A DNA stretch of 64,000 bases from Nocardioidaceae bacterium (GTDB lineage Bacteria; Actinomycetota; Actinomycetes; Propionibacteriales; Nocardioidaceae), in assembly GCA_017744365.1 (NCBI GenBank), contig JAGIBL010000002.1:682001-746000 (forward strand). Direction: 5' to 3'. Position numbers and translations under genes: made by a program. Under the pieces are notes generated by a model. It made no database searches, was not told the origin of the DNA, and saw nothing but the letters and a program-made list of their open reading frames with translations. Of the stretch, positions 1-64,000 are shown piece after piece (the first letter of the stretch is position 1; the number at the start of each line of letters is the position of its first letter).

Positions 1-503
1 TCGCCGCCGAGGAGCAGCACGTTGACCCGCTTGCGGTGCCCCCACGGGTTGCTCTTGGTGGCCTTCGGGGTGGTCGCGCTGTCGGTCTCGTGGAAGATCG
101 TGCGCAGCAGGTCGCGCTGCACCAGCGCGTACTGGGCGCCCATCGCCATCGGCGCGGTGACCGCGGCGCAGAGCAGGAAGACGGCGGCGCCGCCGACCAG
201 CTGGATCGCCCGCGGGGCGGTCCGGGACCGGTTGCGGGCGTAGGTCCGGCAGATCAGCCCGACCCAGAGCAGCCAGACCACGCCGAGGCCGACGACGATC
301 CACAGCAGCGTGTCCGCGCTCAGCGCCGCGTCCACCACCTGGCTCGACGCGGTCCGCCGTACGACGAGGCCCGCGACCGCGAGCAGCACCCCCGGCAGCA
401 GTGTCGCGAGCAGGGCACGGCGCAGCGCCCGACCGATCAGGTCAGGGCGTGGCGCACGGTGGCGACCGCGGTGCAGCGGCGCCGGGTCGGAGCCCCAGGA
501 CAC
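1..503 (-). CDS. LytR-CpsA-Psr (LCP) family protein, N-terminal part, cut by window edge
   Basis: The GTG start at 503 is the first possible start after an in-frame TGA that is also the stop of the upstream acyl-CoA ligase. The visible 167 residues have a basic N-terminus, three hydrophobic segments and then RVNVLLLGG, the sequence that opens the extracellular LCP domain in actinobacterial proteins. LCP enzymes attach polyprenyl-linked glycopolymers to peptidoglycan on the outer face of the membrane. The catalytic domain lies beyond base 1, so active-site residues cannot be checked. The call rests on the membrane layout and the short motif. Confidence 0.72.
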   Translation of the reverse strand, partial: MSWGSDPAPLHRGRHRAPRPDLIGRALRRALLATLLPGVLLAVAGLVVRRTASSQVVDAALSADTLLWIVVGLGVVWLLWVGLICRTYARNRSRTAPRAIQLVGGAAVFLLCAAVTAPMAMGAQYALVQRDLLRTIFHETDSATTPKATKSNPWGHRKRVNVLLLGG

Positions 504-536
504 CCCGGAAGGGTAAGCGGTGCCGTCAAGTCGAGG

Positions 537-2087
537 TCAGTCGACCAGCTCGCGCTTGAGGATCTTGCCGGTCGCCGTCATGGGCAGGGAGTCCACGAAC
601 GCGACGATCCGCGGGTACTTGTAGGAGGCCATCTGGTCCTTGCCCCAGGCGACCAGCTCCTCCTCGGTGACCGAGGCGCCCTCGCGCAGGATCACGAATG
701 CCTTGACCTCCTCGCCGTGGGACTCGTGCGGGACCCCGACCACGGCCGCCAGCGAGACGTCGGGGTGGGTCATCAGGACCTCCTCGATCTCCCGCGGGTA
801 CACGTTGTAGCCGCCGCGGATGATCATGTCCTTGGACCGGTCGACGATGTAGTAGAAGCCGTCCTCGTCGCGGCGGGCCAGGTCGCCGGTGCGGAACCAG
901 CCGTCCTTCATCACCTCGGCGGTGGCCTCGGGCCGGTTCAGGTAGCCCTTCATGATGAGGTGCCCGCGGATGGCGATCTCGCCGATCTGGTCGGCGCCCT
1001 CGACCGTGTTCCAGTCGTCGTCGATCAGCTTGACCTCGACGCCCCAGATCGGCACCCCGATCGACCCCGGCCGCGGCTCCTTGTCCGGGTCGGAGAAGGT
1101 GGCCACCGGGCTGGTCTCGGAAAGCCCGTAGCCCTCGAGCACCTGGACGCCCAGCCGGGCCTGCACCTCCTTGATGATCTCCACCGGCAGGGCCGCACCG
1201 CCGGAGACGCCGACCCGGAGGTTGCTCGCGATCCGGTCCACGTCGACGTCCTCCGTCAGCGCGCCGAGCAGGCCCCACCACATCGTCGGCACGCCGGCGA
1301 AGAAGGTCACGTCCTCCTTCTGCAGCAGGCCGATCGCGGCCTGGGCGTCGAAGCGCGGCAGCAGCACCAGGGTCGCGCCCATCGAGAAGCCCGCGTTCAT
1401 CTGCACCGTCGAGCCGAACGAGTGGAACAGCGGCAGCGTGAGCAGGTGCACGTCGGTGCCCGGGGTCGAGCCGAACAGCCGGTTGCAGGTCAGCGCGTTG
1501 AGCACCAGGTTCGAGTGGCTCAGCTCGGCGCCCTTGGGCTGGCCGGTGGTGCCGGAGGTGTAGAGGATCACCGCGGTGTCGGTCTCGGCGCCGAGGACCG
1601 CCTCGAAGACCGGCGACTTCCCGGCCAGCGCCTCGGTCAGCGTGCGGGCGCCCTCGACCGGGGACGGCGCGCTCGGGTCGGCGGTGATGAGGATGAGCTC
1701 GGGCCTGCTCTTCGCGCCGTCGACGCCGGCCTTGCCCTCGGTGCCCATCGGCAGCTCCGGGGTGCCCTCGAAGCAGAAGTAGACCTTCGCGTCGGCGTCG
1801 TCGAGGTAGTAGGTGACCTCGCGGCCCTTGTTGAGCACGTTCATCGGCACCACGACGGCACCGGCCTTGAGGATCCCGTAGTAGACGATCGGGAAGTACG
1901 GCAGGTTCGGGCAGGTCAGCGCGACCCGGTCACCGGGCTGCACGCCGAGCTCGACGAGCAGGTTCGCCACCTGGTTCGCGGCGCCGTTGACCTGGGCGTA
2001 GGTCAGCCGTACGTCGCCGAGCACCAGGGCGTCGCGCGCGGGGTACTTGCGAGCGCTGTCCTCGAGGAAGATCGAGAGGTTGAACAC
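537..2087 (-). CDS. Long-chain fatty acid-CoA ligase (FadD-like, AMP-forming)
   Basis: This 516-residue member of the ANL adenylating superfamily should activate a fatty or related carboxylic acid to its acyl-CoA through an acyl-adenylate. The P-loop-like motif YTSGTTGQPKG is at about residues 176-186. GYGLSETSP follows in mid-protein, then TGDL and the hinge region around DRSKDMIIRGG, and the C-terminal catalytic lysine motif TGKILKREL ends the protein. Length is normal for the family. It starts at ATG and lies 33 bases before the LCP gene on the same strand. Substrate chain length cannot be read from sequence. Confidence 0.93.
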   Translation of the reverse strand: MFNLSIFLEDSARKYPARDALVLGDVRLTYAQVNGAANQVANLLVELGVQPGDRVALTCPNLPYFPIVYYGILKAGAVVVPMNVLNKGREVTYYLDDADAKVYFCFEGTPELPMGTEGKAGVDGAKSRPELILITADPSAPSPVEGARTLTEALAGKSPVFEAVLGAETDTAVILYTSGTTGQPKGAELSHSNLVLNALTCNRLFGSTPGTDVHLLTLPLFHSFGSTVQMNAGFSMGATLVLLPRFDAQAAIGLLQKEDVTFFAGVPTMWWGLLGALTEDVDVDRIASNLRVGVSGGAALPVEIIKEVQARLGVQVLEGYGLSETSPVATFSDPDKEPRPGSIGVPIWGVEVKLIDDDWNTVEGADQIGEIAIRGHLIMKGYLNRPEATAEVMKDGWFRTGDLARRDEDGFYYIVDRSKDMIIRGGYNVYPREIEEVLMTHPDVSLAAVVGVPHESHGEEVKAFVILREGASVTEEELVAWGKDQMASYKYPRIVAFVDSLPMTATGKILKRELVD

Positions 2088-2129
2088 GGGTGGGCCTCCT
2101 GCTCGTACGACGTGGCGTTGCTGCAGAAC

Positions 2130-2543
2130 CTACTGGCCGGTCACGTTCCGCGACAGCAGCCGGGCAGCTCGTCTCAGGTCGCTCGACACCGCGTACGGCG
2201 CCAGCCGGGTCAGCAGGGGGCCGACCGGGCCCCACCCGGTCACCCGGGCCTGCGCCGTGACCCGGCACCCGCCCGGCCGCAGCGCGAAGAGCAGGGTCAG
2301 CTCGGCACGCACCGAGCGCCACCGGCCGCGCTCGGTCCACTGCACCGGCGGCGTGAGCACGGTCGTCTCCATCGCCGGCCGGAAGCCCGGCACGGTCACG
2401 TCCACCCAGTGCTGGCCCACGCCCGGAGTGGGCGGGGAGATCCGCTCGACGCGCCGCAGCGAGGACTGCCAGCGCGGCCGGTTCCGCGGGTCGGTGAGGA
2501 ACGCGAAGGCGACCTCCGCGGGGACGTCGAAGTCGACGCTCAG
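2130..2543 (-). CDS. SRPBCC (START/polyketide-cyclase-like) family protein, probable CTG start
   Basis: This 137-residue protein has the layout of the SRPBCC fold: an N-terminal strand ([18 protein letters not shown]), a W-containing strand, a PG loop and a C-terminal helix ending in LLSRNVTGQ. Such proteins bind hydrophobic ligands, and many are annotated only as SRPBCC. No ATG, GTG or TTG exists in this frame near the N-terminus. A CTG at 2543 overlaps the purC stop (CTGA) and has GGGGAGAGG just upstream, so I chose it. It is translationally coupled to purC. Function is unknown. Confidence 0.7.
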
Positions 2544-3433
2544 AACCTCTCCCCGGTGAGCAGCTCGAAGGCCTCGACGTAGCGGGCGCGGGTGTGCGCG
2601 ACGACGGCCTCGGGCAGCGCGGGCGGCCGCTCCCCCGACGTACGGTCCCAGCCGGACTCGGGCGAGAGCAGCCAGTTGCGCACGATCTGCTTGTCGTACG
2701 ACGGCTGCGCGCGACCGGGCACCCAGTCGTCGGCCGGCCAGAAGCGCGAGGAGTCGGGGGTGAGCACCTCGTCGGCGAGGACGATCTGCCCGCCCGCACG
2801 GGTGCCGAACTCGAACTTGGTGTCGGCCAGGATGATGCCGCGCTCGCGGGCGATCTCCTCGGCCCGGCCGTAGATCCGCAGGGTCAGGTCGCGCAGCGCG
2901 GCGGCGCTCTCCTCGCCGACCTCGGTGGCGACGGCGTCGTACGAGACGTTCTCGTCGTGGTCCCCGACGGCCGCCTTGGTGGCGGGGGTGAAGATCGGCT
3001 CGGGCAGCCGGCTGCCGTCGACCAGGCCCGCGGGCAGGGCGATCCCGCAGACCTCGCCTCCTGCGTCGTAGTCGAGCAGCCCGGACCCGGTCAGGTAGCC
3101 GCGGGCGACGCACTCGACCGGGAACATCGCGAGCTCCTCGCAGAGCACCGCGCGGCCCTTCACCTCGGCGGGGACGTCGGTGGAGACGACGTGGTTCGGC
3201 ACCAGGTCGGCGAGCTGGTCGAACCACCACAGCGACATCCGGGTCAGGATCGCGCCCTTGTCCGGGATGGTGCTGTCCAGCACGTAGTCGAAGGCCGAGA
3301 TCCGGTCGCTGGCCACCATCAGCAGCCGGCCGGCGTGCTCACCCTCGGTGACCCGGTACAGGTCACGCACCTTGCCGGAGTGCAGGTGCTCGGTGCCGGG
3401 GATGGCCGGGGCGTCGGGGATGTTCAGCTCCAC
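2540..3433 (-). CDS. purC: Phosphoribosylaminoimidazole-succinocarboxamide (SAICAR) synthase
   Basis: PurC joins CAIR and aspartate using ATP in de novo purine synthesis. The 297-residue product has the family N-terminus [10 protein letters not shown], then [15 protein letters not shown], the [13 protein letters not shown] segment and DTKFEFG, all typical of SAICAR synthases. I chose the GTG at 3433 (VELNIPD) because an upstream in-frame ATG would run into the neighbouring transporter gene and add a tail unlike the family. The stop overlaps the start of the downstream SRPBCC gene. purB, purD and purA lie within 14 kb on the same strand but not in one operon. Confidence 0.95.
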
Positions 3434-3443
3434 GGGCCTGACC

Positions 3444-4733
3444 CTATGCCCCGGAGAGCTCCTGCCAGAGGTCGGGATCGTCGGCACGCAGCCGCGCCCG
3501 GGCCTGGCGCCGGTACCGCACGATCTGCACCAGGCCGAGTCCCCACAGCACGTACTGGAAGCTCATCGCCCAGCGGAACGCGCTCGCGGTGTAGTCGCCG
3601 CCGGACGGGGTGCGCCAGTCCAGGATCAGCCCGACCGCCACGACCAGGACCAGGCTCGCGTAGAAGCCGCCCTGGTTGATGATCCCGGTGGCGCTGGCCA
3701 GCCGCTCGGGCGGGTTCGAGGTGCGGCCGAGGTCGAAGCCGATCACCGAGGCCGGTCCGCCCACCCCGGAGACCAGCACCAGCAGGACCAGCAGCGGCAG
3801 CGGCGCGTCACCGGGCCAGGCCAGCACGACCGTCCAGACCGTGACGATGGCGAGCACCACCCCGAGCACGAGCGTCGAGCGGTGCCAGGGCCGGATCGCG
3901 GTGCGCCAGCCGAGCACCGGCCCGGCCGCCATGATCGCCAGCACCATCACGCTGAGCAGCACGCCGGCTGCCTGCTCGCTGAGGCCCTCGCCCTTGACCA
4001 GGAACGGGAAGCCCCAGAGCAGGCTGAGCACGGTCGCGCTGAACTGGGTGGTGAAGTGCATCCAGAAGCCGAGGCGGGTGCCCGGGTGCGCCCACGAGGC
4101 GGCCAGGCTGGCGCGCATCCGGCGCGAATCCATCGCCGGGCCGCGCAGGCTCCGGCTGGCCGGGGCGTCGTGGACCACGAGCAGCAGGGCGACGGTGAGG
4201 ACGACCCCGAGCGAGGCCGCAACCAGGTAGGAGCGGGTCCAGCCCAGGTGGCCCAGCGCCCAGGTCATCGGGACCGCGGCGGCGATCGAGCCGAGCTGGC
4301 CGAGGACGCCGGTGAGCTGGATCATCACCGGCACCCGTCGTCCGGAGAACCAGGCGTTGACCAGCCGCAGCACGCAGATGAAGGTCAGCGCGTCGCCGAT
4401 GCCGACCCCGACGCGGGCCAGCAGCGCGGCCGGGTAGCTCTGCGCGAACGCGAACCCGGTCTGCGCGACGGTGAGGGTGACCGCGCCGGCGGTGAGCACC
4501 GCGCGCGGCCCGAACCGGTCGACGAGCAGGCCGACCGGGATCTGCATGCCGGCGTAGACGAGCAGCTGCAGCGTGGTGAAGATGGCCAGCTGGGCGGCGC
4601 CGATCCCGAACCGGTCGGTCGCGGCCAGGCCGGCGACCGCGAGCGAGGAGCGGTGGAAGACGGCCAGCACGTAGACCAGCAGCGCCACGACCCAGACCGC
4701 CATCGCGTTCGGCGACCGGGTCTCGTGCTGCAC
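3444..4733 (-). CDS. MFS transporter
   Basis: This 429-residue integral membrane protein has about 12 hydrophobic segments and the MFS loop motif [10 protein letters not shown] after the second helix. The N-terminal [20 protein letters not shown] resembles a group of actinobacterial MFS permeases of unknown substrate. I chose GTG 4733, which adds ten residues before an internal ATG at 4703. Further upstream the frame is only antisense to the divergent DUF421 gene. It ends 10 bases before the purC start and is probably co-transcribed with purC. Confidence 0.85.
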
Positions 4734-4794
4734 CGGAACATCGTCCCAGCGTGTCGGGCGCGACCCGTTGCCGGGTGGTGGCCCAGCGAGGACC

Positions 4795-5358
4795 ATGACC
4801 GCCATGTGGAACGACCTGATGCATCTCGACGTGTCCGTGCTGGAGAAGGTGATCCGCACGGTCGCGGTGTACCTGGCGCTGGCGGTGCTGCTCCGGCTGG
4901 CCGGGAAGCGCGACCTGGCCCAGCTCAACTCGTTCGACCTCGTGGTGATGCTGCTGCTGAGCAACGTCGTCCAGAACGCGATCATCGGCCCGGACAACAG
5001 CCTGCTGGGCGGGCTGATCGGCGCGGTGGTGCTGCTGCTCGCCAACGGCGCCATCGAACGGGTGGTGCGCGCCGACGACCGGGTCGCGCGTGCGCTGGAG
5101 GGCACCTCCACCGTGCTCGCCCGCGACGGCGCCTGGGACGAGGAGGCGCTGCGCCGCGAGGGGCTGCGCAAGGGCGACGTCGAGGCCGCGCTGCGCCGGC
5201 AGAACGCCAACAGCGTCGCGGACGTGGAGTCGGTCAGCATCGAGCCCGGTGGCGCGATCGTGACCACGATGCGCCCGGAGCAGCAAGGCGCCACCCGCGA
5301 GGACATCCAGCGCCTGGAACGGAAGCTGGACGCGCTCCTCGCGGGTGGCCGTTCCTAG
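4795..5358 (+). CDS. DUF421 (YetF-like) membrane protein
   Basis: This 187-residue protein has two to three N-terminal membrane helices followed by a small soluble domain, the layout of DUF421/YetF proteins. AGKRDLAQLNSFDLVVMLLLSN is the family hallmark, and the C-terminal part has a predicted helical tail. YetF-like proteins are mostly uncharacterised. The start at ATG 4795 has GCGAGG seven bases upstream; a second ATG follows at 4804. It is divergent from the MFS gene and its stop lies four bases from the stop of the next, convergent gene. Confidence 0.88.
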   Translation: MTAMWNDLMHLDVSVLEKVIRTVAVYLALAVLLRLAGKRDLAQLNSFDLVVMLLLSNVVQNAIIGPDNSLLGGLIGAVVLLLANGAIERVVRADDRVARALEGTSTVLARDGAWDEEALRREGLRKGDVEAALRRQNANSVADVESVSIEPGGAIVTTMRPEQQGATREDIQRLERKLDALLAGGRS

Positions 5359-5362
5359 CGAG

Positions 5363-6586
5363 CTAGGGGCAGACCAGCGGGATCGGCACGATCCCGCAGA
5401 CCACCGGGATGATCCCGCCGCCTGTGACCGCGTCGAGCAGGTCGGTGACGGTGCTGACCAGGTTGGTCAGGGTGGTCAGGTCGAGCCCGGTCGGCAGCTC
5501 GAAGGCGCCGCCGTCCAAGGTGCCGAGCTGCGCCATCACCTGGGCGATCACCGCGCCGAGCAGGGCCGTCCCGGCGGTCCCGCCGAGCACCTGGGTGATC
5601 TCCCCGGCCGAGAACGCACCGCCGAGCAGGTTGGTCAGCGTGCCGGCGTCGAGTCCGCCGCCGTTGACCGCACCCAGGATCGCGGTGAGCGTCGCCGGGT
5701 CGAGGCCGTCGGAGAGGCCGGGAACCAGACCGTCGAGCAGGTCGGTGAGCTGGCCGAGGTCGAGCGCCGAGCCGCCGCCGAGCGCGGTGGTGACCAGGCC
5801 CAGCAGCTGGCCGAGCTGGGCCGCGTCGAGTCCGCCGAGCAGGCCGGAGAGGGTCTCCAGCACGTCGCCCGGGTCGAAGCCGCCGGGGATCGGCAGCCCG
5901 CCGAGGCCGGTGAGCTGGCCGAGCAGGTGCTCGGCGAGGTCGGAGAGCAGCTCCGGGCCCGCCGCCCCGCCGAGCAGGGCGGTGAGGTCGGCCGGGCTGA
6001 AGGCGCCGCCGAGGATGGTGGCCGCGTTGGCCAGGCTCAGGCCGCTGCCGGCGACCGCGTTGAACCCGGTCAGCAGGGCGCTCAGCTGCGCCGGGGAGAG
6101 ATCGTCGGCCAGGCCCGGCAGGAACCGCTCGAGCAGCCCGGTCAGCTGGCCGAGGTCGATCACGCCGAGGTCGAGGCCGTCGGCCAGCGCGAGCAGGGCC
6201 AGCGTGCGGCCGGTGCCGTTGGCGCGGGTGGCGGAGCTCGGGGCCGAGCAGGCGTACCCCATCCGGGCGCCCCGGCTCTTGGTCGCCTTGACGCGCGCCT
6301 GGTAGCGCACGGTCGCGACCCGCAGCGCCTTCTTCGCCTTGCGGACCTTCGCGGGCCGGTGCTGGTGCCTGGCCTTCTTCAGGGCCTTGCGGGCCTTCGC
6401 GACGGCCTTGCCGGCCGCGGTCTGCTGCGAGCGCGCGGTCGCGTACGCCGTACGGGCTGCCTGGCACTCCGCGGAGACCGAGCCCGCCGATGCCGAGGAG
6501 ACGATCGCCGGCGCGATGCCAAGGGCGGCGGTCGCGACCGCGACGGCGATGCCGGAGCGGAGCAGGTGACTGAGTCGTCGATGCAT
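5363..6586 (-). CDS. Secreted protein with internally duplicated leucine/glycine-rich domain
   Basis: I do not recognise a family. The 407-residue protein starts at ATG 6586 with GGAAGGA upstream and has a signal peptide (about residues 1-34, ending SSASA). Residues 41-113 form a lysine/alanine-rich helical stretch bracketed by Cys41 and Cys113. Two copies of an about 80-residue repeat follow (about 144-224 and 277-354), sharing DLGQLT, PGL, LGGAF and LLG. The C-terminus ends in a short hydrophobic segment with Cys397 and Cys406. There is no LPXTG-type sorting signal. A surface or secreted structural role is a guess. Confidence 0.75.
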   Translation of the reverse strand: MHRRLSHLLRSGIAVAVATAALGIAPAIVSSASAGSVSAECQAARTAYATARSQQTAAGKAVAKARKALKKARHQHRPAKVRKAKKALRVATVRYQARVKATKSRGARMGYACSAPSSATRANGTGRTLALLALADGLDLGVIDLGQLTGLLERFLPGLADDLSPAQLSALLTGFNAVAGSGLSLANAATILGGAFSPADLTALLGGAAGPELLSDLAEHLLGQLTGLGGLPIPGGFDPGDVLETLSGLLGGLDAAQLGQLLGLVTTALGGGSALDLGQLTDLLDGLVPGLSDGLDPATLTAILGAVNGGGLDAGTLTNLLGGAFSAGEITQVLGGTAGTALLGAVIAQVMAQLGTLDGGAFELPTGLDLTTLTNLVSTVTDLLDAVTGGGIIPVVCGIVPIPLVCP

Positions 6587-6709
6587 GGGGATTCCTTCCC
6601 GGGAGGCACTCGTCCTTGAGTGCACGTGACCCGGTCAAGATCGGCGGGCAGCGGCCGGACCTGAGAGGTCGGTTTCGTACGACGGGTGCGGATCTGGCAG
6701 CGTGGGCGC

Positions 6710-7321
6710 ATGGCCGAGTCCCCCGAAGCCCTGTACGCACGGATCCTCGACGCCGTCGGCCCGGACGGCCGGCTGCCGCTGTCCTCCGGCACCACCTGGG
6801 ACATCTTCCCGTGGGAGGTCGCCGACGGCGCCCTGGCCACCAAGACGCTGCTCGGCCCGGTCGAGGCCGAGGAGCCGCGGCACGGCGAGGACGGCACCGG
6901 CTGCGACGTCTGCGAGGGCCGCAACACCGAGCGGCGGATCTGGGAGAACGACGCCTGGACCGTCTCGGCCCTGGAGCGCTCCGGCCTGCTGATCCTGATG
7001 CTGGAGCCGCGCGAGCACCTCGACTACACCGACCTCGACGACGCCCAGGCCGCCGACCTGGGCCGGATCAGCGTCTGGCTGACCCGGATCATGAGCAACC
7101 TGGAGCACGTCGGCCGGGTGCACGTGATGCGGATCGGCGACGGCGCCGCGCACCTGCACCTGTGGCACATCGCCCGGCCGGAGCGGTTCCCCCAGCTGCG
7201 TGGGTCGTTCGTGGTCGAGTGGGACGACGTGCTCCCCGCGGTCCCCGAGGAGATCTGGCGCGCCGACCTGGCCCACGTCGCGAAGCGGCTGGCCCAGCAC
7301 GACGGCCGCGCGCTGGTCTAG
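6710..7321 (+). CDS. HIT-like protein with CxxC motif
   Basis: This 203-residue protein has a GCDVCEGRN zinc-type CxxC at about residues 65-68, as in GalT/HIT-superfamily proteins. Its C-terminal half reads VMRIGDGAAHLHLWHIARP, a variant of the HIT triad (H-x-H-x-x-H). HIT proteins are nucleotide hydrolases or transferases; the substrate here is unknown. The ATG at 6710 follows a noncoding stretch, and an upstream in-frame ATG at 6686 is less likely. Its TAG stop shares the four bases CTAG with the stop of the opposing small gene. Confidence 0.8.
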   Translation: MAESPEALYARILDAVGPDGRLPLSSGTTWDIFPWEVADGALATKTLLGPVEAEEPRHGEDGTGCDVCEGRNTERRIWENDAWTVSALERSGLLILMLEPREHLDYTDLDDAQAADLGRISVWLTRIMSNLEHVGRVHVMRIGDGAAHLHLWHIARPERFPQLRGSFVVEWDDVLPAVPEEIWRADLAHVAKRLAQHDGRALV

Positions 7322-7488
7322 GAGAGCCACTCCTCGGCCTCGGCGGGCGTGAGCACGACCTGGCCGACCCGCTCGCCCCCGTCGCAGCGGCACAGCCCGA
7401 CGACGACGCCGTCCGGGGTCTCGCTCTCGACCTGGGTGGTGCCCCCGAACGCCACCCAGCGGCGCAGCTCGTCGAGGGGGTCGGTCAC
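7318..7488 (-). CDS. Small hypothetical protein (56 aa), CxC motif
   Basis: The GTG-initiated reading frame encodes 56 residues starting MTDPLDELRRW, with a central GLCRCDGGER and ending EAEEWLS. The acidic, compact composition, G/C-rich third positions and exact abutment of the HIT-like gene (shared CTAG stop) argue that it is real. Similar small proteins occur in related actinobacteria from memory, but the family has no known role. It lies directly upstream of, and convergent to, its partners, ending at 7318. Confidence 0.6.
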   Translation of the reverse strand: MTDPLDELRRWVAFGGTTQVESETPDGVVVGLCRCDGGERVGQVVLTPAEAEEWLS

Positions 7489-7498
7489 GCCGCCATTG

Positions 7499-8605
7499 TC
7501 AGCGACGCTCGTTGCTCCAGTCCACGAACCCGGTGGGGTCGTGCCGCCCGAAGGTCCCGTGCTCGAACAGCCCGTGCCCGACCTGCCCGTCGCAGGTCGC
7601 CCGGCCGCAGTGGTCGATGACCCCGAACGGCACCCGTCCGGCGACGTCGGGGGCGTTGAGGTCGTAGGTCACCCGCTCGGTGAAGGCGGGGCCCTTCCAC
7701 TGCCCGTGGGTCCAGTCCGGGTCGCCGCCGTACCCGCCACCGACGTGCAGCACCACGTTGGTGCGGGTCTCGACCTCGATCACCACCGGCTTGCCCTCGG
7801 CGCCGGTCCCGGTGATCCGCGCGCGCGTCGGGTGCCGGGTGCCGGGCAGGTAGTCGATCTCGACCTGCGGCCAGCCGAGCTGCTCGACCCGGCCGTCGTT
7901 CCAGATCCGGGTCGCGTCGTTGAGGGTGCGGAAGCCGTCGTGACGCTCCTGGATGATCACCACCACCGAGAAGTCGTCGAAGCGCAGCGGCACGTACAGC
8001 CACCAGAAGCCCTCCATCGGCGGGTCCTGCGGCCGGCCCGCGGGCTCGGCCTCGCCGACCGGGCGGATCCCCCAGGACCGGTCCCGGCTGCCCATCCACG
8101 ACGCCGGGTCCACTTCTGTCTCCTCGCCGTCGACGAGCAGGGTGCCGCTCCACGAGCCGAGCTGGGCGAAGCGCTGCGCGTCCAGGGTCGGCCGGACGTC
8201 GCTGGCGAGCATCAGGTGCGGCAGCTCCTGGACCACCGGCCCGGAGCCCTCCCAGGTCAGGTCCATGCCGATGCCGTCGGTCTCCTCGAGCACCAGCCGG
8301 ATCTTCTGCAGCGGCTCGACGACCTCGAGCCGGTAGGCACCGACGCGCTGGTCGAGGCGGTTGCCGTCGATCTCGTCGGAGAGGTGCACCGCGGTCTGGG
8401 TGTCCCCCCGTCGTACGACGACGTAGGCGTCCTTGACCCCGAGGTTGGGGTAGTAGCCGAGCCCGGTGACGAGCATGTGCTCGCCCGAGGCGGTGTCCAT
8501 CGCGTTGAAGTAGCAGCGGTCGTAGAAGTTGCGGTCGCTGCTGGCCACCCGGGTGACGGGCAGCGGCGCCTGGTGGATCGGGTACTCGTCCAGCGGGCCG
8601 ATCAT
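7499..8605 (-). CDS. Lipocalin-like (CrtC/AttH-type) protein of unknown function
   Basis: This 368-residue soluble protein has two beta-rich halves: an N-terminal half with SSDRNFYDRCYFNAMD and a C-terminal half with SWMGSRDRSWGIRP and a tryptophan-rich FWWLYVPL. The SRDRSWGIR element recalls the CrtC/AttH lipocalin-like fold, in which a substrate sits in a hydrophobic barrel. I cannot assign a reaction. It overlaps the phosphotransferase stop by four bases (ATGA), so both are made from one transcript. In actinobacteria such pairs often lie near lipid or steroid genes, which is context and not proof. Confidence 0.65.
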   Translation of the reverse strand: MIGPLDEYPIHQAPLPVTRVASSDRNFYDRCYFNAMDTASGEHMLVTGLGYYPNLGVKDAYVVVRRGDTQTAVHLSDEIDGNRLDQRVGAYRLEVVEPLQKIRLVLEETDGIGMDLTWEGSGPVVQELPHLMLASDVRPTLDAQRFAQLGSWSGTLLVDGEETEVDPASWMGSRDRSWGIRPVGEAEPAGRPQDPPMEGFWWLYVPLRFDDFSVVVIIQERHDGFRTLNDATRIWNDGRVEQLGWPQVEIDYLPGTRHPTRARITGTGAEGKPVVIEVETRTNVVLHVGGGYGGDPDWTHGQWKGPAFTERVTYDLNAPDVAGRVPFGVIDHCGRATCDGQVGHGLFEHGTFGRHDPTGFVDWSNERR

Positions 8606-9732
8606 GCGCCTACCTCCTCGAGGAGCTGGGTGAACAGGGGTGCGTGGTGCATCAGGGCGTCCGGCGTCTCGGGCAGCTCGATCTCGCCGAAGTGCGCCTG
8701 GCGGGTGCCGGTGCGCATGAAGACCACGCCCCAGATCACCCCGGCGTAGAGCTGGAACCAGGTCAGGTCGCCGACCGTCGCGCCGGTCAGCCGCTCGTAG
8801 GTCGCGCAGACGTCCTCGGCCCGCAGGACGTCCGGCAGCCCGGGCAGCTCGAAGGTGGTGGCCAGGCTCTCGAAGACCCGGTGCGCGAAGACGATCCAGC
8901 CGAGGTCGAGCTCGCGCGGGCCGATCGCGGCCATCTCCCAGTCGAGGATCGCGACCGGCTCGAAGTCGCGGTACAGCACGTTGCCGATCCGCGAGTCGCC
9001 CCAGGAGAGCACCACGTTGCCGGGGGTGTCCGCCTCGGGCCAGTTCGCCTCCAGCCAGGCCAGCGCGCGTGGGATCACCGTGGACGCGCCGATCTCGGCG
9101 GCGGCCCACTCGTACCAGGCGCGGGTCCGGGCGAAGTGCCGGCGCAGCAGGGTGTCCCCGGGCGCCTCGGTGTCCAGGAACCCGAACGTCGCGGCGGCGT
9201 CGGGGATCTGGTGCAGCCCGGCGATCGCGGCCACGGTGCGGTTCTGCAGCCGGCGGCGGTCGGCCGGATCGGCGTCGAAGAACCAGTTGTCGCCGAAGGT
9301 GTAGGGCATCACGTCCGGCGGCACGATCCCGTCGATGCGCTCCATGAAGAAGAACGGCGCACCGAGCACCTCACCCGTCGGCTCCAGCCAGCGCGGCGTC
9401 GGCACCGGGACCTCCGAGCGCTCGCCGACCAGCCGGATCGCCTCGTACTGGTGGTCGAGCCGGTACGACGGGAAGACCGGCACGTCCTGCGCCGACGGGG
9501 CCATCCGCATCACGAAGCCCTCGGTACGGCGCTCGCCGCCCTCGGTCCAGGTGACGTCGGCCAGGATCGTCTCGCTGGACATCCCGTTGGAGTCCGACGC
9601 CCCGGAGAGCGCCACCTCCGGATCCGCGCCCTCGGGGAGCAGGCCGGCCAGCCAGGGCGTGAGAGCGCGCACCATGGCGGCGTCGTCGCGGCTGCTGCGC
9701 TGCATCGTGAACTCAGCGGCGTCGTTGGTCAT
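8602..9732 (-). CDS. Phosphotransferase (APH/choline-kinase-like) family protein
   Basis: This 376-residue protein has the aminoglycoside-phosphotransferase-like fold. The Brenner motif reads LSWGDSRIGNVLYRD (W in place of the usual H before G-D), followed by the metal-binding AILDWEMAAIGP. Both catalytic aspartates are present. Many such proteins in actinobacteria phosphorylate small molecules or act in CoA-linked lipid catabolism; they are not resistance genes by default. The start is ATG 9732, with an inverted repeat 14 bases upstream. It heads an operon with the lipocalin-like gene and is divergent from a TetR gene. Confidence 0.85.
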   Translation of the reverse strand: MTNDAAEFTMQRSSRDDAAMVRALTPWLAGLLPEGADPEVALSGASDSNGMSSETILADVTWTEGGERRTEGFVMRMAPSAQDVPVFPSYRLDHQYEAIRLVGERSEVPVPTPRWLEPTGEVLGAPFFFMERIDGIVPPDVMPYTFGDNWFFDADPADRRRLQNRTVAAIAGLHQIPDAAATFGFLDTEAPGDTLLRRHFARTRAWYEWAAAEIGASTVIPRALAWLEANWPEADTPGNVVLSWGDSRIGNVLYRDFEPVAILDWEMAAIGPRELDLGWIVFAHRVFESLATTFELPGLPDVLRAEDVCATYERLTGATVGDLTWFQLYAGVIWGVVFMRTGTRQAHFGEIELPETPDALMHHAPLFTQLLEEVGA

Positions 9733-9745
9733 CCGCCCACAGAAC

Positions 9746-9759
9746 TAGAACGCGTTCTC
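9746..9759. promoter_or_regulatory. Palindromic operator, near match to KstR-type TnnAACnnGTTnnA
   Basis: TAGAACGCGTTCTC contains the 12-bp perfect palindrome AGAACGCGTTCT. It fits the KstR consensus except at the last base. It lies 14-27 bases before the phosphotransferase start and between that gene and a divergent TetR gene, so it is a likely repressor site. Which TetR protein binds is unknown. Confidence 0.6.
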
Positions 9760-9796
9760 GTCTGTCAAGGGTTTCTGCTAGGTTTTATGAGGCGAT

Positions 9797-9807
9797 TCAT
9801 TAAATGA
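9797..9807. promoter_or_regulatory. Short palindrome overlapping the TetR ribosome-binding region
   Basis: TCATTAAATGA is a perfect 11-bp palindrome (odd centre) just before AGGAGG and the GTG start of the TetR gene at 9817. An AT-rich palindrome in this position suggests autoregulation. It is short, so chance cannot be excluded. Confidence 0.35.
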
Positions 9808-9816
9808 GGAGGACCC

Positions 9817-10509
9817 GTGGGCGAGGGCAGGCGCCGGGGGCGGCCCCGGCAGATCTCCCGGGAGCAGATCGTGGACGCCGCCGTCGCGCTGGGCCGGTCC
9901 TCGGGTGCCGACGACCTGCGGATGAGCGAGGTGGCTCGCGCCCTCGACGTCGGCGCGACCGCGCTCTACAACCACGTCCGGGACCGCGACGAGCTGCTCG
10001 CCCTGGTGGCCGCGCGGATCATGGACGAGACGCCGTACGACGACTTCGAGCCCGGCCCGGACGCGACCTGGCAGGACTGGGTCTCCGCGTTCGCGCACGC
10101 GACCCGGGCCGCGATCGTGGCGCACCCGCAGCTGCTGCAGTACGTACGGCTGACCAGCACGCCGACGGCGCTGCGGCTGGACCGGATCGAGCACCTGGCG
10201 ACCGCGCTCGACGAGGCCGGCTTCGGGACCGCCGAGGTGCAGCACTGCGTGCAGGCGATCTACACGCTCGCCCTGGGCGAGGCCTGGCAGCGCTCGCTCG
10301 CCGCCGGCGGGGACGACCCCCAGTACGCCGAGTTCGACCGCGGTGTCCGCGAGCGGGCCGGCGACCTCCCCCACCTCGAGGAGATGCTCGCCGCCCGCCC
10401 CGACCCGGACGCCCAGTTCACCTTCGCCCTCGACTGCCTCCTCGCCGGCATGTCGACCCGGCTCAAAGGTGCACGTCATTGCGCTGACCTGGCGCAAAGG
10501 CGCACGTAG
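9817..10509 (+). CDS. TetR family transcriptional regulator with C-terminus read from a repeat element
   Basis: This 230-residue regulator has an N-terminal helix-turn-helix (about residues 14-60: RGRPRQISREQIV, MSEVARALDVGATALYNHV) and a helical ligand-binding domain. GTG 9817 has an excellent AGGAGG five bases upstream. It is divergent from the phosphotransferase operon, which it probably controls. The last about 16 codons (KGARHCADLAQRRT, then TAG) are read from the dispersed palindromic repeat at 10455-10567, so the original C-terminus has been replaced or extended by repeat sequence. Ligand unknown. Confidence 0.88.
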   Translation: MGEGRRRGRPRQISREQIVDAAVALGRSSGADDLRMSEVARALDVGATALYNHVRDRDELLALVAARIMDETPYDDFEPGPDATWQDWVSAFAHATRAAIVAHPQLLQYVRLTSTPTALRLDRIEHLATALDEAGFGTAEVQHCVQAIYTLALGEAWQRSLAAGGDDPQYAEFDRGVRERAGDLPHLEEMLAARPDPDAQFTFALDCLLAGMSTRLKGARHCADLAQRRT

Positions 10510-10567
10510 TACGTGCGCTTTTGCGCCAGGTCAGCGTCAACACGTGCGCTTTTGCGCCAGGTCAGCG
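10455..10567. repeat. Palindromic multi-unit repeat element, copy 1
   Basis: Forward unit CGCTGACCTGGCGCAAA lies at 10482-10498, preceded by a degenerate forward unit (GACCCGGCTCAAA, 10455-10467). Inverted units TTTGCGCCAGGTCAGCG lie at 10520-10536 and 10551-10567. The two inverted units are 31 bp apart. The centre is palindromic (CGCACGTA/TACGTGCG around 10509), so the whole element can form one long hairpin. It lies between convergent TetR and purB; purB's stop follows two bases later. Confidence 0.9.
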
Positions 10568-10568
10568 T

Positions 10569-11987
10569 CTACAGGATCGCGCCCGGCACGTACGACGCCG
10601 AGGCCGGATCCCCCGCGACGACCTGCTCGACCCGGGCGACGACGGCCTGGGTCTGGGCGACCGCGGCGCCGGTGAACTCGATCGGGTCGGCCACCAGGGC
10701 GGCGATCTGCTCGCGCGTCAGGCCGAGGCGGGTGTCCGCGGCGAGCCGGTCGAAGAGGTCGTTCTTGTCGAGACCGGCCCGCATCTCCAGGGCGACGCCG
10801 ACGGCGTGCTCCTTGATCGCCTCGTGCGCCTCCTCACGGCCGACGCCGTTGCGCACCGCGGCCATCAGCACCTTGGTCGTGGTGAGGAACGGCAGGTACC
10901 GGTCGAGCTCGCGCTGGATCACCGCCGGGAAGGCGCCGAACTCGTCGAGCACGGTCAGGAACGTCTGGAACAGCCCGTCGCAGGCGAAGAACGCGTCCGG
11001 CAGCGCGACCCGGCGCACCACCGAGCAGGAGACGTCGCCCTCGTTCCACTGGTCACCGGCCAGCTCGCCGACCATGGACAGCTGGCCGCGCAGCACCACG
11101 GCGAGGCCGTTGACCCGCTCGCAGGACCGGGTGTTCATCTTGTGCGGCATCGCCGAGGAGCCGACCTGGCCCTCCTTGAAGCCCTCGGTGACCAGCTCGA
11201 TGCCGGCCATCAGCCGGATCGTGGTGGCCAGGTTCGACGGGGCGGCCACGACCTGCACCAGCGCGGAGACGACGTCGAAGTCGAGCGAGCGCGGGTACAC
11301 CTGGCCGACGCTGGTCAGGGTCTGCGCGAAGCCGAGGTGCTCCGCCACCCGCCGCTCCAGCTGGTCCAGCTTGTCCGAGGAGCCGTCGAGCAGGTCGAGC
11401 ATGTCCTGGGAGGTGCCCATCGGGCCCTTGATGCCGCGCAGCGGGTACCTCGCGATCAGCTCGTCGAGCCGGGTCAGCGCGACCAGCAGCTCGTCGGCGA
11501 CGGTGGCGAACCGCTTGCCCAGCGTGGTCGCCTGCGCGGCGACGTTGTGGGACCGGCCGGCCATCACCAGGGTCTCGTGCTCGGTAGCCAGCCGCGCCAG
11601 CCGGGCCAGCGTCGCCACCACGCGCTGGCGGACCAGCCGCAGCGAGGCGAGGATCTGCAGCTGCTCGACGTTCTCGGTGAGGTCGCGCGAGGTCATCCCC
11701 TTGTGGATGTGCTCGTGACCCGCGAGCGCCGCGAACTCCTCGATGCGCGCCTTGACGTCGTGCCGGGTGACCCGCTCGCGCGCGGCGATCGAGTCCAGGT
11801 CGACCTTCTCCACGACGGCCTCGTAGGCCTCGACGACGCCGTCGGGGACGTCGATGCCGAGGTCCCTCTGCGCCTTGAGCACGGCGATCCAGAGCCGTCG
11901 CTCGAGCACGATCTTGTGCTCGGGCGACCAGATCTCGGCGAGGTCGGCCCCGGCGTACCGGGTGGCGAGGACGTTGGGGACACTCAT
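10569..11987 (-). CDS. purB: Adenylosuccinate lyase
   Basis: PurB removes fumarate from SAICAR and from adenylosuccinate in purine synthesis. The 472-residue product carries the fumarase/aspartase superfamily signature GSSAMPHKMN, with TSRDLTENVEQLQ upstream and the AGRSHNVAAQ segment holding the catalytic histidine region. I chose ATG 11987 (MSVPNVLATRY); upstream in-frame sequence is not protein-like. It lies downstream of purD on the same strand with a 76-base gap. The stop codon directly abuts repeat element 1, which may act as its terminator. Confidence 0.95.
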   Translation of the reverse strand: MSVPNVLATRYAGADLAEIWSPEHKIVLERRLWIAVLKAQRDLGIDVPDGVVEAYEAVVEKVDLDSIAARERVTRHDVKARIEEFAALAGHEHIHKGMTSRDLTENVEQLQILASLRLVRQRVVATLARLARLATEHETLVMAGRSHNVAAQATTLGKRFATVADELLVALTRLDELIARYPLRGIKGPMGTSQDMLDLLDGSSDKLDQLERRVAEHLGFAQTLTSVGQVYPRSLDFDVVSALVQVVAAPSNLATTIRLMAGIELVTEGFKEGQVGSSAMPHKMNTRSCERVNGLAVVLRGQLSMVGELAGDQWNEGDVSCSVVRRVALPDAFFACDGLFQTFLTVLDEFGAFPAVIQRELDRYLPFLTTTKVLMAAVRNGVGREEAHEAIKEHAVGVALEMRAGLDKNDLFDRLAADTRLGLTREQIAALVADPIEFTGAAVAQTQAVVARVEQVVAGDPASASYVPGAIL

Positions 11988-12063
11988 CGGCTTCCTCGCT
12001 TCGCATCGGGCGCCGCCGAGTGTCCCCGAGGGCTGTATCGGATTTGCTCGCTCCGCTCGCGGG

Positions 12064-13305
12064 TCACGATCGAACCTCTCCTGCCGCCTTCGCGGCGATG
12101 TCGGTGCGGTACTGGGCACCGTCGAACCTGATCGCGGCGACGCCGTCGTACGCGCGCGCCCGGGCGTCGGCCAGGTCCTCGCCGACCGCGGTGACCGCGA
12201 GCACCCGCCCGCCGGCGGTGACCAGGGCGTCGTCGACCAGCGCCGTACCGGCGTGGATCACGTCGCACCCGGCGCTCTCGATGCCGCTGATGACGTCGCC
12301 GGAGTGCGAGGACGCGGGGTAGCCGGCACTCGCCATCACCACGGCGACCGCGGCCCCCGGCTTCCAGCGCGGCGGCTCGACCTCGTGCAGCTTCCCGTCC
12401 GCGGCGCCCTTGAGCAGGGCGGCCAGCGGCGAGTCGAGCAGCGCGAGCAGCGGCTGCGTCTCCGGGTCGCCGAACCGCGCGTTGAACTCGACGACCTTGA
12501 CGCCGCGCTTGGTCAGCGCCAGGCCGGCGTAGAGGAGCCCGGAGAAGACGGTGCCGCGGCGGGCGAGCTCGTCGACCGTCGGCTGCAGCACCCGCTCGAG
12601 CACCTCGGCGACCAGGCCGGCCGGCGCCCACGGCAGCGGCGTGTAGGCGCCCATGCCGCCGGTGTTCGGGCCCTCGTCGCCGTCGGAGATGCGCTTGAAG
12701 TCCTGCGCCGGCTGCAGCGGGTAGACCGTGGAGCCGTCGGTGATCGCGAACAGCGAGACCTCGGGACCGTCGAGGTATTCCTCGATCACCACCCGCTCGC
12801 ACCCGGCGGCGTGCGCCACGGCCTCGACGCGATCGGAGGTGACCACGACACCCTTGCCCGCCGCGAGCCCGTCGTCCTTCACGACGTACGGCGGGCCGAA
12901 GGCGTCCAGCGCGGCCTCGACCTGCTCGGGGGTGGTGCACACGTGCGCCATCGCGGTGGGCACCTCGGCCGCGGCCATCACGTCCTTCGCGAACGCCTTG
13001 GAGCCCTCGAGCTGGGCGGCCTCGCCCGACGGACCGAAGCAGGAGATGCCGCGCTCGCGGACCGCATCGGCCACCCCGGCGACCAGCGGCGCCTCCGGGC
13101 CGACCACGACCAGGTCGACACCGAGGGACGCCGCCAGCGAGGCGACCGCGGTCGGGTCGAGCGGGTCGACGGCGTGGAGCGTGGCGACCGCCGCGATCCC
13201 CGGGTTACCGGGCGCGGCGTGCACCTCGGTGACGGCGGGGTCGCGGGAGAGGGCCAGCGCGAGGGCGTGCTCCCGGCCGCCGGTGCCGATCACGAGGGTC
13301 TTCAC
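12064..13305 (-). CDS. purD: Phosphoribosylamine-glycine ligase
   Basis: PurD (GAR synthetase) joins phosphoribosylamine and glycine with ATP. The 413-residue protein starts VKTLVIGTGGREHAL, the family N-terminus. It has the ATP-grasp core with PYVVKDDGLAAGKGVV and the metal-binding ARFGDPETQ, and the GPNTGGMGAYTP signature. GTG 13305 is chosen because it begins exactly at the conserved N-terminus. It is co-oriented with purB downstream and divergent from a TetR gene. Length is as expected. Confidence 0.95.
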   Translation of the reverse strand: MKTLVIGTGGREHALALALSRDPAVTEVHAAPGNPGIAAVATLHAVDPLDPTAVASLAASLGVDLVVVGPEAPLVAGVADAVRERGISCFGPSGEAAQLEGSKAFAKDVMAAAEVPTAMAHVCTTPEQVEAALDAFGPPYVVKDDGLAAGKGVVVTSDRVEAVAHAAGCERVVIEEYLDGPEVSLFAITDGSTVYPLQPAQDFKRISDGDEGPNTGGMGAYTPLPWAPAGLVAEVLERVLQPTVDELARRGTVFSGLLYAGLALTKRGVKVVEFNARFGDPETQPLLALLDSPLAALLKGAADGKLHEVEPPRWKPGAAVAVVMASAGYPASSHSGDVISGIESAGCDVIHAGTALVDDALVTAGGRVLAVTAVGEDLADARARAYDGVAAIRFDGAQYRTDIAAKAAGEVRS

Positions 13306-13398
13306 GTAGGAGAAGGTTAGTCGCCGCGCGGGGCGGCCGGTGACGGCCTGCTCCGCGGTGGAACCGCAAGCCCCCGGGGAATCGACCAACGAACTTTT

Positions 13399-13428
13399 CG
13401 GATCGCTGTCGTTCGCGCTTCCGATCCG
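13399..13428. promoter_or_regulatory. Candidate inverted repeat upstream of TetR
   Basis: CGGATCG (13399-13405) and CGATCCG (13422-13428) form a 7-bp inverted repeat with a 16-base spacer, 14 bases before the TetR start and in the purD/TetR divergent space. It could be an autoregulatory operator. Spacer length is long for a TetR site, so this is tentative. Confidence 0.3.
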
Positions 13429-13441
13429 CCAGAGTGTCGGA

Positions 13442-14071
13442 ATGAGCCGAGCAACGGGGACGATGCGCAGCTACGGCGGACGCAGTGCTGACGAGCGGAT
13501 CGCCGAGCGCCGGGAGCGCCTGGTGGCCGCGACCATCGAGGTGCTCGCCGAGAACGGCGAGACCCGGACCACGATGAGCCGCATCTGCACCCAGGCAGGG
13601 CTGTCCGAGCGCTACTTCTACGAGAGCTTCGCCGACCTCGACGACGCCCTGCTGACCGCCCTCGACGAGGTCTGCACGGAGATCCTCGGCATCGCCATGC
13701 ACACCGTCGAGCACACCAGCGGAGACGCCGAAGAGCGCGTGCGTGCGGTCGTTTCGACTGTCGTGGACCTCGTCGTGGCGCAGCCGTCGAAGGCCAAGGT
13801 GGCGGTCATCCACGCCAGCGCCAACCCGCGGCTGCGGGCCCGGCGGCACGAGCTCATCGGCCTCTTCGGCGACTTCGTCGGACGCGAGGGATCGGTGATG
13901 TTCGGCGAGGACGCCTGGCCGCCGGCACGGGCCCGGCTGCAGGGCATCGCGTCCATCGCGGGGTTCGCCGAGATCGTGGCCGCCTGGCTCAGCGGCGACG
14001 TCGACCTGGACCGCGACGGGCTCGTCGAGTTCGGTCAGGACCTGTTCTCCACGCTGCTGCGCCGGCGCTGA
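13442..14071 (+). CDS. TetR family transcriptional regulator
   Basis: This 209-residue protein has a TetR helix-turn-helix at about residues 21-65 (RERLVAATIEVLAENG, TTMSRICTQAGLSERYFYESF) and a C-terminal helical domain. I chose ATG 13442; a second ATG at 13463 is possible, and the frame remains open upstream without protein-like content. It is divergent from purD. Neighbours give no clear target; the convergent catalase-like gene ends 27 bases after it. Confidence 0.85.
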   Translation: MSRATGTMRSYGGRSADERIAERRERLVAATIEVLAENGETRTTMSRICTQAGLSERYFYESFADLDDALLTALDEVCTEILGIAMHTVEHTSGDAEERVRAVVSTVVDLVVAQPSKAKVAVIHASANPRLRARRHELIGLFGDFVGREGSVMFGEDAWPPARARLQGIASIAGFAEIVAAWLSGDVDLDRDGLVEFGQDLFSTLLRRR

Positions 14072-14098
14072 TGATCTAGACCAGTCCGGGTCCGTGGA

Positions 14099-14980
14099 TC
14101 AGGACATCCGGCGGCGGGCGGACTCGCCGTACGCGGCCGCCCGGTAGTGCAGGATCGGGTCGTCGGAGAGGCCGATGCCGGGCACCACGCGGGTCGGGTC
14201 GAAGACCACGATCTCGCCGTTGGTCTCTCGCTCCGGGTCGGTGCCGGTGACCTCGATCGTGCCCGCGTCGAACCAGTCCCCCTGCCACACCGACATCGGG
14301 TCGTGGGGGTCCTCGCCGGGCCGGGCCCGCTGGACCTCCAGGGTGTACTGCACCGGCCCCGCGGCGAGCCGGGCGACGATCTCCTCCTGCAGCCGGTCCG
14401 CGCCGTCGTACGAGCCCTCCGGCGCGGTGCTCGAACGCGGCGTGAACCGGTAGCGGACCCACGTGGAGGAGCCGTCGGCGGCGGTCCACGAGTAGGCGTG
14501 CACGGGGTAGTACGTGGCCTCGGCGTAGGAGCGCGGCGGCACGATCGCCTTGCCCTTGACGTTGGCCAGCAGCGCCGGGAACGCGGAGCGGTGCTTGAGC
14601 AGGAACAGCGGCAGCGTCACCTGCTTCTTCGACGCCTCCACGAACTCCACGAAGTCGTCCGGGGTGCGCACCGGGAAGCGCGGCGCGGTCTGGCCGAGCA
14701 GGTCGGTGGCGGTGCCGTCGGCGAGCCGGAACGAGACCGCCATCCCCCGTACGTCGGGCGCGGTGTCCGGGACCTTCGGGTTGCCCCCGCCGTTGGACCA
14801 GCGCACCCGGACCGGCACCGGCTCACCCTGCAGGTGACCGGCCGTGCACAGCGCGGTCGCCGCCGGCGTCGCGGTGAAGGTGCCGGTGTAGAAGTGGCCC
14901 TTCGCGTGCAGCGCCCGGTGTCCCGGGTGACGTCCGAAGACGCCGTTGATGCGGTCGATCGCCTGCTCGGGCTCCACCAT
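14099..14980 (-). CDS. Catalase-related (SrpA-like) heme peroxidase
   Basis: This 293-residue protein is shorter than monofunctional catalases but keeps their core: AKGHFYTGTFTATPA with the distal histidine, SNGGGNPKVPD with the distal asparagine region, RGMAVSF, and a C-terminal ILHYRAAAYGESARRR with the proximal heme tyrosine and its arginine. Such small catalase-like proteins act as heme peroxidases with organic substrates. There is no signal peptide. The ATG start at 14980 lies 18 bases past the purA stop, so it could be co-transcribed with purA. Confidence 0.88.
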   Translation of the reverse strand: MVEPEQAIDRINGVFGRHPGHRALHAKGHFYTGTFTATPAATALCTAGHLQGEPVPVRVRWSNGGGNPKVPDTAPDVRGMAVSFRLADGTATDLLGQTAPRFPVRTPDDFVEFVEASKKQVTLPLFLLKHRSAFPALLANVKGKAIVPPRSYAEATYYPVHAYSWTAADGSSTWVRYRFTPRSSTAPEGSYDGADRLQEEIVARLAAGPVQYTLEVQRARPGEDPHDPMSVWQGDWFDAGTIEVTGTDPERETNGEIVVFDPTRVVPGIGLSDDPILHYRAAAYGESARRRMS

Positions 14981-14998
14981 GGGGGGAGCCTAGATGGT

Positions 14999-16285
14999 TC
15001 AGAGGTCGTTGACGACGATCGTCTGCTCGCGACCCGGACCAACTCCGACGGCCCAGAACGGCGCGCCGGACATCTCCTCGAGCGCCTTCACGTAGACCTG
15101 CGCGTTCTTCGGCAGCTCCTCGAACGAGCGGCACCCGGAGATGTCCTCGCCCCAGCCGTCGAAGTACTCGTAGACCGGGGTGGCGTGGTGGAACTCGGTC
15201 TGGGTCATCGGCATCTCGTCGTGCCGGACCCCGTCCACCTCGTAGGCGACGCAGACCGGGATGCGCTCCCAGGAGTCGAGCACGTCCAGCTTGGTCAGGA
15301 AGAACTCGGTCAGCCCGTTGACGCGGGACGCGTACCGCGCCACCACGGCGTCGTACCAGCCGCAGCGCCGGGTGCGGCCGGTGGAGACGCCGATCTCGCC
15401 GCCGATCCGCTGCAGGTTCTGCCCGTCCTCGTCGAAGAGCTCGGTCGGGAACGGGCCCGAGCCGACCCGGGTCGTGTAGGCCTTGATGACACCGATGACC
15501 CGGTCGATCCGGGTCGGGCCGATGCCGGCGCCCACGCAGACGCCGCCGGCCACCGGGTTGCTGCTGGTCACGAACGGGTAGGTGCCGTGGTCGACGTCGA
15601 GCATCGTCGCCTGGGCACCCTCGAAGAGCACGGTCCTGCCGTCGTCGAGCGCGTCGTTGAGCAGCAGCGAGGTGTCCGCGACCATCGGCCGCAGCCGGTC
15701 GACGTACGAGAGCAGCTCCTCGACCACGGCGTCGACCGCGATCGCGCGCCGGTTGTAGACCTTGGCCAGCACCTGGTTCCGTACGTCGAGAGCCGCCTCG
15801 ACCTTCTCCCGCAGGATGCCCTCGTCGAAGAGGTCGGCCACCCGGATCCCGACGCGGTTCACCTTGTCGCCGTACGCCGGGCCGATGCCGCGCCCGGTGG
15901 TGCCGATCTGGTTCTTGCCCAGGAAGCGCTCGGTGACCTTGTCGACGGTCGAGTGGTACGACGCGATCACGTGCGCGTTCGCGCTGACCACCAGCGGAGC
16001 GATCTCGACGCCGCGCTCGACCAGCCCGTCCAGCTCGGCGAAGAGCGCCTCCGGCGAGACGACCACGCCGTTGGCGATCACCGAGGTCGCGCCCGGGGTC
16101 AGGATGCCGCTGGGCAGCAGGTGGGTGGCGTACTTCTCGCCGTTGACCACGATGGTGTGACCGGCGTTGTGGCCGCCGCTGGTGCGGACCACGAAGTCGA
16201 TCGGCTGGCTGGTCGCGAGCAGGTCGGTCGCCTTGCCCTTGCCTTCGTCACCCCACTGGGCACCGAGGACCACGATCGCGGGCAT
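14999..16285 (-). CDS. purA: Adenylosuccinate synthetase
   Basis: PurA makes adenylosuccinate from IMP, aspartate and GTP. The 428-residue product has the P-loop [11 protein letters not shown] at residues 8-18, including catalytic Asp13. HNAGHT, with the catalytic histidine, is at about 39-44. [13 protein letters not shown] and the C-terminal [10 protein letters not shown] are also present. ATG 16285 follows a GAGAGGGG element. A strong hairpin with a T-tract lies in its leader (16302-16341) and may be an attenuator. Length is normal. Confidence 0.96.
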
Positions 16286-16301
16286 GTGCCACCCCTCTCA
16301 G

Positions 16302-16341
16302 AAAAGCCGAAGAGCCCGACGTGCAACAGCACGGGGCTCTT
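16302..16341 (-). terminator. Terminator-like hairpin in the purA leader
   Basis: Read on the minus strand, AAGAGCCC pairs with GGGCTCTT, with an inner GTGC/GCAC stem and a TGTT loop. CGGCTTTTC follows 3' of the stem, so it looks like an intrinsic terminator pointing toward purA. It lies about 20-55 bases before the purA start. It may attenuate purA, or end leftward transcription arriving from the right. Confidence 0.6.
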
Positions 16342-16396
16342 GCGGCCACACGCTACCAGAGACCGGGCCCGTGGCCGCTTCGCTAGGTTGTCGGGC

Positions 16397-17299
16397 GTGG
16401 AACCGCTCCTCGTCGTCGCCCATGCCGGCACGGGCAACGCCGATGCGCTGTCCGTCGCGCTGGACGTCCTCGGCGACCGGGTCTCGGTCGAGGTCGCCGA
16501 GACCAGCAACCCCGGCGAGCTCGACGGCGTGCTGCACCGCGCCGGCAGCCGGCCGATCGTGGTCGCCGGCGGCGACGGCAGCCTGCACGCGGTGGTCGCG
16601 ACCCTGCACCGGCGCAACGACCTGGCCGGCAAGACGCTCGGCCTGCTGCCGCTGGGCACCGGCAACGACTTCGCCCGCACCGTCGGGCTGCCCACCGATC
16701 CCGAGGAGGCCGCCCGGGCGCTGCTGGCGGCGCGACCGCGGCCGATGGACCTGGTCGTCGACGAGCTCGGCGAGGTGGTCGTCAACAACGTGCACGCGGG
16801 TACCAGCGCGCTGGCCAGCAAGCACGGGGCCGGCCTCAAGAAGCGGCTGGGACCCTTCGGGCTGGGCCTGCTCGGCTACCCGCTCGGCGCCGCCCGGGCC
16901 GCGATCGCGCCCGCCTCGCTGCGGCTGCGGGTCGAGGTGGACGGGGTCGTGGTCGCGGACATGGACGACCAGCTGCTCATGGTGGCGATCGGCAACGGTG
17001 CCAGCGTGGGCGGCGGCGCCGAGGTCACCCCGGCGGCCGACCCGACCGACGGCCAGGTCGACGTGATGATCTCGTTCGCCACCGCGCCGCTGGCCCGGCT
17101 CGGCTACGCGGTCGACGTACTGCGCGGCCGGCACCCCGAGCGCGACGACGTCCGCTACCTGCGCGGCAGCCGGGTCTCGGTCAGCGGCGAGGCGTTCTGG
17201 ATCAGCGCCGACGGCGAGCTCAGCGGCCCCGAGCGGCGGCGGACCTGGCACGTCGAGCCCGCGGCGTACGCGCTGCTGCTGCCTCAGGACGGTGGTTGA
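16397..17299 (+). CDS. Diacylglycerol kinase-like lipid kinase (DAGK/LCB5 family)
   Basis: This 300-residue protein has the DAGK catalytic signature VVAGGDGSLHAVV with GGDG at about residues 58-61, then PLGTGNDFARTVG, the nucleotide-binding and conserved aspartate motifs of bacterial lipid kinases. These proteins phosphorylate diacylglycerol or related lipids at the membrane surface. I chose GTG 16397; an in-frame TTG nine bases upstream is also possible. It is divergent from purA, and its last 16 bases overlap the convergent symporter gene. Confidence 0.88.
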   Translation: MEPLLVVAHAGTGNADALSVALDVLGDRVSVEVAETSNPGELDGVLHRAGSRPIVVAGGDGSLHAVVATLHRRNDLAGKTLGLLPLGTGNDFARTVGLPTDPEEAARALLAARPRPMDLVVDELGEVVVNNVHAGTSALASKHGAGLKKRLGPFGLGLLGYPLGAARAAIAPASLRLRVEVDGVVVADMDDQLLMVAIGNGASVGGGAEVTPAADPTDGQVDVMISFATAPLARLGYAVDVLRGRHPERDDVRYLRGSRVSVSGEAFWISADGELSGPERRRTWHVEPAAYALLLPQDGG

Positions 17300-19002
17300 G
17301 GAGAGCGCTTCGCGCTCGTCTCGAAACCTCCGGCCTCGGTCCCGCCGTGCACCTCCAGGTCGGCCTCCACCCGCGGGTCGCCCTCGTCGGCGAAGTAGTC
17401 GCCGGCCGCGGTGGCGTCGGTCCCGTTGCCCACCTTGCCGAGCCGCAGCAGCAGCGTGCCCACGACCGCGACCAGGACGTTGAGCACGAACGCCGTCAGG
17501 GCGATGTAGCCCAGGTCGCCGATGCCCGGGATCTCCGCGAGCGAGCCGCCGAAGTGCTTGCCGGTGGCGGGGTTGATGACCTGGTAGGCCTTGACCGTGC
17601 CGTAGACCATGCCGACCGCCCAGCCGGCCAGCAGTGCCCACCGGTGGAACCAGCGGGTGTAGAGGCTGAAGACGATGGCCGGGAACGTCTGCAGGATCCA
17701 GACGCCTCCGAGCAGCTGGAAGTTGATCGCGTTCTGCTTGTCCAGGCTGAGCACGAAGGCGAGCGCGAACGCCTTGACCAGCAGGGACATCAGCTTGGAG
17801 ACCTTTGCCTCCTCGGCCGGGGTGGCGTGCGGCTTGATCCAGGCCCGGTAGATGTTGCGGGTGAACGTGTTCGCCGCCGCGATCGACATGATCGCGGCCG
17901 GCACCAGCGCGCCGATCGCCACCGCGGCGAAGGCGACCCCGGAGAACCAGCTCGGGAACGCGTCCTCGAACAGCTGCGGGATCACCAGCTGCGGGTTGGG
18001 CTTGCCGTCCAGCCCGATCGGCTTGGTACCGGCCGCGATCGCCACCCACCCCAGGAGCGCCAGCAGGCCGAGCAAGAACGAGTACGCCGGCAGGATCGCC
18101 GCGTTGCGCCGGATGGTGTTGCGCGAGCGCGAGGACAGCGAGGCGGTGATGGAGTGCGGGTACATGAACAGCGCCATCGCCGAGCCGAGGGCGAGCGTGG
18201 CGTAGGCCCAGAACTGGCCGCTGGGCGGGATGAACACACCCGTCGGCTTGCCGGTGACGTCGCTGGTGCTGGCCATCTTGTCCTGCGCGGCACCGAAGAT
18301 GTGCTCCCAGCCGCCGAACTTGTGGGGCAGGTAGATGACCGCGACGATGATGACCAGGTAGATCAGCGCGTCCTTGACGAAGGCGATCACCGCCGGCGCC
18401 CGCAGGCCCGAGGTGTAGGTGTACGCCGCGAGCAGCACGAACGCGATGAACAGCGGCGCGTCCTTGGCGAACCAGTTGTCGCCGCTGCCGAGCCCGGCGA
18501 CCTCGAGCACCGCCTGGATGCCGACCAGCTGCAGGGCGATGTAGGGCATCGTCGCGACGAAGCCGGTCACCGCGACCGCCAGGGACAGCCCGCGGTCGCC
18601 GTACCGGCCCTGGACGAAGTCCGCGGCGGTGACGTAGCCGTGCCGGTGGCTGACCGACCAGAGCCGGGCCATGAAGACGAAGACGATCGGGTAGAGCACG
18701 ATCGTGTACGGCACCGCGAAGAAGCCGGCGACCGCGCCGGTGGCGAACATCGCCGCGGGCACCGCGACGAACGTGTACGCCGTGTAGAGGTCGCCACCGA
18801 GCAGGAACCAGGTGATCCAGGTACCGAACTTCCGGCCGCCCAGGCCCCACTCGTCGAGCGACTCCAGGCTCTCGGCCCGCTTGAACCGGGTCGCCCAGAA
18901 GCCGAGCACGGTGACGACCACGAACAGCACGACCAGCACGGTGAGCGCGACGCCGTTGACCCCGGCGTCCGCCGTCTGCGCCACCAGCAGCGGGGCGCTC
19001 AT
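17284..19002 (-). CDS. Sodium:solute symporter family permease (monocarboxylate-type)
   Basis: This 572-residue protein has about 13 membrane helices, with SSS motifs such as GWGL-GGRKFGTWITWFLLGGDLYTAYTF and AAIMSIAAANTFTRNIY. It resembles actinobacterial MctP-like monocarboxylate or acetate transporters, which are typically paired with a small DUF3311 protein, as here. The start overlaps the DUF3311 stop by four bases (ATGA). The substrate is inferred from the pairing and not proven. The charged C-terminal tail is cytoplasmic. Confidence 0.87.
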   Translation of the reverse strand: MSAPLLVAQTADAGVNGVALTVLVVLFVVVTVLGFWATRFKRAESLESLDEWGLGGRKFGTWITWFLLGGDLYTAYTFVAVPAAMFATGAVAGFFAVPYTIVLYPIVFVFMARLWSVSHRHGYVTAADFVQGRYGDRGLSLAVAVTGFVATMPYIALQLVGIQAVLEVAGLGSGDNWFAKDAPLFIAFVLLAAYTYTSGLRAPAVIAFVKDALIYLVIIVAVIYLPHKFGGWEHIFGAAQDKMASTSDVTGKPTGVFIPPSGQFWAYATLALGSAMALFMYPHSITASLSSRSRNTIRRNAAILPAYSFLLGLLALLGWVAIAAGTKPIGLDGKPNPQLVIPQLFEDAFPSWFSGVAFAAVAIGALVPAAIMSIAAANTFTRNIYRAWIKPHATPAEEAKVSKLMSLLVKAFALAFVLSLDKQNAINFQLLGGVWILQTFPAIVFSLYTRWFHRWALLAGWAVGMVYGTVKAYQVINPATGKHFGGSLAEIPGIGDLGYIALTAFVLNVLVAVVGTLLLRLGKVGNGTDATAAGDYFADEGDPRVEADLEVHGGTEAGGFETSAKRSPQPPS

Positions 19003-19316
19003 GACCGGAACCCCGGCATCGGGTTCAGGGTGTCGCCGTCACCGACGGGCTCGTTGGGCGGCACGTCCTCGTGCCGGTGCCGGCCGCGATGGGGCCGGGC
19101 GGCCAGCACCAGCCGGTGCGCGAGGTAGGTCAGTCCCGAGCAGAGGAACACCCAGAGGAACTGGTACCAGAAGAAGAACGGGACGCCGCCGAGACGCGGC
19201 GTCTCCTTCGCGTAGCTGTCCACCCACAGGAGCGCGACGAGCGGGATCAGCAGGCAGACGCCGGCCGCGACCAGGAGTGGCTTGTTCGTGGGCGGGACGC
19301 CAGGTTGGTGACTCAT
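18999..19316 (-). CDS. DUF3311 small membrane protein, partner of the symporter
   Basis: This 105-residue protein has two hydrophobic segments (about residues 13-32 and 46-68), with FFFWYQFLWVFLCSGLTYLAHR as the DUF3311 hallmark. DUF3311 proteins are encoded directly upstream of SSS permeases and probably assist them. ATG 19316 (MSHQPG) is chosen over an upstream in-frame ATG at 19349, which would reach into the spacer. It overlaps the symporter start. Confidence 0.85.
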   Translation of the reverse strand: MSHQPGVPPTNKPLLVAAGVCLLIPLVALLWVDSYAKETPRLGGVPFFFWYQFLWVFLCSGLTYLAHRLVLAARPHRGRHRHEDVPPNEPVGDGDTLNPMPGFRS

Positions 19317-19369
19317 GCCCAGCCCGTACCCGGGTATGACACTGGTCACACCCGGGGGCTACCCGAGCG

Positions 19370-19795
19370 TCAGATCAACGCGTCGTACGCCTCCGGGCTG
19401 GAGTCGCGCAGGAAATCGCGGCAGCGCTCCTCCTCGGCGGTCTCGCCGATCCTCCCCGCCGCCAGGGCGAGGGCCGCGAGCGCGCGCAGGAAACCGCGGT
19501 TCGGGACGTGGTCCCACGGGACCGGCCCGTGGCCCTTCCACCCGTTGCGGCGCAGCAGGTCGAGGCTGCGGTGGTAGCCCACGCGCGCGAACGCATAGGC
19601 GACCACGTCGTCCTCGCCGGCCGCCAGGGCACCCTCGGCCAGGGTGGCCCAGGCCAGCGGCGACTCGGGGTGGGCGGTGACGACCGCGCGGGGGTCAGCG
19701 CCGCCGAGGAGGTCCGGCGCTGCCGGATCCTCCGGGAGACGGGTCGGCGGCGGTCCGGCCATCAGGTCCTGGACGGGCTTGTCAGAAGCGGGCAT
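19370..19795 (-). CDS. DUF3151 family protein
   Basis: This 141-residue soluble protein is mostly helical, with LLRRNGWKGHGPVPWDHVPNRGFLRAL as the recognisable DUF3151 core (given here as a short span). It is the counterpart of M. tuberculosis Rv0360c, which lies between purA and fba as it does here. The function is unknown; helical repeats suggest a protein-interaction role. The start is ATG 19795. Confidence 0.85.
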   Translation of the reverse strand: MPASDKPVQDLMAGPPPTRLPEDPAAPDLLGGADPRAVVTAHPESPLAWATLAEGALAAGEDDVVAYAFARVGYHRSLDLLRRNGWKGHGPVPWDHVPNRGFLRALAALALAAGRIGETAEEERCRDFLRDSSPEAYDALI

Positions 19796-19831
19796 GAACT
19801 AATTGTCCCAGGGCGGGTGTTGAGTGGCTTC

Positions 19832-21361
19832 GTGACCCACACGACCTCGGCGAACCACGCCCCCGACACCGAGAAGGACCCGTGGCCGGCGCTGATCGCG
19901 CTGTGCATCGGCTTCTTCATGATCCTGCTGGACACCACCATCGTCACCGTGGCGACGCCCGCGATCATCGAGGACCTCGACGCCGAGGTGAACGCGGTGG
20001 TCTGGGTGACCAGCGCCTACCTGCTCGCGTACGCCGTGCCGGTGCTCATCACCGGGCGGCTCGGCGACCGGTTCGGCCCGAAGAACCTCTACCTGGTCGG
20101 CCTGACGATCTTCACCGCCGCGTCGCTGTGGTGCGGCCTGACCACGAGCGTCGAGGGGCTGATCGTCGCCCGGGTGGTCCAGGGCGTGGGCGCCTCGATG
20201 ATGACGCCGCAGACGATGGCGATCATCACCCGCGTCTTCCCGGTCGCCCGCCGTGGTCGGGCGATGGCGCTGTGGGGCGCGACCGCCGGCGTGGCCACCC
20301 TGGTCGGCCCGGTCCTCGGCGGCGTCCTGGTCGACTCGCTCGGCTGGGAGTGGATCTTCTTCATCAACGTGCCCGTCGGCCTGGTCGCCTTCGGGCTGGC
20401 CCTCTGGCTGGTGCCCCGGCTGGAGACGCACGCGCACAAGTTCGACTGGCTCGGCGTGGTGCTCAGCGGGCTCGGCATGTTCGCGCTGGTCTTCGGCATC
20501 CAGGAGGGCCACCAGTACGACTGGTCCACCATCACCGGCCAGATCACCGTGTGGCGGCTGATCGGCGCGGGCGTCGTGGTGCTCGCCCTCTTCGTGTACT
20601 GGCAGGCGCGCAACAGCAACGAGCCGCTGATGCCGCTGCGGGTCTTCCGCGACCGCAACTTCTCCATCTCCGGGCTCGCCATCGCCGCGGTCAGCTTCGG
20701 CTTCACCGCGATGGGCTTCCCGCTCATGCTCTGGGCCCAGGTGGTCCGCGGCTACTCGCCCACCGAGTCCGGCCTGCTGCTGGTCCCGATGGCGGTGATG
20801 TCGATCGTGCTGGCGCCCACGGTCGGCAAGCTGTCGGACCGGCTGCACCCGCGGCTGCTGACCGCGTTCGGGTTCGGGATCCTCATCGGCGCGATACTGC
20901 TCGCCGCGCTGATCCTGGGCGCGGACACCCCACTGTGGGAGGTGCTGGTCGCGATGGCGCTGATCGGCGTCGGCAGCTCGTTCCTGTGGGCGGTGCTCGC
21001 CGCGACCGCGACCCGCAACCTGCCGCCGCAGCTGGCCGGTGCCGGCTCGGGGGTCTACAACGCGGTGCGCCAGGTCGGCGCGGTGCTCGGCTCGGCCGGC
21101 ATCGCGGTGCTCATCGACGACCGGCTGGCCTCCCAGGGCCTGAGCGCGGCCGGGGGCGAGGGCGTGCCGGCGGGCCACCTGCCCGCGGCGGTCGCCGACT
21201 CCTTCAGCACGGCGATGTCGCAGTCGCTGCTGCTGGTGCCGGCGGTGCTGCTGCTCGGCTTCCTGGCGGTGCTGCTCTTCGAGCGACCACGGCACTTCGC
21301 CGCTCCGGCCGCTCCGGCCACCCCGCCCTCCACGGCGGAGCCGGCGCACGCGCTCGACTGA
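19832..21361 (+). CDS. MFS transporter, DHA2-type drug:H+ antiporter-like
   Basis: This 509-residue protein has about 14 membrane helices. The DHA2 signature LLDTTIVTVATPAI is in helix 1, GRLGDRFGPK in the loop between helices 2 and 3, and GPVLGGVLVDSLGWEWIFFIN in helix 5. Such proteins export hydrophobic compounds using proton flow. I chose GTG 19832 (VTHTTS); GTG 19817 in frame would add five residues. No regulator is adjacent. Confidence 0.87.
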   Translation: MTHTTSANHAPDTEKDPWPALIALCIGFFMILLDTTIVTVATPAIIEDLDAEVNAVVWVTSAYLLAYAVPVLITGRLGDRFGPKNLYLVGLTIFTAASLWCGLTTSVEGLIVARVVQGVGASMMTPQTMAIITRVFPVARRGRAMALWGATAGVATLVGPVLGGVLVDSLGWEWIFFINVPVGLVAFGLALWLVPRLETHAHKFDWLGVVLSGLGMFALVFGIQEGHQYDWSTITGQITVWRLIGAGVVVLALFVYWQARNSNEPLMPLRVFRDRNFSISGLAIAAVSFGFTAMGFPLMLWAQVVRGYSPTESGLLLVPMAVMSIVLAPTVGKLSDRLHPRLLTAFGFGILIGAILLAALILGADTPLWEVLVAMALIGVGSSFLWAVLAATATRNLPPQLAGAGSGVYNAVRQVGAVLGSAGIAVLIDDRLASQGLSAAGGEGVPAGHLPAAVADSFSTAMSQSLLLVPAVLLLGFLAVLLFERPRHFAAPAAPATPPSTAEPAHALD

Positions 21362-21428
21362 TTCGGGCGGATCGGACACTTCTTCGATTCGCCCGCGCGA
21401 GGAGCGGTGAGCGTGCCACTCTCCGCGC

Positions 21429-22556
21429 GTGGAGTACCGACCGGAGCTGGACGGCATCCGCGCGTTCGCGGTGCTGGCGGTGGTGGCGTTCCACGCCGGG
21501 TTGAAGCCCGCCACGGGCGGCTGGCTGGGCGTGGACATCTTCTTCGTGCTCTCGGGCTACCTCATCACGCTGATCCTGCTGCGTGAGCAGGACCGGACCG
21601 GGGCGGTCAGCCTGCGCGACTTCTGGGTCCGGCGGCTGCTGCGGCTCTACCCGGCGCTGCTGCTGACCCTGGTGCTCGGGGTCTTCTTCGCCACGACTCT
21701 CGGCGACGACGGCACCTTCCCCGGCTACCTCCGTACGGCGGCAGCGGCCGGCTTCTACGTGGAGAACTTCGTCTGGGGCCTGGGCGGTACCGAGCTCGGC
21801 AGCCTGGGGCACACCTGGAGCCTCGCCGTCGAGATGCAGTTCTACCTGGTCTGGCCGCTGGTGCTGATCTGGATGCTGCGGCGCAAGCTGCCGCTGGCGC
21901 CGTGGGTCCTCGGCGGCATCGTGGTCTCCTACGGGCTCTACGTGCTGCAGTCGGCTCCCGGTGACGACCACTTCCCGGCGGCCTACTACCTGCCCTGGAC
22001 CCGTGCGTTCGAGCTGTTGCTGGGCGCCCTGGCGGCGGTGCTGCTCACCACCCGCGCCGCCTCGAAGCGAAGCGCCGAGGGACCGGCCCGGCACTGGGTC
22101 GGCTGGGTGATCGGGCTGGCCTTCGGGGTGGTCCTGTTCGCGGCCTGGACCGACTCGATCTTCGTCCGCCAGCGGGCGATCCTCTGGGAGTCCCCCGCGG
22201 CCGCGCTGCTGACCGTCGCGCTCCTGGTGCACCTGAACCGGGTCCGCGCCGGCGGCGTCGGGGCCCTGCTGGCCTGGCGGCCGCTGGTCTGGCTCGGCTC
22301 GGTCTCCTATGGCGTCTACCTGTTCCACTACCCGGTGATCATGGTGCTCAAGGACCGGGCGGACATCACCGAGGCCAAGGTGATGTTCCTGGTCGCGCTG
22401 CCGCTCACGCTGGTCATCGCGGCGCTCTCCTCCCGGTACGTCGAACGGCCCGCGCTGCGCCTCAAGGGTCGCCTCACGGGCCGTCCGGTGCTGCCGGTAC
22501 CTCCGGTGGTGCCGCCGGTCGCGCCGGAACCGCCGGAGCCCCAGCCGATCATCTAG
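21429..22556 (+). CDS. Acyltransferase 3 (OafA/YrhL-type) membrane protein
   Basis: This 375-residue protein has about ten membrane helices. The N-terminal RPELDGIRAFAVLAVVAFH carries the conserved Arg and His of the acyltransferase 3 family, followed by GVDIFFVLSGYLIT and WSLAVEMQFYLVWP. These enzymes O-acylate surface sugars or lipids. The start is GTG 21429. It is probably co-oriented with the MFS gene, and its TAG stop shares CTAG with the fba stop. Confidence 0.9.
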   Translation: MEYRPELDGIRAFAVLAVVAFHAGLKPATGGWLGVDIFFVLSGYLITLILLREQDRTGAVSLRDFWVRRLLRLYPALLLTLVLGVFFATTLGDDGTFPGYLRTAAAAGFYVENFVWGLGGTELGSLGHTWSLAVEMQFYLVWPLVLIWMLRRKLPLAPWVLGGIVVSYGLYVLQSAPGDDHFPAAYYLPWTRAFELLLGALAAVLLTTRAASKRSAEGPARHWVGWVIGLAFGVVLFAAWTDSIFVRQRAILWESPAAALLTVALLVHLNRVRAGGVGALLAWRPLVWLGSVSYGVYLFHYPVIMVLKDRADITEAKVMFLVALPLTLVIAALSSRYVERPALRLKGRLTGRPVLPVPPVVPPVAPEPPEPQPII

Positions 22557-23584
22557 CCGATCGTCTGGCCGTTCGATCGCAGGTTCTCGCAGGCCTCCAC
22601 GACGCGAGCGGCCATGCCGGCCTCGGCCGCCTTGCCCCACGAGCGCGGGTCGTAGCTCTTCTTGTCGCCGACCTCGCCGTCGACCTTGAGGACGCCGTCG
22701 TACTTGGTGAACATGTGGGTCGCCACCGGGCGGGTGAACGCGTACTGGGTGTCGGTGTCGACGTTCATCTTCACCACCCCGTAGTCGACCGCGGCGGCGA
22801 TCTCCTCGGCCGAGGAGCCCGAGCCGCCGTGGAAGACCAGGTTGAACGGCTTGCTGCCCTCGGGCAGGCCGAGCTTGGCGACGACCGCCTCCTGGGCTGC
22901 CTTGAGGATCTCCGGGCGCAGCTTGACGTTGCCGGGCTTGTAGACGCCGTGCACGTTGCCGAAGGTCAGCGCCGTCAGGTAGCGGCCGTTCTCGCCGGTG
23001 CCGAGCGCCTCGACGGTGGCGAGCGCGTCCTCGGGGGTGGTGTACAGCTTCTCGTCGATGGCGCCGACGATGCCGTCCTCCTCGCCACCGACGACGCCGA
23101 CCTCGATCTCCAGCACGATGTGCGCCGCGGCGCAGGCGGCCAGCAGCTCCTCGGCGATCTGGAGGTTCTCGTCCAGCGGCACCGCGGAGCCGTCCCACAT
23201 GTGCGACTGGAAGAGGGGCGCCTCACCGCGGGCGACCCGCTCCTGGCTGATCGCGACGAGCGGCCGGACGAAGCCGTCGAGCTTGTCCTTCGGGCAGTGG
23301 TCGGTGTGCAGCGCGATGTTGACCGGGTAGCTCTTGGCGACCTCGGCCGCGTACGCCGCGAAGGCGACCGAGCCGGTCACCATGTCCTTCACGTTCGGGC
23401 CCGACAGGTACTCGGCACCGCCGGTGGAGATCTGGATGATCCCGTCGCTGCCCGCGTCGGCGAAGCCCTGCAGCGCGGCGTTGAGCGTCTGCGAGGAGGA
23501 GACGTTGATGGCCGGGAAGGCGAAGGACCTCGCCTTCGCCGCGTCCAGCATCTCGGCGTACTTCTCGGGGGTGGCGATGGGCAT
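22553..23584 (-). CDS. fba: Class II fructose-bisphosphate aldolase
   Basis: Fba cleaves fructose-1,6-bisphosphate in glycolysis. The 343-residue protein has the class II zinc-binding elements HTDHCP, EIEVGVVGGEEDG, GNVHGVYKPG and FHGGSGS, plus PAINVSSSQTLN near the N-terminus. ATG 23584 follows GAGGAG. It is convergent with the acyltransferase and overlaps it by four bases. The location near DUF3151 and DedA mirrors Rv0363c in M. tuberculosis. Confidence 0.95.
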   Translation of the reverse strand: MPIATPEKYAEMLDAAKARSFAFPAINVSSSQTLNAALQGFADAGSDGIIQISTGGAEYLSGPNVKDMVTGSVAFAAYAAEVAKSYPVNIALHTDHCPKDKLDGFVRPLVAISQERVARGEAPLFQSHMWDGSAVPLDENLQIAEELLAACAAAHIVLEIEVGVVGGEEDGIVGAIDEKLYTTPEDALATVEALGTGENGRYLTALTFGNVHGVYKPGNVKLRPEILKAAQEAVVAKLGLPEGSKPFNLVFHGGSGSSAEEIAAAVDYGVVKMNVDTDTQYAFTRPVATHMFTKYDGVLKVDGEVGDKKSYDPRSWGKAAEAGMAARVVEACENLRSNGQTIG

Positions 23585-23651
23585 GGAGAACTCCTCGGGA
23601 AACGATCCGGATGTACCCCACCCTAGTGGAGGTGCTGACTACGGTCGGCAC

Positions 23652-23864
23652 ATGCTCTCCGTGAATCCGCAGGCCCGCGCCATCGCCGCCTTCGCGCTCG
23701 CCTTCGCCCTGGTCACCGGCAACCTCGGCCAGCTCGCGGCGACGCCGGTGGCGCTGCTCGACGGGCTGTTCGGCGTCACCCCGAAGACCTCGCACGTGCT
23801 GGCGAACCTGGTCCTCGCGCTCCTCGGCGTGCTGGTCCTCGCGCTCGCCGCGATCGGGTCGTGA
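23652..23864 (+). CDS. Small two-helix membrane protein
   Basis: This 70-residue protein starts at ATG 23652 and has two hydrophobic segments (about 10-30 and 50-68), with a short loop reading LFGVTPKTSH. I recognise no family. Coding appearance is good (G/C-rich third positions). Its stop overlaps a second tiny frame by four bases (GTGA). It is divergent from fba. Confidence 0.55.
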   Translation: MLSVNPQARAIAAFALAFALVTGNLGQLAATPVALLDGLFGVTPKTSHVLANLVLALLGVLVLALAAIGS

Positions 23865-23938
23865 TCGCCGTCGTGGCGATCCTGGCTGTCGTCACGAACG
23901 GGGCGTTCGGCTACCACGTGTTCGAGGCCGTCGGCTGA
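23861..23938 (+). CDS. Possible 25-aa hydrophobic peptide, coupled to the upstream gene
   Basis: The GTG at 23861 overlaps the preceding stop (GTGA) and the frame runs to TGA 23938. It encodes a 25-residue single-helix peptide with AVVAILAVVTNGAFGYHV. The overlap arrangement is what real coupled genes look like, but length is very short. A frameshift that split one three-helix protein is the other reading. Confidence 0.25.
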   Translation: MIAVVAILAVVTNGAFGYHVFEAVG

Positions 23939-23961
23939 CCCGAGCTTGGCGGTGCGCTATA

Positions 23962-23991
23962 CCTAGAACTACTATGCATCAGAGATCTAGG
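23962..23991. promoter_or_regulatory. Inverted repeat upstream of PadR, likely promoter/operator
   Basis: CCTAGA (23962-23967) and TCTAGG (23986-23991) form an inverted repeat around ATGCAT in an unusually AT-rich stretch, 15 bases before the PadR start. PadR repressors often bind their own promoter, so autoregulation is likely. Confidence 0.45.
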
Positions 23992-24005
23992 GAAGGACGG
24001 CGCGC

Positions 24006-24362
24006 ATGCGCATCGCCAAGGACCTGGTCGCCGCCTCGACCACCCCGCTCGTGCTGGGCATCCTCGCCGAGGGCGAGAGCTACGGGTACGCGATCCTCAA
24101 GCACGTCGCCGAGCTCTCCGGCGGTCGCCTGGAGTGGACCGACGGGCTGCTCTACCCCCTGCTGCACCGGCTCGAGCGGCTCGGTCACGTCGAGTCGGTC
24201 TGGCGCCAGCCCGACGGCGGCCGGCGCCGCAAGTACTACCGGATCACCTCGTCCGGGATGGCCGAGCTGACCGAGCAGCGCAGGCAGTGGGCCGCCGTCG
24301 TCGCCGCGCTGGAGAACGTCTGGACCTCGCTCGGTGCGCAGCCGGCGTGGGAGGGCGCATGA
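24006..24362 (+). CDS. PadR family transcriptional regulator
   Basis: This 118-residue PadR protein has a winged helix-turn-helix: TPLVLGILAEGESYGYAILK, then GGRLEWTDGLLYPLLHRLE and the wing GGRRRKYYRITSSG. It is followed immediately by a membrane protein gene that overlaps it by four bases (ATGA). PadR genes in such pairs repress the operon until a signal, often envelope-related, relieves it. The start is ATG 24006, with AGGGAAGGA upstream. Confidence 0.92.
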   Translation: MRIAKDLVAASTTPLVLGILAEGESYGYAILKHVAELSGGRLEWTDGLLYPLLHRLERLGHVESVWRQPDGGRRRKYYRITSSGMAELTEQRRQWAAVVAALENVWTSLGAQPAWEGA

Positions 24363-25693
24363 GCGACGTCGAGACCCAGATCGCGGCGTGGCGCGCGTAC
24401 GCCGAGAAGCGCCGTGAGATCGGGACGACCGACACCGACGAGCTCGAGGACCACCTGCGCGACCGGATCGACGAGCTGGTCGCCACCGGGCTCGCACCCG
24501 ACGAGGCCTTCCTGGTCGCGGTCAAGCGGATGGGCAGCCTGGACGCGCTCACCCGCGAGTTCGCCCGGGAGCACTCCGACCGGCTCTGGAAGCAGCTGGT
24601 CCTCGTCGACGCCGACGGCGAGAAGGACCGCGACCTGGCCGTCGTGCTCGGCTTCGCGGCCCTCGGCGCGGTCCTGGTCAAGGCGCCGGCACTGGTCGGC
24701 GTCGGGTACGACGACAGCGGCGACCTCGCCTTCTTCGCCCGCAACGTGGCGGTCCTCGTGCTCGCTCCGCTGGCGGCGTACCTGTGCTGGTCGCGGGACG
24801 CGAGCACGCGGGTCTGCGCCGCGGTCGCCGGGCTCTTCGGGCTGGGGGTGGTCGCCGCGAACGCCTACCCCTTCGACCCCGACGCGCAGGTCACCGTGCT
24901 CACCGCGATCCACCTGCCGATCGCGCTCTGGCTGGCCACCGGCGTCGCGTACGTCGGCGGCGACTGGCGCGACGCCCGCGCGCGGATGGACTTCATCAGG
25001 TTCACCGGCGAGTGGGTCGTCTACATGGCTCTGCTCGCCCTCGGCGGTGGCGTGCTGTCCGCACTCGTGCTCGGCACCTTCGACACCATCGGCTACCAGG
25101 CGGACGAGTTCGTCGGCGAGTGGCTGATCCCCTGCGGCGCCGCCGGTGCCGTCGTGGTCGCGGCCTGGATGGTCGAGGCCAAGAAGAGCGTCGTGGAGAA
25201 CATGGCCCCGGTGCTCGGCGCCGTCTTCGCGCCGCTGTTCGCGCTCGCCCTCGGCGCGCTGGTGACCGGCATCGTCCTGGCCGGCGGCCTCGACGTCGAG
25301 CGGGACACCCTGATCCTCTTCGACCTGCTGCTGGTGGTCGTGCTCGGCCTGCTCGTCTACGGGATCTCGGCGTACGGGCCCGGGCGGGAGTGGTCCGACC
25401 TGCTGCGTCTGGTGCTGGTCGCGGTGACCCTGCTCGTGGACGTGATCGTGCTGATCGCACTCGCCGGGCGGATCGGGGACTACGGGTTCAGCGCCAACCG
25501 GACCGCCGCCCTGGGCGAGAACCTGGTCCTCCTCGCGAACCTCGGCTGGTCGGCCCTGCTGCTCCTGCGCCTGGTCCGCGGCACCGCTCCGGTGACCCGG
25601 CTCGAGCGCTGGCAGACGTCGTACCTGACGGTCTACGCCGCCTGGGCGTGGGTGGTCGTGCTCGCCTTCCCGCTGCTGTTCGGCAACGACTAG
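24359..25693 (+). CDS. Membrane protein with N-terminal permease-prefix-like domain
   Basis: This 444-residue protein has a soluble N-terminal helical domain (about residues 1-85, with TDELEDHLRDRIDEL) like permease prefix domain 1. About ten membrane helices follow. The segment FSANRTAALGENLVLLANL recalls DUF4153-type proteins, but I am not certain. PadR-prefix-membrane operons are common in Gram-positives and probably act in envelope sensing. It is coupled to padR, and its TAG shares CTAG with the trmH stop. Confidence 0.65.
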   Translation: MSDVETQIAAWRAYAEKRREIGTTDTDELEDHLRDRIDELVATGLAPDEAFLVAVKRMGSLDALTREFAREHSDRLWKQLVLVDADGEKDRDLAVVLGFAALGAVLVKAPALVGVGYDDSGDLAFFARNVAVLVLAPLAAYLCWSRDASTRVCAAVAGLFGLGVVAANAYPFDPDAQVTVLTAIHLPIALWLATGVAYVGGDWRDARARMDFIRFTGEWVVYMALLALGGGVLSALVLGTFDTIGYQADEFVGEWLIPCGAAGAVVVAAWMVEAKKSVVENMAPVLGAVFAPLFALALGALVTGIVLAGGLDVERDTLILFDLLLVVVLGLLVYGISAYGPGREWSDLLRLVLVAVTLLVDVIVLIALAGRIGDYGFSANRTAALGENLVLLANLGWSALLLLRLVRGTAPVTRLERWQTSYLTVYAAWAWVVVLAFPLLFGND

Positions 25694-26367
25694 CCCCGCC
25701 AGGCGTCCTCGCCGGACAGGTCGGCGTAGGCGCGTATCCACGAGTGCATCGCGATCGCCGCTGCCGCCGAGGCGTTGATCGAGCGGGTGGAGCCGAACTG
25801 CGCGATCGAGAAGGTCCCGTCCACCACCGCGCGGGCGCCGTCGGAGAGTCCCGGCCCCTCCTGCCCGAACAGGAAGCAGACCCGGCGCGGCATCGTCATC
25901 GTCTCCAGGTGCGCCGAGCCGGGCAGGTTGTCGATGCCGAGCAGCCGGACGGGCTCGGCCAACGAGTGCAGGTAGGCCGCCAGCTCCTCGGCGGTGGCGT
26001 GGTGCCGGACGTGCTGGTAGCGGTCGGTGACCATCGCGCCGCGGCGGTTCCAGCGCCGGTTGCCGACGATGTGCACCTCGGCGGCCAGGAACGCGTTCGC
26101 GCTCCGCACGATGGTGCCGATGTTGAAGTCGTGCTGCCAGTTCTCGATGGCCACGTGGAAGTCGTGCCGCCGGGTGTCCAGGTCGGCCACGATCGCCTCG
26201 ACGGTCCAGTACCGGTAGCGGTCGACGACGTTGCGCCGGTCGCCCTCGGCCAGCAGCGTCCCGTCGTACCGGGGATCGTCGGGCCACGGCCCCTGCCACG
26301 GCCCCACGCCGACCTCCTCCGGTCCGTGCGGCATCGGGTCGTACGGAGATCTCGATCCGTCCTCCAC
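25690..26367 (-). CDS. TrmH/SpoU family RNA 2'-O-methyltransferase
   Basis: This 225-residue SPOUT methyltransferase has the three SpoU motifs: NIGTIVRSANAF, FLFGQEGPGLS and the C-terminal IAQFGSTRSINASAAAAIAM. It lacks a long substrate-binding extension, so the target RNA is uncertain. M. tuberculosis Rv0380c occupies the same neighbourhood near pyrE. The start at ATG 26367 is used; ATG 26334 is a second option. Confidence 0.9.
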   Translation of the reverse strand: MEDGSRSPYDPMPHGPEEVGVGPWQGPWPDDPRYDGTLLAEGDRRNVVDRYRYWTVEAIVADLDTRRHDFHVAIENWQHDFNIGTIVRSANAFLAAEVHIVGNRRWNRRGAMVTDRYQHVRHHATAEELAAYLHSLAEPVRLLGIDNLPGSAHLETMTMPRRVCFLFGQEGPGLSDGARAVVDGTFSIAQFGSTRSINASAAAAIAMHSWIRAYADLSGEDAWRG

Positions 26368-26445
26368 GCGCTCACCCTACGAACAAAGGGATCACGGTCG
26401 TGAAACGACAGGTGGGGTTCAGGTTCCGCCGGTTACGCTCACCGC

Positions 26446-27156
26446 GTGATCCTCGAGGTGGCGCAGCTGGCCGGTATCAGCTGGATGGACCCGAACTGGT
26501 GGCTCGACCAGTTCGGTCAGGAGTTCTTCTGGATCAGCGTCGCCATCATCTTCGTCGAGTGCGGTCTGTTCTTCCCGTTCCTCCCGGGCGACACGCTGCT
26601 GTTCGCGATGGGCCTGTTCATCGCCACCGGCCGGATCGAGGTCATCCCCGGGAACAAGGCCGTCGACGTCATCGTCGCGATGCTGATCCTGGGGGTCGGC
26701 GCGTTCCTCGGGAACGTCACCGGCTACGAGATCGGCCGCAAGATCGGGCCACCACTCGCCCAGCGCAACGGGCGCATCCTCAAGAAGAAGTACTTCGACC
26801 AGACCGCCGCTTTCTTCGACAAGCACGGCAACAAGGCGCTCGTCATCGGTCGTTTCGTCCCGTTCGTGCGCACCTACGTGACCGTCGTCGCGGGCATCGC
26901 CCGGATGGACCGGCGGCGGTTCTCGCTGTGGAGCGCGGTCGGCGCGGCGCTGTGGGTGCTCAGCATCACCATGGCCGGCTACGTGCTCGGCAAGAAGTGG
27001 CCGGGCCTGGGCTCCAACATCGACAAGGCCATCCTGGTGATCCTGGGTGTCACGGTGATCCCGCTGGCCTACGAGTACCTCAAGCGCCGCCGGCACCGCG
27101 CGGCCGCGGCCCGCAAGCGCAACGGCGAGACGCCACTCTCAGATGTCGAGGTCTGA
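26446..27156 (+). CDS. DedA family membrane protein
   Basis: This 236-residue DedA/SNARE-associated family protein has ECGLFFPFLPGDTLLFAMGL near the N-terminus and the conserved RFVPFVRTYVTVVAGIARM. DedA proteins are half-transporters or lipid scramblases that act in envelope homeostasis. It starts at GTG 26446. The lysine/arginine-rich tail overlaps the convergent pyrE gene by 18 bases. Rv0364 (dedA) is the mycobacterial counterpart. Confidence 0.9.
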   Translation: MILEVAQLAGISWMDPNWWLDQFGQEFFWISVAIIFVECGLFFPFLPGDTLLFAMGLFIATGRIEVIPGNKAVDVIVAMLILGVGAFLGNVTGYEIGRKIGPPLAQRNGRILKKKYFDQTAAFFDKHGNKALVIGRFVPFVRTYVTVVAGIARMDRRRFSLWSAVGAALWVLSITMAGYVLGKKWPGLGSNIDKAILVILGVTVIPLAYEYLKRRRHRAAAARKRNGETPLSDVEV

Positions 27157-27678
27157 GATCCCCACCGCGTAGCGGTACTCCAGGCCCTCGGCCTCGACGG
27201 CCTGCTTGGCACCGGTGTCCCGGTCCACGATCACGGCCACCCCGACGACCTCGGCGCCGGCCTCGCGCAGCGCCTTGACCGCCTCGAGCACCGAGCCGCC
27301 CGTCGTCGAGGTGTCCTCGACCGCGAGCACCCGGCGACCGGCCACGTCCGGGCCCTCGATCAGCTTCTGCAGGCCGTGCACCTTCTGCGCCTTGCGGATC
27401 ACGAACGCGTCCAGCCGGCGCCCGGCCGCGGCCGCCTGGTGCATCATCGCGCTCGCCACCGGGTCCGCTCCCAGGGTCAGGCCGCCGACGGCGTCGTACG
27501 ACCAGTCCTCGGTGAGCGCGAGCATCTCGCGGCCGATCGCCGGCGCCGCCTCGGCGTCCAGCGTCACCCGGCGCATGTCCACGTAGTAGTCGGCCTCGCG
27601 CCCCGAGGAGAGCGTGACCCGGCCACGCACGATCGCCTTGCTGTTGACCTGGTCGAGGAGCACGTCGCGGTCCGTCAT
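27139..27678 (-). CDS. pyrE: Orotate phosphoribosyltransferase
   Basis: PyrE attaches PRPP-derived ribose phosphate to orotate. The 179-residue protein has the PRPP-binding motif VLAVEDTSTTGGSVLEAV, AFVIRKAQKVHG with a catalytic lysine, and GGLTLGADPVASA. ATG 27678 is the only sensible start. The sortase gene lies 17 bases upstream on the same strand, so the two may be co-transcribed. Confidence 0.94.
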   Translation of the reverse strand: MTDRDVLLDQVNSKAIVRGRVTLSSGREADYYVDMRRVTLDAEAAPAIGREMLALTEDWSYDAVGGLTLGADPVASAMMHQAAAAGRRLDAFVIRKAQKVHGLQKLIEGPDVAGRRVLAVEDTSTTGGSVLEAVKALREAGAEVVGVAVIVDRDTGAKQAVEAEGLEYRYAVGISDLDI

Positions 27679-27695
27679 GCGGCTGAGATTAGCGG

Positions 27696-28487
27696 TCAGC
27701 CGGCGGGCTTCTTCGGGACGGTCTTGGACTGCACGGTCTTGAGGTGGCCGAAGGCGATCATCCGGTTGTCGGTGTGGAAGATCTCCGAGCAGGTGGTCAG
27801 CGTGATGAGCCGCTGCCCCTTGGCCTGCTTGGGCTCCGGCTCGCCCGCGTCGGGGTTGTGCGGGACCGGGTCGAGCACCCAGGTCTCGGTGAACGGGATC
27901 ACCAGCTTGTTGGGGTCGGTGTCGAGCACGTAGATGAACCGCGTCGTCCTGGTCTCGACGATCACCTCGTCGCCGGGCCGCAGGTCGGGCAGGTGCCGCA
28001 GCGGCTCGCCGTGGGTGACCCGGTGCGCGGCCAGGGCGTAGTTGCCGATCTCGCCGGGCTTGGCGGCCCCGCCTCCGGGCAGGCCCAGCGCGAAGTGGCC
28101 GTAGCCCTTGGAGAGGATGTCGCCCGAGATGGTCCCGTCGGCGGCGCCCTCGAGCACCGGGACGACGTACTTCTTGCCGAACTTCGGGATCCGGATCAGC
28201 GCGGAGGCCTTGCCCTCGGGGCAGAACTTGTCGCAGCCCTGGCCGGCGGCCCAGTCCTCCTGCAGCTGGTGGGTGATCGCGCGCTGGTGCCGCTTGGAGA
28301 CCCAGTTGGTCCCCCACAGCTGCCAGGCGACGTACCCGAGCAGCGCGAGGCCGGCCAGGATCATCCCGATGCCGACCCAGTAGGTGATCCGCCGGGCGGT
28401 GCTGCGCGGCGGGCGGGGCTCCCGGCGGCGGGGCGCCAGGGCGGTCTGCTGGCCGGAGCTCTCCCCCATGGGCTCGTGGTCACTCAC
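27696..28487 (-). CDS. Class E sortase
   Basis: This 263-residue protein has one N-terminal membrane helix (about 31-55) and an extracellular sortase domain. The catalytic triad elements are visible: histidine in NYALAAHRVTHG, cysteine in LITLTTCSEIF, and arginine in TDNRMIAFG. Class E sortases of actinobacteria anchor surface proteins to peptidoglycan. No sorting-signal substrate lies in this window. GTG 28487 is chosen; ATG 28469 is also possible. It is divergent from an aminotransferase. Confidence 0.9.
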   Translation of the reverse strand: MSDHEPMGESSGQQTALAPRRREPRPPRSTARRITYWVGIGMILAGLALLGYVAWQLWGTNWVSKRHQRAITHQLQEDWAAGQGCDKFCPEGKASALIRIPKFGKKYVVPVLEGAADGTISGDILSKGYGHFALGLPGGGAAKPGEIGNYALAAHRVTHGEPLRHLPDLRPGDEVIVETRTTRFIYVLDTDPNKLVIPFTETWVLDPVPHNPDAGEPEPKQAKGQRLITLTTCSEIFHTDNRMIAFGHLKTVQSKTVPKKPAG

Positions 28488-28557
28488 GCGGACATTGTGA
28501 ACCACGCGCGCTCGCCGCGGGGGATTCGCCGCCGACTCTTGGCCTAACCTCAGGCGC

Positions 28558-29715
28558 ATGGCTGCTCACGCGCACCGCCTCGACGGCATCGGCAGCACGA
28601 TCTTCGCGGAGATGTCCGCGCTCGCCGCCCGCACCGGCGCGGTGAACCTGGGACAGGGATTCCCGGACACCGACGGGCCTCCGGCGATGCTCGAGGCGGC
28701 GGTGGCGGCGCTGCGCGGCGGGCGCAACCAGTACCCGCCCGGGCACGGCACGCCCGAGCTCGTCGACGCCGTGGTCGCCCACCAGCGCCGGCACTACGGA
28801 CTCGAGCTGGACCGGTCGCAGGTGGTCGCCACCACCGGTGCCACCGAGGCCATCGCCGGGGCGCTGCTCGGGCTGGTGGACCCGGGCGACGAGGTCGTGG
28901 TGCTCGAGCCGTACTACGACTCGTACGTCGCGATGATCCAGATCGCGGGCGGCGTACGACGTCCGGTGACCCTGCGCGCCCCGGACTTCCGGCTCGACCT
29001 GGACGAGCTCGCCGCCGCGATCACCGAGCGGACCCGGCTGATCCTGCTGAACACCCCGCACAACCCGACCGGCGCGGTGCTGACCCGCGCCGAGCTCGAG
29101 GGAGTCGCGGCGCTGGCGATGGAGCACGACCTGGTGGTGGTCGCCGACGAGGTCTACGAGCACCTCACCTTCGGAGTCGAGCACGTGCCGCTGGCCACGC
29201 TGCCCGGGATGTTCGAGCGCACGGTGACGATCTCGAGCGCGGGCAAGAGCTTCTCGGTGACCGGCTGGAAGATCGGCTGGGCGAGCGGGCCGGCGGAGCT
29301 GGTGGCCGCGGTCGAGGGCGCGAAGAACTGGCTGAGCTTCGCCTCCGGGGCGCCGCTGCAGCCGGCGGTCGCGCTCGCGCTGAACGAGCACGACGAGTTC
29401 CACGAGCGGCTCGCCGCCGACCTGCGGGCCCAGCGCGACCTGCTCTGCTCCGGGCTGGCCGAGCTCGGGATGACCGTGTACCGCCCGGACGGCACCTACT
29501 TCGCCACCACCGACGTCTCCGCCTTCGGGTACGACGACGGGCGCGCGTTCTGCCTGGCGCTGCCGGAGCGTGCCGGCGTGGTCGCGATCCCCTCGCAGGT
29601 CTTCTACGACGACACCGAGGAGGGCCGGCACCTGGTTCGGTGGGCGTTCTGCAAGCGGCCTCAGGTCATCGAGGAGGGACTCGCCCGGCTGGCGGCGGTC
29701 CCGCTGGAGGCGTAG
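28558..29715 (+). CDS. PLP-dependent aminotransferase, class I/II
   Basis: This 385-residue aminotransferase has NLGQGFPDTDGP near the N-terminus, NTPHNPTGAVL, VADEVYEHL and the PLP lysine in SSAGKSFSVTGWKIGW. The N-terminus resembles kynurenine/methionine aminotransferases and the DapC-type N-succinyldiaminopimelate enzyme of mycobacteria. Substrate cannot be settled by sequence alone. It starts at ATG 28558. Its end overlaps the convergent membrane-protein gene by 50 bases. Confidence 0.9.
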   Translation: MAAHAHRLDGIGSTIFAEMSALAARTGAVNLGQGFPDTDGPPAMLEAAVAALRGGRNQYPPGHGTPELVDAVVAHQRRHYGLELDRSQVVATTGATEAIAGALLGLVDPGDEVVVLEPYYDSYVAMIQIAGGVRRPVTLRAPDFRLDLDELAAAITERTRLILLNTPHNPTGAVLTRAELEGVAALAMEHDLVVVADEVYEHLTFGVEHVPLATLPGMFERTVTISSAGKSFSVTGWKIGWASGPAELVAAVEGAKNWLSFASGAPLQPAVALALNEHDEFHERLAADLRAQRDLLCSGLAELGMTVYRPDGTYFATTDVSAFGYDDGRAFCLALPERAGVVAIPSQVFYDDTEEGRHLVRWAFCKRPQVIEEGLARLAAVPLEA

Positions 29716-30796
29716 CCCGGTACCAGGCCCGGATCTCGCGGTTGAGCAGCAGCCCGAGGCAGAGCGCGGTGGCGACCAGGTGGGCCACCGAGCGCGGCAT
29801 CGCGAACATCGAGAAGAGCGCGGCGAATCCCGTCGAGACGAGCAGCAGGACCCAGGCCCACGTCTGCCGGCGCCACGCGAACACCGCCAGCACCGCCGCG
29901 ACCGCGCACCACAGCGCCATCACCACCGCCAGCCCGACCGCGGTCGGCACGATCAGGCTCTCGTCCATCGACGCCTTCCACGCCTCGCTGCTGGTGACCT
30001 CGTCGACCAGGGCGTCCTGGTGGAGGAGGAGCACGACGATCGAGGCGAGCGCGGCGACGCCGGTCACGGCGGTGAAGACCCAGGTGGTCCAGCACGCGAT
30101 CCGGACCCGGGCCGGGATCGCGGCCGCCTCGGTCCTGACCGAAGCCGGGAGTGCCCAGGTCGCGGGCGGAGGCGGGGCCAGCATCGGGTGCACCGGAGGG
30201 TGCTGCGGCGGCGGGAAGTCGGCACCGCTCACGCGGCCGAACGCCCGGGTGGGCGCTGGCTGGCTCGCCGGCGGGGCGGACAGGTCCGGGCGCGGGGCGG
30301 CCGGATCGCTGTGCCGCGGGGGCTCGGGAGGTCGCTGCTGCCGGCGTGGTGCCGTCGCGCGGACGGGCCTGCCCGCGAACCAGTCGCGCGCCGGAGCGGT
30401 CCACAGCATCGCCGCGCCCGCGCCGACGACCAGGCCCGGCAGCGAGCCGGCCACCGGTGAGGTGAGCACGATCGGCACGGCCGCGACGGTCACGCCGATC
30501 CGGGCCGCCTTGTCGCGCCGGAGCACGTAGACGCCGAGGATCGCGGAGGCGACCGCGGCCACCCCGGTGACGTAGAGCGACCAGCGGACCACCTCGACCA
30601 TGTCGTCCACGTCGAGCCCGAGGCCCTTGCCCGAGCCGGTGGTCAGAAACCGGTCCAGCTCGTCGCGCAGGTCCAGGCTGTGCAGCCGGGACATCGTCTG
30701 CCAGACGGCGAGCACCACCACCGCGGAGGCGACCGCGACCGTCCAGCCGGCCACCGTGACCTGGCTGGGGCGCGCGCTCGCGTCGTTCCGGCTCAT
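29666..30796 (-). CDS. Hypothetical membrane protein with proline-rich middle
   Basis: This 376-residue protein of unknown family has two hydrophobic halves (about residues 15-150 and 232-360, each with three to four helices). Between them is a proline/alanine-rich linker (about 155-225) with PPPPATW-type repeats. The C-terminal RATPPAGPPPAGR tail is also disordered. Layout suggests an envelope protein. The 3' overlap with the aminotransferase is long but both frames look coding. Repeat element 2 lies upstream of the start. Confidence 0.6.
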   Translation of the reverse strand: MSRNDASARPSQVTVAGWTVAVASAVVVLAVWQTMSRLHSLDLRDELDRFLTTGSGKGLGLDVDDMVEVVRWSLYVTGVAAVASAILGVYVLRRDKAARIGVTVAAVPIVLTSPVAGSLPGLVVGAGAAMLWTAPARDWFAGRPVRATAPRRQQRPPEPPRHSDPAAPRPDLSAPPASQPAPTRAFGRVSGADFPPPQHPPVHPMLAPPPPATWALPASVRTEAAAIPARVRIACWTTWVFTAVTGVAALASIVVLLLHQDALVDEVTSSEAWKASMDESLIVPTAVGLAVVMALWCAVAAVLAVFAWRRQTWAWVLLLVSTGFAALFSMFAMPRSVAHLVATALCLGLLLNREIRAWYRATPPAGPPPAGRVPPR

Positions 30797-30819
30797 GCCC
30801 GCTATTCAACCAACCGTCG

Positions 30820-30922
30820 TGAAAGTACGCGTATTTGCGCTGACCTGGCGCAAAGGTGCGAGTACACGTGCACCTCTGCGCCAGGTCAGCGTGAACACAG
30901 GTACCTTTGCGCCGGGTCAGCG
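30820..30922. repeat. Palindromic multi-unit repeat element, copy 2
   Basis: One forward unit lies at 30838-30854. Two inverted units lie at 30875-30891 (one mismatch, TCTGCG) and 30906-30922 (one mismatch, CCGGG), 31 bp apart. The first forward unit is truncated, but its AAAGTACGCG tail is recognisable at about 30822. The element fills most of the space between the membrane-protein start and the clpB stop, which follows two bases later. Confidence 0.88.
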
Positions 30923-30924
30923 TC

Positions 30925-33546
<2,622 letters not shown>

Positions 33547-33619
33547 CCGTCTCCCCCTGGGGTCTCTACGTCATCGTGGCGGACCCGGGCGGATCCGTCA
33601 CTTGTCCAACGCCTGCAAA

Positions 33620-33640
33620 GTTGAGTGCATTCCACTCAAC
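33620..33640. promoter_or_regulatory. HAIR element (HspR operator) upstream of clpB
   Basis: GTTGAGT-N7-ACTCAAC matches the HAIR consensus CTTGAGT-N7-ACTCAAG except for the outermost base of each arm, and the arms extend one more base to A/T. It lies upstream of clpB and between clpB and the globin gene. HspR is encoded at 39414-39827, so repression of clpB by HspR is expected. Confidence 0.88.
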
Positions 33641-33699
33641 TCTGTGTTTTCGTCCGGGCCGTCTCGGCGACCGGTAGCATGCGCACGGAGGTGTCGGGG

Positions 33700-34131
33700 G
33701 TGACGGATCAGGTGACGCGCTACGGGCTGCCCGGAGCGGCGATGGCGCGCCTGCGGGAGCAGGCCCGGCGGTTGCGCGGGGACCACGAGTTCGTGGTCAC
33801 GTTCTACGACGTGCTGTTCACTCTCCGGCCCGAGCTGCGGCCGATGTTCCCCGAGGACCTCGGCGCCCAGCGGGCCCGCTTCGGCGACGAGTTCGGCACC
33901 CTGGTCCAGGCGCTCGGCGATCCCGAAGGCTTCGAGCAGCGTGGCCGCGCACTGGGCCGCCGGCACCTGGAGTACGGCGTGGGCGCCGAGCACTACGCGA
34001 AAGTCCGCGACGTGCTGGTGATCGCGATCGCCGCGCACCTGGGCGAGGAGTGCACCGCCGAGGACCGGGAGGCCTGGTCGACGGCGTACGACCTGATCGC
34101 CGTGGTGATGCAGAAGGGCGCCGTCGACTAG
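33700..34131 (+). CDS. Single-domain globin (flavohemoglobin-type)
   Basis: This 143-residue globin has [23 protein letters not shown] (B/C region) and [20 protein letters not shown] with the proximal histidine, the pattern of flavohemoglobin globin domains. There is no reductase domain. GTG 33700 has GGAGGT eight bases upstream; ATG 33679 in frame is an alternative. It is divergent from clpB and shares the spacer with the HAIR site, so heat-shock control is possible. Rv0385, next to clpB in M. tuberculosis, begins with a similar globin domain. Confidence 0.82.
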
Positions 34132-34134
34132 CGA

Positions 34135-35568
34135 TCAGGCGGACGCCGTACGACGGGCAGGGATCGCCAGGGCCAGCAGCAGTGCCAGCGCGCACGCGCC
34201 CAGCGAGATCAGCAGCGCCACCGTGAAGCCGTGGTCCGAGGGGAGCACGTGGTCCCCGAGCGGCATCGTCAGGTGCGCCAGCACGGCACCGACGACCGCC
34301 GAGGAGAACGAGGTGCCCAGCGAGCGCATCAGCGCGTTGAGCCCGTTCGCGGCCGCGGTCTCGGTGACCGGCACCGCGCCCATGATGAGCGCGGGCATGG
34401 CGGCGTACGCGATGCCGATGCCGGCACCGATGAGGGTGGCTGACAGGGTGAGGTGCCACCAGGCGCCGCGCAGCGCGATCGCGAGCAGGTAGCCGGCCGC
34501 CAGGACGAGGATGCCGACGATCAGGCTCGTGCGCGGGCCGCGGGCGCGGGAGATGCGCGCGCCGGTACCGGAGAGCAGGTACATCATCAGGCCGCTCGGC
34601 GCGACCGCCAGCCCGGCCTGGATCATGCTGAGGCCCATGCCGTAGCCGGTCCGCTCGGGCGCCATCAGGATCTGCGTGGGGATCAGCGAGAAGCCGTACA
34701 TGGCGAAGCCGATCGCCACCGAGGCGACGTTCGTGTAGAGCACCTGCGGGCGCACCGAGACGCGCAGGTCCACCAGCGGGCTGCGGTTGCGCCACTCCCA
34801 GACGCCCCAGACCGCGAAGACGGCCAGCGCGCCGGCGACCAGGCCGAGGGTGAGGCCGTCGGTCCAGCCCCAGTCGCCACCCTTGGTGATGGCGAGCAGC
34901 AGCATGACCAGCCCGGCGGCGAGGCCGAGCGCGCCGAGGACGTCGAACCGTCCCGGTGTCTTGATCGGCGACTCGGGCACGAAGAAGAAGACCGCGGCCG
35001 CGCACAGCAGCGCTAGCCCGGCGGAGACCCAGAACAGCACGTGCCAGCTGGCCTTCTCGGCGATGACCGCGGCCAGCGGCAGCCCGATCGCGCCGCCGAC
35101 GCCCATGGTCGCGCTCATCCGGGCGACCGCGGGACCGATCCGGTCGGCCGGCAGCTCGTCGCGCATGATGCTGATGCCGAGCGCGATCGCGCCCATCGCG
35201 AAGCCCTGCAGCGCCCGGCCCGCGATCACGACGACCAGCGAGCTGCTCAGCGCGCACAGCAGGGAGCCGGCGAGCAGCGAGGACAGACAGGCCAGCAGCA
35301 CCAGCCGCTTGCCGACCATGTCACCGAGCCGCCCGGAGATCGGCGTGACGACGGCGGCGGCGAGCAGGGTCGCGGTGATCGCCCACGAGGCGTCCGCGGC
35401 GGAGCTGTCCAGGATCGTCGGCAGCACCGGCACCAGCGGCACGATCATCGTCTGCGTCAGCGCGACCACGATGCCGCAGAAGCAGCCGATCGCCACGATC
35501 AGCGTCGGGTGCGCGATCTTCCGGTTCTCGTCCCGTACGACGGGCGGCGCCGCGGTCTGTACCGTCAT
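34135..35568 (-). CDS. MFS multidrug-type transporter
   Basis: This 477-residue DHA2-like transporter has about 14 membrane helices, with GRLGDMVGKR between helices 2 and 3 and GVGGAIGLPLAAVIA in helix 5. It lies opposite a MarR gene, with two palindromic sites in the 63-base spacer, the usual layout of a repressed efflux pump. The start is ATG 35568, only three bases from the first operator, so the repressor would block its transcription start. Substrate unknown. Confidence 0.88.
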   Translation of the reverse strand: MTVQTAAPPVVRDENRKIAHPTLIVAIGCFCGIVVALTQTMIVPLVPVLPTILDSSAADASWAITATLLAAAVVTPISGRLGDMVGKRLVLLACLSSLLAGSLLCALSSSLVVVIAGRALQGFAMGAIALGISIMRDELPADRIGPAVARMSATMGVGGAIGLPLAAVIAEKASWHVLFWVSAGLALLCAAAVFFFVPESPIKTPGRFDVLGALGLAAGLVMLLLAITKGGDWGWTDGLTLGLVAGALAVFAVWGVWEWRNRSPLVDLRVSVRPQVLYTNVASVAIGFAMYGFSLIPTQILMAPERTGYGMGLSMIQAGLAVAPSGLMMYLLSGTGARISRARGPRTSLIVGILVLAAGYLLAIALRGAWWHLTLSATLIGAGIGIAYAAMPALIMGAVPVTETAAANGLNALMRSLGTSFSSAVVGAVLAHLTMPLGDHVLPSDHGFTVALLISLGACALALLLALAIPARRTASA

Positions 35569-35570
35569 GG

Positions 35571-35587
35571 ATGTGTAGCCTACACAT
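35571..35587. promoter_or_regulatory. MarR-type palindromic operator 1
   Basis: ATGTGTAGCCTACACAT is a 17-base perfect palindrome around a single C, directly upstream of the MFS start and in the shared spacer with the MarR gene. It is the best candidate for the MarR binding site. Confidence 0.75.
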
Positions 35588-35607
35588 GATGTGTACTATG
35601 CACATCA
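35587..35607. promoter_or_regulatory. MarR-type operator 2 (inverted repeat with 7-base spacer)
   Basis: TGATGTG (35587-35593) and CACATCA (35601-35607) are perfect inverted arms around a 7-base spacer. The arms share the TGTG/CACA core with operator 1, so one regulator could bind both. Confidence 0.65.
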
Positions 35608-35631
35608 CTGGTGCCGACGGGAGGAGGAGAG

Positions 35632-36099
35632 GTGCGTCACACTGTGGCCGTGACCGCGACCGACACGCTCGCCCTGCTGGAGCGCGAGCTCACCCTGCTC
35701 GCCCGGCACCACCTCAGCAACAGCCAGTCCCCCGACCTGCACCTGGACCGGTCCGGCTACCAGCTGCTCGGCCGCCTCGAGCACGGGCCGATGTCGCTGG
35801 GCCAGCTGGCCGAGGCGTTCCGGCTCGACGTCTCGACGGTGAATCGGCAGATCGCCGCGCTGCGGGACAAGGGCCTCGTCGAGCGGATCCCCGACCCGGA
35901 CGGCGGCGTGGCCCGGCTGGTCCGCCCGACCCGGCGCGGTCGCGACCTGCTCCGTGCCGACCGGCGCACCCGTCGCGGCCACGTCGCGCAGGTCGTCGAG
36001 AGCTGGGAGGAGCCCGAGGTGGCCGCGCTGCACCGGCTGCTGACCCGGCTCAACACGTCCATCGAGGAGCTCGAGGGGCGGCCCTGGCCGCGGTCGTGA
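35632..36099 (+). CDS. MarR family transcriptional regulator
   Basis: This 155-residue regulator has a winged helix: LDRSGYQLLGRLEHGPMSLGQLAEAF, then LDVSTVNRQIAALRDKGLVERI and the wing DPDGGVARLVRPTRRG. GTG 35632 has GGAGGAGG five bases upstream, better than the in-frame GTG at 35611. It is divergent from the MFS pump and most likely represses both that gene and itself through the two palindromes between them. Confidence 0.92.
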   Translation: MRHTVAVTATDTLALLERELTLLARHHLSNSQSPDLHLDRSGYQLLGRLEHGPMSLGQLAEAFRLDVSTVNRQIAALRDKGLVERIPDPDGGVARLVRPTRRGRDLLRADRRTRRGHVAQVVESWEEPEVAALHRLLTRLNTSIEELEGRPWPRS

Positions 36100-36115
36100 G
36101 CGGGTCCTCCGGCAG

Positions 36116-36988
36116 CTACTCCTCCGGGAGCTCGTGCTCCGGCAGGTTGGTGGTCTCCTGCTCGTCGACCAGGCAGGTCTTGCAGAAGTCGATCCCGAAC
36201 GGGGTCAGGTGGATCGAGCGGCGGACGATCTTGGCGAAGCGCACGGAGTGCATCGCCTCGAGCACGTCCGGCTGCGCCTCGACCACCTGGTACTCCAGCG
36301 GGTCCTCGAGCTGCTCCCGGGAGAACCAGATCAGGCCGAGCCGGAACAGGTTGTTCAGGTAGGCCGGCACCTCGTCGAGGTAGCGCACCCCGGCCCGCGG
36401 GCCGATCATGTTCATCCCCGCGGAGACCAGCGACGAGCTCACCATGCCCACCGGGCCGCCGGTGCGCACGTCGACCGAGGGCTGCGGGCCGCCGCGCAGG
36501 AGCAGCAGCAGGATGCGCGCCTCGTCCGGGGCGAGCTCGTCCAGGATCCGCCCGTACGCCGGGTGCGCCTCGTCGTCGCTCCACACGTCGCGCGACTTGC
36601 GCAGCAGCTCCTCGCCACGCTCCCGCAGGGTCAGCTCGCGCTCCTTGCGCGGCGCCTCCTCCGGCGCCATCACGCTGGACAGCGTCACGCTCGCCTCGAA
36701 CAGCGCCCGCGGCAGCGGCACCCCGCCGGAGACCGCGGTGGCCACGCTGGAGATCGCCCGCGTCGCCTCGGCGACGTCTTCCGCGACCCCGCGGACCAGC
36801 TCGCCGGCCGCCTTCGGGTCGGTCATCGCCTTGGCCAGGTTGCGGGCCGAGCGCGATCCGGCGCCGACCGCCCAGGAGGCCGAGCGCAGCCAGGCCGTCC
36901 CGGCGATCCGGGCGACCCCGGGCAGCGCCTCGGCCGCGCCTTCCCAGACCGCGGGGAGGCGCTCCTGACCGTTGACCGGCTCGCTCAT
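36116..36988 (-). CDS. Abi-alpha (DUF4393-like) family protein
   Basis: This 290-residue protein has an N-terminal segment with hydrophobic helices and a C-terminal part with LAPDEARILLLLLRGGPQPSVDVRT, which resembles Abi_alpha/DUF4393 proteins. The family name comes from abortive infection, but most members have no tested defence role. It overlaps the DUF445 gene stop by four bases (ATGA), so the two membrane-associated proteins are made together. A late CKTC motif is notable. The start is ATG 36988. Confidence 0.65.
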   Translation of the reverse strand: MSEPVNGQERLPAVWEGAAEALPGVARIAGTAWLRSASWAVGAGSRSARNLAKAMTDPKAAGELVRGVAEDVAEATRAISSVATAVSGGVPLPRALFEASVTLSSVMAPEEAPRKERELTLRERGEELLRKSRDVWSDDEAHPAYGRILDELAPDEARILLLLLRGGPQPSVDVRTGGPVGMVSSSLVSAGMNMIGPRAGVRYLDEVPAYLNNLFRLGLIWFSREQLEDPLEYQVVEAQPDVLEAMHSVRFAKIVRRSIHLTPFGIDFCKTCLVDEQETTNLPEHELPEE

Positions 36989-38307
36989 GACCCTCCGACC
37001 CCGAACAGCGCCAGGTGGATGACGCCGCCCGCGAATCCCATGATCGCCCCGTGCGCGTAGAGCATCCACTCGTCCTCCTTGATGGCCGAGCGCATCATCT
37101 CCACGAAGTCGCGCGGCGGCAGCTCCTTGGTGCGCGCCGCGACCAGGGTGCGGATCTTGTCCGACTGCCGCTTGCTGAACTCCGGATCGCGGAAGGGCGT
37201 GATGGTCCGGTCGACGGCCTCTGACGCGATCGCCTCGCGGATGCTGTCGAACCGCTTGGTGCCGACCGCGATCCGGACCGCGCCGCGCACCGGGCCGGCG
37301 GCCTGGTCGATCGCCGGGCGCATCGCGGTGGCGAGCATCTGCCGGGTGCGGTCACCGCGCGGACCGTCGAGCAGGAAGTCGCCGATCCGCTCGAGGGTGA
37401 TGACGTCGTCGGCGATGATCCGGGCGTAGACCTCGGCCGCCTCGTCCTGGCGGCGCAGGAACAGCCCGTGCCAGCGGATGCCGAGGATGCGCTTGGGCTC
37501 CGGCGGCTCGAAGATCAGCCACATGCCCAGCGCGTTGGTGATCCAGCCGACGAGCACGCCGAGGATCGGCAGCAGCCACCACTGCCCGAACCAGTGGTCG
37601 GCGATCGCGACCGGGATGCCGAGCAGGAACCCGAAGATGAACCCGAAGGCCACCATCAGGTTGAGCTCCTTCTGGCCGAAGTCGCGGAAGATCCGCACCA
37701 CGAGCGCCGGGTTGGCGCGGAAGTGCTCGATCACCATCACCTTCGGGTCGAGCAGCTGGTCGATGTGCACGCCGATCTCGTCGGTGATGCTCCGTACGAC
37801 GGTGGGCAGCTGCGCCTGGACCCGGGCAACGATCGCGCGGCGGGCCGGCGTGGGCAGGTCCCGCCACAGGTTGGGGTGCTCGCGCTCCATGATCTGCTCG
37901 ATCATCGCCGGCATGTCCGGGGCGAACACGGTGACGATGTGCTCGGCGATCTGGTCGGGCTCGAGCTGCTGGTAGAACTCCGCGGGCGTGCCGAGCTTGG
38001 CGATCGCCTTGTCCACCGCGATGCTGCCCATCTTGGCGGCCCGCGCGGGCACGATGCCCTGCCAGCCGACGCCGCCCTGCAGGAAGCCGGGGACCTCCTG
38101 CAGCTTGCGCGGCAGCACCCGGGAGAGCTGCTTGAGGCCGGGCACGGTGAACCCGTGGAAGCGCACCGGCGAGAACAGCATGATGAGACCGGTCCAGTTG
38201 ATGAGCCAGCCGATCACGCCGGTGAAGACCGGGATGGTCGCGATGTGGATCCAGCCCTCGGTGTCGACGTGCTGGAAGAACCAGTCGACCTCCAGCGGCA
38301 TCGTCAC
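36985..38307 (-). CDS. DUF445 family membrane protein
   Basis: This 440-residue protein has an N-terminal membrane helix pair (GVIGWLINWTGLIMLFSP), a long helical soluble region, a central membrane region with TNALGMWLIFEPPEP, and a C-terminal helix (GFAGGVIHLALFG). GWITNALGMWLIFEP is typical of DUF445. The function is unknown. GTG 38307 has GGAGGTGGGG upstream at good spacing; ATG 38301 is two codons further in. It forms an operon with the Abi-alpha-like gene. The 271 bases before it hold the promoter region of the next gene and nothing else I can identify. Confidence 0.85.
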   Translation of the reverse strand: MTMPLEVDWFFQHVDTEGWIHIATIPVFTGVIGWLINWTGLIMLFSPVRFHGFTVPGLKQLSRVLPRKLQEVPGFLQGGVGWQGIVPARAAKMGSIAVDKAIAKLGTPAEFYQQLEPDQIAEHIVTVFAPDMPAMIEQIMEREHPNLWRDLPTPARRAIVARVQAQLPTVVRSITDEIGVHIDQLLDPKVMVIEHFRANPALVVRIFRDFGQKELNLMVAFGFIFGFLLGIPVAIADHWFGQWWLLPILGVLVGWITNALGMWLIFEPPEPKRILGIRWHGLFLRRQDEAAEVYARIIADDVITLERIGDFLLDGPRGDRTRQMLATAMRPAIDQAAGPVRGAVRIAVGTKRFDSIREAIASEAVDRTITPFRDPEFSKRQSDKIRTLVAARTKELPPRDFVEMMRSAIKEDEWMLYAHGAIMGFAGGVIHLALFGVGGS

Positions 38308-38578
38308 CGGTCCCCACCTCCGCTCGCGGTCGCTTTTCGAGACCGTCGCAGAGACTAACGGCTCTGCTACCCATCGGTCACTGAGTGCCGATGGACGGGA
38401 CGGCAAGGCGACACGCGGCTGGGATGGTCAGAACGGGCCAGGCCGTCTAGTCCGATCGGGCCCCCCGCGCCGCCAGAGGCCCCGAATCGGCTCCGAGGTC
38501 TGGACGCGCGCCTCGGCGACCGCTGTCATGGCTGTTGGCTCGGGCACCGGGCTCGGGCCGGAACTGGGGAGAGAGTCC

Positions 38579-39358
38579 ATGCGATTGAAGTCCGTCCTGA
38601 GTGCGCTCGGCATCGCCGTCGCGATCGTGCTCGCACTCGACTACGCCAGCTTCGCCGCGACAGGAAAGAGCGCCATCCTCGGCAAGCTCAACAAGGCCAA
38701 CAGGGTCACCACGTTCCAGCGAACGAACGCCGGTCCCGCGGTCGGGTTCAACACGCTCGCCAACCAGCCGCCGTTCAGCGTCAACCGGACCACGAAGGTC
38801 GCCCGGCTCAACGCGGACCTGCTCGACGGGAAAGACTCGTCCGCCTTCGCCGCGAACAACCAGACGAAGGTCTACAAGTTCACCGCCGCAACGCCGGCGA
38901 CCGGGCACACCTTCAACATCCCGATCCCCGGGCCCGGGACCTACCTGCTGTCCTACTCGGTCCCGATGACTCTCGGCGGCTCCACCACCCAGTCCGAGTG
39001 GGGCTACTGCGAGGTCGGGCAGAGCAACGCCATCATCTTCGGCACCTACCAGGGCAGCGGTCATGCGTCGACCGCGTCTGCCGTCGGCACCGGCCCGAGC
39101 GCGGGGCCGACGATGGGCGTCTCGGCCACGACCGTCATCAACCCGTCCGGGTTCGGCGTCACCTTCAACGTGTTCTGCAACGCCTCGGCGAACTGGACCA
39201 CACCGCCGACGGTCAGCTTCCTCGGGACGACGCTCGCGCAGCCGGCGATCGTCACGCTGACCAAGCTGAGCAACGTGACCAGCACCAGCACGTCGGCCCG
39301 GCAGCCGACGGCTCAGCAGCGCCAGGCCATGGAAGGCCGGATGGCCGCGGTGCGCTGA
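38579..39358 (+). CDS. Secreted hypothetical protein
   Basis: This 259-residue protein has a signal peptide (about 1-27, ending FAATG) and then a beta-rich, Ser/Thr/Gly-rich body. VARLNADLLDGKDSSAF (about 77-93) is a motif seen in many secreted actinobacterial proteins of unknown role. Four cysteine-poor beta regions follow, with GTYLLSYSV and TFNVFCNAS. ATG 38579 follows GGGGAGAGAG. A 12-bp hairpin terminator follows the stop. A surface or exported role is likely; the function is unknown. Confidence 0.75.
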   Translation: MRLKSVLSALGIAVAIVLALDYASFAATGKSAILGKLNKANRVTTFQRTNAGPAVGFNTLANQPPFSVNRTTKVARLNADLLDGKDSSAFAANNQTKVYKFTAATPATGHTFNIPIPGPGTYLLSYSVPMTLGGSTTQSEWGYCEVGQSNAIIFGTYQGSGHASTASAVGTGPSAGPTMGVSATTVINPSGFGVTFNVFCNASANWTTPPTVSFLGTTLAQPAIVTLTKLSNVTSTSTSARQPTAQQRQAMEGRMAAVR

Positions 39359-39370
39359 CCCACCGAACGA

Positions 39371-39406
39371 CGAAGCGCCCCGAACCGTCAGGTCCGGGGC
39401 GCTTCG
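39371..39406. terminator. Bidirectional intrinsic terminator
   Basis: A 12-bp perfect stem (CGAAGCGCCCCG / CGGGGCGCTTCG) with a 12-base loop lies between the convergent secreted-protein and hspR genes. It is the clearest intrinsic terminator stem in the window and would serve both strands, though it lacks a long T-tract. Confidence 0.85.
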
Positions 39407-39413
39407 TCATGTC

Positions 39414-39827
39414 TCACTGGAACGGGTGCAGCGTCCCCCGGGGCCGCAGCGCGGGCAGGTTCGGCTTGCGCTCGTGCAGCGCGGCCATCGCGGCCTCCAG
39501 GGCGGCGGTCAGCTCGCCGACGCGGCGGCCGAGCTCGGCGTTGCGGGCACGCAGGGCGGCGACCTGGTTCTCCAGCTCGAGGATCCGGCGAACCCCTTCG
39601 AGGCCGATGCCGGCGGCGGTGAGCTCAGCGACGACGCGGAGCGCCTCGATGTCGTTGAGCGAGTACCGCCGGCCACCGCCCCCGGTCCGGCCCGGCGAGA
39701 CCAGGCCGGCGCGGTCGTACTGGCGCAGCGTCTGCGGGTGCAGCCCGGTCAGCTCGGCGGCCACGCTGATCACGTAGACCGGGGTCGAGGGGCCAGGAGG
39801 CCGCGGCCTCTGACGCGGAGGCATCAT
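39414..39827 (-). CDS. hspR: Heat-shock repressor HspR (MerR family)
   Basis: This 137-residue MerR-type protein has VISVAAELTGLHPQTLRQYDRAGLVSP, the HspR helix-turn-helix, then GGRRYSLNDIEAL and a coiled-coil C-terminal half. HspR binds HAIR sites together with DnaK and represses heat-shock operons at normal temperature. It is the last gene of the dnaK operon and overlaps dnaJ by four bases. HAIR-type repeats upstream of dnaK and clpB are its expected targets. Confidence 0.95.
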   Translation of the reverse strand: MMPPRQRPRPPGPSTPVYVISVAAELTGLHPQTLRQYDRAGLVSPGRTGGGGRRYSLNDIEALRVVAELTAAGIGLEGVRRILELENQVAALRARNAELGRRVGELTAALEAAMAALHERKPNLPALRPRGTLHPFQ

Positions 39828-40996
39828 CGACTCCTCTCGAACAGAACCGCACGCGGGTCCGACCCGTTCATGGCGTCACGGTAGGCGGTGACGGCCGCGC
39901 GCGCCGCGTCATCGAGCTCGGCCGGCACCTGCACCTCGACGGTCACCAGCAGGTCGCCGTGGCTGCCGTCCTTCTTGGCACCGCCACGGCCACGGACCCG
40001 CAGCGTCCGTCCGTTCGGCGTACCCGGGGGGATCCGCAGCGTCACCGGAGCACCGCCCAGGGTGGGCACCCGGATCTCGGCACCGAGCGCTGCCTCGTCG
40101 AAGCGCACCGGCACGGTGAGGGTCAGGTTGTCGCCCTTGCGGCCGAACAGCGGGTGCGCGGAGACGTGCACCGTGACGAACAGGTCGCCCGCCGGGCCGC
40201 CGTTCTCGCCCGGCGCGCCCTTGCCCTTGAGGCGGATCCGCGCGCCGTCCTTCACGCCCGCCGGGATCCGCGCCTGGATGGTCCGGGTGGACCGGGCGCG
40301 ACCGGAGCCGTGGCAGGTCGGGCAGGCCTCGTCGTACACGACCGTGCGACCGTGGCACTGGGGGCAGGTCTCGTTCATCGCGAACCCGCCGCCCGCGTTG
40401 ACGGTCACCATGCCGGCGCCCTCGCAGGTCGGGCAGACATGCGGCTGGGTGCCGGGCTTGCCGCCCGAGCCGTGACAGGTCGGGCAGGTGCCGTCCGCCG
40501 AGATGCGCAGCGAGATCGTGGTGCCCTCGACTGCATCGGTGAACGCGATGGTCGCTTCGGTCTCCAGGTCCGCTCCGCGGGTCGCCGTACGACGAGAGGC
40601 GCGTGGCCCCGCGCCGCCACCGAAGAATCCGCCGAGCAGGTCGGAGATGTCGAAACCGCCCGCGCCGCCGGGGCCTCCGGTGCTGTACGAGAAGCCGCCC
40701 GGGAAGCCCTGGCCGCCGCCGGAAAAGCCACCGGAAAAGCCACCGGGGAAGCCGCCGCCGGCGAACATCTCGCGCATCTGGTCGTACTCGGCGCGCTTCT
40801 CGGCATCGCCGAGGACGTCGTACGCCTCGGCGATCTCCTTGAAGCGCTCCTCCGCCGCGGCGTCCCCCGGCTTGGAGTCGGGGTGGTTCTCCCGGGCGAG
40901 CTTGCGGTACGCCTTCTTGATCGCGCTCGCGTCGGCGTCCTTGTCGACGCCGAGGACCTGGTAGAAGTCCTTGTTGGCCCAGTCGGCCTGGCTCAT
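39824..40996 (-). CDS. dnaJ: Chaperone DnaJ (J-domain, zinc-finger type)
   Basis: DnaJ delivers substrates to DnaK and stimulates its ATPase. The 390-residue protein has a J-domain with HPD (DFYQVLGVDKDADASAIKKA), a Gly/Phe-rich region (about 75-130) and four CxxC zinc-finger repeats (CPTCHGSG, CPTCEGAG, CPQCHGRT, CPTCHGSG). Two C-terminal substrate-binding domains follow. The third CxxC repeat is slightly off consensus. The start is ATG 40996. It follows grpE by 34 bases. Confidence 0.96.
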   Translation of the reverse strand: MSQADWANKDFYQVLGVDKDADASAIKKAYRKLARENHPDSKPGDAAAEERFKEIAEAYDVLGDAEKRAEYDQMREMFAGGGFPGGFSGGFSGGGQGFPGGFSYSTGGPGGAGGFDISDLLGGFFGGGAGPRASRRTATRGADLETEATIAFTDAVEGTTISLRISADGTCPTCHGSGGKPGTQPHVCPTCEGAGMVTVNAGGGFAMNETCPQCHGRTVVYDEACPTCHGSGRARSTRTIQARIPAGVKDGARIRLKGKGAPGENGGPAGDLFVTVHVSAHPLFGRKGDNLTLTVPVRFDEAALGAEIRVPTLGGAPVTLRIPPGTPNGRTLRVRGRGGAKKDGSHGDLLVTVEVQVPAELDDAARAAVTAYRDAMNGSDPRAVLFERSR

Positions 40997-41030
40997 CGGG
41001 TGCCACCCCCTCTCGTCGTGGTCGTGTTCG

Positions 41031-41611
41031 TCAGCTCTTCTCGGGCTCGTCGGTCAGCACCGGCTCCGGCGGGTCCACCACCAGTACCTGTGCGGCCCGG
41101 ACCACCCGGTCGCCGATCTTGTAACCGGCCTTCGCGATGTGCTTGCAGGTCACCACCGACACGGTCGGGTCGGTGCCCACGTGCGAGAGCGCCTCGTGCA
41201 GCAGCGGGTCGAACGCGTCGCCCGGCTGGCCGAATCGAACCAGGCCGAGCCCGGCCACGATCCGCTCCAGCTGCTCGGCGACGCCCTTGAAGCCGCCCTC
41301 GAGCTCGCCGGCCTCGCGGGCCCGGTCGATGTTGTCGAGGACGTCGAGCATCGGCTCGAGCACCCGGAACACCGCGTTCTGCGCGACCAGCTCTCGGTCA
41401 CGCTCGACGCGCCGCTTGTAATTGAGGAACTCCGCCTGCAGCCGCTGCAGGTCGGCGGTCCGCTCGGCCGCCTCCTGCCGCGCCTGGGCGAGGGGGTCGG
41501 CGGAACCGACCCCCTCCACCTCGTCGACGTCCTGGGGCTCCAGCGGGCCACCCTCCTCGAGGAGGTTGTCGATGCCGCTGATGTCGTCAGGAATCTCGGG
41601 GTTCTCCGAGG

Positions 41612-41615
<4 letters not shown>
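41031..41615 (-). CDS. grpE: Nucleotide exchange factor GrpE
   Basis: This 194-residue protein has an acidic N-terminus, a long coiled-coil (about 55-110, with [20 protein letters not shown]) and a C-terminal beta domain with [14 protein letters not shown] and VVRAAQVLV. GrpE frees ADP from DnaK. The ATG overlaps the dnaK stop by four bases. The function follows from the operon and from the motifs. Confidence 0.94.
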
Positions 41616-43459
<1,844 letters not shown>

Positions 43460-43564
43460 GTGTGTTACCTCCATCTGGGCCCGGGAGCTCCCGGGCGGTT
43501 GGTGCCTGGTCGAAGTCTGGGTTCGCCGTCATCGTCGGACCACACCGTCGAGTCTGGCAAATAA

Positions 43565-43585
43565 CTTGAGTCGCTTCAACTCAAC
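43565..43585. promoter_or_regulatory. HAIR element upstream of dnaK
   Basis: CTTGAGT-N7-ACTCAAC matches the HAIR consensus CTTGAGT-N7-ACTCAAG at all but the final base. It lies 106-126 bases before the dnaK start, in the divergent space with an aldo/keto reductase gene. It should be the HspR binding site controlling the dnaK operon. Confidence 0.9.
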
Positions 43586-43668
43586 TCTTGTCATGGGTCC
43601 CAACTCAGGTCCCCCCGGGATTGTTCCCGCTGAGGAATATCGGGCCCGGATGTGGTGTCGTGACTCCC

Positions 43669-44505
43669 ATGACAGTTCCCGCACTCCAGCTCAACGACGG
43701 CCACACCATCCCCCAGCTCGGCTTCGGGGTCTTCCAGGTCGATCCCGCGGAGACCGCCCAGGTCGTGTCCGAGGCCCTCGAGGCGGGCTACCGGCACCTC
43801 GACACCGCGCAGATGTACCGCAACGAGCGCGGCGTCGGCGAGGCGATCAAGGCGCTGCCGCGCGAGGAGATCTACCTGACCACCAAGCTCAACAACGGTT
43901 TCCACCGGCCCGACGACGCCCGGCGCGCGTTCGAGGAGTCGCTGACGGCGCTCGGCACCGACCACGTCGACCTCTTCCTCATCCACTGGCCGCTGCCCAC
44001 CCGGTACGACGGCGACTTCGTCTCCACCTGGAAGACCCTCGAGGAGTTCAAGGCCGACGGCCGGGCCCGCTCGATCGGCGTCTCCAACTTCACCCCGGCG
44101 CACCTGGAGCGACTGGCCGCCGAGACCGGCACCGTCCCCGCGGTGAACCAGATCGAGGTCCACCCCTACTACGGCAACGAGGCCACCCGTACGGCGGACG
44201 CCGCCGCCGGGATCCTCACCGAGGCCTGGTCGCCGATCGCGCAGGGCGCCGTCCTCGACGACCCGGTCGTCGTCGAGATCGCGGAACGGCTGGGACGCAC
44301 CCCGTCTCAGGTGGTGCTGCGCTGGCACGTCGAGCGCGGCGACATCGTGTTCCCGAAGACGGTGACGCCGGCGCGGATGCGGGAGAACTTCCAGATCTTC
44401 GACTTCACGCTCTCGGCCGAGGACGTGGCCGCGATCACGGGTCTCGACCGGGGTGTCGCGGGCCGGCGTGGGCCGGACCCGGAGGTCTTCGACTGGATCC
44501 CGTGA
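43669..44505 (+). CDS. Aldo/keto reductase
   Basis: This 278-residue NADPH-type aldo/keto reductase has the full tetrad: Asp45 and Tyr50 in HLDTAQMYRNE, Lys73 in TTKLNN and His106 in LIHWPLP. The family C-terminal signature FPKTVTPARMRENFQIFDF is present. The substrate is broad or unknown. ATG 43669 is chosen over a run-in from 43588. It is divergent from dnaK across the HAIR site, so heat induction of this gene is possible but unproven. Confidence 0.92.
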   Translation: MTVPALQLNDGHTIPQLGFGVFQVDPAETAQVVSEALEAGYRHLDTAQMYRNERGVGEAIKALPREEIYLTTKLNNGFHRPDDARRAFEESLTALGTDHVDLFLIHWPLPTRYDGDFVSTWKTLEEFKADGRARSIGVSNFTPAHLERLAAETGTVPAVNQIEVHPYYGNEATRTADAAAGILTEAWSPIAQGAVLDDPVVVEIAERLGRTPSQVVLRWHVERGDIVFPKTVTPARMRENFQIFDFTLSAEDVAAITGLDRGVAGRRGPDPEVFDWIP

Positions 44506-44518
44506 GGGATCGCTCGAC

Positions 44519-45076
44519 CTACTGGACGGTGACCTTGACCTCGTTGGACGCGGTCTTCGAGGCCGGGTCGTAGACCCGGAAGATCTGGTCGCCGGTGCGG
44601 TTGGTGATGACCCAGGTGTCGTAGGTCCCGACGCTCACCTGGGTCTGCACCCCGAAGTCGGACCAGTCCGCGCCGAGCTTGCGCTGCACCAGCAAGCCCA
44701 TCGCGTCGTGGCCGGGCCAGGTGCCGGTGAGGTTGATCCGCTCGCCGGGCTTCACGAACACCGGGGAGGCCGACAGGGTCAGGCCCCCGGTGGCTCCGCC
44801 GGTCGGGGTGTTGGTGATGAGGCCGCTCGGCTCGCCCGAGGGCGTCGGCAGGTCGGTCGGCACCGGCAGCGCGGTCGTCGGCAGCGGCGTGACCGGGTCG
44901 ACGTGCACCTGGCCCAGCGCGCCGGTGTCGGTCTCGTCCAGGCCCAGTGACTTGACCACGACGTACGTGCCGAGCCCGATGGCCAGGCCGATGGCGACGG
45001 CCACCCCGAGCACCTTGACGCCGGCGGAGACGAACAGCTGTCGTCGCTCCTCGTCGATGCGGCTGCCCGGTGACAT
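44519..45076 (-). CDS. Membrane-anchored protein with extracellular Ig-like domain
   Basis: This 185-residue protein has a short cytoplasmic head, one membrane helix (about 17-43), a Pro/Thr-rich linker (about 60-95) and a C-terminal beta domain (about 98-185) with PGERINLTGTWPGHDAMGLLVQ. The family is unknown; the fold looks Ig- or fibronectin-like. ATG 45076 is chosen over an upstream ATG at 45106. It is convergent with the aldo/keto reductase, 13 bases apart. Confidence 0.65.
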   Translation of the reverse strand: MSPGSRIDEERRQLFVSAGVKVLGVAVAIGLAIGLGTYVVVKSLGLDETDTGALGQVHVDPVTPLPTTALPVPTDLPTPSGEPSGLITNTPTGGATGGLTLSASPVFVKPGERINLTGTWPGHDAMGLLVQRKLGADWSDFGVQTQVSVGTYDTWVITNRTGDQIFRVYDPASKTASNEVKVTVQ

Positions 45077-45121
45077 CACGGCCCCAGGATAGGGGGGCGG
45101 CGGCAACCGGGCCGCCGTCGG

Positions 45122-45544
45122 TCAGAACCGCGAGTAGATGTTCTCGTCGACCATCCGCACGCTCCGCCAGCCGTCGGCCGTCCGGACCAGGTCGTGGTGG
45201 TAGTAGCCGCCGACCTCCCAGAGGATCTCCTTGCCCTCGGGGTCGGTCATCACGAGCGGGTTGACGAAGTACGCCGTCGCGCGGGCCTTGTCGGGGCCGT
45301 CGAAGTCGATCGCCACCTGCCCGATCGTGTGCTGGTAGCGGGTGAACAACGACAGCCCGTCGATCACCCACGGCCGCGCCTCGGACAGCGGCGCCACCGG
45401 CCCGTCCACCGAGGAGTAGTCGAGGATCGCGCCGTCGGCGAAGACGTGGTCGAGGTCGTCGAAGCTACGGGTGTCGATGGCCCGGGTGTAGCGGGTGATG
45501 ACCTCGCGGATCTCCATCCGGTCGGAGAGCTCCTGCAGTTCCAT
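45122..45544 (-). CDS. SnoaL/NTF2-like protein
   Basis: This 140-residue protein has the NTF2-like cone fold layout: helical N-terminus with REVITRYTRAIDTRSFDDLDHVF, then beta strands HTIGQVAIDFDG and EVGGYYHHDLVRTADGWR. Many are steroid-isomerase or dehydratase relatives, but catalytic residues vary. It is divergent from the LLM operon, and a KstR-like palindrome lies between them, so a link to that catabolic cluster is likely. Confidence 0.85.
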   Translation of the reverse strand: MELQELSDRMEIREVITRYTRAIDTRSFDDLDHVFADGAILDYSSVDGPVAPLSEARPWVIDGLSLFTRYQHTIGQVAIDFDGPDKARATAYFVNPLVMTDPEGKEILWEVGGYYHHDLVRTADGWRSVRMVDENIYSRF

Positions 45545-45613
45545 CTGTCCTCCTGTGAAGGCGCCTTCAGAAAAAAGGTGACGAGAGCCTCGTCCGCACT
45601 CTAGTCACGAAAA

Positions 45614-45627
45614 TGGAACACGTTCTA
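45614..45627. promoter_or_regulatory. KstR-type operator (TnnAACnnGTTnnA), exact match
   Basis: TGGAACACGTTCTA matches the KstR consensus at every fixed position. It lies 12-25 bases before the LLM oxidoreductase start and between that gene and the divergent SnoaL-like gene, so it can control both. KstR-type repressors control steroid and lipid catabolism in actinobacteria. Confidence 0.72.
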
Positions 45628-45638
45628 GTGTTGTGGCC

Positions 45639-46517
45639 ATGCGTTTCTCCTTTGCCGAGGGCATGACGAAGGCCGAGTACTACGCGCCGCTGGCGCAGGC
45701 CTGCGAGGCCGCCGGCTACACCTCGATGACCGTCGCCGACTCGCTGATCTACCCGAAGGAGTCGGACTCGAAGTACCCCTACACCGACACCGGCGACCGG
45801 GAGTTCCTCGAGGGCAAGGAGTTCATCGAGACGATGATCCTGTGCGCGCACCTGTTCGCGGTGACCTCGACGCTGCGGCTGACGCCATTCGTGCTCAAGC
45901 TGCCGATCCGCCCGCCGGTGCTCGTCGCCAAGCAGGCCGCCTCCCTGGCGTTCCTGTCGAACAACCGGCTCGGCTTCGGCGTCGGCCTCTCGCCGTGGCC
46001 CGAGGACTTCGCGGCCCTCGGCGTCCCGTGGGAGCGGCGCGGCAAGCGCACCGACGAGTGCATCGACATCATCCGCGGCCTGACCAGCGGCGAGTTCTTC
46101 GAGTACCACGGCGAGTTCTACGACATCGAGCCGCTCAAGCAGTGCCCGGCGCCGACCGAGCCGGTCCCGATCCTGGTCGGCGGCCACTCCGACGCCGCGC
46201 TGCGCCGGGCCGTGCTCAAGGGCGACGGCTGGATGCACGCCGGCGGTGACGGCGAGGAGCTGGACCGGCTGCTGGAGCGGCTCGCCGAGATCCGCAAGGA
46301 GGAGGGCGACGACCGCGACGACTTCGAGGTGCACGTGATCTCGTACGACGCCTACACGATCGACGGGATCCGGCGGCTGGAGGACAAGGGCGTCACCGAC
46401 TGCATCGTCGGCTTCCGGATCCCCTACATCGTGGGCCCGGACACCGAGCCGCTGCAGACCAAGATCGACAACCTCAACCGGTACGCCGAGGACGTCATCT
46501 CGAAGGTCTCGCTGTGA
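45639..46517 (+). CDS. LLM class flavin/F420-dependent oxidoreductase
   Basis: This 292-residue TIM-barrel luciferase-like protein has GFGVGLSPWPEDFAALGVPWERRG and PILVGGHSDAALRRA, typical of the LLM superfamily, many of which use F420. The start is ATG 45639 (GTG 45633 two codons earlier is possible). It opens an operon in which the next genes overlap by four bases. A redox step in the breakdown of a lipid-like compound is a reasonable but unproven reading. Confidence 0.88.
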   Translation: MRFSFAEGMTKAEYYAPLAQACEAAGYTSMTVADSLIYPKESDSKYPYTDTGDREFLEGKEFIETMILCAHLFAVTSTLRLTPFVLKLPIRPPVLVAKQAASLAFLSNNRLGFGVGLSPWPEDFAALGVPWERRGKRTDECIDIIRGLTSGEFFEYHGEFYDIEPLKQCPAPTEPVPILVGGHSDAALRRAVLKGDGWMHAGGDGEELDRLLERLAEIRKEEGDDRDDFEVHVISYDAYTIDGIRRLEDKGVTDCIVGFRIPYIVGPDTEPLQTKIDNLNRYAEDVISKVSL

Positions 46518-47668
46518 GCGACGAGGTCGCCGGCGTCTTCGCTGACGCCGTACGAGAAGCCGAGGCGCTGGTCAGGAACCCGCCTTTCCCGATCGACGAC
46601 CAGGACCTCGCCGAAGGCCTCGACTACCTCGCCGGCAGCATCCGCTCCTCGCTGCAGATGGCCTTCGACTACGACCTCGAGCACCCGGTGCTCATCAACC
46701 CCACGCACCAGTACGCCCGGCAGGGCCTGGACAACCCGGACGCGATCTACTTCAACGCCTACCTCGACGAGGGTGCGACCTACGAGGTCTCCGGCGTCCG
46801 TGGGACCACGACGGACCTGTCCTTCCAGATCATGGACGGCAACTACTCCGCGGACGGGTCGCCGACCTCGCTGGCCGCCTTCGACGACCGCGAGCTCGAC
46901 GTCGCGGCCGACGGGTCGTTCTCCTGGCGCTTCGGCCCGGAGATGGGGCTGAAGAAGGGCGCCACCCTCATCGTCCGCGAGGTCTACTCCGACTGGAACG
47001 CCGAGGACCGTGGCACGCTGCGGATCCAGCGGCTCGACACCGCCGGGGTGCCGCGCGGACCGGTCGAGCTGGACCGCATCGCCAAGCGGTACGGCGTCGC
47101 GGCCAAGATGCTCACCGGCAAGATCAAGACCTGGTTCGCGTTCCCGGAGTGGTTCACCTACAAGGAGCCGGTGAACACCCTGACGACGCCGACGTCGACG
47201 CCCGGCGGGCTCGCCTCGCAGTTCTCCTCGCTGGGTCACTACTCGTTGGACGAGGACCAGGCACTCGTCGTCACCGTGCCGGTCTGCGACGCGGCGCCGT
47301 ACCAGGCCATCCAGATCGGCTCGCGCTGGTACGTCTCCACCGACTACGAGCACCACCAGACCTCGCTGACCGGCGCGCAGTCGCAGGCCGACCCGGACGG
47401 GTTCTTCCGGTACGTCGTGAGCGAGCGCGACCCCGGCATCGCCAACTGGCTGGAGACCACCGGCCACGCCCAGGGCGTGATGATGCTGCGCTGGCAGCGG
47501 CTCTCCCGCGACCTGACCGCCGCCGACGGCCCCGCCGTCGCCCTCGTGCCCTTCGACCAGCTTTCGGAGAGCCTCCCCTACTTCCAGGACAACCGGGTCA
47601 CCCCGGAGCAGTACACCGCCCGCATCGCCGCCCGCCAGGTCGGCATCGCCCGAAGGATGATCTCGTGA
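46514..47668 (+). CDS. Hypothetical protein, DUF1214-like
   Basis: This 384-residue soluble protein starts GTG (GTGA overlap with the preceding stop). The C-terminal part has DPGIANWLETTGHAQG and MMLRWQRLSR, which resemble DUF1214 proteins, and the middle is beta-rich. I cannot assign a reaction. It is encoded between an LLM oxidoreductase and an SDR, so it may handle the same metabolite. Long open frame and tight coupling support that it is real. Confidence 0.65.
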   Translation: MSDEVAGVFADAVREAEALVRNPPFPIDDQDLAEGLDYLAGSIRSSLQMAFDYDLEHPVLINPTHQYARQGLDNPDAIYFNAYLDEGATYEVSGVRGTTTDLSFQIMDGNYSADGSPTSLAAFDDRELDVAADGSFSWRFGPEMGLKKGATLIVREVYSDWNAEDRGTLRIQRLDTAGVPRGPVELDRIAKRYGVAAKMLTGKIKTWFAFPEWFTYKEPVNTLTTPTSTPGGLASQFSSLGHYSLDEDQALVVTVPVCDAAPYQAIQIGSRWYVSTDYEHHQTSLTGAQSQADPDGFFRYVVSERDPGIANWLETTGHAQGVMMLRWQRLSRDLTAADGPAVALVPFDQLSESLPYFQDNRVTPEQYTARIAARQVGIARRMIS

Positions 47669-48507
47669 ACCACACCCTTGGCTACGCCGACGCCCACGAC
47701 ACCTCGATCGAGGAGCGCTACATCCCGGCGCCCCTGCTGAAGGGCAAGGTCATCGTCATCTCCGGCATCGGGCCCGGCCTCGGCCGCTCGCTGGCCGTCG
47801 AGGCCGCGAAGATGGGCGCCGACCTGGTGCTCGCCAGCCGGACCCTCGAGCGCCTCGAGGAGCTGGCCAAGGAGGTCGCCGAGCACGGCGTGCGCGCGGT
47901 CACCGTGGTCACCGACGTGACCGACGAGGACTCCCGGGCGAACCTGCGCGACAAGGCCCTCGAAGCCTTCGGCCGGGTGGACTGCGTCATCAACAACGCG
48001 TTCGCGATCCCGCCGATGGACCCGATCACCCAGATCGACCCGAAGAAGCTGGCGAAGGTCAACGAGACCAACGTGTTCGCGCCGCTGCGGCTCTCGGCTC
48101 TCTTCGCCGACGCGCTCGCGGAGTCCAAGGGCTCGGTCATCATGCTCAACTCCTGCGTCTCGTTCTCCTCCCAGCCCGAGTACGCCGGCTACAAGCTGTC
48201 CAAGGGCGCGCTGGAGCACCTGGCCTCGTCCCTGGCCACCGAGCTCGGCCCGCGCGGCATCCGGGTCAACAGCGTGGCGCCGTCGTACATCTACGAGGAC
48301 GTCAACCGCGGCTACTTCGACTTCCTGGCCGCGGTGGAGGGCAAGACCCACGAGCAGGTGTACGCCGAGAAGGCAGCGCCCACGGACCTGCAGCGGCTGG
48401 CGTCCTCCGAGGAGGTGGCCCGGGCGACCCTGTTCCTGGCCAGCGACCTCGCCAGCGCGGTCACCGGGCAGATGCTGACCGTCGACTGCGGAGAGTTCCA
48501 CGACTGA
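47665..48507 (+). CDS. SDR family oxidoreductase
   Basis: This 280-residue short-chain dehydrogenase has the Rossmann motif SGIGPGLGRSLA, NNAFA, the YxxxK active site in GYKLSKGALEHL (preceded by a serine strand NSCVSF) and a C-terminal DCG. The start is GTG 47665 with a four-base overlap. The N-terminal 24 residues before the Rossmann fold are longer than usual. Probably oxidises or reduces an intermediate of the same pathway as its neighbours. Confidence 0.9.
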   Translation: MNHTLGYADAHDTSIEERYIPAPLLKGKVIVISGIGPGLGRSLAVEAAKMGADLVLASRTLERLEELAKEVAEHGVRAVTVVTDVTDEDSRANLRDKALEAFGRVDCVINNAFAIPPMDPITQIDPKKLAKVNETNVFAPLRLSALFADALAESKGSVIMLNSCVSFSSQPEYAGYKLSKGALEHLASSLATELGPRGIRVNSVAPSYIYEDVNRGYFDFLAAVEGKTHEQVYAEKAAPTDLQRLASSEEVARATLFLASDLASAVTGQMLTVDCGEFHD

Positions 48508-48508
48508 C

Positions 48509-49666
48509 ATGTCCGACAACGTCATGGCCCGCGAGCGCGCGGACGTCGGCTCCTACGAGGACATCGCCGCGGCCGCCGTACGGACGACCGGGATGAGTGA
48601 CTTCGGGGACGGCGCCCACGAGGAGGGCCTGCGCGTCCTGGTCGAGGACCTGGCCTCGGCCGAGGCCGGGCTCACCCCGCGCGGCAACTACTTCCAGCGC
48701 TCGGAGGTGAAGAGCGCACTGGTCGGCGTGCTGCTCACCCAGGCACAGTTCGCCGCGCACCCCGAGCACGCGGACGTGCCGATCGAACGGCCGGTCTTCC
48801 TCATGGGCCTGCCCCGCACCGGCACGACCGCGCTGCACCGGCTGCTGCACGCCGACCCGGCGGCGCAGGGGCTGGAGATGTGGCTGACCCAGTACCCGCA
48901 GCCGCGCCCGCCCCGGGAGACCTGGGAGGACGACCCGATCTTCACGGCGATGCAGCAGGCCTTCGCCGCGCACCACGTCGAGTCACCGGAGTACATGGGC
49001 ATCCACTACATGGACGCGACCACCGTCGAGGAGTGCTGGCGGCTGCTGCGCCAGACCGGCAAGTCCAACTCCTACGAGTCGCTGGCCAACGTGCCCCGTT
49101 ACACCGAGTGGCTGGCCAAGCAGGACTGGACCGACGCCTACGCGCGGCACAAGCAGAACCTGCAGCTCGTCGGCCTCAACGACGCCGACAAGCGCTGGGT
49201 GCTGAAGAACCCGTCGCACATGAGCGCGCTGGACGCGCTGATGACCGTCTACCCGGACGCGCTGGTCGTCTACACCCACCGGGACCCGGTCACCTGCATC
49301 GCGTCCTCGTGCTCGCTCTCGGCCGAGACCACGGTCGGTCACTCCACGACGTACGACGGCGAGGTGATCGGCCGCACCCAGCTGGACCTGTGGTCGCGCG
49401 CCTACCACGCCTTCCACGACGCCCGTCCGGCGTACGACCAGGACCAGTTCATCGACATCGCGTTCGGCGACCTGGTCAAGGATCCGCACGGAACGACGCG
49501 GCAGGTCTACGAGAAGTTCGGCCTCGACTGGACGCCCGAGGTGGAGGCCGCGATCTCCGCGCTCGACCGCGAGTCCAAGGAGGGCAAGACCAAGCCGCGG
49601 CACTCCTACGACCTGGCCGACTACGGGCTCACCGAGACGCAGGTGCGCGCGGCGTTCGACCGGTAG
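48509..49666 (+). CDS. Sulfotransferase family protein
   Basis: This 385-residue protein has the PAPS-binding P-loop GLPRTGTTALHRLL (about 98-111) and the 3'-phosphate motif with YTHRDPVTCIASSCS. These support a PAPS-dependent sulfotransferase. The substrate is unknown; actinobacterial members act on lipids and sugars. It starts one base after the SDR stop (TGACATG), so it completes the LLM-DUF1214-SDR operon. Confidence 0.88.
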   Translation: MSDNVMARERADVGSYEDIAAAAVRTTGMSDFGDGAHEEGLRVLVEDLASAEAGLTPRGNYFQRSEVKSALVGVLLTQAQFAAHPEHADVPIERPVFLMGLPRTGTTALHRLLHADPAAQGLEMWLTQYPQPRPPRETWEDDPIFTAMQQAFAAHHVESPEYMGIHYMDATTVEECWRLLRQTGKSNSYESLANVPRYTEWLAKQDWTDAYARHKQNLQLVGLNDADKRWVLKNPSHMSALDALMTVYPDALVVYTHRDPVTCIASSCSLSAETTVGHSTTYDGEVIGRTQLDLWSRAYHAFHDARPAYDQDQFIDIAFGDLVKDPHGTTRQVYEKFGLDWTPEVEAAISALDRESKEGKTKPRHSYDLADYGLTETQVRAAFDR

Positions 49667-49755
49667 GAGAAAGTCCGCGGAAAAGTGTCGGATCCGCGGG
49701 GGCTGGATCGTCGTACCAGTGAGAGGAAGTTTCAGCTCACCGAGGAGATCCGGCC

Positions 49756-49908
49756 ATGTGGGACACCGTGCAGACCAACGAGATCCACCTGTCGCACGAC
49801 CTGCCGTGCGCGAGCTGCGGACACGCGGCGCACACCTTCCTCGCCTGCAGCGACAGCTGCGACTGCGTCCGGAGGTTCCTGCCCGGCAGCGACGCGCTGG
49901 CCGCGTAG
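49756..49908 (+). CDS. Small cysteine-rich protein (50 aa)
   Basis: The ATG at 49756 follows GAGGAG and encodes a 50-residue protein, MWDTVQTNEIHLSHDLPC at the start. It has five cysteines and four histidines, arranged as CASCGH then CSDSCDC, ending LPGSDALAA. This is a likely zinc-binding fold. Size is below usual annotation limits. It lies between the sulfotransferase and the alpha/beta hydrolase, both plus strand. Role unknown. Confidence 0.62.
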   Translation: MWDTVQTNEIHLSHDLPCASCGHAAHTFLACSDSCDCVRRFLPGSDALAA

Positions 49909-49978
49909 TCCGGAGTCGATGTCGAGAACGCCCGGCCTCGTTCGACGTAGGGTCACCAACGCGAACGAGGAGAGAACC

Positions 49979-50770
49979 ATGAACGTCCAGACCACCGCTT
50001 CCGCGGACGGCACCACCATCGCGTTCCACGCGCTCGGCGAGGGCCCGGCGGTCGTCGTCGTGGGCGGCGCCACCAACCGCAAGACCGACTGGCTGGAGCT
50101 GGCCGAGGCGCTGGCCGCGGACGGCTTCACCGGCGTCACCTACGACCGGCGCGGGCGAGGCGAGAGCGGCGACACCCGCCCGTACGCCGTCGAGCGCGAG
50201 ATCGAGGACCTCGCCGCGGTGATCGCGGCGACCGGCGGCAGCGCCGGCGTGCACGGCGTCTCCTCCGGCGGCGCGCTCGCGAACCGGGCCACCGCCGCCG
50301 GCCTGCCGATCACCAGCCTGTCGACCTTCGAGACGCCGTACCGGGTCGGCGACGCCCCCACGCCCCCGGCCGACTACGTCGAGCACCTGCAGTCCTTGTA
50401 CGACGCGGACGACGCCGACGCGATGCTGGAGTACTTCATGGTCGCCGGGGTCGGGCAGCCGGCCGAGCAGGTGGCGGCGATGAAGGAGATGCCGTTCTGG
50501 GCCGACCTCGCCTCGATCGGCCGGACCGTGCTGTACGACGGCTACTGCCTCGGTGGCAGCCAGGCGCCGCTCCCGGCCGACCTGCTCGCCTCGATCAGGG
50601 TGCCGGTGCTCGCGCTCGGCAGCACCGGGAGCCCGGACTGGCTGCGCAACGCCTCGAAGGCAGCCGCGGCTGCCGTCCCGGACGGGCGCTACCTCGAGCT
50701 GGAGGGCGAGTTCCACAGCGCCCCGACGCACGTCCTGGCCCCCGCCCTCGCCGCCCACCACCACCGCTGA
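49979..50770 (+). CDS. Alpha/beta hydrolase
   Basis: This 263-residue alpha/beta hydrolase has the nucleophile elbow GVSSG (Ser95), YDRRGRGES upstream and a C-terminal EFHSAPTH supplying a histidine. The substrate is unknown. ATG 49979 follows GAGGAGAG. Its TGA stop lies inside repeat element 3: the CGCTGA of the first forward unit provides the last codon and the stop. Confidence 0.88.
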   Translation: MNVQTTASADGTTIAFHALGEGPAVVVVGGATNRKTDWLELAEALAADGFTGVTYDRRGRGESGDTRPYAVEREIEDLAAVIAATGGSAGVHGVSSGGALANRATAAGLPITSLSTFETPYRVGDAPTPPADYVEHLQSLYDADDADAMLEYFMVAGVGQPAEQVAAMKEMPFWADLASIGRTVLYDGYCLGGSQAPLPADLLASIRVPVLALGSTGSPDWLRNASKAAAAAVPDGRYLELEGEFHSAPTHVLAPALAAHHHR

Positions 50771-50880
50771 CCTGGCGCAAAAGTGCCCGTGTTGACGCTG
50801 ACCTGGCGCAAAAGTACGAGTGCACGTGCACCTTTGCGCCAGGTCAGCGCAATGACGTGCACCTTTGCGCCGGGTCAGCG
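50765..50880. repeat. Palindromic multi-unit repeat element, copy 3 (complete)
   Basis: Two forward units CGCTGACCTGGCGCAAA lie at 50765-50781 and 50796-50812. Two inverted units lie at 50833-50849 and 50864-50880 (the last with CCGGG). Both pairs are 31 bp apart, giving a symmetrical four-unit palindrome with GTGCACGTGCAC near the centre. Both flanking convergent genes take their TGA stop from its ends. Confidence 0.92.
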
Positions 50881-51453
50881 TCGTTGGGTCCGCTCCAGGT
50901 AGGCGAGGCCGCGCGGGGAGATCTCGTAGCCGACCGCGAAGCTGACGGTCAGGCCGAGGTTCTTCAGCTTGCGGACGTCGATCTTGAACGGCGCCGTCTC
51001 CCGGCCCTCCATCGCGGCGAGGTCGGGAGCACGGCGCTGCGGGTGCCGGCGGATCAGGTCGAGGGTCCGCATCGTCCAGGGACCGTGGCTGCTGGCCTTG
51101 TCCAGCCGTTCCAGCCGGACGTCGATGACAGCCACGTCCTCGTCGCTGAGCTCGGCGCTCTCGCGCAGGGCGATCCGCGGGTCCTCGCCGACCCAGCGCA
51201 GGGTGACCCGGTACACCGGCCAGTCCTCCTCGCCGGCCAGGCGCTTGCGGACCGAGGCGGCGTCCCGGTGGCCGGCGAGGACCGCCTCGGCGTCGGTGAT
51301 GTCCTCGACGACCTCGACGGTGCCGACCTCGAGGACGCCGGCGGCCGTCTTGAAGCGCGCACCCGGCTTCACGTCCTGCTTGCGCCAGCGCCGGAACGCG
51401 AGCGTCACCGAGCCCTCGCGGACCTGGTGGGCAGTCGTCGGCGGGACCCGCAT
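50875..51453 (-). CDS. ASCH/PUA-like domain protein
   Basis: This 192-residue protein has an ASCH-like N-terminal half (VTLAFRRWRKQDVKPGARFKT, then VGTVEVVEDITDAEA), a fold that binds RNA or nucleotides. The C-terminal part has ISPRGLAYLERT, resembling a winged-helix end. The specific role is unknown. ATG 51453 overlaps the plsC-like stop by one base (TGATG). Its TGA stop lies in repeat element 3. Confidence 0.65.
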   Translation of the reverse strand: MRVPPTTAHQVREGSVTLAFRRWRKQDVKPGARFKTAAGVLEVGTVEVVEDITDAEAVLAGHRDAASVRKRLAGEEDWPVYRVTLRWVGEDPRIALRESAELSDEDVAVIDVRLERLDKASSHGPWTMRTLDLIRRHPQRRAPDLAAMEGRETAPFKIDVRKLKNLGLTVSFAVGYEISPRGLAYLERTQRR

Positions 51454-52181
51454 CAGTGCTTCCTCGTCCGGCGCCAGAGCGCGTAGCCGATGCCCGCGGC
51501 GGCCAGGCCACCGGCGATCAGGCCTGGGGTGTTGCGCAGGTTGCGGTACTCCTCCGAGACCGTCGGCCAGACCGACTGGTTGAGCAACAGGCCGGCGTGC
51601 TCCGGGCCGGGGGTCAGGTCGGTGACCGGGATCGGCTCGCCGAAGACGATGCGCACCTTGCGCGGCAGCGGCCACTTCCGCTTCTCGGTCCCGGTCATCG
51701 CGGTCGGGATGATGACCGCGCCGGTCTCGATGGCCAGCCGGGTGGCTCCGCGCTTGGGGCTGCCGAGCCGCTCGGGGTCGGAGACCCGGGTGCCCTCCGG
51801 GAAGAGTGCCAGCACGTCGCCGCGCTCGAGGATCGCACGGGCGGTCCCGATGGCTTCGGCGTCCGAGGTCCCGCGCAGCACCGGGAACGCGCCGAGGGCC
51901 AGGAAGAGCCGGCCGCGCCAGCCGGTGAACAGCTCGGCCTTGCCCATGAAGTGCAGCCGGCGCTTGACCACCGCGGCCAGGAAGAACGAGTCCCAGAAGC
52001 TCTTGTGGTTGGGGGCGATCACGACGGGCCCGGCCTTCGGGATGTTCTCGACGCCCTTGGCCTGCAGGCCGAAGAAGATCCGCAGCAGCGGGACCAGGAT
52101 CACCCGGGCGAGGAAGTACGCGACCGGGTTGCTGCCCTTCTCCCGGGCGATCCGGTGGGCTTCCTCGTGGGAGAGGTTCAT
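51453..52181 (-). CDS. 1-acyl-sn-glycerol-3-phosphate acyltransferase (PlsC-like)
   Basis: This 242-residue acyltransferase has the NHKSFWD motif (the NHxxxxD catalytic site) and FPEGTR, both required in PlsC-type enzymes. It has hydrophobic segments near the N-terminus and C-terminus (AAAGIGYALWRR). It acylates lysophosphatidate or a similar lipid at the membrane. The stop overlaps the downstream gene and its start overlaps the small membrane gene by four bases. Confidence 0.9.
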   Translation of the reverse strand: MNLSHEEAHRIAREKGSNPVAYFLARVILVPLLRIFFGLQAKGVENIPKAGPVVIAPNHKSFWDSFFLAAVVKRRLHFMGKAELFTGWRGRLFLALGAFPVLRGTSDAEAIGTARAILERGDVLALFPEGTRVSDPERLGSPKRGATRLAIETGAVIIPTAMTGTEKRKWPLPRKVRIVFGEPIPVTDLTPGPEHAGLLLNQSVWPTVSEEYRNLRNTPGLIAGGLAAAGIGYALWRRTRKH

Positions 52182-52402
52182 GATTCCGTCGTACGGCGGG
52201 CGCGGAGCGCCTGCCAGCCCCAGCGGCCGAGCACGACCGCGATCAGCACGTTGACCACGATGAGGATCGAGTGGGCCACGTAGTAGCCGGTCGGCCGGTC
52301 CTCCTCGGTGTCGATGAGCGCCTTGGTGAACCGGGCGTAGGTGAGCACGTTCCAGACGGCGACGCCGAGCAGGAACAGCGCGTGCTTGCGTTCGAACTTC
52401 AC
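52178..52402 (-). CDS. SCO4848-like small membrane protein
   Basis: This 74-residue protein has two membrane helices (about 8-25 and 42-63), with GVAVWNVLTYARFTKAL and RPTGYYVAHSILIVVN, like the SCO4848 membrane family. The role is unknown. It is coupled to the PlsC-like gene by a four-base overlap, so it may assist lipid synthesis. Confidence 0.75.
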   Translation of the reverse strand: MKFERKHALFLLGVAVWNVLTYARFTKALIDTEEDRPTGYYVAHSILIVVNVLIAVVLGRWGWQALRARRTTES

Positions 52403-52441
52403 GCTCGGAGGCTAACCGACCACTCGACGGGGACGGGGTGA

Positions 52442-53821
52442 CTACTCGACGACGATGACCGCGCCGTTCTTGGGGACCGAGGTGATGTTGCGGACCTTCG
52501 GCTGCTCCTGGGTGCCGGGCGGGAGGGAGACGTCGTACGTCGAGAGGACCTCGCGGAGGACGGCCACGCCCTCCATCAGCGAGAAGCCGGCACCGATGCA
52601 GCGGCGGACACCGCCGCCGAAGGGGATCCAGGTGTTGGTGGCGACCTCGCCCTGGAGGAACCGCTCGGGGCGGAAGGCCAGGTGGTCGGGGTGGGCGGCC
52701 TCGGACTCGTGGGCCAGGATGATCGAGGCGGCCACGTTGGTCCCGGCGGGCAGGTCGATGCCGCCGATGGTGACCGGCTTCATCAGGTGCCGCACCACCA
52801 TCGGGATCACCGGGTGCAGCCGCATCGACTCCTTGAGCACCGCCTCCAGGTACTCGTCGTTGCCCGCGGCCGCCGCCTCGCGTGCCGTCTGCTCCTGGGC
52901 GGCGTCCTTGCCGAGCTCGTGCAGCGTCCAGGCAAGCGCGGTCGCGGTGGTCTCGTGGCCGGCCAGCAGCAGGGTGACCAGCTGGTCGCGCAGCTCCTCG
53001 TCGGTGAGACCGTCGGCAGTGTCCTCGTCCTTCACGAGCAGCAGCCTCGAGAGCACGTCGGTGCGCTGCTCCAGGTCCTCGGCCCGGCGGCGCTCGGCGA
53101 TCTCGGCGTAGATGACCTTGTCCAGCGCGGCCTGGTTCTCGAAGGCGCGGCGCCAGGGGCCGAGCTTCTGCAGCCGCGGCCAGCCCCAGCCCAGGAACAC
53201 CGCCGGGCTCACGTTGACGGTCCGGTTCACCAGCGGGCGCAGCTCGGCGAGGCGGGCCTCGTCGGTGACGCCGAAGACGACCTGGAGGATCACCTCGAGG
53301 GTGAGCGCGTTCATCCGCTCCAGGGACGCGAACGGCACTCCCCTGCGCCAGGAGCCGACCTCGGTCTTCGCCAGCCCGGCGATCATCGACTCGTAGGAGC
53401 GCAGCGCGTGCCCGTTGAACGCCGGCATCAGCAGCTTGCGGGCGCGCTTGTGCTGGCTGGAGTCGACCAGCAGCAGCGAGTGCTCGCCCATCACCGGGCC
53501 GAGGATCGCGTTGCCCTTGCCGGCGTGGAAGACCTCCGGGTCGCCGGCGAAGATCTCGCGGACGTGCTCGGGGGTGTGGAAGAAGACCAGCCAGCGGCCC
53601 TCGGGAAGGATCTTGATCGAGAACACGTCACCGTGCTTGCGGTGCAGCCGCGGCACCCACTGGTGACGGAAGCGCATCAGCAGGATGCTCTGCAGCAGGC
53701 CGTTGAACCGGGGGCCGGGCGGGAGCGCGCTCGGGTCGACCCGGGAGGCGACGCCCTGGGAGAGCGGGCGCATCTTCTCGAAGCGGGCCTCGGTGCGGGG
53801 GTCGATCTCAAAAGCGCTCAT
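52442..53821 (-). CDS. Cytochrome P450
   Basis: This 459-residue P450 has the I-helix AGHETTATAL, the ExxR (ESMR), and the heme-thiolate loop FGGGVRRCIG with the cysteine ligand. The N-terminus lacks a membrane anchor, so it is soluble and needs separate ferredoxin partners, which are not in this window. The proline-rich start PPGPRFNGLL is typical of CYPs for hydrophobic substrates. Start ATG 53821. Confidence 0.95.
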   Translation of the reverse strand: MSAFEIDPRTEARFEKMRPLSQGVASRVDPSALPPGPRFNGLLQSILLMRFRHQWVPRLHRKHGDVFSIKILPEGRWLVFFHTPEHVREIFAGDPEVFHAGKGNAILGPVMGEHSLLLVDSSQHKRARKLLMPAFNGHALRSYESMIAGLAKTEVGSWRRGVPFASLERMNALTLEVILQVVFGVTDEARLAELRPLVNRTVNVSPAVFLGWGWPRLQKLGPWRRAFENQAALDKVIYAEIAERRRAEDLEQRTDVLSRLLLVKDEDTADGLTDEELRDQLVTLLLAGHETTATALAWTLHELGKDAAQEQTAREAAAAGNDEYLEAVLKESMRLHPVIPMVVRHLMKPVTIGGIDLPAGTNVAASIILAHESEAAHPDHLAFRPERFLQGEVATNTWIPFGGGVRRCIGAGFSLMEGVAVLREVLSTYDVSLPPGTQEQPKVRNITSVPKNGAVIVVE

Positions 53822-53891
53822 GTCAGATCCCTTCCGATGCCCATGCTAGGCCGGGCTCCGGCACCCAAGGATCCGACTGCGGTAGGACTGC

Positions 53892-56858
53892 TCAGATCAG
53901 CCCCTGGCGGCGCGCGATCGCCGCGGCCTCGGTACGCCCGCTGGCGCCGAGCTTGGCCAGGATGTTCGAGACGTGCACGCTCACCGTCTTGGTGGCGATG
54001 AACAGCTGCTTGCCGATCTCGCCGTTGGTGCGGCCGTCGGCGACCAGCTTGAGGATCTCGGACTCGCGCGCGGTCAGGGTGACGCTGGCCGGCGTCGATC
54101 CCGCGGACGAGCGCGGACGCGCCGTGGGCACGACGCCGCGCAGCTCGTCGAGCACCGGCTCGGCGCCGAGCTTCTTCGCGGTGGCCCGGGCCGCGTCCGC
54201 GAGCGCGCGCGCCTCGGCCTGCTCGCCGGCGGCGGCCAGCACCGCGGCCAGCCGGGACTGGCTGCGCGCGATCTCCCAGACGTGACCGAACTCGGTGAAG
54301 CGGGCCAGCGCCGCGCGCCAGGCCTCCACCAGCTCGTTCTGCGCGGGCGGGTCGATGCCGGCCAGCCAGCGGAAGCGCAGGTACTCCGCGCTCAGCCGGG
54401 CCGCCCAGGCGACGCCCTCGGGACCCCAGTGCGCGGCCTCCTCGGCCTGCAGGGCCAGCGTGCGCCGGCTCCCCTCGACGATCCGGGCCGCCTCCACCGC
54501 GACCCGCTCGCGCTCGGCGGCCGGCAGGCTGGCCACGACGCAGCCGAGCGCGCCGAGGGTGACCGCGCCCAGCCGGACCCGGGCGTGGAAGAACTCGCGC
54601 CACATCGTGGTGACCGCCTCGATCACCGCGTCGTGCTCGGCGATGACCGCGTCGACGTCCCCGCGCTGGGCGTAGAGCTCGATCGCGGCCGGGCCGGCGG
54701 TGATCGGGATCAGTCCGTCCTTGAACCAGTGCCGACGAAGCTCGGACAGCATCTCGACGGCCATCTCCTGGCCCCGGGCCGCCTTGACCGAGACCACGAT
54801 CGCGGCCAGCAGCGTCTCCGGCACCACCGGCGGCGCCTGCCCGCTCACGTCGGCCAGCCGGATCGCCTCGTCGAAGTCGCCGGTGATGGTGGCGATCTGG
54901 GCGAGCAGCAGCCGGCTGTCGAAGCCGAACGGCGCCCAGGGCTGGCCGAGCTCGGTCGCCTTCGCCGAGGCCTTCCGGAAGTTCTCGCAGGCCGCCGCCA
55001 GCGCGCCGCGGTCCTGGTGCCAGCGGCCGAGCAGGTACAGCGAGCGGATCTCGGCGCCGTCGGCCCCGATCTCGTGGGCCCGGCTGACCGCGTCCTCCAG
55101 GCCGATCCGGACGTCCTCGGATCCCTTGGCGCCCAGCCCGGCGAGCGTGGTGATGATGTCGGTGGCCAGCCGCGGCATGTCCTGGGTCTCGGCCAGGGTG
55201 AGCGCCTCGGCGCCGTACTCCCGGGCCGCGTCGACGTTGTCGTTGAACGCGTGCGCGCGGGCGTGCGCGGCCAGCACGATCGCGCGCAGCCGCGAGGGCG
55301 CGTCCGGGATGAGCGCGAGTGCCTGCTCGGTGAACTCCAGCGGGTCCAGCCGGTTCTCGTCGAGCATCACCGCGGTCGCCATCGCCACCAGCAGCCGCCC
55401 GCGCTGCTCGGCGGGCCAGCTCTCGGCGAGGCCGTCGAGCAGCTCGCGGACCACCGAGATCGCGCGCGCCGGACGGCCGGCGGCGATGAGCGCGTCGGCG
55501 GCACGGCTGCCGACGTGGCCGATGTCGACGGCCGTGTCCGTGCGCGCGGCCGGGTCGGCCAGCAGCTCGAGCGCGGTCTGGAAGTGGTCGGCCGCCTCGT
55601 CGGGACCGCCGACCGAGAGCGCCTCGTCGCCGGCGCGGATGCTGGCGTCGACCGCGGTGGCCAGGTCGTGCGCGGCACGGGCGTGCCGCGCCAGCTCGGC
55701 GGCGGTGCCGTTGACCCGGCCCGACCCGAACGCGTCGACGTACGCCGCGTGCATCCGGACCCGCTCGCCGGGCAGCAGGTCGTCGTACACGGCTTCGGCC
55801 AGCAGCGCGTGCCGGAAGCGGTAGAAGTCGTTGCTGGAGGGCACCAGCACGTTGAGCTCGACGGCCTCGCGCAGACCGGCGTCGAGCTCGGCCTCGGTGA
55901 CCCCGGCGACCTCGGCGAGCAGCGCGTGCGCGACCCGGCGCCCGGAGACCGACGCGGCCCGGACCACCTGCTGCGCGGTCGGGCCCAGCCGGTCGAGGCG
56001 GACCAGGAGCAGCTCGGCCAGGTCGTCGGGCAGGGCCCGGCCGGCCTCGGTGGTGGCGCCGACGAGCTCCTCGACGAAGAACGCGTTGCCCTCCGCGCGG
56101 GCGACGATGCCGGCCATCTCGCTCTCCCGCAGCGGCGCCGGGTGCAGCTGCTTGACCAGCGAGCGGACCGCGGTCGGCGGCAGCGGGTCCAGCTGCATCC
56201 GGCCGACCCCGGGGATGCGGCTCCACTCGGCGGTCGCGCGGCGCAGCGGGTGCCGGCGGTGCATGTCGTCGGAGCGGTACGACGCGACCATGGTGACCGG
56301 GCCCTCGAAGGCGCGGGTGAACAGGAACGACAGCAGGTCGCGGGTGGAGGTGTCGGCCCAGTGCACGTCCTCGACGACGAGCAGCAGCGGCGCGGTCGCG
56401 GCGACCGACTCGAAGAGCGCGTGCACCGCCTCGAACAGCTCGGCGCGGCCGATCTCGGCGGTGGTGTCCTGCTCGGAGCCCTTCATGGTGCGACGGCCCG
56501 GCTGCAGGGCGCGCAGCACCGGACGCTGCCCGGTGATCTCCTCGAGCAGGTCGGGTTCGTCGGTGGCGAGACGGCCGAGCACCTCGGAGAACGGCAGGTA
56601 CGGCAGCGCGCTGTCGCCGAAGTCGAGGCAGTGACCGGCCACGACCTGCCAGCCCTCCTCGAAGGCGAGGTCGCGCAGCTCGGTCAGGAGCCGGGTCTTG
56701 CCGACGCCGGCATCGCCGGAGAGCAGCACCGCCCGTTGCGGCACGCTCGCGTCCGGGCGCACCCCGAGCGCGGAGGCAAGCTCGGACAGCTCGGCCTCAC
56801 GCCCGATCAGCGCACGTCCGTCGGCGGGGAGCTCGGGTAGCGGCACGCCCCCCATCAT
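53892..56858 (-). CDS. LuxR family regulator with AAA-type ATPase (LAL-type)
   Basis: This 988-residue LAL-type regulator has an N-terminal ATPase with Walker A GDAGVGKT (about 48-55) and Walker B LLLVVEDVHWAD, a long helical (TPR-like) middle and a C-terminal LuxR helix-turn-helix (LTARESEILKLVADGRTNGEIG). It is regulated by ligands or partners in related systems. The start is ambiguous: ATG 56858, GTG 56861 or GTG 56924. The gene downstream of a small ORF has no strong RBS. Targets are unknown. Confidence 0.88.
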   Translation of the reverse strand: MMGGVPLPELPADGRALIGREAELSELASALGVRPDASVPQRAVLLSGDAGVGKTRLLTELRDLAFEEGWQVVAGHCLDFGDSALPYLPFSEVLGRLATDEPDLLEEITGQRPVLRALQPGRRTMKGSEQDTTAEIGRAELFEAVHALFESVAATAPLLLVVEDVHWADTSTRDLLSFLFTRAFEGPVTMVASYRSDDMHRRHPLRRATAEWSRIPGVGRMQLDPLPPTAVRSLVKQLHPAPLRESEMAGIVARAEGNAFFVEELVGATTEAGRALPDDLAELLLVRLDRLGPTAQQVVRAASVSGRRVAHALLAEVAGVTEAELDAGLREAVELNVLVPSSNDFYRFRHALLAEAVYDDLLPGERVRMHAAYVDAFGSGRVNGTAAELARHARAAHDLATAVDASIRAGDEALSVGGPDEAADHFQTALELLADPAARTDTAVDIGHVGSRAADALIAAGRPARAISVVRELLDGLAESWPAEQRGRLLVAMATAVMLDENRLDPLEFTEQALALIPDAPSRLRAIVLAAHARAHAFNDNVDAAREYGAEALTLAETQDMPRLATDIITTLAGLGAKGSEDVRIGLEDAVSRAHEIGADGAEIRSLYLLGRWHQDRGALAAACENFRKASAKATELGQPWAPFGFDSRLLLAQIATITGDFDEAIRLADVSGQAPPVVPETLLAAIVVSVKAARGQEMAVEMLSELRRHWFKDGLIPITAGPAAIELYAQRGDVDAVIAEHDAVIEAVTTMWREFFHARVRLGAVTLGALGCVVASLPAAERERVAVEAARIVEGSRRTLALQAEEAAHWGPEGVAWAARLSAEYLRFRWLAGIDPPAQNELVEAWRAALARFTEFGHVWEIARSQSRLAAVLAAAGEQAEARALADAARATAKKLGAEPVLDELRGVVPTARPRSSAGSTPASVTLTARESEILKLVADGRTNGEIGKQLFIATKTVSVHVSNILAKLGASGRTEAAAIARRQGLI

Positions 56859-56931
56859 CACAGGTACCACCGACAGGCGCGCGCGGGTTTCCGGCACCGC
56901 CTGCGGCACCACCGCCTGGGCCACGGGTGGC

Positions 56932-57075
56932 TCAGGCGGCGGTGTCGGACTCGGCGCCGTACTCGGCGTCCCGGACCTCGTTGCGGGTGCGGCCGATCCA
57001 GCCACGGCGCTCGCGGCGGGCGTGCTCGCGGCGGTACGCGACCTCGGCCTGGTAGTAGATCAGTGAGTTCTGCAT
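56932..57075 (-). CDS. Small basic protein (47 aa)
   Basis: The ATG at 57075 follows AAGGAG and encodes a 47-residue protein starting MQNSLIYYQAEVAYRREHARR, rich in Arg and Glu. Its stop lies 73 bases before the LuxR start codon. It resembles small actinobacterial proteins of unknown role often found by such regulators. The good RBS supports it. Confidence 0.62.
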   Translation of the reverse strand: MQNSLIYYQAEVAYRREHARRERRGWIGRTRNEVRDAEYGAESDTAA

Positions 57076-57203
57076 GGTCGTGCTCCTTCTCGTTCCTGAC
57101 CACGAGATTCGCCGACTGAGGTAGGCCGCTACATCGGACTGCTGCCTTATTTGCTCCACCGCCGCGCGGCGCGATGCCTTAGGAGGTACCTAGGCTGGCC
57201 CGC

Positions 57204-59015
57204 ATGCGCACCCGTGCCACCTCGGTCGTGGCCCTCCTGCTGGCCCTGCTCCTGGGTCTCGCGCCGGTGCTGACCGGGTGCTCCTCGGGTCCGGACGAGA
57301 CGAAGCAACCGGGCGGCGATGAGCCCTCCTCCTCCGGCGGCGAGGCCGGGGCGGTCACCGCCGACCAGCTGGTCGCCCTGCTCGCGGGCGCCGGCATCGC
57401 GACGTACGCCGAAGCCGGCGCGAAGGCCCCGCTGCGCACCCCCGCGACCGGCGGGAAGGCCCGGCTGCTGCGCTGGCAGGTGGACACGATGACCCGCCAG
57501 CTCAACGCGCTGCGCGGCTACCGGGGCACCGACCTGGACGTGCTCGCCGGGTCGCGGCAGGTCCCGGTCTCGGTCGTGCTGGCCGCGTACGTCGAGGCCG
57601 CCCGGACTCCGGGCGCCGAGGCCTCCCGCACGCTGATGGGCGACCAGGACTTCGCCCGGCACGCCCGCGAGATCGTCTACCCGGACGCGGTGCTCGCCTT
57701 CTTCGCCCACGACCTGGGTGCCGGGTCGGGGCCCGCCGCGGGGCCCGCCTCGGGGCCCGGCTCGTCGTCGTACGGCGGGGAGGACTGCGGCCGGCTCCGG
57801 GACTTCCTCGCGGAAGGCCTCGGGCAAGGCGCCGGGGGCGTCCTGCCGACGCTGTGGAGCACGGCCACCGAGATCGGCACGTCCAGCGCGAGCCTGGCCC
57901 TGCCCGCCCTCACCGGCCCGGTGCAGCACACCGTCGGGACCGCGGCCCGGCAGCTCGGCGTGCTGGCCTCGGCGAGCTCGCTGCTGAACCCGTGGGCGAT
58001 CAGGATCACCGGCTCCCCCGACCCTGCGCACTTCTCCCGGGGCGGGCAGGGCACCGAGGTGGTCGTGACCGCGGAGGTCGGCCCGGACGTCACCGCCGGC
58101 GCCACCTGGCCGGCCGACCTGACCACCTGCGCGAAGGCCGCCGGCGTCACCCTACCCGCGCCGGTCGGCGTCACCGGCAGCCCGGTCACCTGGACGGTCC
58201 GGCCCGACGCGGTCGCCCGCGTCACCACGACCGATCCGCGGATCGGCGCCGACGGCACCGCCCGGCTGCACCTGACCACCGGTACCGAGACCGCGGCGGA
58301 CCACGAGAACGGCCCGCTGCTCGCCGAGCCGGTGGCGGTCTCGACGAGCGTCGCGGCCCTGCGCGTGCCGAGCCTTCCAGCGCTGCTCACCGGCCTGTTC
58401 GGCGCCAACCCGGCCCTGCTTCCCGACCTGGTCTCGGTGCAGGGGCCGGTCGGCTGGGTCACGATCAACCACCACGGTCCCGCGCCCGGGAAGACCCCGT
58501 CGGGCTCCGCGACGCCGACCGCGTGCCCGTCGGTCGGGGTCGGGGTGCTGCCCGACGGCACCTGGACCGGGCCGATCACGATGGACGTCCAGGCCCGGGG
58601 CGGCAGCGCCGCGTTCACCAGCAGCCCGGGCGTCGGCACGATGACGCTGGTGGTCGCGCGCGGCCAGGTCACCCGCGGGACCTGGAAGGTCGGCTGGACC
58701 TCGACCGGGCACGCCGAGACCGCCCAGGCCGCGGCCACGGTGGACCTGACCGCGAGCATCGCCGGCACCGTGCGCGGGCCGGTCACGCTCCCGGTGGTGG
58801 CCGGGCGCTGGGCGCTGCACGGCAAGGCGAGCATCACCGAGCCGGTCCAGCAGACCGCGCCCATCGACGAAAGCGGCCGGGCCTCCACGACGATGACCGT
58901 CGAGTCGACCGCCTGCGACGCGGTCACCGGGACGTTCCTGCCGTCCTTCGACGCCAAGGACGCGGCGGCCTCGTTCACCGGGACAGCGCGCTGGGTCGGG
59001 ACACGGAAGGACTGA
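57204..59015 (+). CDS. Large lipoprotein of unknown function
   Basis: This 603-residue protein has a lipoprotein signal peptide with lipobox LTGC (Cys26), followed by a Ser/Gly-rich spacer and two large domains. No family is recognised. The C-terminal third is Thr/Ser/Val-rich and beta-like. It sits between the LuxR- and SARP-type regulators, so it may be a surface sensor or a target. Start ATG 57204, after AGGAGGT. Confidence 0.75.
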   Translation: MRTRATSVVALLLALLLGLAPVLTGCSSGPDETKQPGGDEPSSSGGEAGAVTADQLVALLAGAGIATYAEAGAKAPLRTPATGGKARLLRWQVDTMTRQLNALRGYRGTDLDVLAGSRQVPVSVVLAAYVEAARTPGAEASRTLMGDQDFARHAREIVYPDAVLAFFAHDLGAGSGPAAGPASGPGSSSYGGEDCGRLRDFLAEGLGQGAGGVLPTLWSTATEIGTSSASLALPALTGPVQHTVGTAARQLGVLASASSLLNPWAIRITGSPDPAHFSRGGQGTEVVVTAEVGPDVTAGATWPADLTTCAKAAGVTLPAPVGVTGSPVTWTVRPDAVARVTTTDPRIGADGTARLHLTTGTETAADHENGPLLAEPVAVSTSVAALRVPSLPALLTGLFGANPALLPDLVSVQGPVGWVTINHHGPAPGKTPSGSATPTACPSVGVGVLPDGTWTGPITMDVQARGGSAAFTSSPGVGTMTLVVARGQVTRGTWKVGWTSTGHAETAQAAATVDLTASIAGTVRGPVTLPVVAGRWALHGKASITEPVQQTAPIDESGRASTTMTVESTACDAVTGTFLPSFDAKDAAASFTGTARWVGTRKD

Positions 59016-59057
59016 TTCTCCTGCGCGCGGCCCGGGCCGCTCCTAGGATCACTCGCC

Positions 59058-62000
59058 ATGTGGGTCGGGGTTCTCGGTCCGACCGTGGTCCGCTCCACCG
59101 CCGACGGGCACGACCGGGCCACCTTGAAGGCGGCCAAGCACCGCGCGCTGCTGGCCACCCTCGCGCTGCAGCCGGGCCGGCCGGTCTCCGCGGACGCGCT
59201 GGTCGAGGCGCTCTGGGCTGACGAGGCTCCGCCGAGCGCGCTGGGCACGCTGCACAGCTACCTCTCCGCCGTACGACGGACGCTGGAACCCGACCTGGGC
59301 CCCCGCGAGCCGTCCCGCTACCTGCTCAGCAGCGACCTCGGCTACACCCTGGCCGTCGGCGAGGACGCCGTGGACGCGGCCGTCTTCGCCCGCACGGTCA
59401 CCGCGGTGCACGCCGAGATCGCCGACCTGACCAGCGCCCCGGCCCCGGTCACCGATCCCGCCCGCGCGAACGCCGCCCTCGCCCGGCTCGACGAGGCCCT
59501 GGCCCTGTGGCGCGGCGAGGCGTTCGCGGACGTCCCCGCCTCCCAGGCCGCCGCGTCCGAGGCGGCCGTGGCCGAGCGCGCCCGCCTCGGTGAGCTGCGC
59601 CTGCTCGCCGAGGAGGACCGGGCCACCCTGCTGGTCGCCGGCGGCTCGCCCGGCGCGGCGGTCGGCGAGCTGGACGCGCTGACCGCCCGGCACCCGCTGC
59701 GCGAACGGCTCTGGACGCTGCGCGCGGTGGCCCTGGCCCGGACCGGCCGGCAGGCCGACGCGCTGGCCACCCTGGAACGGCTGCGCACCAGCCTCGACGA
59801 CGAGCTCGGCATCGACCCGTCCCCCGCGGTGCGCGACCTGCAGACCGCGATCCTGCGCCAGGAGCTGGATCTGGCCCCGGTCCCCGCGGCAGCGCCCGCG
59901 CCCCCGGCTCCTCCCGCACCGGTCGCGCCCGCCGTCGAGCTGGTCGCCCCGCCCTGGCCGCTGGCCGGCCGCGGCGATCAGCTCGCCCTGCTGGACCGGA
60001 TGCTCGATGCCGCCGACGCGGGCACACCCGGCTTCGCGGTGCTGGTCGGCGAGCCCGGCGCGGGCAAGTCGCGGCTGGCCCTCGAGCTCGGCCTGCACGC
60101 CCGGGACCGGGACACCGTCGTGCTGCTCGGTCGCTGCTCCGCGGACGAGGACGCGCCACCGTTGTGGCCGTGGACGATGGCGCTCGGCGAGCACTGGGTA
60201 CCGCGCGCGGTCGACCCCGGCGAGGACCACGACGCGCAGCGGTTCGCGCTCAGCGAGGGCATCCGCGCCGACCTGCTCGCGCTGGCCCGGGACCGGACCG
60301 TGCTCCTGGTGCTCGAGGATCTGCACTGGGCCGACCCGTCGTCGCTGCGGGTGCTGCGGCACCTGGCCGCGCACGCCGAGACGGGCCGACTGCTGGTGCT
60401 GTGCACCTGGCGTCGCGGCGCTCCGGACGCCCCGGACGCACAGCCGCTGGCGGAGGCCTCGGAGGCGCTCGCGCGCCGGCACGCGACGTACGTCGAGCTC
60501 GACGGCCTCTCCGCCGGCGATGCCCGCAGCGTGCTCGCCGCGGTCGCCGGCGACGAGCTCGACCCGGCGGTCTCCGCGGCGGTGCACGACCGGACCGAGG
60601 GCAACCCGTTCTTCCTCATCGAGTACGCCCGGCTGGCCCGCGACGAGGGCCTGGACCTGGCGGGCGCGCTGGAGTCGATGCCGCGCACGGTCTCCGACGT
60701 GGTCCGGCGCCGGATCCGCTCGCTGCCCGAGCGCAGCGGGACGGCGCTGACCGCCGGCGCGGTGATCGGGCGCGAGTTCGACGTCGAGCTGCTCGCGCAG
60801 GCGCTGGAGACCTCCGAGCTGGAGGCGCTGGACCTGCTCGAGCCGGCGCTCGCCGCCGACCTGGTGCGCGACCTGGGCGCGGACCGGTTCCGGTTCGGGC
60901 ACGCCCTGGTCCGCGACGCGGCGTACGGCGAGCTCAGTCAGTCCCGCCGTGAGCGGATGCACGCCGGGGTGGCCACCCTGGTCTCGGCCGGACCGGGGCT
61001 GGCGAGCCGCGCCGCCGAGGTGGCCCGGCACTGGGCGGCAGCCGGGGACCGGCACGTGCACCGGGCCTGGCGGGCCGCCGCGCACGCAGCCCGGCAGGCG
61101 ATGGCCGCGCACGCGACCGACGAGGCGGTGACCCACTACGAGTCCGCGCTGCGGCTACGCGCGAAGGACCCGGCCTCGACCCCGCGGCAGCACTGGGACC
61201 TCCTGGTCGGGTACGCCGACGCCTGCCGATGGAGCACGCGCCTGGACGAGATGACCGAGGCGCTCGACGAGGCGATCGTCGTCGGCGACCGGATCGGCGA
61301 TCCGCACCTGGTCGTCGGTGCCGCCTCGGTGCTGGCCGACGGGGCGGTCTGGCCGACGCGCAACTACGGCGTGGTCAACGAAGCCGTGGTGGAGGCGATG
61401 CGCCGGGCGCTGGACGCGCTGCCGCACGAGGACACCGAGGTGCGCTGCCGGTTGCTGCTGCTCCTCGCCGGCGAGCTGTTCTACGGCGCGCACCCGGCCG
61501 AGATCGACGCGCTCACCGAGGAGAGCATCGCGATGGCGCGCCGGCTCGGTGACCGGCGGCTGCTGCTGAGCACGCTCAGCTACGGGTTCAGCGTGCGCTG
61601 GCGCCGGGCCACCGCACCCGACCGCGAGGAGATGGCCCGGGAGGCGCTGGTGCTGGCCCGCGAGGAGGGCGACGTCCGCGCCGAGCTGCTGGCCCGGTTC
61701 CTCGTGGCGGTGGTCCGCTGCGGGCGCGGCGACCTGGCCGGAGTCGAGGACGAGGTCGCCTCGATCCGCGGGACCGCTCGCGAGCTGCGGCTGTACTTCC
61801 TCGAGCTCGCCACGATCACCCTGAGCCAGTCCTGGGCGGCGATGCGCGGCGACCAGGCCGCGCTGTCGTCGCGGATCGGGCGGCTCTTCGAGCTCGACGG
61901 GCTGATCTCGCTGTCCCAGAAGGCCGACGCCCTCCAGGGCGCGCTGCTGGTTCCGCAGATGTGGGGCGCCGACCCGCTCCCGGCGGAGAGCTTCCTGGGG

Positions 62001-62420
62001 TTCATCGACCAGGCGAACATCCCGATCGCCCCTGGGTTCACGGTGATGCTGCTGCGCCAGGGACAGGACGAGCTCGCAGGCCAGGTGTGGTCGACCTGGC
62101 CCCTCGACCTCGGCTCGGACACCTGGTTCGCCGAGCTGCTCTGGTCCTTCTGCGCTGAGATCGCCCTCGGGCTCGGGCTTCCCGATCTGGGCGCCGAGAT
62201 CTACACCCGGCTGCTGCCCTTGCGCGGTCAGTGCGTCATCGCGGGCACCGGCCCGGCCCACGGACCCGCGGACGCCTACCTGGCTCTTGCCGCGGCGGCC
62301 ACCGGCGAGCGCGCCCTGGCCACCGAGCACGCCGAGGTGGCGCTGAAGCGGTGCGAGGAGTGGGACGTCCCGCAGGTCGCTCGGTGGCTGGGCGACCTGC
62401 GGGAGAAGCACGGCTTCTAG
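59058..62420 (+). CDS. SARP family regulator with ATPase domain (AfsR-like)
   Basis: This 1120-residue protein has an N-terminal OmpR-type winged helix and BTAD domain (about 1-265), with LWADEAPPSALGTLHSYLSAVRRTL as the SARP hallmark, and an ATPase (Walker A GEPGAGKS at about 331, Walker B LLVLEDLHWAD at about 415). A long helical C-terminal part follows. SARPs bind direct repeats 11 bp apart and activate by recruiting RNA polymerase. It is convergent with the hemerythrin-like gene, whose upstream region has such repeats. Confidence 0.92.
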   Translation: MWVGVLGPTVVRSTADGHDRATLKAAKHRALLATLALQPGRPVSADALVEALWADEAPPSALGTLHSYLSAVRRTLEPDLGPREPSRYLLSSDLGYTLAVGEDAVDAAVFARTVTAVHAEIADLTSAPAPVTDPARANAALARLDEALALWRGEAFADVPASQAAASEAAVAERARLGELRLLAEEDRATLLVAGGSPGAAVGELDALTARHPLRERLWTLRAVALARTGRQADALATLERLRTSLDDELGIDPSPAVRDLQTAILRQELDLAPVPAAAPAPPAPPAPVAPAVELVAPPWPLAGRGDQLALLDRMLDAADAGTPGFAVLVGEPGAGKSRLALELGLHARDRDTVVLLGRCSADEDAPPLWPWTMALGEHWVPRAVDPGEDHDAQRFALSEGIRADLLALARDRTVLLVLEDLHWADPSSLRVLRHLAAHAETGRLLVLCTWRRGAPDAPDAQPLAEASEALARRHATYVELDGLSAGDARSVLAAVAGDELDPAVSAAVHDRTEGNPFFLIEYARLARDEGLDLAGALESMPRTVSDVVRRRIRSLPERSGTALTAGAVIGREFDVELLAQALETSELEALDLLEPALAADLVRDLGADRFRFGHALVRDAAYGELSQSRRERMHAGVATLVSAGPGLASRAAEVARHWAAAGDRHVHRAWRAAAHAARQAMAAHATDEAVTHYESALRLRAKDPASTPRQHWDLLVGYADACRWSTRLDEMTEALDEAIVVGDRIGDPHLVVGAASVLADGAVWPTRNYGVVNEAVVEAMRRALDALPHEDTEVRCRLLLLLAGELFYGAHPAEIDALTEESIAMARRLGDRRLLLSTLSYGFSVRWRRATAPDREEMAREALVLAREEGDVRAELLARFLVAVVRCGRGDLAGVEDEVASIRGTARELRLYFLELATITLSQSWAAMRGDQAALSSRIGRLFELDGLISLSQKADALQGALLVPQMWGADPLPAESFLGFIDQANIPIAPGFTVMLLRQGQDELAGQVWSTWPLDLGSDTWFAELLWSFCAEIALGLGLPDLGAEIYTRLLPLRGQCVIAGTGPAHGPADAYLALAAAATGERALATEHAEVALKRCEEWDVPQVARWLGDLREKHGF

Positions 62421-63139
62421 CTCACATACTTGAGGGCCCGGTCCTGCTGGCGGCGGTAGGAGCGCCGGGCGAGCACCCAGATCAGCTTGAACGGCCCGCC
62501 CAGCTCGGCGAAGAGCTGGTCCCGGGTCGTGGCCGGCAGGCCGTCGACGACCCACGGCACGGCCCCGAAGAGCTGCTTGAGCGGGGTCCGCTCGCGGAAG
62601 TGCTCCTGCTCCAGCCGCTCCCAGTCCTCGTTGGTCATGTACCGCTGCAGGATCGCGATGGCGTCGGTCTCCTCGTGGGCCAGGTGCCGGGCGAGCGCGT
62701 CCCGAGTGGCCTCGATGCGCACCTTGAGCGCACGCCGCACGTCCTCGGCATCAATGCCCTGCCGGTCACCGGCGAGCGTGGCGAACCCCTCGGCGCAGGC
62801 GGTGAGCAGCGGGTCGATGTGGCTGTGCTCCTCCTCCATCGCCTCCAGCGTGGCCCGCTCCTCGGCGTCGGCCCGCTCCAGCAGGAACGGCCAGACGCCG
62901 GCGTCCTCGCCGCTGTGGTGCTTGTGCAGCACCTCGAAGAAGAGCTCCCAGCGGCCGCCGAGCGCCCGCCAGGTGTCCACGTCGTCGGCCGGGGTGGCGG
63001 CCACGGCCGCGGCGAACTTGTTCAGGTCGCGACGGAAGGCGTGGTGCATCAGGTACATCATCTTCATGTCGACCGGGCCCTCGGGCGCGGCGACCTGGCC
63101 CGGGAGGACCAGCTGCGTGGGGTAGGTCGTGGTGCTCAT
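62417..63139 (-). CDS. Hemerythrin-like domain protein
   Basis: This 240-residue helical protein has the hemerythrin metal-site pattern: HHAFRRDL, HKHHSGEDAGVWPFL, EEEHSHIDP and HLAHEETDAI, which hold the iron-binding histidines and acidic ligands. Hemerythrins bind O2 or NO, or act in redox sensing. ATG 63139 follows GAGGAG. A triple 11-bp direct repeat lies 42-74 bases upstream, a likely activator site. Its TAG shares CTAG with the SARP stop. Confidence 0.88.
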   Translation of the reverse strand: MSTTTYPTQLVLPGQVAAPEGPVDMKMMYLMHHAFRRDLNKFAAAVAATPADDVDTWRALGGRWELFFEVLHKHHSGEDAGVWPFLLERADAEERATLEAMEEEHSHIDPLLTACAEGFATLAGDRQGIDAEDVRRALKVRIEATRDALARHLAHEETDAIAILQRYMTNEDWERLEQEHFRERTPLKQLFGAVPWVVDGLPATTRDQLFAELGGPFKLIWVLARRSYRRQQDRALKYVS

Positions 63140-63180
63140 GGCGTTTCTCCTCGTTCGTGGTGGGACCACGGTGGAGGAGG

Positions 63181-63213
63181 CCGCTTGAGCGGCACTTGAG
63201 CGGGACTTGAGCG
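63181..63213. promoter_or_regulatory. Triple 11-bp direct repeat, likely SARP binding site
   Basis: Read on the minus strand, CGCTCAAGTCC, CGCTCAAGTGC and CGCTCAAGCGG follow each other without gaps. The heptamer CGCTCAA recurs every 11 bp (one helical turn), the spacing used by SARP/AfsR proteins. It lies 42 bases before the hemerythrin-like start and 17 bases from the hutI stop. A clear -10 is not visible. Confidence 0.7.
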
Positions 63214-63229
63214 GCGGCTCTCCGGCTTC

Positions 63230-64000
63230 CTAGGCCCGCACGTCGAGCACGAGCGGCACCCCGGGGCGGTAGGCGAGGTGCACGTACGACGGCGCGTCCA
63301 GCACGGCCAGGTGCGCCCGGGCGCCCACGCCCAGGTGTCCGACGTCCTCGCGGCCCAGCGCGGCGGCGCCCCCGGCCGTGCACGCCCAGAGCGCCTCCGC
63401 CGGCGTCATCCCCATGTCCCGGACCGCGACGGCCAGGCAGAACGGCATCGAGGAGGTGTAGCTCGACCCGGGGTTGCAGTCGGTGGCCAGGGCGACGGTC
63501 ACACCCGCGTCCAGGAGCCGGCGGGCGTCCGGGTACGGCGACCGGGTGCTGAACTCGGCCCCGGGCAGCAGCGTGGCGATGGTGCCGGAGCCGGCGAGCG
63601 CGGCCACGTCGGCGTCGTCGAGGTGGGTGCAGTGGTCGACAGCGACCAGGCCGAGCTCGCAGGCCAGCTGGACGCCCGGACCGGGACCGAGCTGGTTGGC
63701 GTGCAGCCGGGGCTTGAGCCCCTTCGCCATCCCGGCCCGCAGCACCGCGCGGGACTGGTCGGCGTCGAAGGCACCGCGCTCGCAGAACGCGTCCACCCAG
63801 GTGGCGTACGGCGCCGCCGCCTCCAGCATCGGGCCGGTGACCAGGTCGACGTACCCGGCCGGGTCGTCGGCGTACTCGGGCGGGACCACGTGCGCGCCGA
63901 GGAACGTCGTCTCGGTGGTGAACTGGCTCGCCACGGCCAGCCCGCGGGCCTCGTCGCGCACGCTGAGCCCGTAGCCGCTCTTGATCTCGACGGTGGTGGT
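63230..64000 (-). CDS. hutI: Imidazolonepropionase, C-terminal part, cut by window edge
   Basis: HutI hydrolyses imidazolone propionate in histidine degradation. The visible 256 residues begin [11 protein letters not shown] (conserved HutI motif) and include LHANQLG, DHCTHLD and [16 protein letters not shown], the metal and substrate regions of the amidohydrolase fold. The N-terminal third lies beyond base 64000. Other hut genes are not visible here. Confidence 0.92.

Follow-up and report, generated by a model that had tools for sequence, protein, structure and literature searches.

Dispersed palindromic repeats share a 17-bp unit with the arrays around an AbiEi/nuclease-like gene in an actinomycete genome

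The three palindromic elements of the window (the whole 64-kb stretch of DNA that we analysed) are probably non-autonomous members of a two-part system that is REPIN-like in organisation and built on an unrelated enzyme. One part would be a chromosomal gene for a protein with AbiEi and PD-(D/E)XK-like regions, flanked by inverted arrays of a 17-bp unit, and the other a set of dispersed palindromes of about 116 bp, located at gene 3' ends, in which the unit stands twice forward and twice inverted (F-F-R-R). The linkage of gene and unit, found again with other units beside paralogues and in further species, is well supported; that the enzyme mobilises the palindromes we infer.

The elements of the window

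The sequences and coordinates of the three palindromes, given here without strand, were confirmed as the first-pass annotation had them. Element 3 (50765–50880) is indeed complete, with four clear units (F1 50765–50781, F2 50796–50812, R1 50833–50849, R2 50864–50880) and an F2/R1 inner hairpin at 50796–50849; it lies between the convergent ORFs 49685–50770 (+) and 50875–51675 (−). Element 1 (10451–10567) consists of a degenerate F1 (~10451–10467), F2 (10482–10498), R1 (10520–10536) and R2 (10551–10567), and its inner hairpin of F2 plus linker and R1 spans 10482–10536. Its neighbours are also convergent: ORF 9804–10487 (+) stops at a TGA within F2 and ORF 10569–12119 (−) just past R2. Element 2 (30807–30922) has a very degenerate F1 (~30807–30823) followed by F2 (30838–30854), R1 (30875–30891) and R2 (30906–30922), and adjoins the 3' end of the 873-aa ORF 30925–33546 (−), which we take to be clpB. 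The first forward unit of elements 1 and 2 had been called degenerate or truncated; it is degenerate but recognisable 31 bp upstream (~10451 and ~30807). The GTGCACGT-like core of the linkers is likewise real.

With up to three mismatches the 17-base unit has 11 matches in the window versus 0.32 expected, and 10 of these fall inside the three elements; the eleventh (21064, three mismatches) is probably due to chance. Solely elements 1–3 exceed the threshold of a palindrome scan of the window, and their folding, which the annotation had recommended modelling, gives z-scores of −7.7 to −12.9 on both strands. Membership of an Rfam RNA family was ruled out, there being no match in the window at gathering score.

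The unit and its layout across the genome

The unit is far from confined to these three places. In the 4.76-Mb genome there are 123 matches (62 forward, 61 reverse) with up to two mismatches and none for the reversed-pattern control, so that chance is rejected as the origin of the units genome-wide as it is in the window. At least 36 sites are present, mostly in a forward-forward/inverted-inverted layout with 31/32-bp spacing. Nor are the units scattered without order: among 37 arrays scanned with up to three mismatches, 15 are ++−−, another 15 are ++− or +−− and seven have other arrangements. The F-F-R-R design therefore recurs as first described, except that its 31-bp spacing is not fixed: the 58 same-direction gaps measure 31 bp in 41 cases, 32 bp in 16 and 30 bp in one. 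The F-R centre spacing is 37–40 bp in 32 of 33. A further likely unit site lies at C8:453267–453327.

The AbiEi/nuclease-like gene

Outside the window, at locus L071 (contig C11, 274693–275634, of the same genome, G000), the arrays enclose a 314-aa ORF as FFF–gene–RRRR. The earlier statement that this is not a transposon with an ORF thus holds for the three copies of the window and fails for the family. In the L071 protein the N-terminal part is an AbiEi-like DNA-binding region, and a PD-(D/E)XK-like (MTES_1575/DUF559) domain makes up the C-terminal part. We aligned 72 homologues, 67 taken from the 80 loci retrieved (13 were omitted as over-long, short, broken or near-duplicate) and five additional ones: three PADLOC AbiEi models match all 72 and Pfam AbiEi_4 matches 51 (E≤0.01), while the C-terminal part matches MTES_1575 (PF18741) in 48 (E≤0.01) and PF04480 in 15. 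L071 itself reaches 19.2 bits with MTES_1575, under the Pfam cut-off of 38.2. E210, D243 and D269 are invariant in the alignment, and EYDG (254–257) is at least 90% conserved. A profile search of solved structures gave nothing significant (best E 0.61). Residues 157–228 of L071 have a weak, sub-cutoff IS110-type match (Transposase_20, 17.9 versus 21.3 bits; NF033542, 15.1 bits against a cut-off of 140), and the Transposase_20 match occurs in one of the 72 homologues.

Given the AbiEi models, this could conceivably be an AbiEi-type repressor/nuclease, with the nearby arrays as operators and the dispersed sites serving a surveillance nuclease as decoys or self-marks. AbiEi-type antitoxins are described as autoregulating via inverted repeats (PMC7319586), one array is on the promoter side of the gene, and TCCACAG occurs upstream of it in 78 of 85 loci. 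We nevertheless regard this reading as improbable: there are arrays downstream of the gene too, the dispersed copies are at gene 3' ends and lie between divergent genes in only 2 of 82 cases among the matches listed, and no AbiEii-type (DUF1814) toxin gene was noticed when the ORFs beside L071 were read by eye. Its neighbours, also by eye, resemble era and ABC-transporter genes.

Arrays beside paralogues and homologues

The genome has seven homologues, and each of the four closest lies between inverted tandem arrays with a unit of its own. All four unit types are dispersed, with 123, 78, 40 and 51 matches against 0, 0, 1 and 0 for the reversed controls (mismatch limits of 2, 3, 3 and 3, the last for a tandem pattern; gene-adjacent copies included). 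Of further homologues, L090 and L091 have inverted, non-tandem flanking repeats and L089 has none. A wider survey retrieved 80 loci, 73 of them with 400 bp or more on each side (seven had short flanks), and after omission of 44 redundant loci 29 were left. Inverted matching flanks were found at 25 of the 29 versus 2 of 51 distal windows, at a score threshold (≥16) set after inspection of the data; matching flanks in direct orientation were found at four. Tandem arrays (score ≥14) occupy 44 of 58 flanks versus 4 of 102 distal ones. Their periods, mainly 32 bp (27), 22 bp (8) and 42 bp (5), tend to fall close to whole turns of the helix; 37/38 bp (L367), 26/52 bp (L351) and 13 bp (L098) are exceptions. 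In other actinomycete families seven of the nine loci examined have inverted flanks, all seven with TGATCATGCA; for the truncated loci L361 and L364 of this set the positions are uncertain.

Some chromosomal addresses of the gene are kept across species while both flanks switch unit. Enzyme and repeat specificity may thus evolve together rapidly, the gene remaining in place as its unit changes. Unit similarity follows protein similarity (Mantel 0.22–0.27, p 0.001, for 60 of the 72 homologues). Among same-address pairs it is the C-terminal part that correlates best with the unit (0.50) and the N-terminal part least (0.17), and a partial Mantel test on the same 60 homologues gives no preference to the N-terminal region as the part that sets specificity.

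One might also imagine homing, in which the protein would recognise the F-R palindrome and cut near its centre, and the gene would be copied by repair into palindromes that lack it, the palindromes spreading by some other route. The L071 gene does occupy the would-be centre of such a palindrome, and the 85 loci represent 43 addresses. Yet each of the four units of the genome was seen beside one gene copy only, many palindromes are gene-free, and large same-address clusters of 18, 13 and 7 loci suggest little homing; on balance we find this explanation rather unlikely, if a little less so than the repressor/nuclease one.

Spread among relatives

Tandem copies of the core of the unit occur in 8 of 341 genomes of the family, G000 included. 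In four of the other seven (G145, G211, G230 and G323) the homologue has the core at both flanks, and in G188 there is one weak unit at each flank; in G111 and G180 the core is beside no homologue at up to two mismatches. None of the 23 other genomes of the genus has the F..R palindrome, and at one mismatch the unit has 24 scattered matches in 14 of these (five of them in G095) versus seven for the control; a genus-wide binding site was rejected on these results. The exact palindrome pattern had no matches in a contig collection from which the genome itself is possibly absent. Among 394 genomes sampled from the class, 252 have a homologue of the gene (E≤1e-15); plasmids (2 of 72,556 records, E≤1e-10) and phages (1 of 50,697 records, E≤1e-5) have hardly any.

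Copying of the palindromes and their placement

The palindrome is copied as one polar unit. With L071 excluded, and three of 35 elements left out for want of a recognisable centre, 32 elements remain: 26 combine the two linker types, one linker of each, and in no element does type B occur twice (permutation p 2.5e-4, the linker classes having been defined after inspection of the data). The inner hairpin arms change in concert over the 32 copies and are nearer to their own partner than to those of other elements (1.75 versus 3.01 mismatches of 26, p 5e-5). Outer arms gave no covariation (p 0.8) in a test weakened by the 31- and 32-bp spacings being unaligned, and neither did tandem neighbour units (p 0.15–0.20). 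Read by eye, the L071 arrays have A-type linkers alone, so the dispersed copies do not descend directly from the present L071 copy as their master.

The elements are placed at stop codons. Among the matches listed for the four families, 137 of 174 orientation-called sides are gene 3' ends, and of the elements called on both sides 50 lie between convergent genes, 30 between co-directional and two between divergent ones; orientations come from a codon-composition heuristic and stand without a genome-wide baseline, and for families B–D the array and orientation counts cover up to 30 loci each and are lower bounds. The site of element 2 is empty in relatives: at the clpB-like 3' end the element is present in none of five relatives with a similar neighbour (read by eye), and G066 and G107 have ordinary hairpins in its place.

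Such a placement is also what would be expected of bidirectional terminators or 3'-end RNA stabilisers selected by the host, the link to the nuclease-like gene being incidental. The great stability of the hairpins on both strands, the maintained pairing of the inner arms and the ordinary hairpins of G066 and G107 are in keeping with this, and of the alternatives it is the least unlikely, although still an unlikely one: it leaves unexplained one unit on both sides of one gene, the pairing of four paralogues of a single genome with as many different units, and the polar copying. Against it also stands the lack of the palindrome in the 23 other genomes of the genus, with their 24 scattered unit matches versus seven in the control.

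A possible mechanism

According to the two-part reading that we prefer, several protein monomers would bind the phased units on one face of the DNA, much as AbiEi proteins do on their repeats. The nuclease-like domain might then cut or nick the palindrome, probably when this is folded into a hairpin or cruciform, and repair or re-synthesis would copy it to new sites and homogenise its arms. Surviving insertions would be those at gene 3' ends, where the hairpin may also serve as a terminator. The enzyme gene would be mostly immobile, which is comparable to RAYT genes; these are reported to stay put.

Comparison with known systems

Tn7-like transposon ends and MITEs have a number of direct sites at each end, in inverted orientation at the opposite end, and gene-free copies, all of which they have in common with the present family; unlike them, its gene-bearing copy has no recognised DDE transposase. 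A related transposase-bearing copy, as expected for a MITE of a DDE transposon, was not found: this copy encodes an AbiEi/REase-like protein and its IS110-type matches are sub-cutoff. With the operators of AbiEi, or type IV toxin-antitoxin systems, the family shares the AbiEi-like DNA-binding region and repeats in sets; AbiEi and Rv2827c reportedly bind 23-bp inverted repeats in which 3 and 13 bp separate the members of a pair, a difference of 10 bp (PMC7319586). In the present case, however, a nuclease-like domain is fused to the protein and no toxin partner was noticed at L071, and the repeats are on both sides of the gene as well as dispersed at gene 3' ends. The C-terminal matches are shared with MTES_1575/Vsr-type REases. 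Vsr-type REases with wHTH domains have been described in giant proteins (PMC3710099), the comparison there being a giant HEPN/helicase fusion, whereas the present protein is stand-alone, array-linked and of some 315 aa. TIRYTs, or TIRtrons, also have an enzyme gene between inverted repeats that form dispersed families (PMC3733652), but they are tyrosine (HUH) transposases; our enzyme is unrelated and its units are tandem and phased.

REPIN/RAYT systems (REPtrons) come closest, with dispersed extragenic palindromes, inverted hairpin doublets and gene-paired repeat families: according to PMC3116915 and PMC3733652, every repeat family belongs to a particular single-copy gene that has the repeat nearby, and several such pairs may occur per genome. 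The dispersed palindromes with a known partner enzyme in these papers all depend on one enzyme type, the HUH tyrosine transposase. Here the same repeat-partner link is present for a non-RAYT gene (four units, four paralogues), and two inverted units form a hairpin, as judged from the centre spacings and the folds of the three elements. The differences are that the partner is an AbiEi plus PD-(D/E)XK-like protein and not a Y1/HUH transposase, that the gene is flanked by inverted multi-unit arrays, and that the elements usually have four regularly spaced units instead of a doublet with a GTAG tag, for which the second REP class has CGTC. That this is a standard REPIN/RAYT element with an overlooked transposase is largely contradicted and hardly credible, in spite of the inverted hairpin doublets, extragenic location and lineage specificity shared with REPINs (PMC3116915): the RAYT domain Y1_Tnp (PF01797) has no match in the genome at E≤0.001, with 5 of 14 control genomes positive, the assembly is rated 100% complete, and GTAG directly follows the unit in 0 of 115 cases. 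The linked RAYT-like transposase for which a search had been advised was thus not found, and membership of REPIN/RAYT was rejected. The REPIN/BIME likeness seen at first survives in that the elements are dispersed, palindromic, at gene ends and copied whole; the earlier remark that no described actinobacterial family of such structure was known agrees with searches of the open-access PMC literature, in which no description of the family came up.

There is perhaps an even chance that actinomycetes have an independently evolved counterpart of REPIN/RAYT, in which an AbiEi-REase fusion binds tandem units that are in helical phase and spreads copies of palindromes through the genome. A second, unrelated enzyme with an equal genomic signature would mean that such a lifestyle arose more than once, and would hint at what the uncharacterised AbiEi/DUF559-type genes, a large family, might do; if true, the system could, from the presence of homologues in 252 of the 394 class genomes, be a source of dispersed repeats in bacteria that is major and has gone unrecognised. 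It would offer many natural protein-repeat pairs for decoding DNA recognition by AbiEi-type domains, and the tendency to spacings of 22, 32 and 42 bp is open to direct testing. As to the sequence of the unit itself, GA stands before CG in 32 of 115 units, giving GACG, the complement of CGTC.

Palindromic elements of the window and of the whole genome

The three palindromes of the window (elements 1–3, at 10451..10567, 30807..30922 and 50765..50880) have the anatomy that the first-pass annotation gave them, two forward and then two inverted 17-base units, and nothing else exceeded the threshold of a palindrome scan of the window. Their unit, CGCTGACCTGGCGCAAA, matches 11 times at up to 3 mismatches in these 64 kb, against 0.32 expected from shuffles. 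Either strand of all three elements folds into long hairpins (z −7.7 to −12.9); at the gathering score, Rfam has no match within the window. In the whole genome (G000; 4,757,382 bases, 15 contigs), a search with up to 2 mismatches found 62 forward and 61 reverse matches, and none for the reversed pattern. About 105 of these 123 matches were listed; 33 loci picked among the matches listed, plus the window's three, form our sample of family A, and with up to 4 mismatches allowed, each of the 36 carries unit arrays. When up to 3 are allowed, the claimed ++−− layout recurs in 15 of their 37 arrays, the others being +−− (8), ++− (7) or of other kinds (7). The claimed 31-bp spacing holds for 41 same-direction gaps, and gives way to 32 bp in 16 and 30 bp in one. 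The centre spacing (up to 3 mismatches) is 37–40 in 32 of 33 cases, and outer units are frequently decayed. In a second dispersed family, B (L202–L231), centre spacings fall at 20, 27–28, 38–39 and 48–49 bp, in steps of about ten; such stepping is not clear in families C and D.

Arms and linkers could be compared in the 32 elements with a clear centre, out of 35 tried. Inner forward arms differ from their own inverted partners by a mean of 1.75 mismatches in 26 and from the partners of other elements by 3.01 (permutation p 5e-5). No own-partner effect appeared among these 32 for the outer arms (p 0.8, spacing differences being left unaligned) or for tandem neighbour units (p 0.15–0.20). The inner hairpin pairing is maintained through selection or correction; since G-U (19) and A-C (20) mismatches on the + strand are about equally frequent by our own count, nothing in the inner arms points to selection acting on a single RNA strand. 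With linker classes defined after inspection of the data, 26 of the 32 elements have one linker of each type and none has two of type B (p 2.5e-4). This asymmetry and the inner-arm resemblance show that the element was copied whole, as one polar piece.

Placement at gene ends

Neighbouring genes were oriented by their codon composition. Of the 70 family A sides that could be called, 57 are gene 3' ends; among the matches listed, the figures for families B, C and D are 22/32, 28/34 and 30/38. Of the elements of families A–D called on both sides (among the matches listed), 50 lie between convergent genes, 30 between co-directional and 2 between divergent ones; these are raw counts, in which convergent and divergent cases should be about equal if there were no preference. 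The stop codon falls in the interval from 11 nt ahead of the first detected unit to 31 nt within it in 46/57 cases for family A and, among the matches listed, in 16/22, 19/28 and 17/30 for B, C and D; in 15 family A cases the unit's own TGA closes the reading frame. The main rival explanation is that the palindromes act as transcription terminators, a function that may be a by-product.

Element 2 adjoins the 3' end of an 873-aa ORF, presumably clpB. We compared this gene end in loci from 23 relatives (those of G101 and G119 stop short of the site), and the window unit, at up to 3 mismatches, is missing from 22 of the 23. In G095 (L338) two weak matches sit within a different FFF..RRRR array of 32-bp period; because this array differs from element 2, two element families use one gene end in different species. 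A similar neighbour is found at the site in G066, G104, G107 and G113 (by motif) and in G060 (by eye); none of these five has a counterpart of element 2, and an ordinary hairpin takes its place in G066 and G107. In G071 (L319) and G084 (L322), inverted-repeat elements of another kind, whose ends are of the ATGTAACG...CGTTACAT type, follow the clpB-like gene at this 3' end.

An array-flanked gene and its paralogues

A RAYT-like transposase, for which the first-pass annotation proposed a test, was not found: G000 gave no match to the Y1 transposase domain. The statement that the element is not a transposon with an ORF needs correction for one family site, L071 on contig C11, where the order is FFF, a 314-aa ORF, RRRR. 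The ORF matches AbiEi_4 at 26 bits (cut-off 25) and, below cut-off, the REase_MTES_1575, DUF559, AbiEi_1 and IS110-type transposase models. Each of 72 homologues has matches to three PADLOC AbiEi models, and at E≤0.01 the set contains domain matches to AbiEi_4 (51), MTES_1575 (48), AbiEi_1 (18), DUF559 (15) and Transposase_20 (1). The alignment of these 72 shows no variation at E210, D243, H261, D269 and R272, and conservation of at least 90% for EYDG; we infer a nuclease activity for proteins of this type.

G000 has 7 homologues at E≤0.001. The four closest each lie between inverted tandem arrays of their own unit: CGCTGACCTGGCGCAAA (spacing 31/32), CTGAGGCGTCTCAGATG (32), CGAGCGGGCAGTTTGTAC (32) and CCCGCCGAATCCGGCC (22). 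All four units are dispersed in the genome, with 123, 78 and 40 matches and 51 tandem matches, respectively (controls 0, 0, 1 and 0). The three distant homologues lack such arrays: inverted flanks of another kind, scoring 25 and 17, accompany two of them, and the third has none. At the distant homologues L090, L091, L311, L313, L314 and L316 the flanks are inverted or palindromic but show no clear tandem units, and may represent a related element type.

Arrays in other genomes

The core TGACCYGGCGCA occurs twice in tandem in 8 of the 341 family genomes searched, including G000 (controls 0). Its spacing is 22 bp in G111, G145 and G188, 31/32 bp in G000, G211, G230 and G323, and 13 bp in G180. 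At up to 2 mismatches the core lies at both flanks of a homologue in G145 (22 bp) and in G211, G230 and G323 (32 bp), and flanks none in G111 or G180; G188 has a single weak unit on either side. The 13-bp tandem (L098, G180:C28:134442), three copies without inverted partners, is possibly coincidental.

From the named-genome scan we used the best 80 of 279 relatives, mostly Nocardioides and Marmoricola. The match is open in 79 of the 80 retrieved loci, two being short ORFs (198 and 266 aa). Both flanks reach at least 400 bp in 73/80, leaving 29 loci non-redundant by flank. Inverted flank-flank matches (score ≥16) occur in 25/29 loci versus 2/51 distal windows, direct ones in 4/29, and tandem arrays in 44/58 flanks versus 4/102 distal. 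The periods of the 44 arrays are 32 (27), 22 (8), 42 (5), and 21, 31, 33 and 44 (one each); this stepping by about 10 bp suggests unit binding on one helix face. Among the exceptions are L351 (26/52 bp) and L367 (37/38 bp).

In a profile search at E≤1e-15, 252 of the 394 class genomes sampled yield homologues. Seven of nine loci from other actinomycete families (L361, L362 and L366–L370, in f10, f29, f31 and f41) have inverted flanks (score ≥16), all with TGATCATGCA and some tandem, with periods of 22, 33, 37–38 or 44 bp; the misses are L363 (score 14) and the truncated L364. The motif [CT]GAN4[GT]C is present in 55 of 70 inverted segments, which are not independent, versus a shuffle mean of 22 and maximum of 32.

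Addresses, coevolution and a putative mechanism

The 85 loci L071, L086–L088, L105 and L122–L201 occupy 43 addresses, the three largest with 18, 13 and 7 loci. Within one address, units differ between species, yet both flanks agree in most members; in the largest, the flank match score is at least 20 in 15/18 (misses L147, L165 and L192). As addresses are kept and plasmids and phages are nearly devoid of homologues, the gene appears mostly resident; RAYT genes are likewise described as residents in PMC3116915. Unit and protein similarity are correlated for all three protein parts (Mantel 0.22–0.27, p 0.001, n=60 loci).

We propose that AbiEi-type modules would bind the phased units, the REase-like domain would cut the palindrome, and repair would copy it into new places. 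PMC7319586 reports that the 23-bp inverted repeats bound by AbiEi are separated by 3 bp, and those bound by Rv2827c by 13 bp within a pair. In same-address pairs the C-terminal part correlates highest with the unit (0.50) and the N-terminal lowest (0.17), so the Mantel analysis by part does not favour the AbiEi-binding step. Such a system would work like REPIN/RAYT, yet it fails two of the tests that define REPIN/RAYT; its enzyme-driven mobilisation is putative. Our search of the open-access literature yielded no description of such an enzyme-repeat system or, in agreement with the first-pass annotation, of the repeat family.

In the 250 bp that precede the nuclease-like gene, TCCACAG is present at 78/85 loci (4.4 per kb versus 0.10 elsewhere). 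The strict form TYRTCCACA, which we take to be DnaA-box-like, occurs at 38/85. The upstream TCCACAG could couple replication with expression or with mobility, or else serve as an operator.
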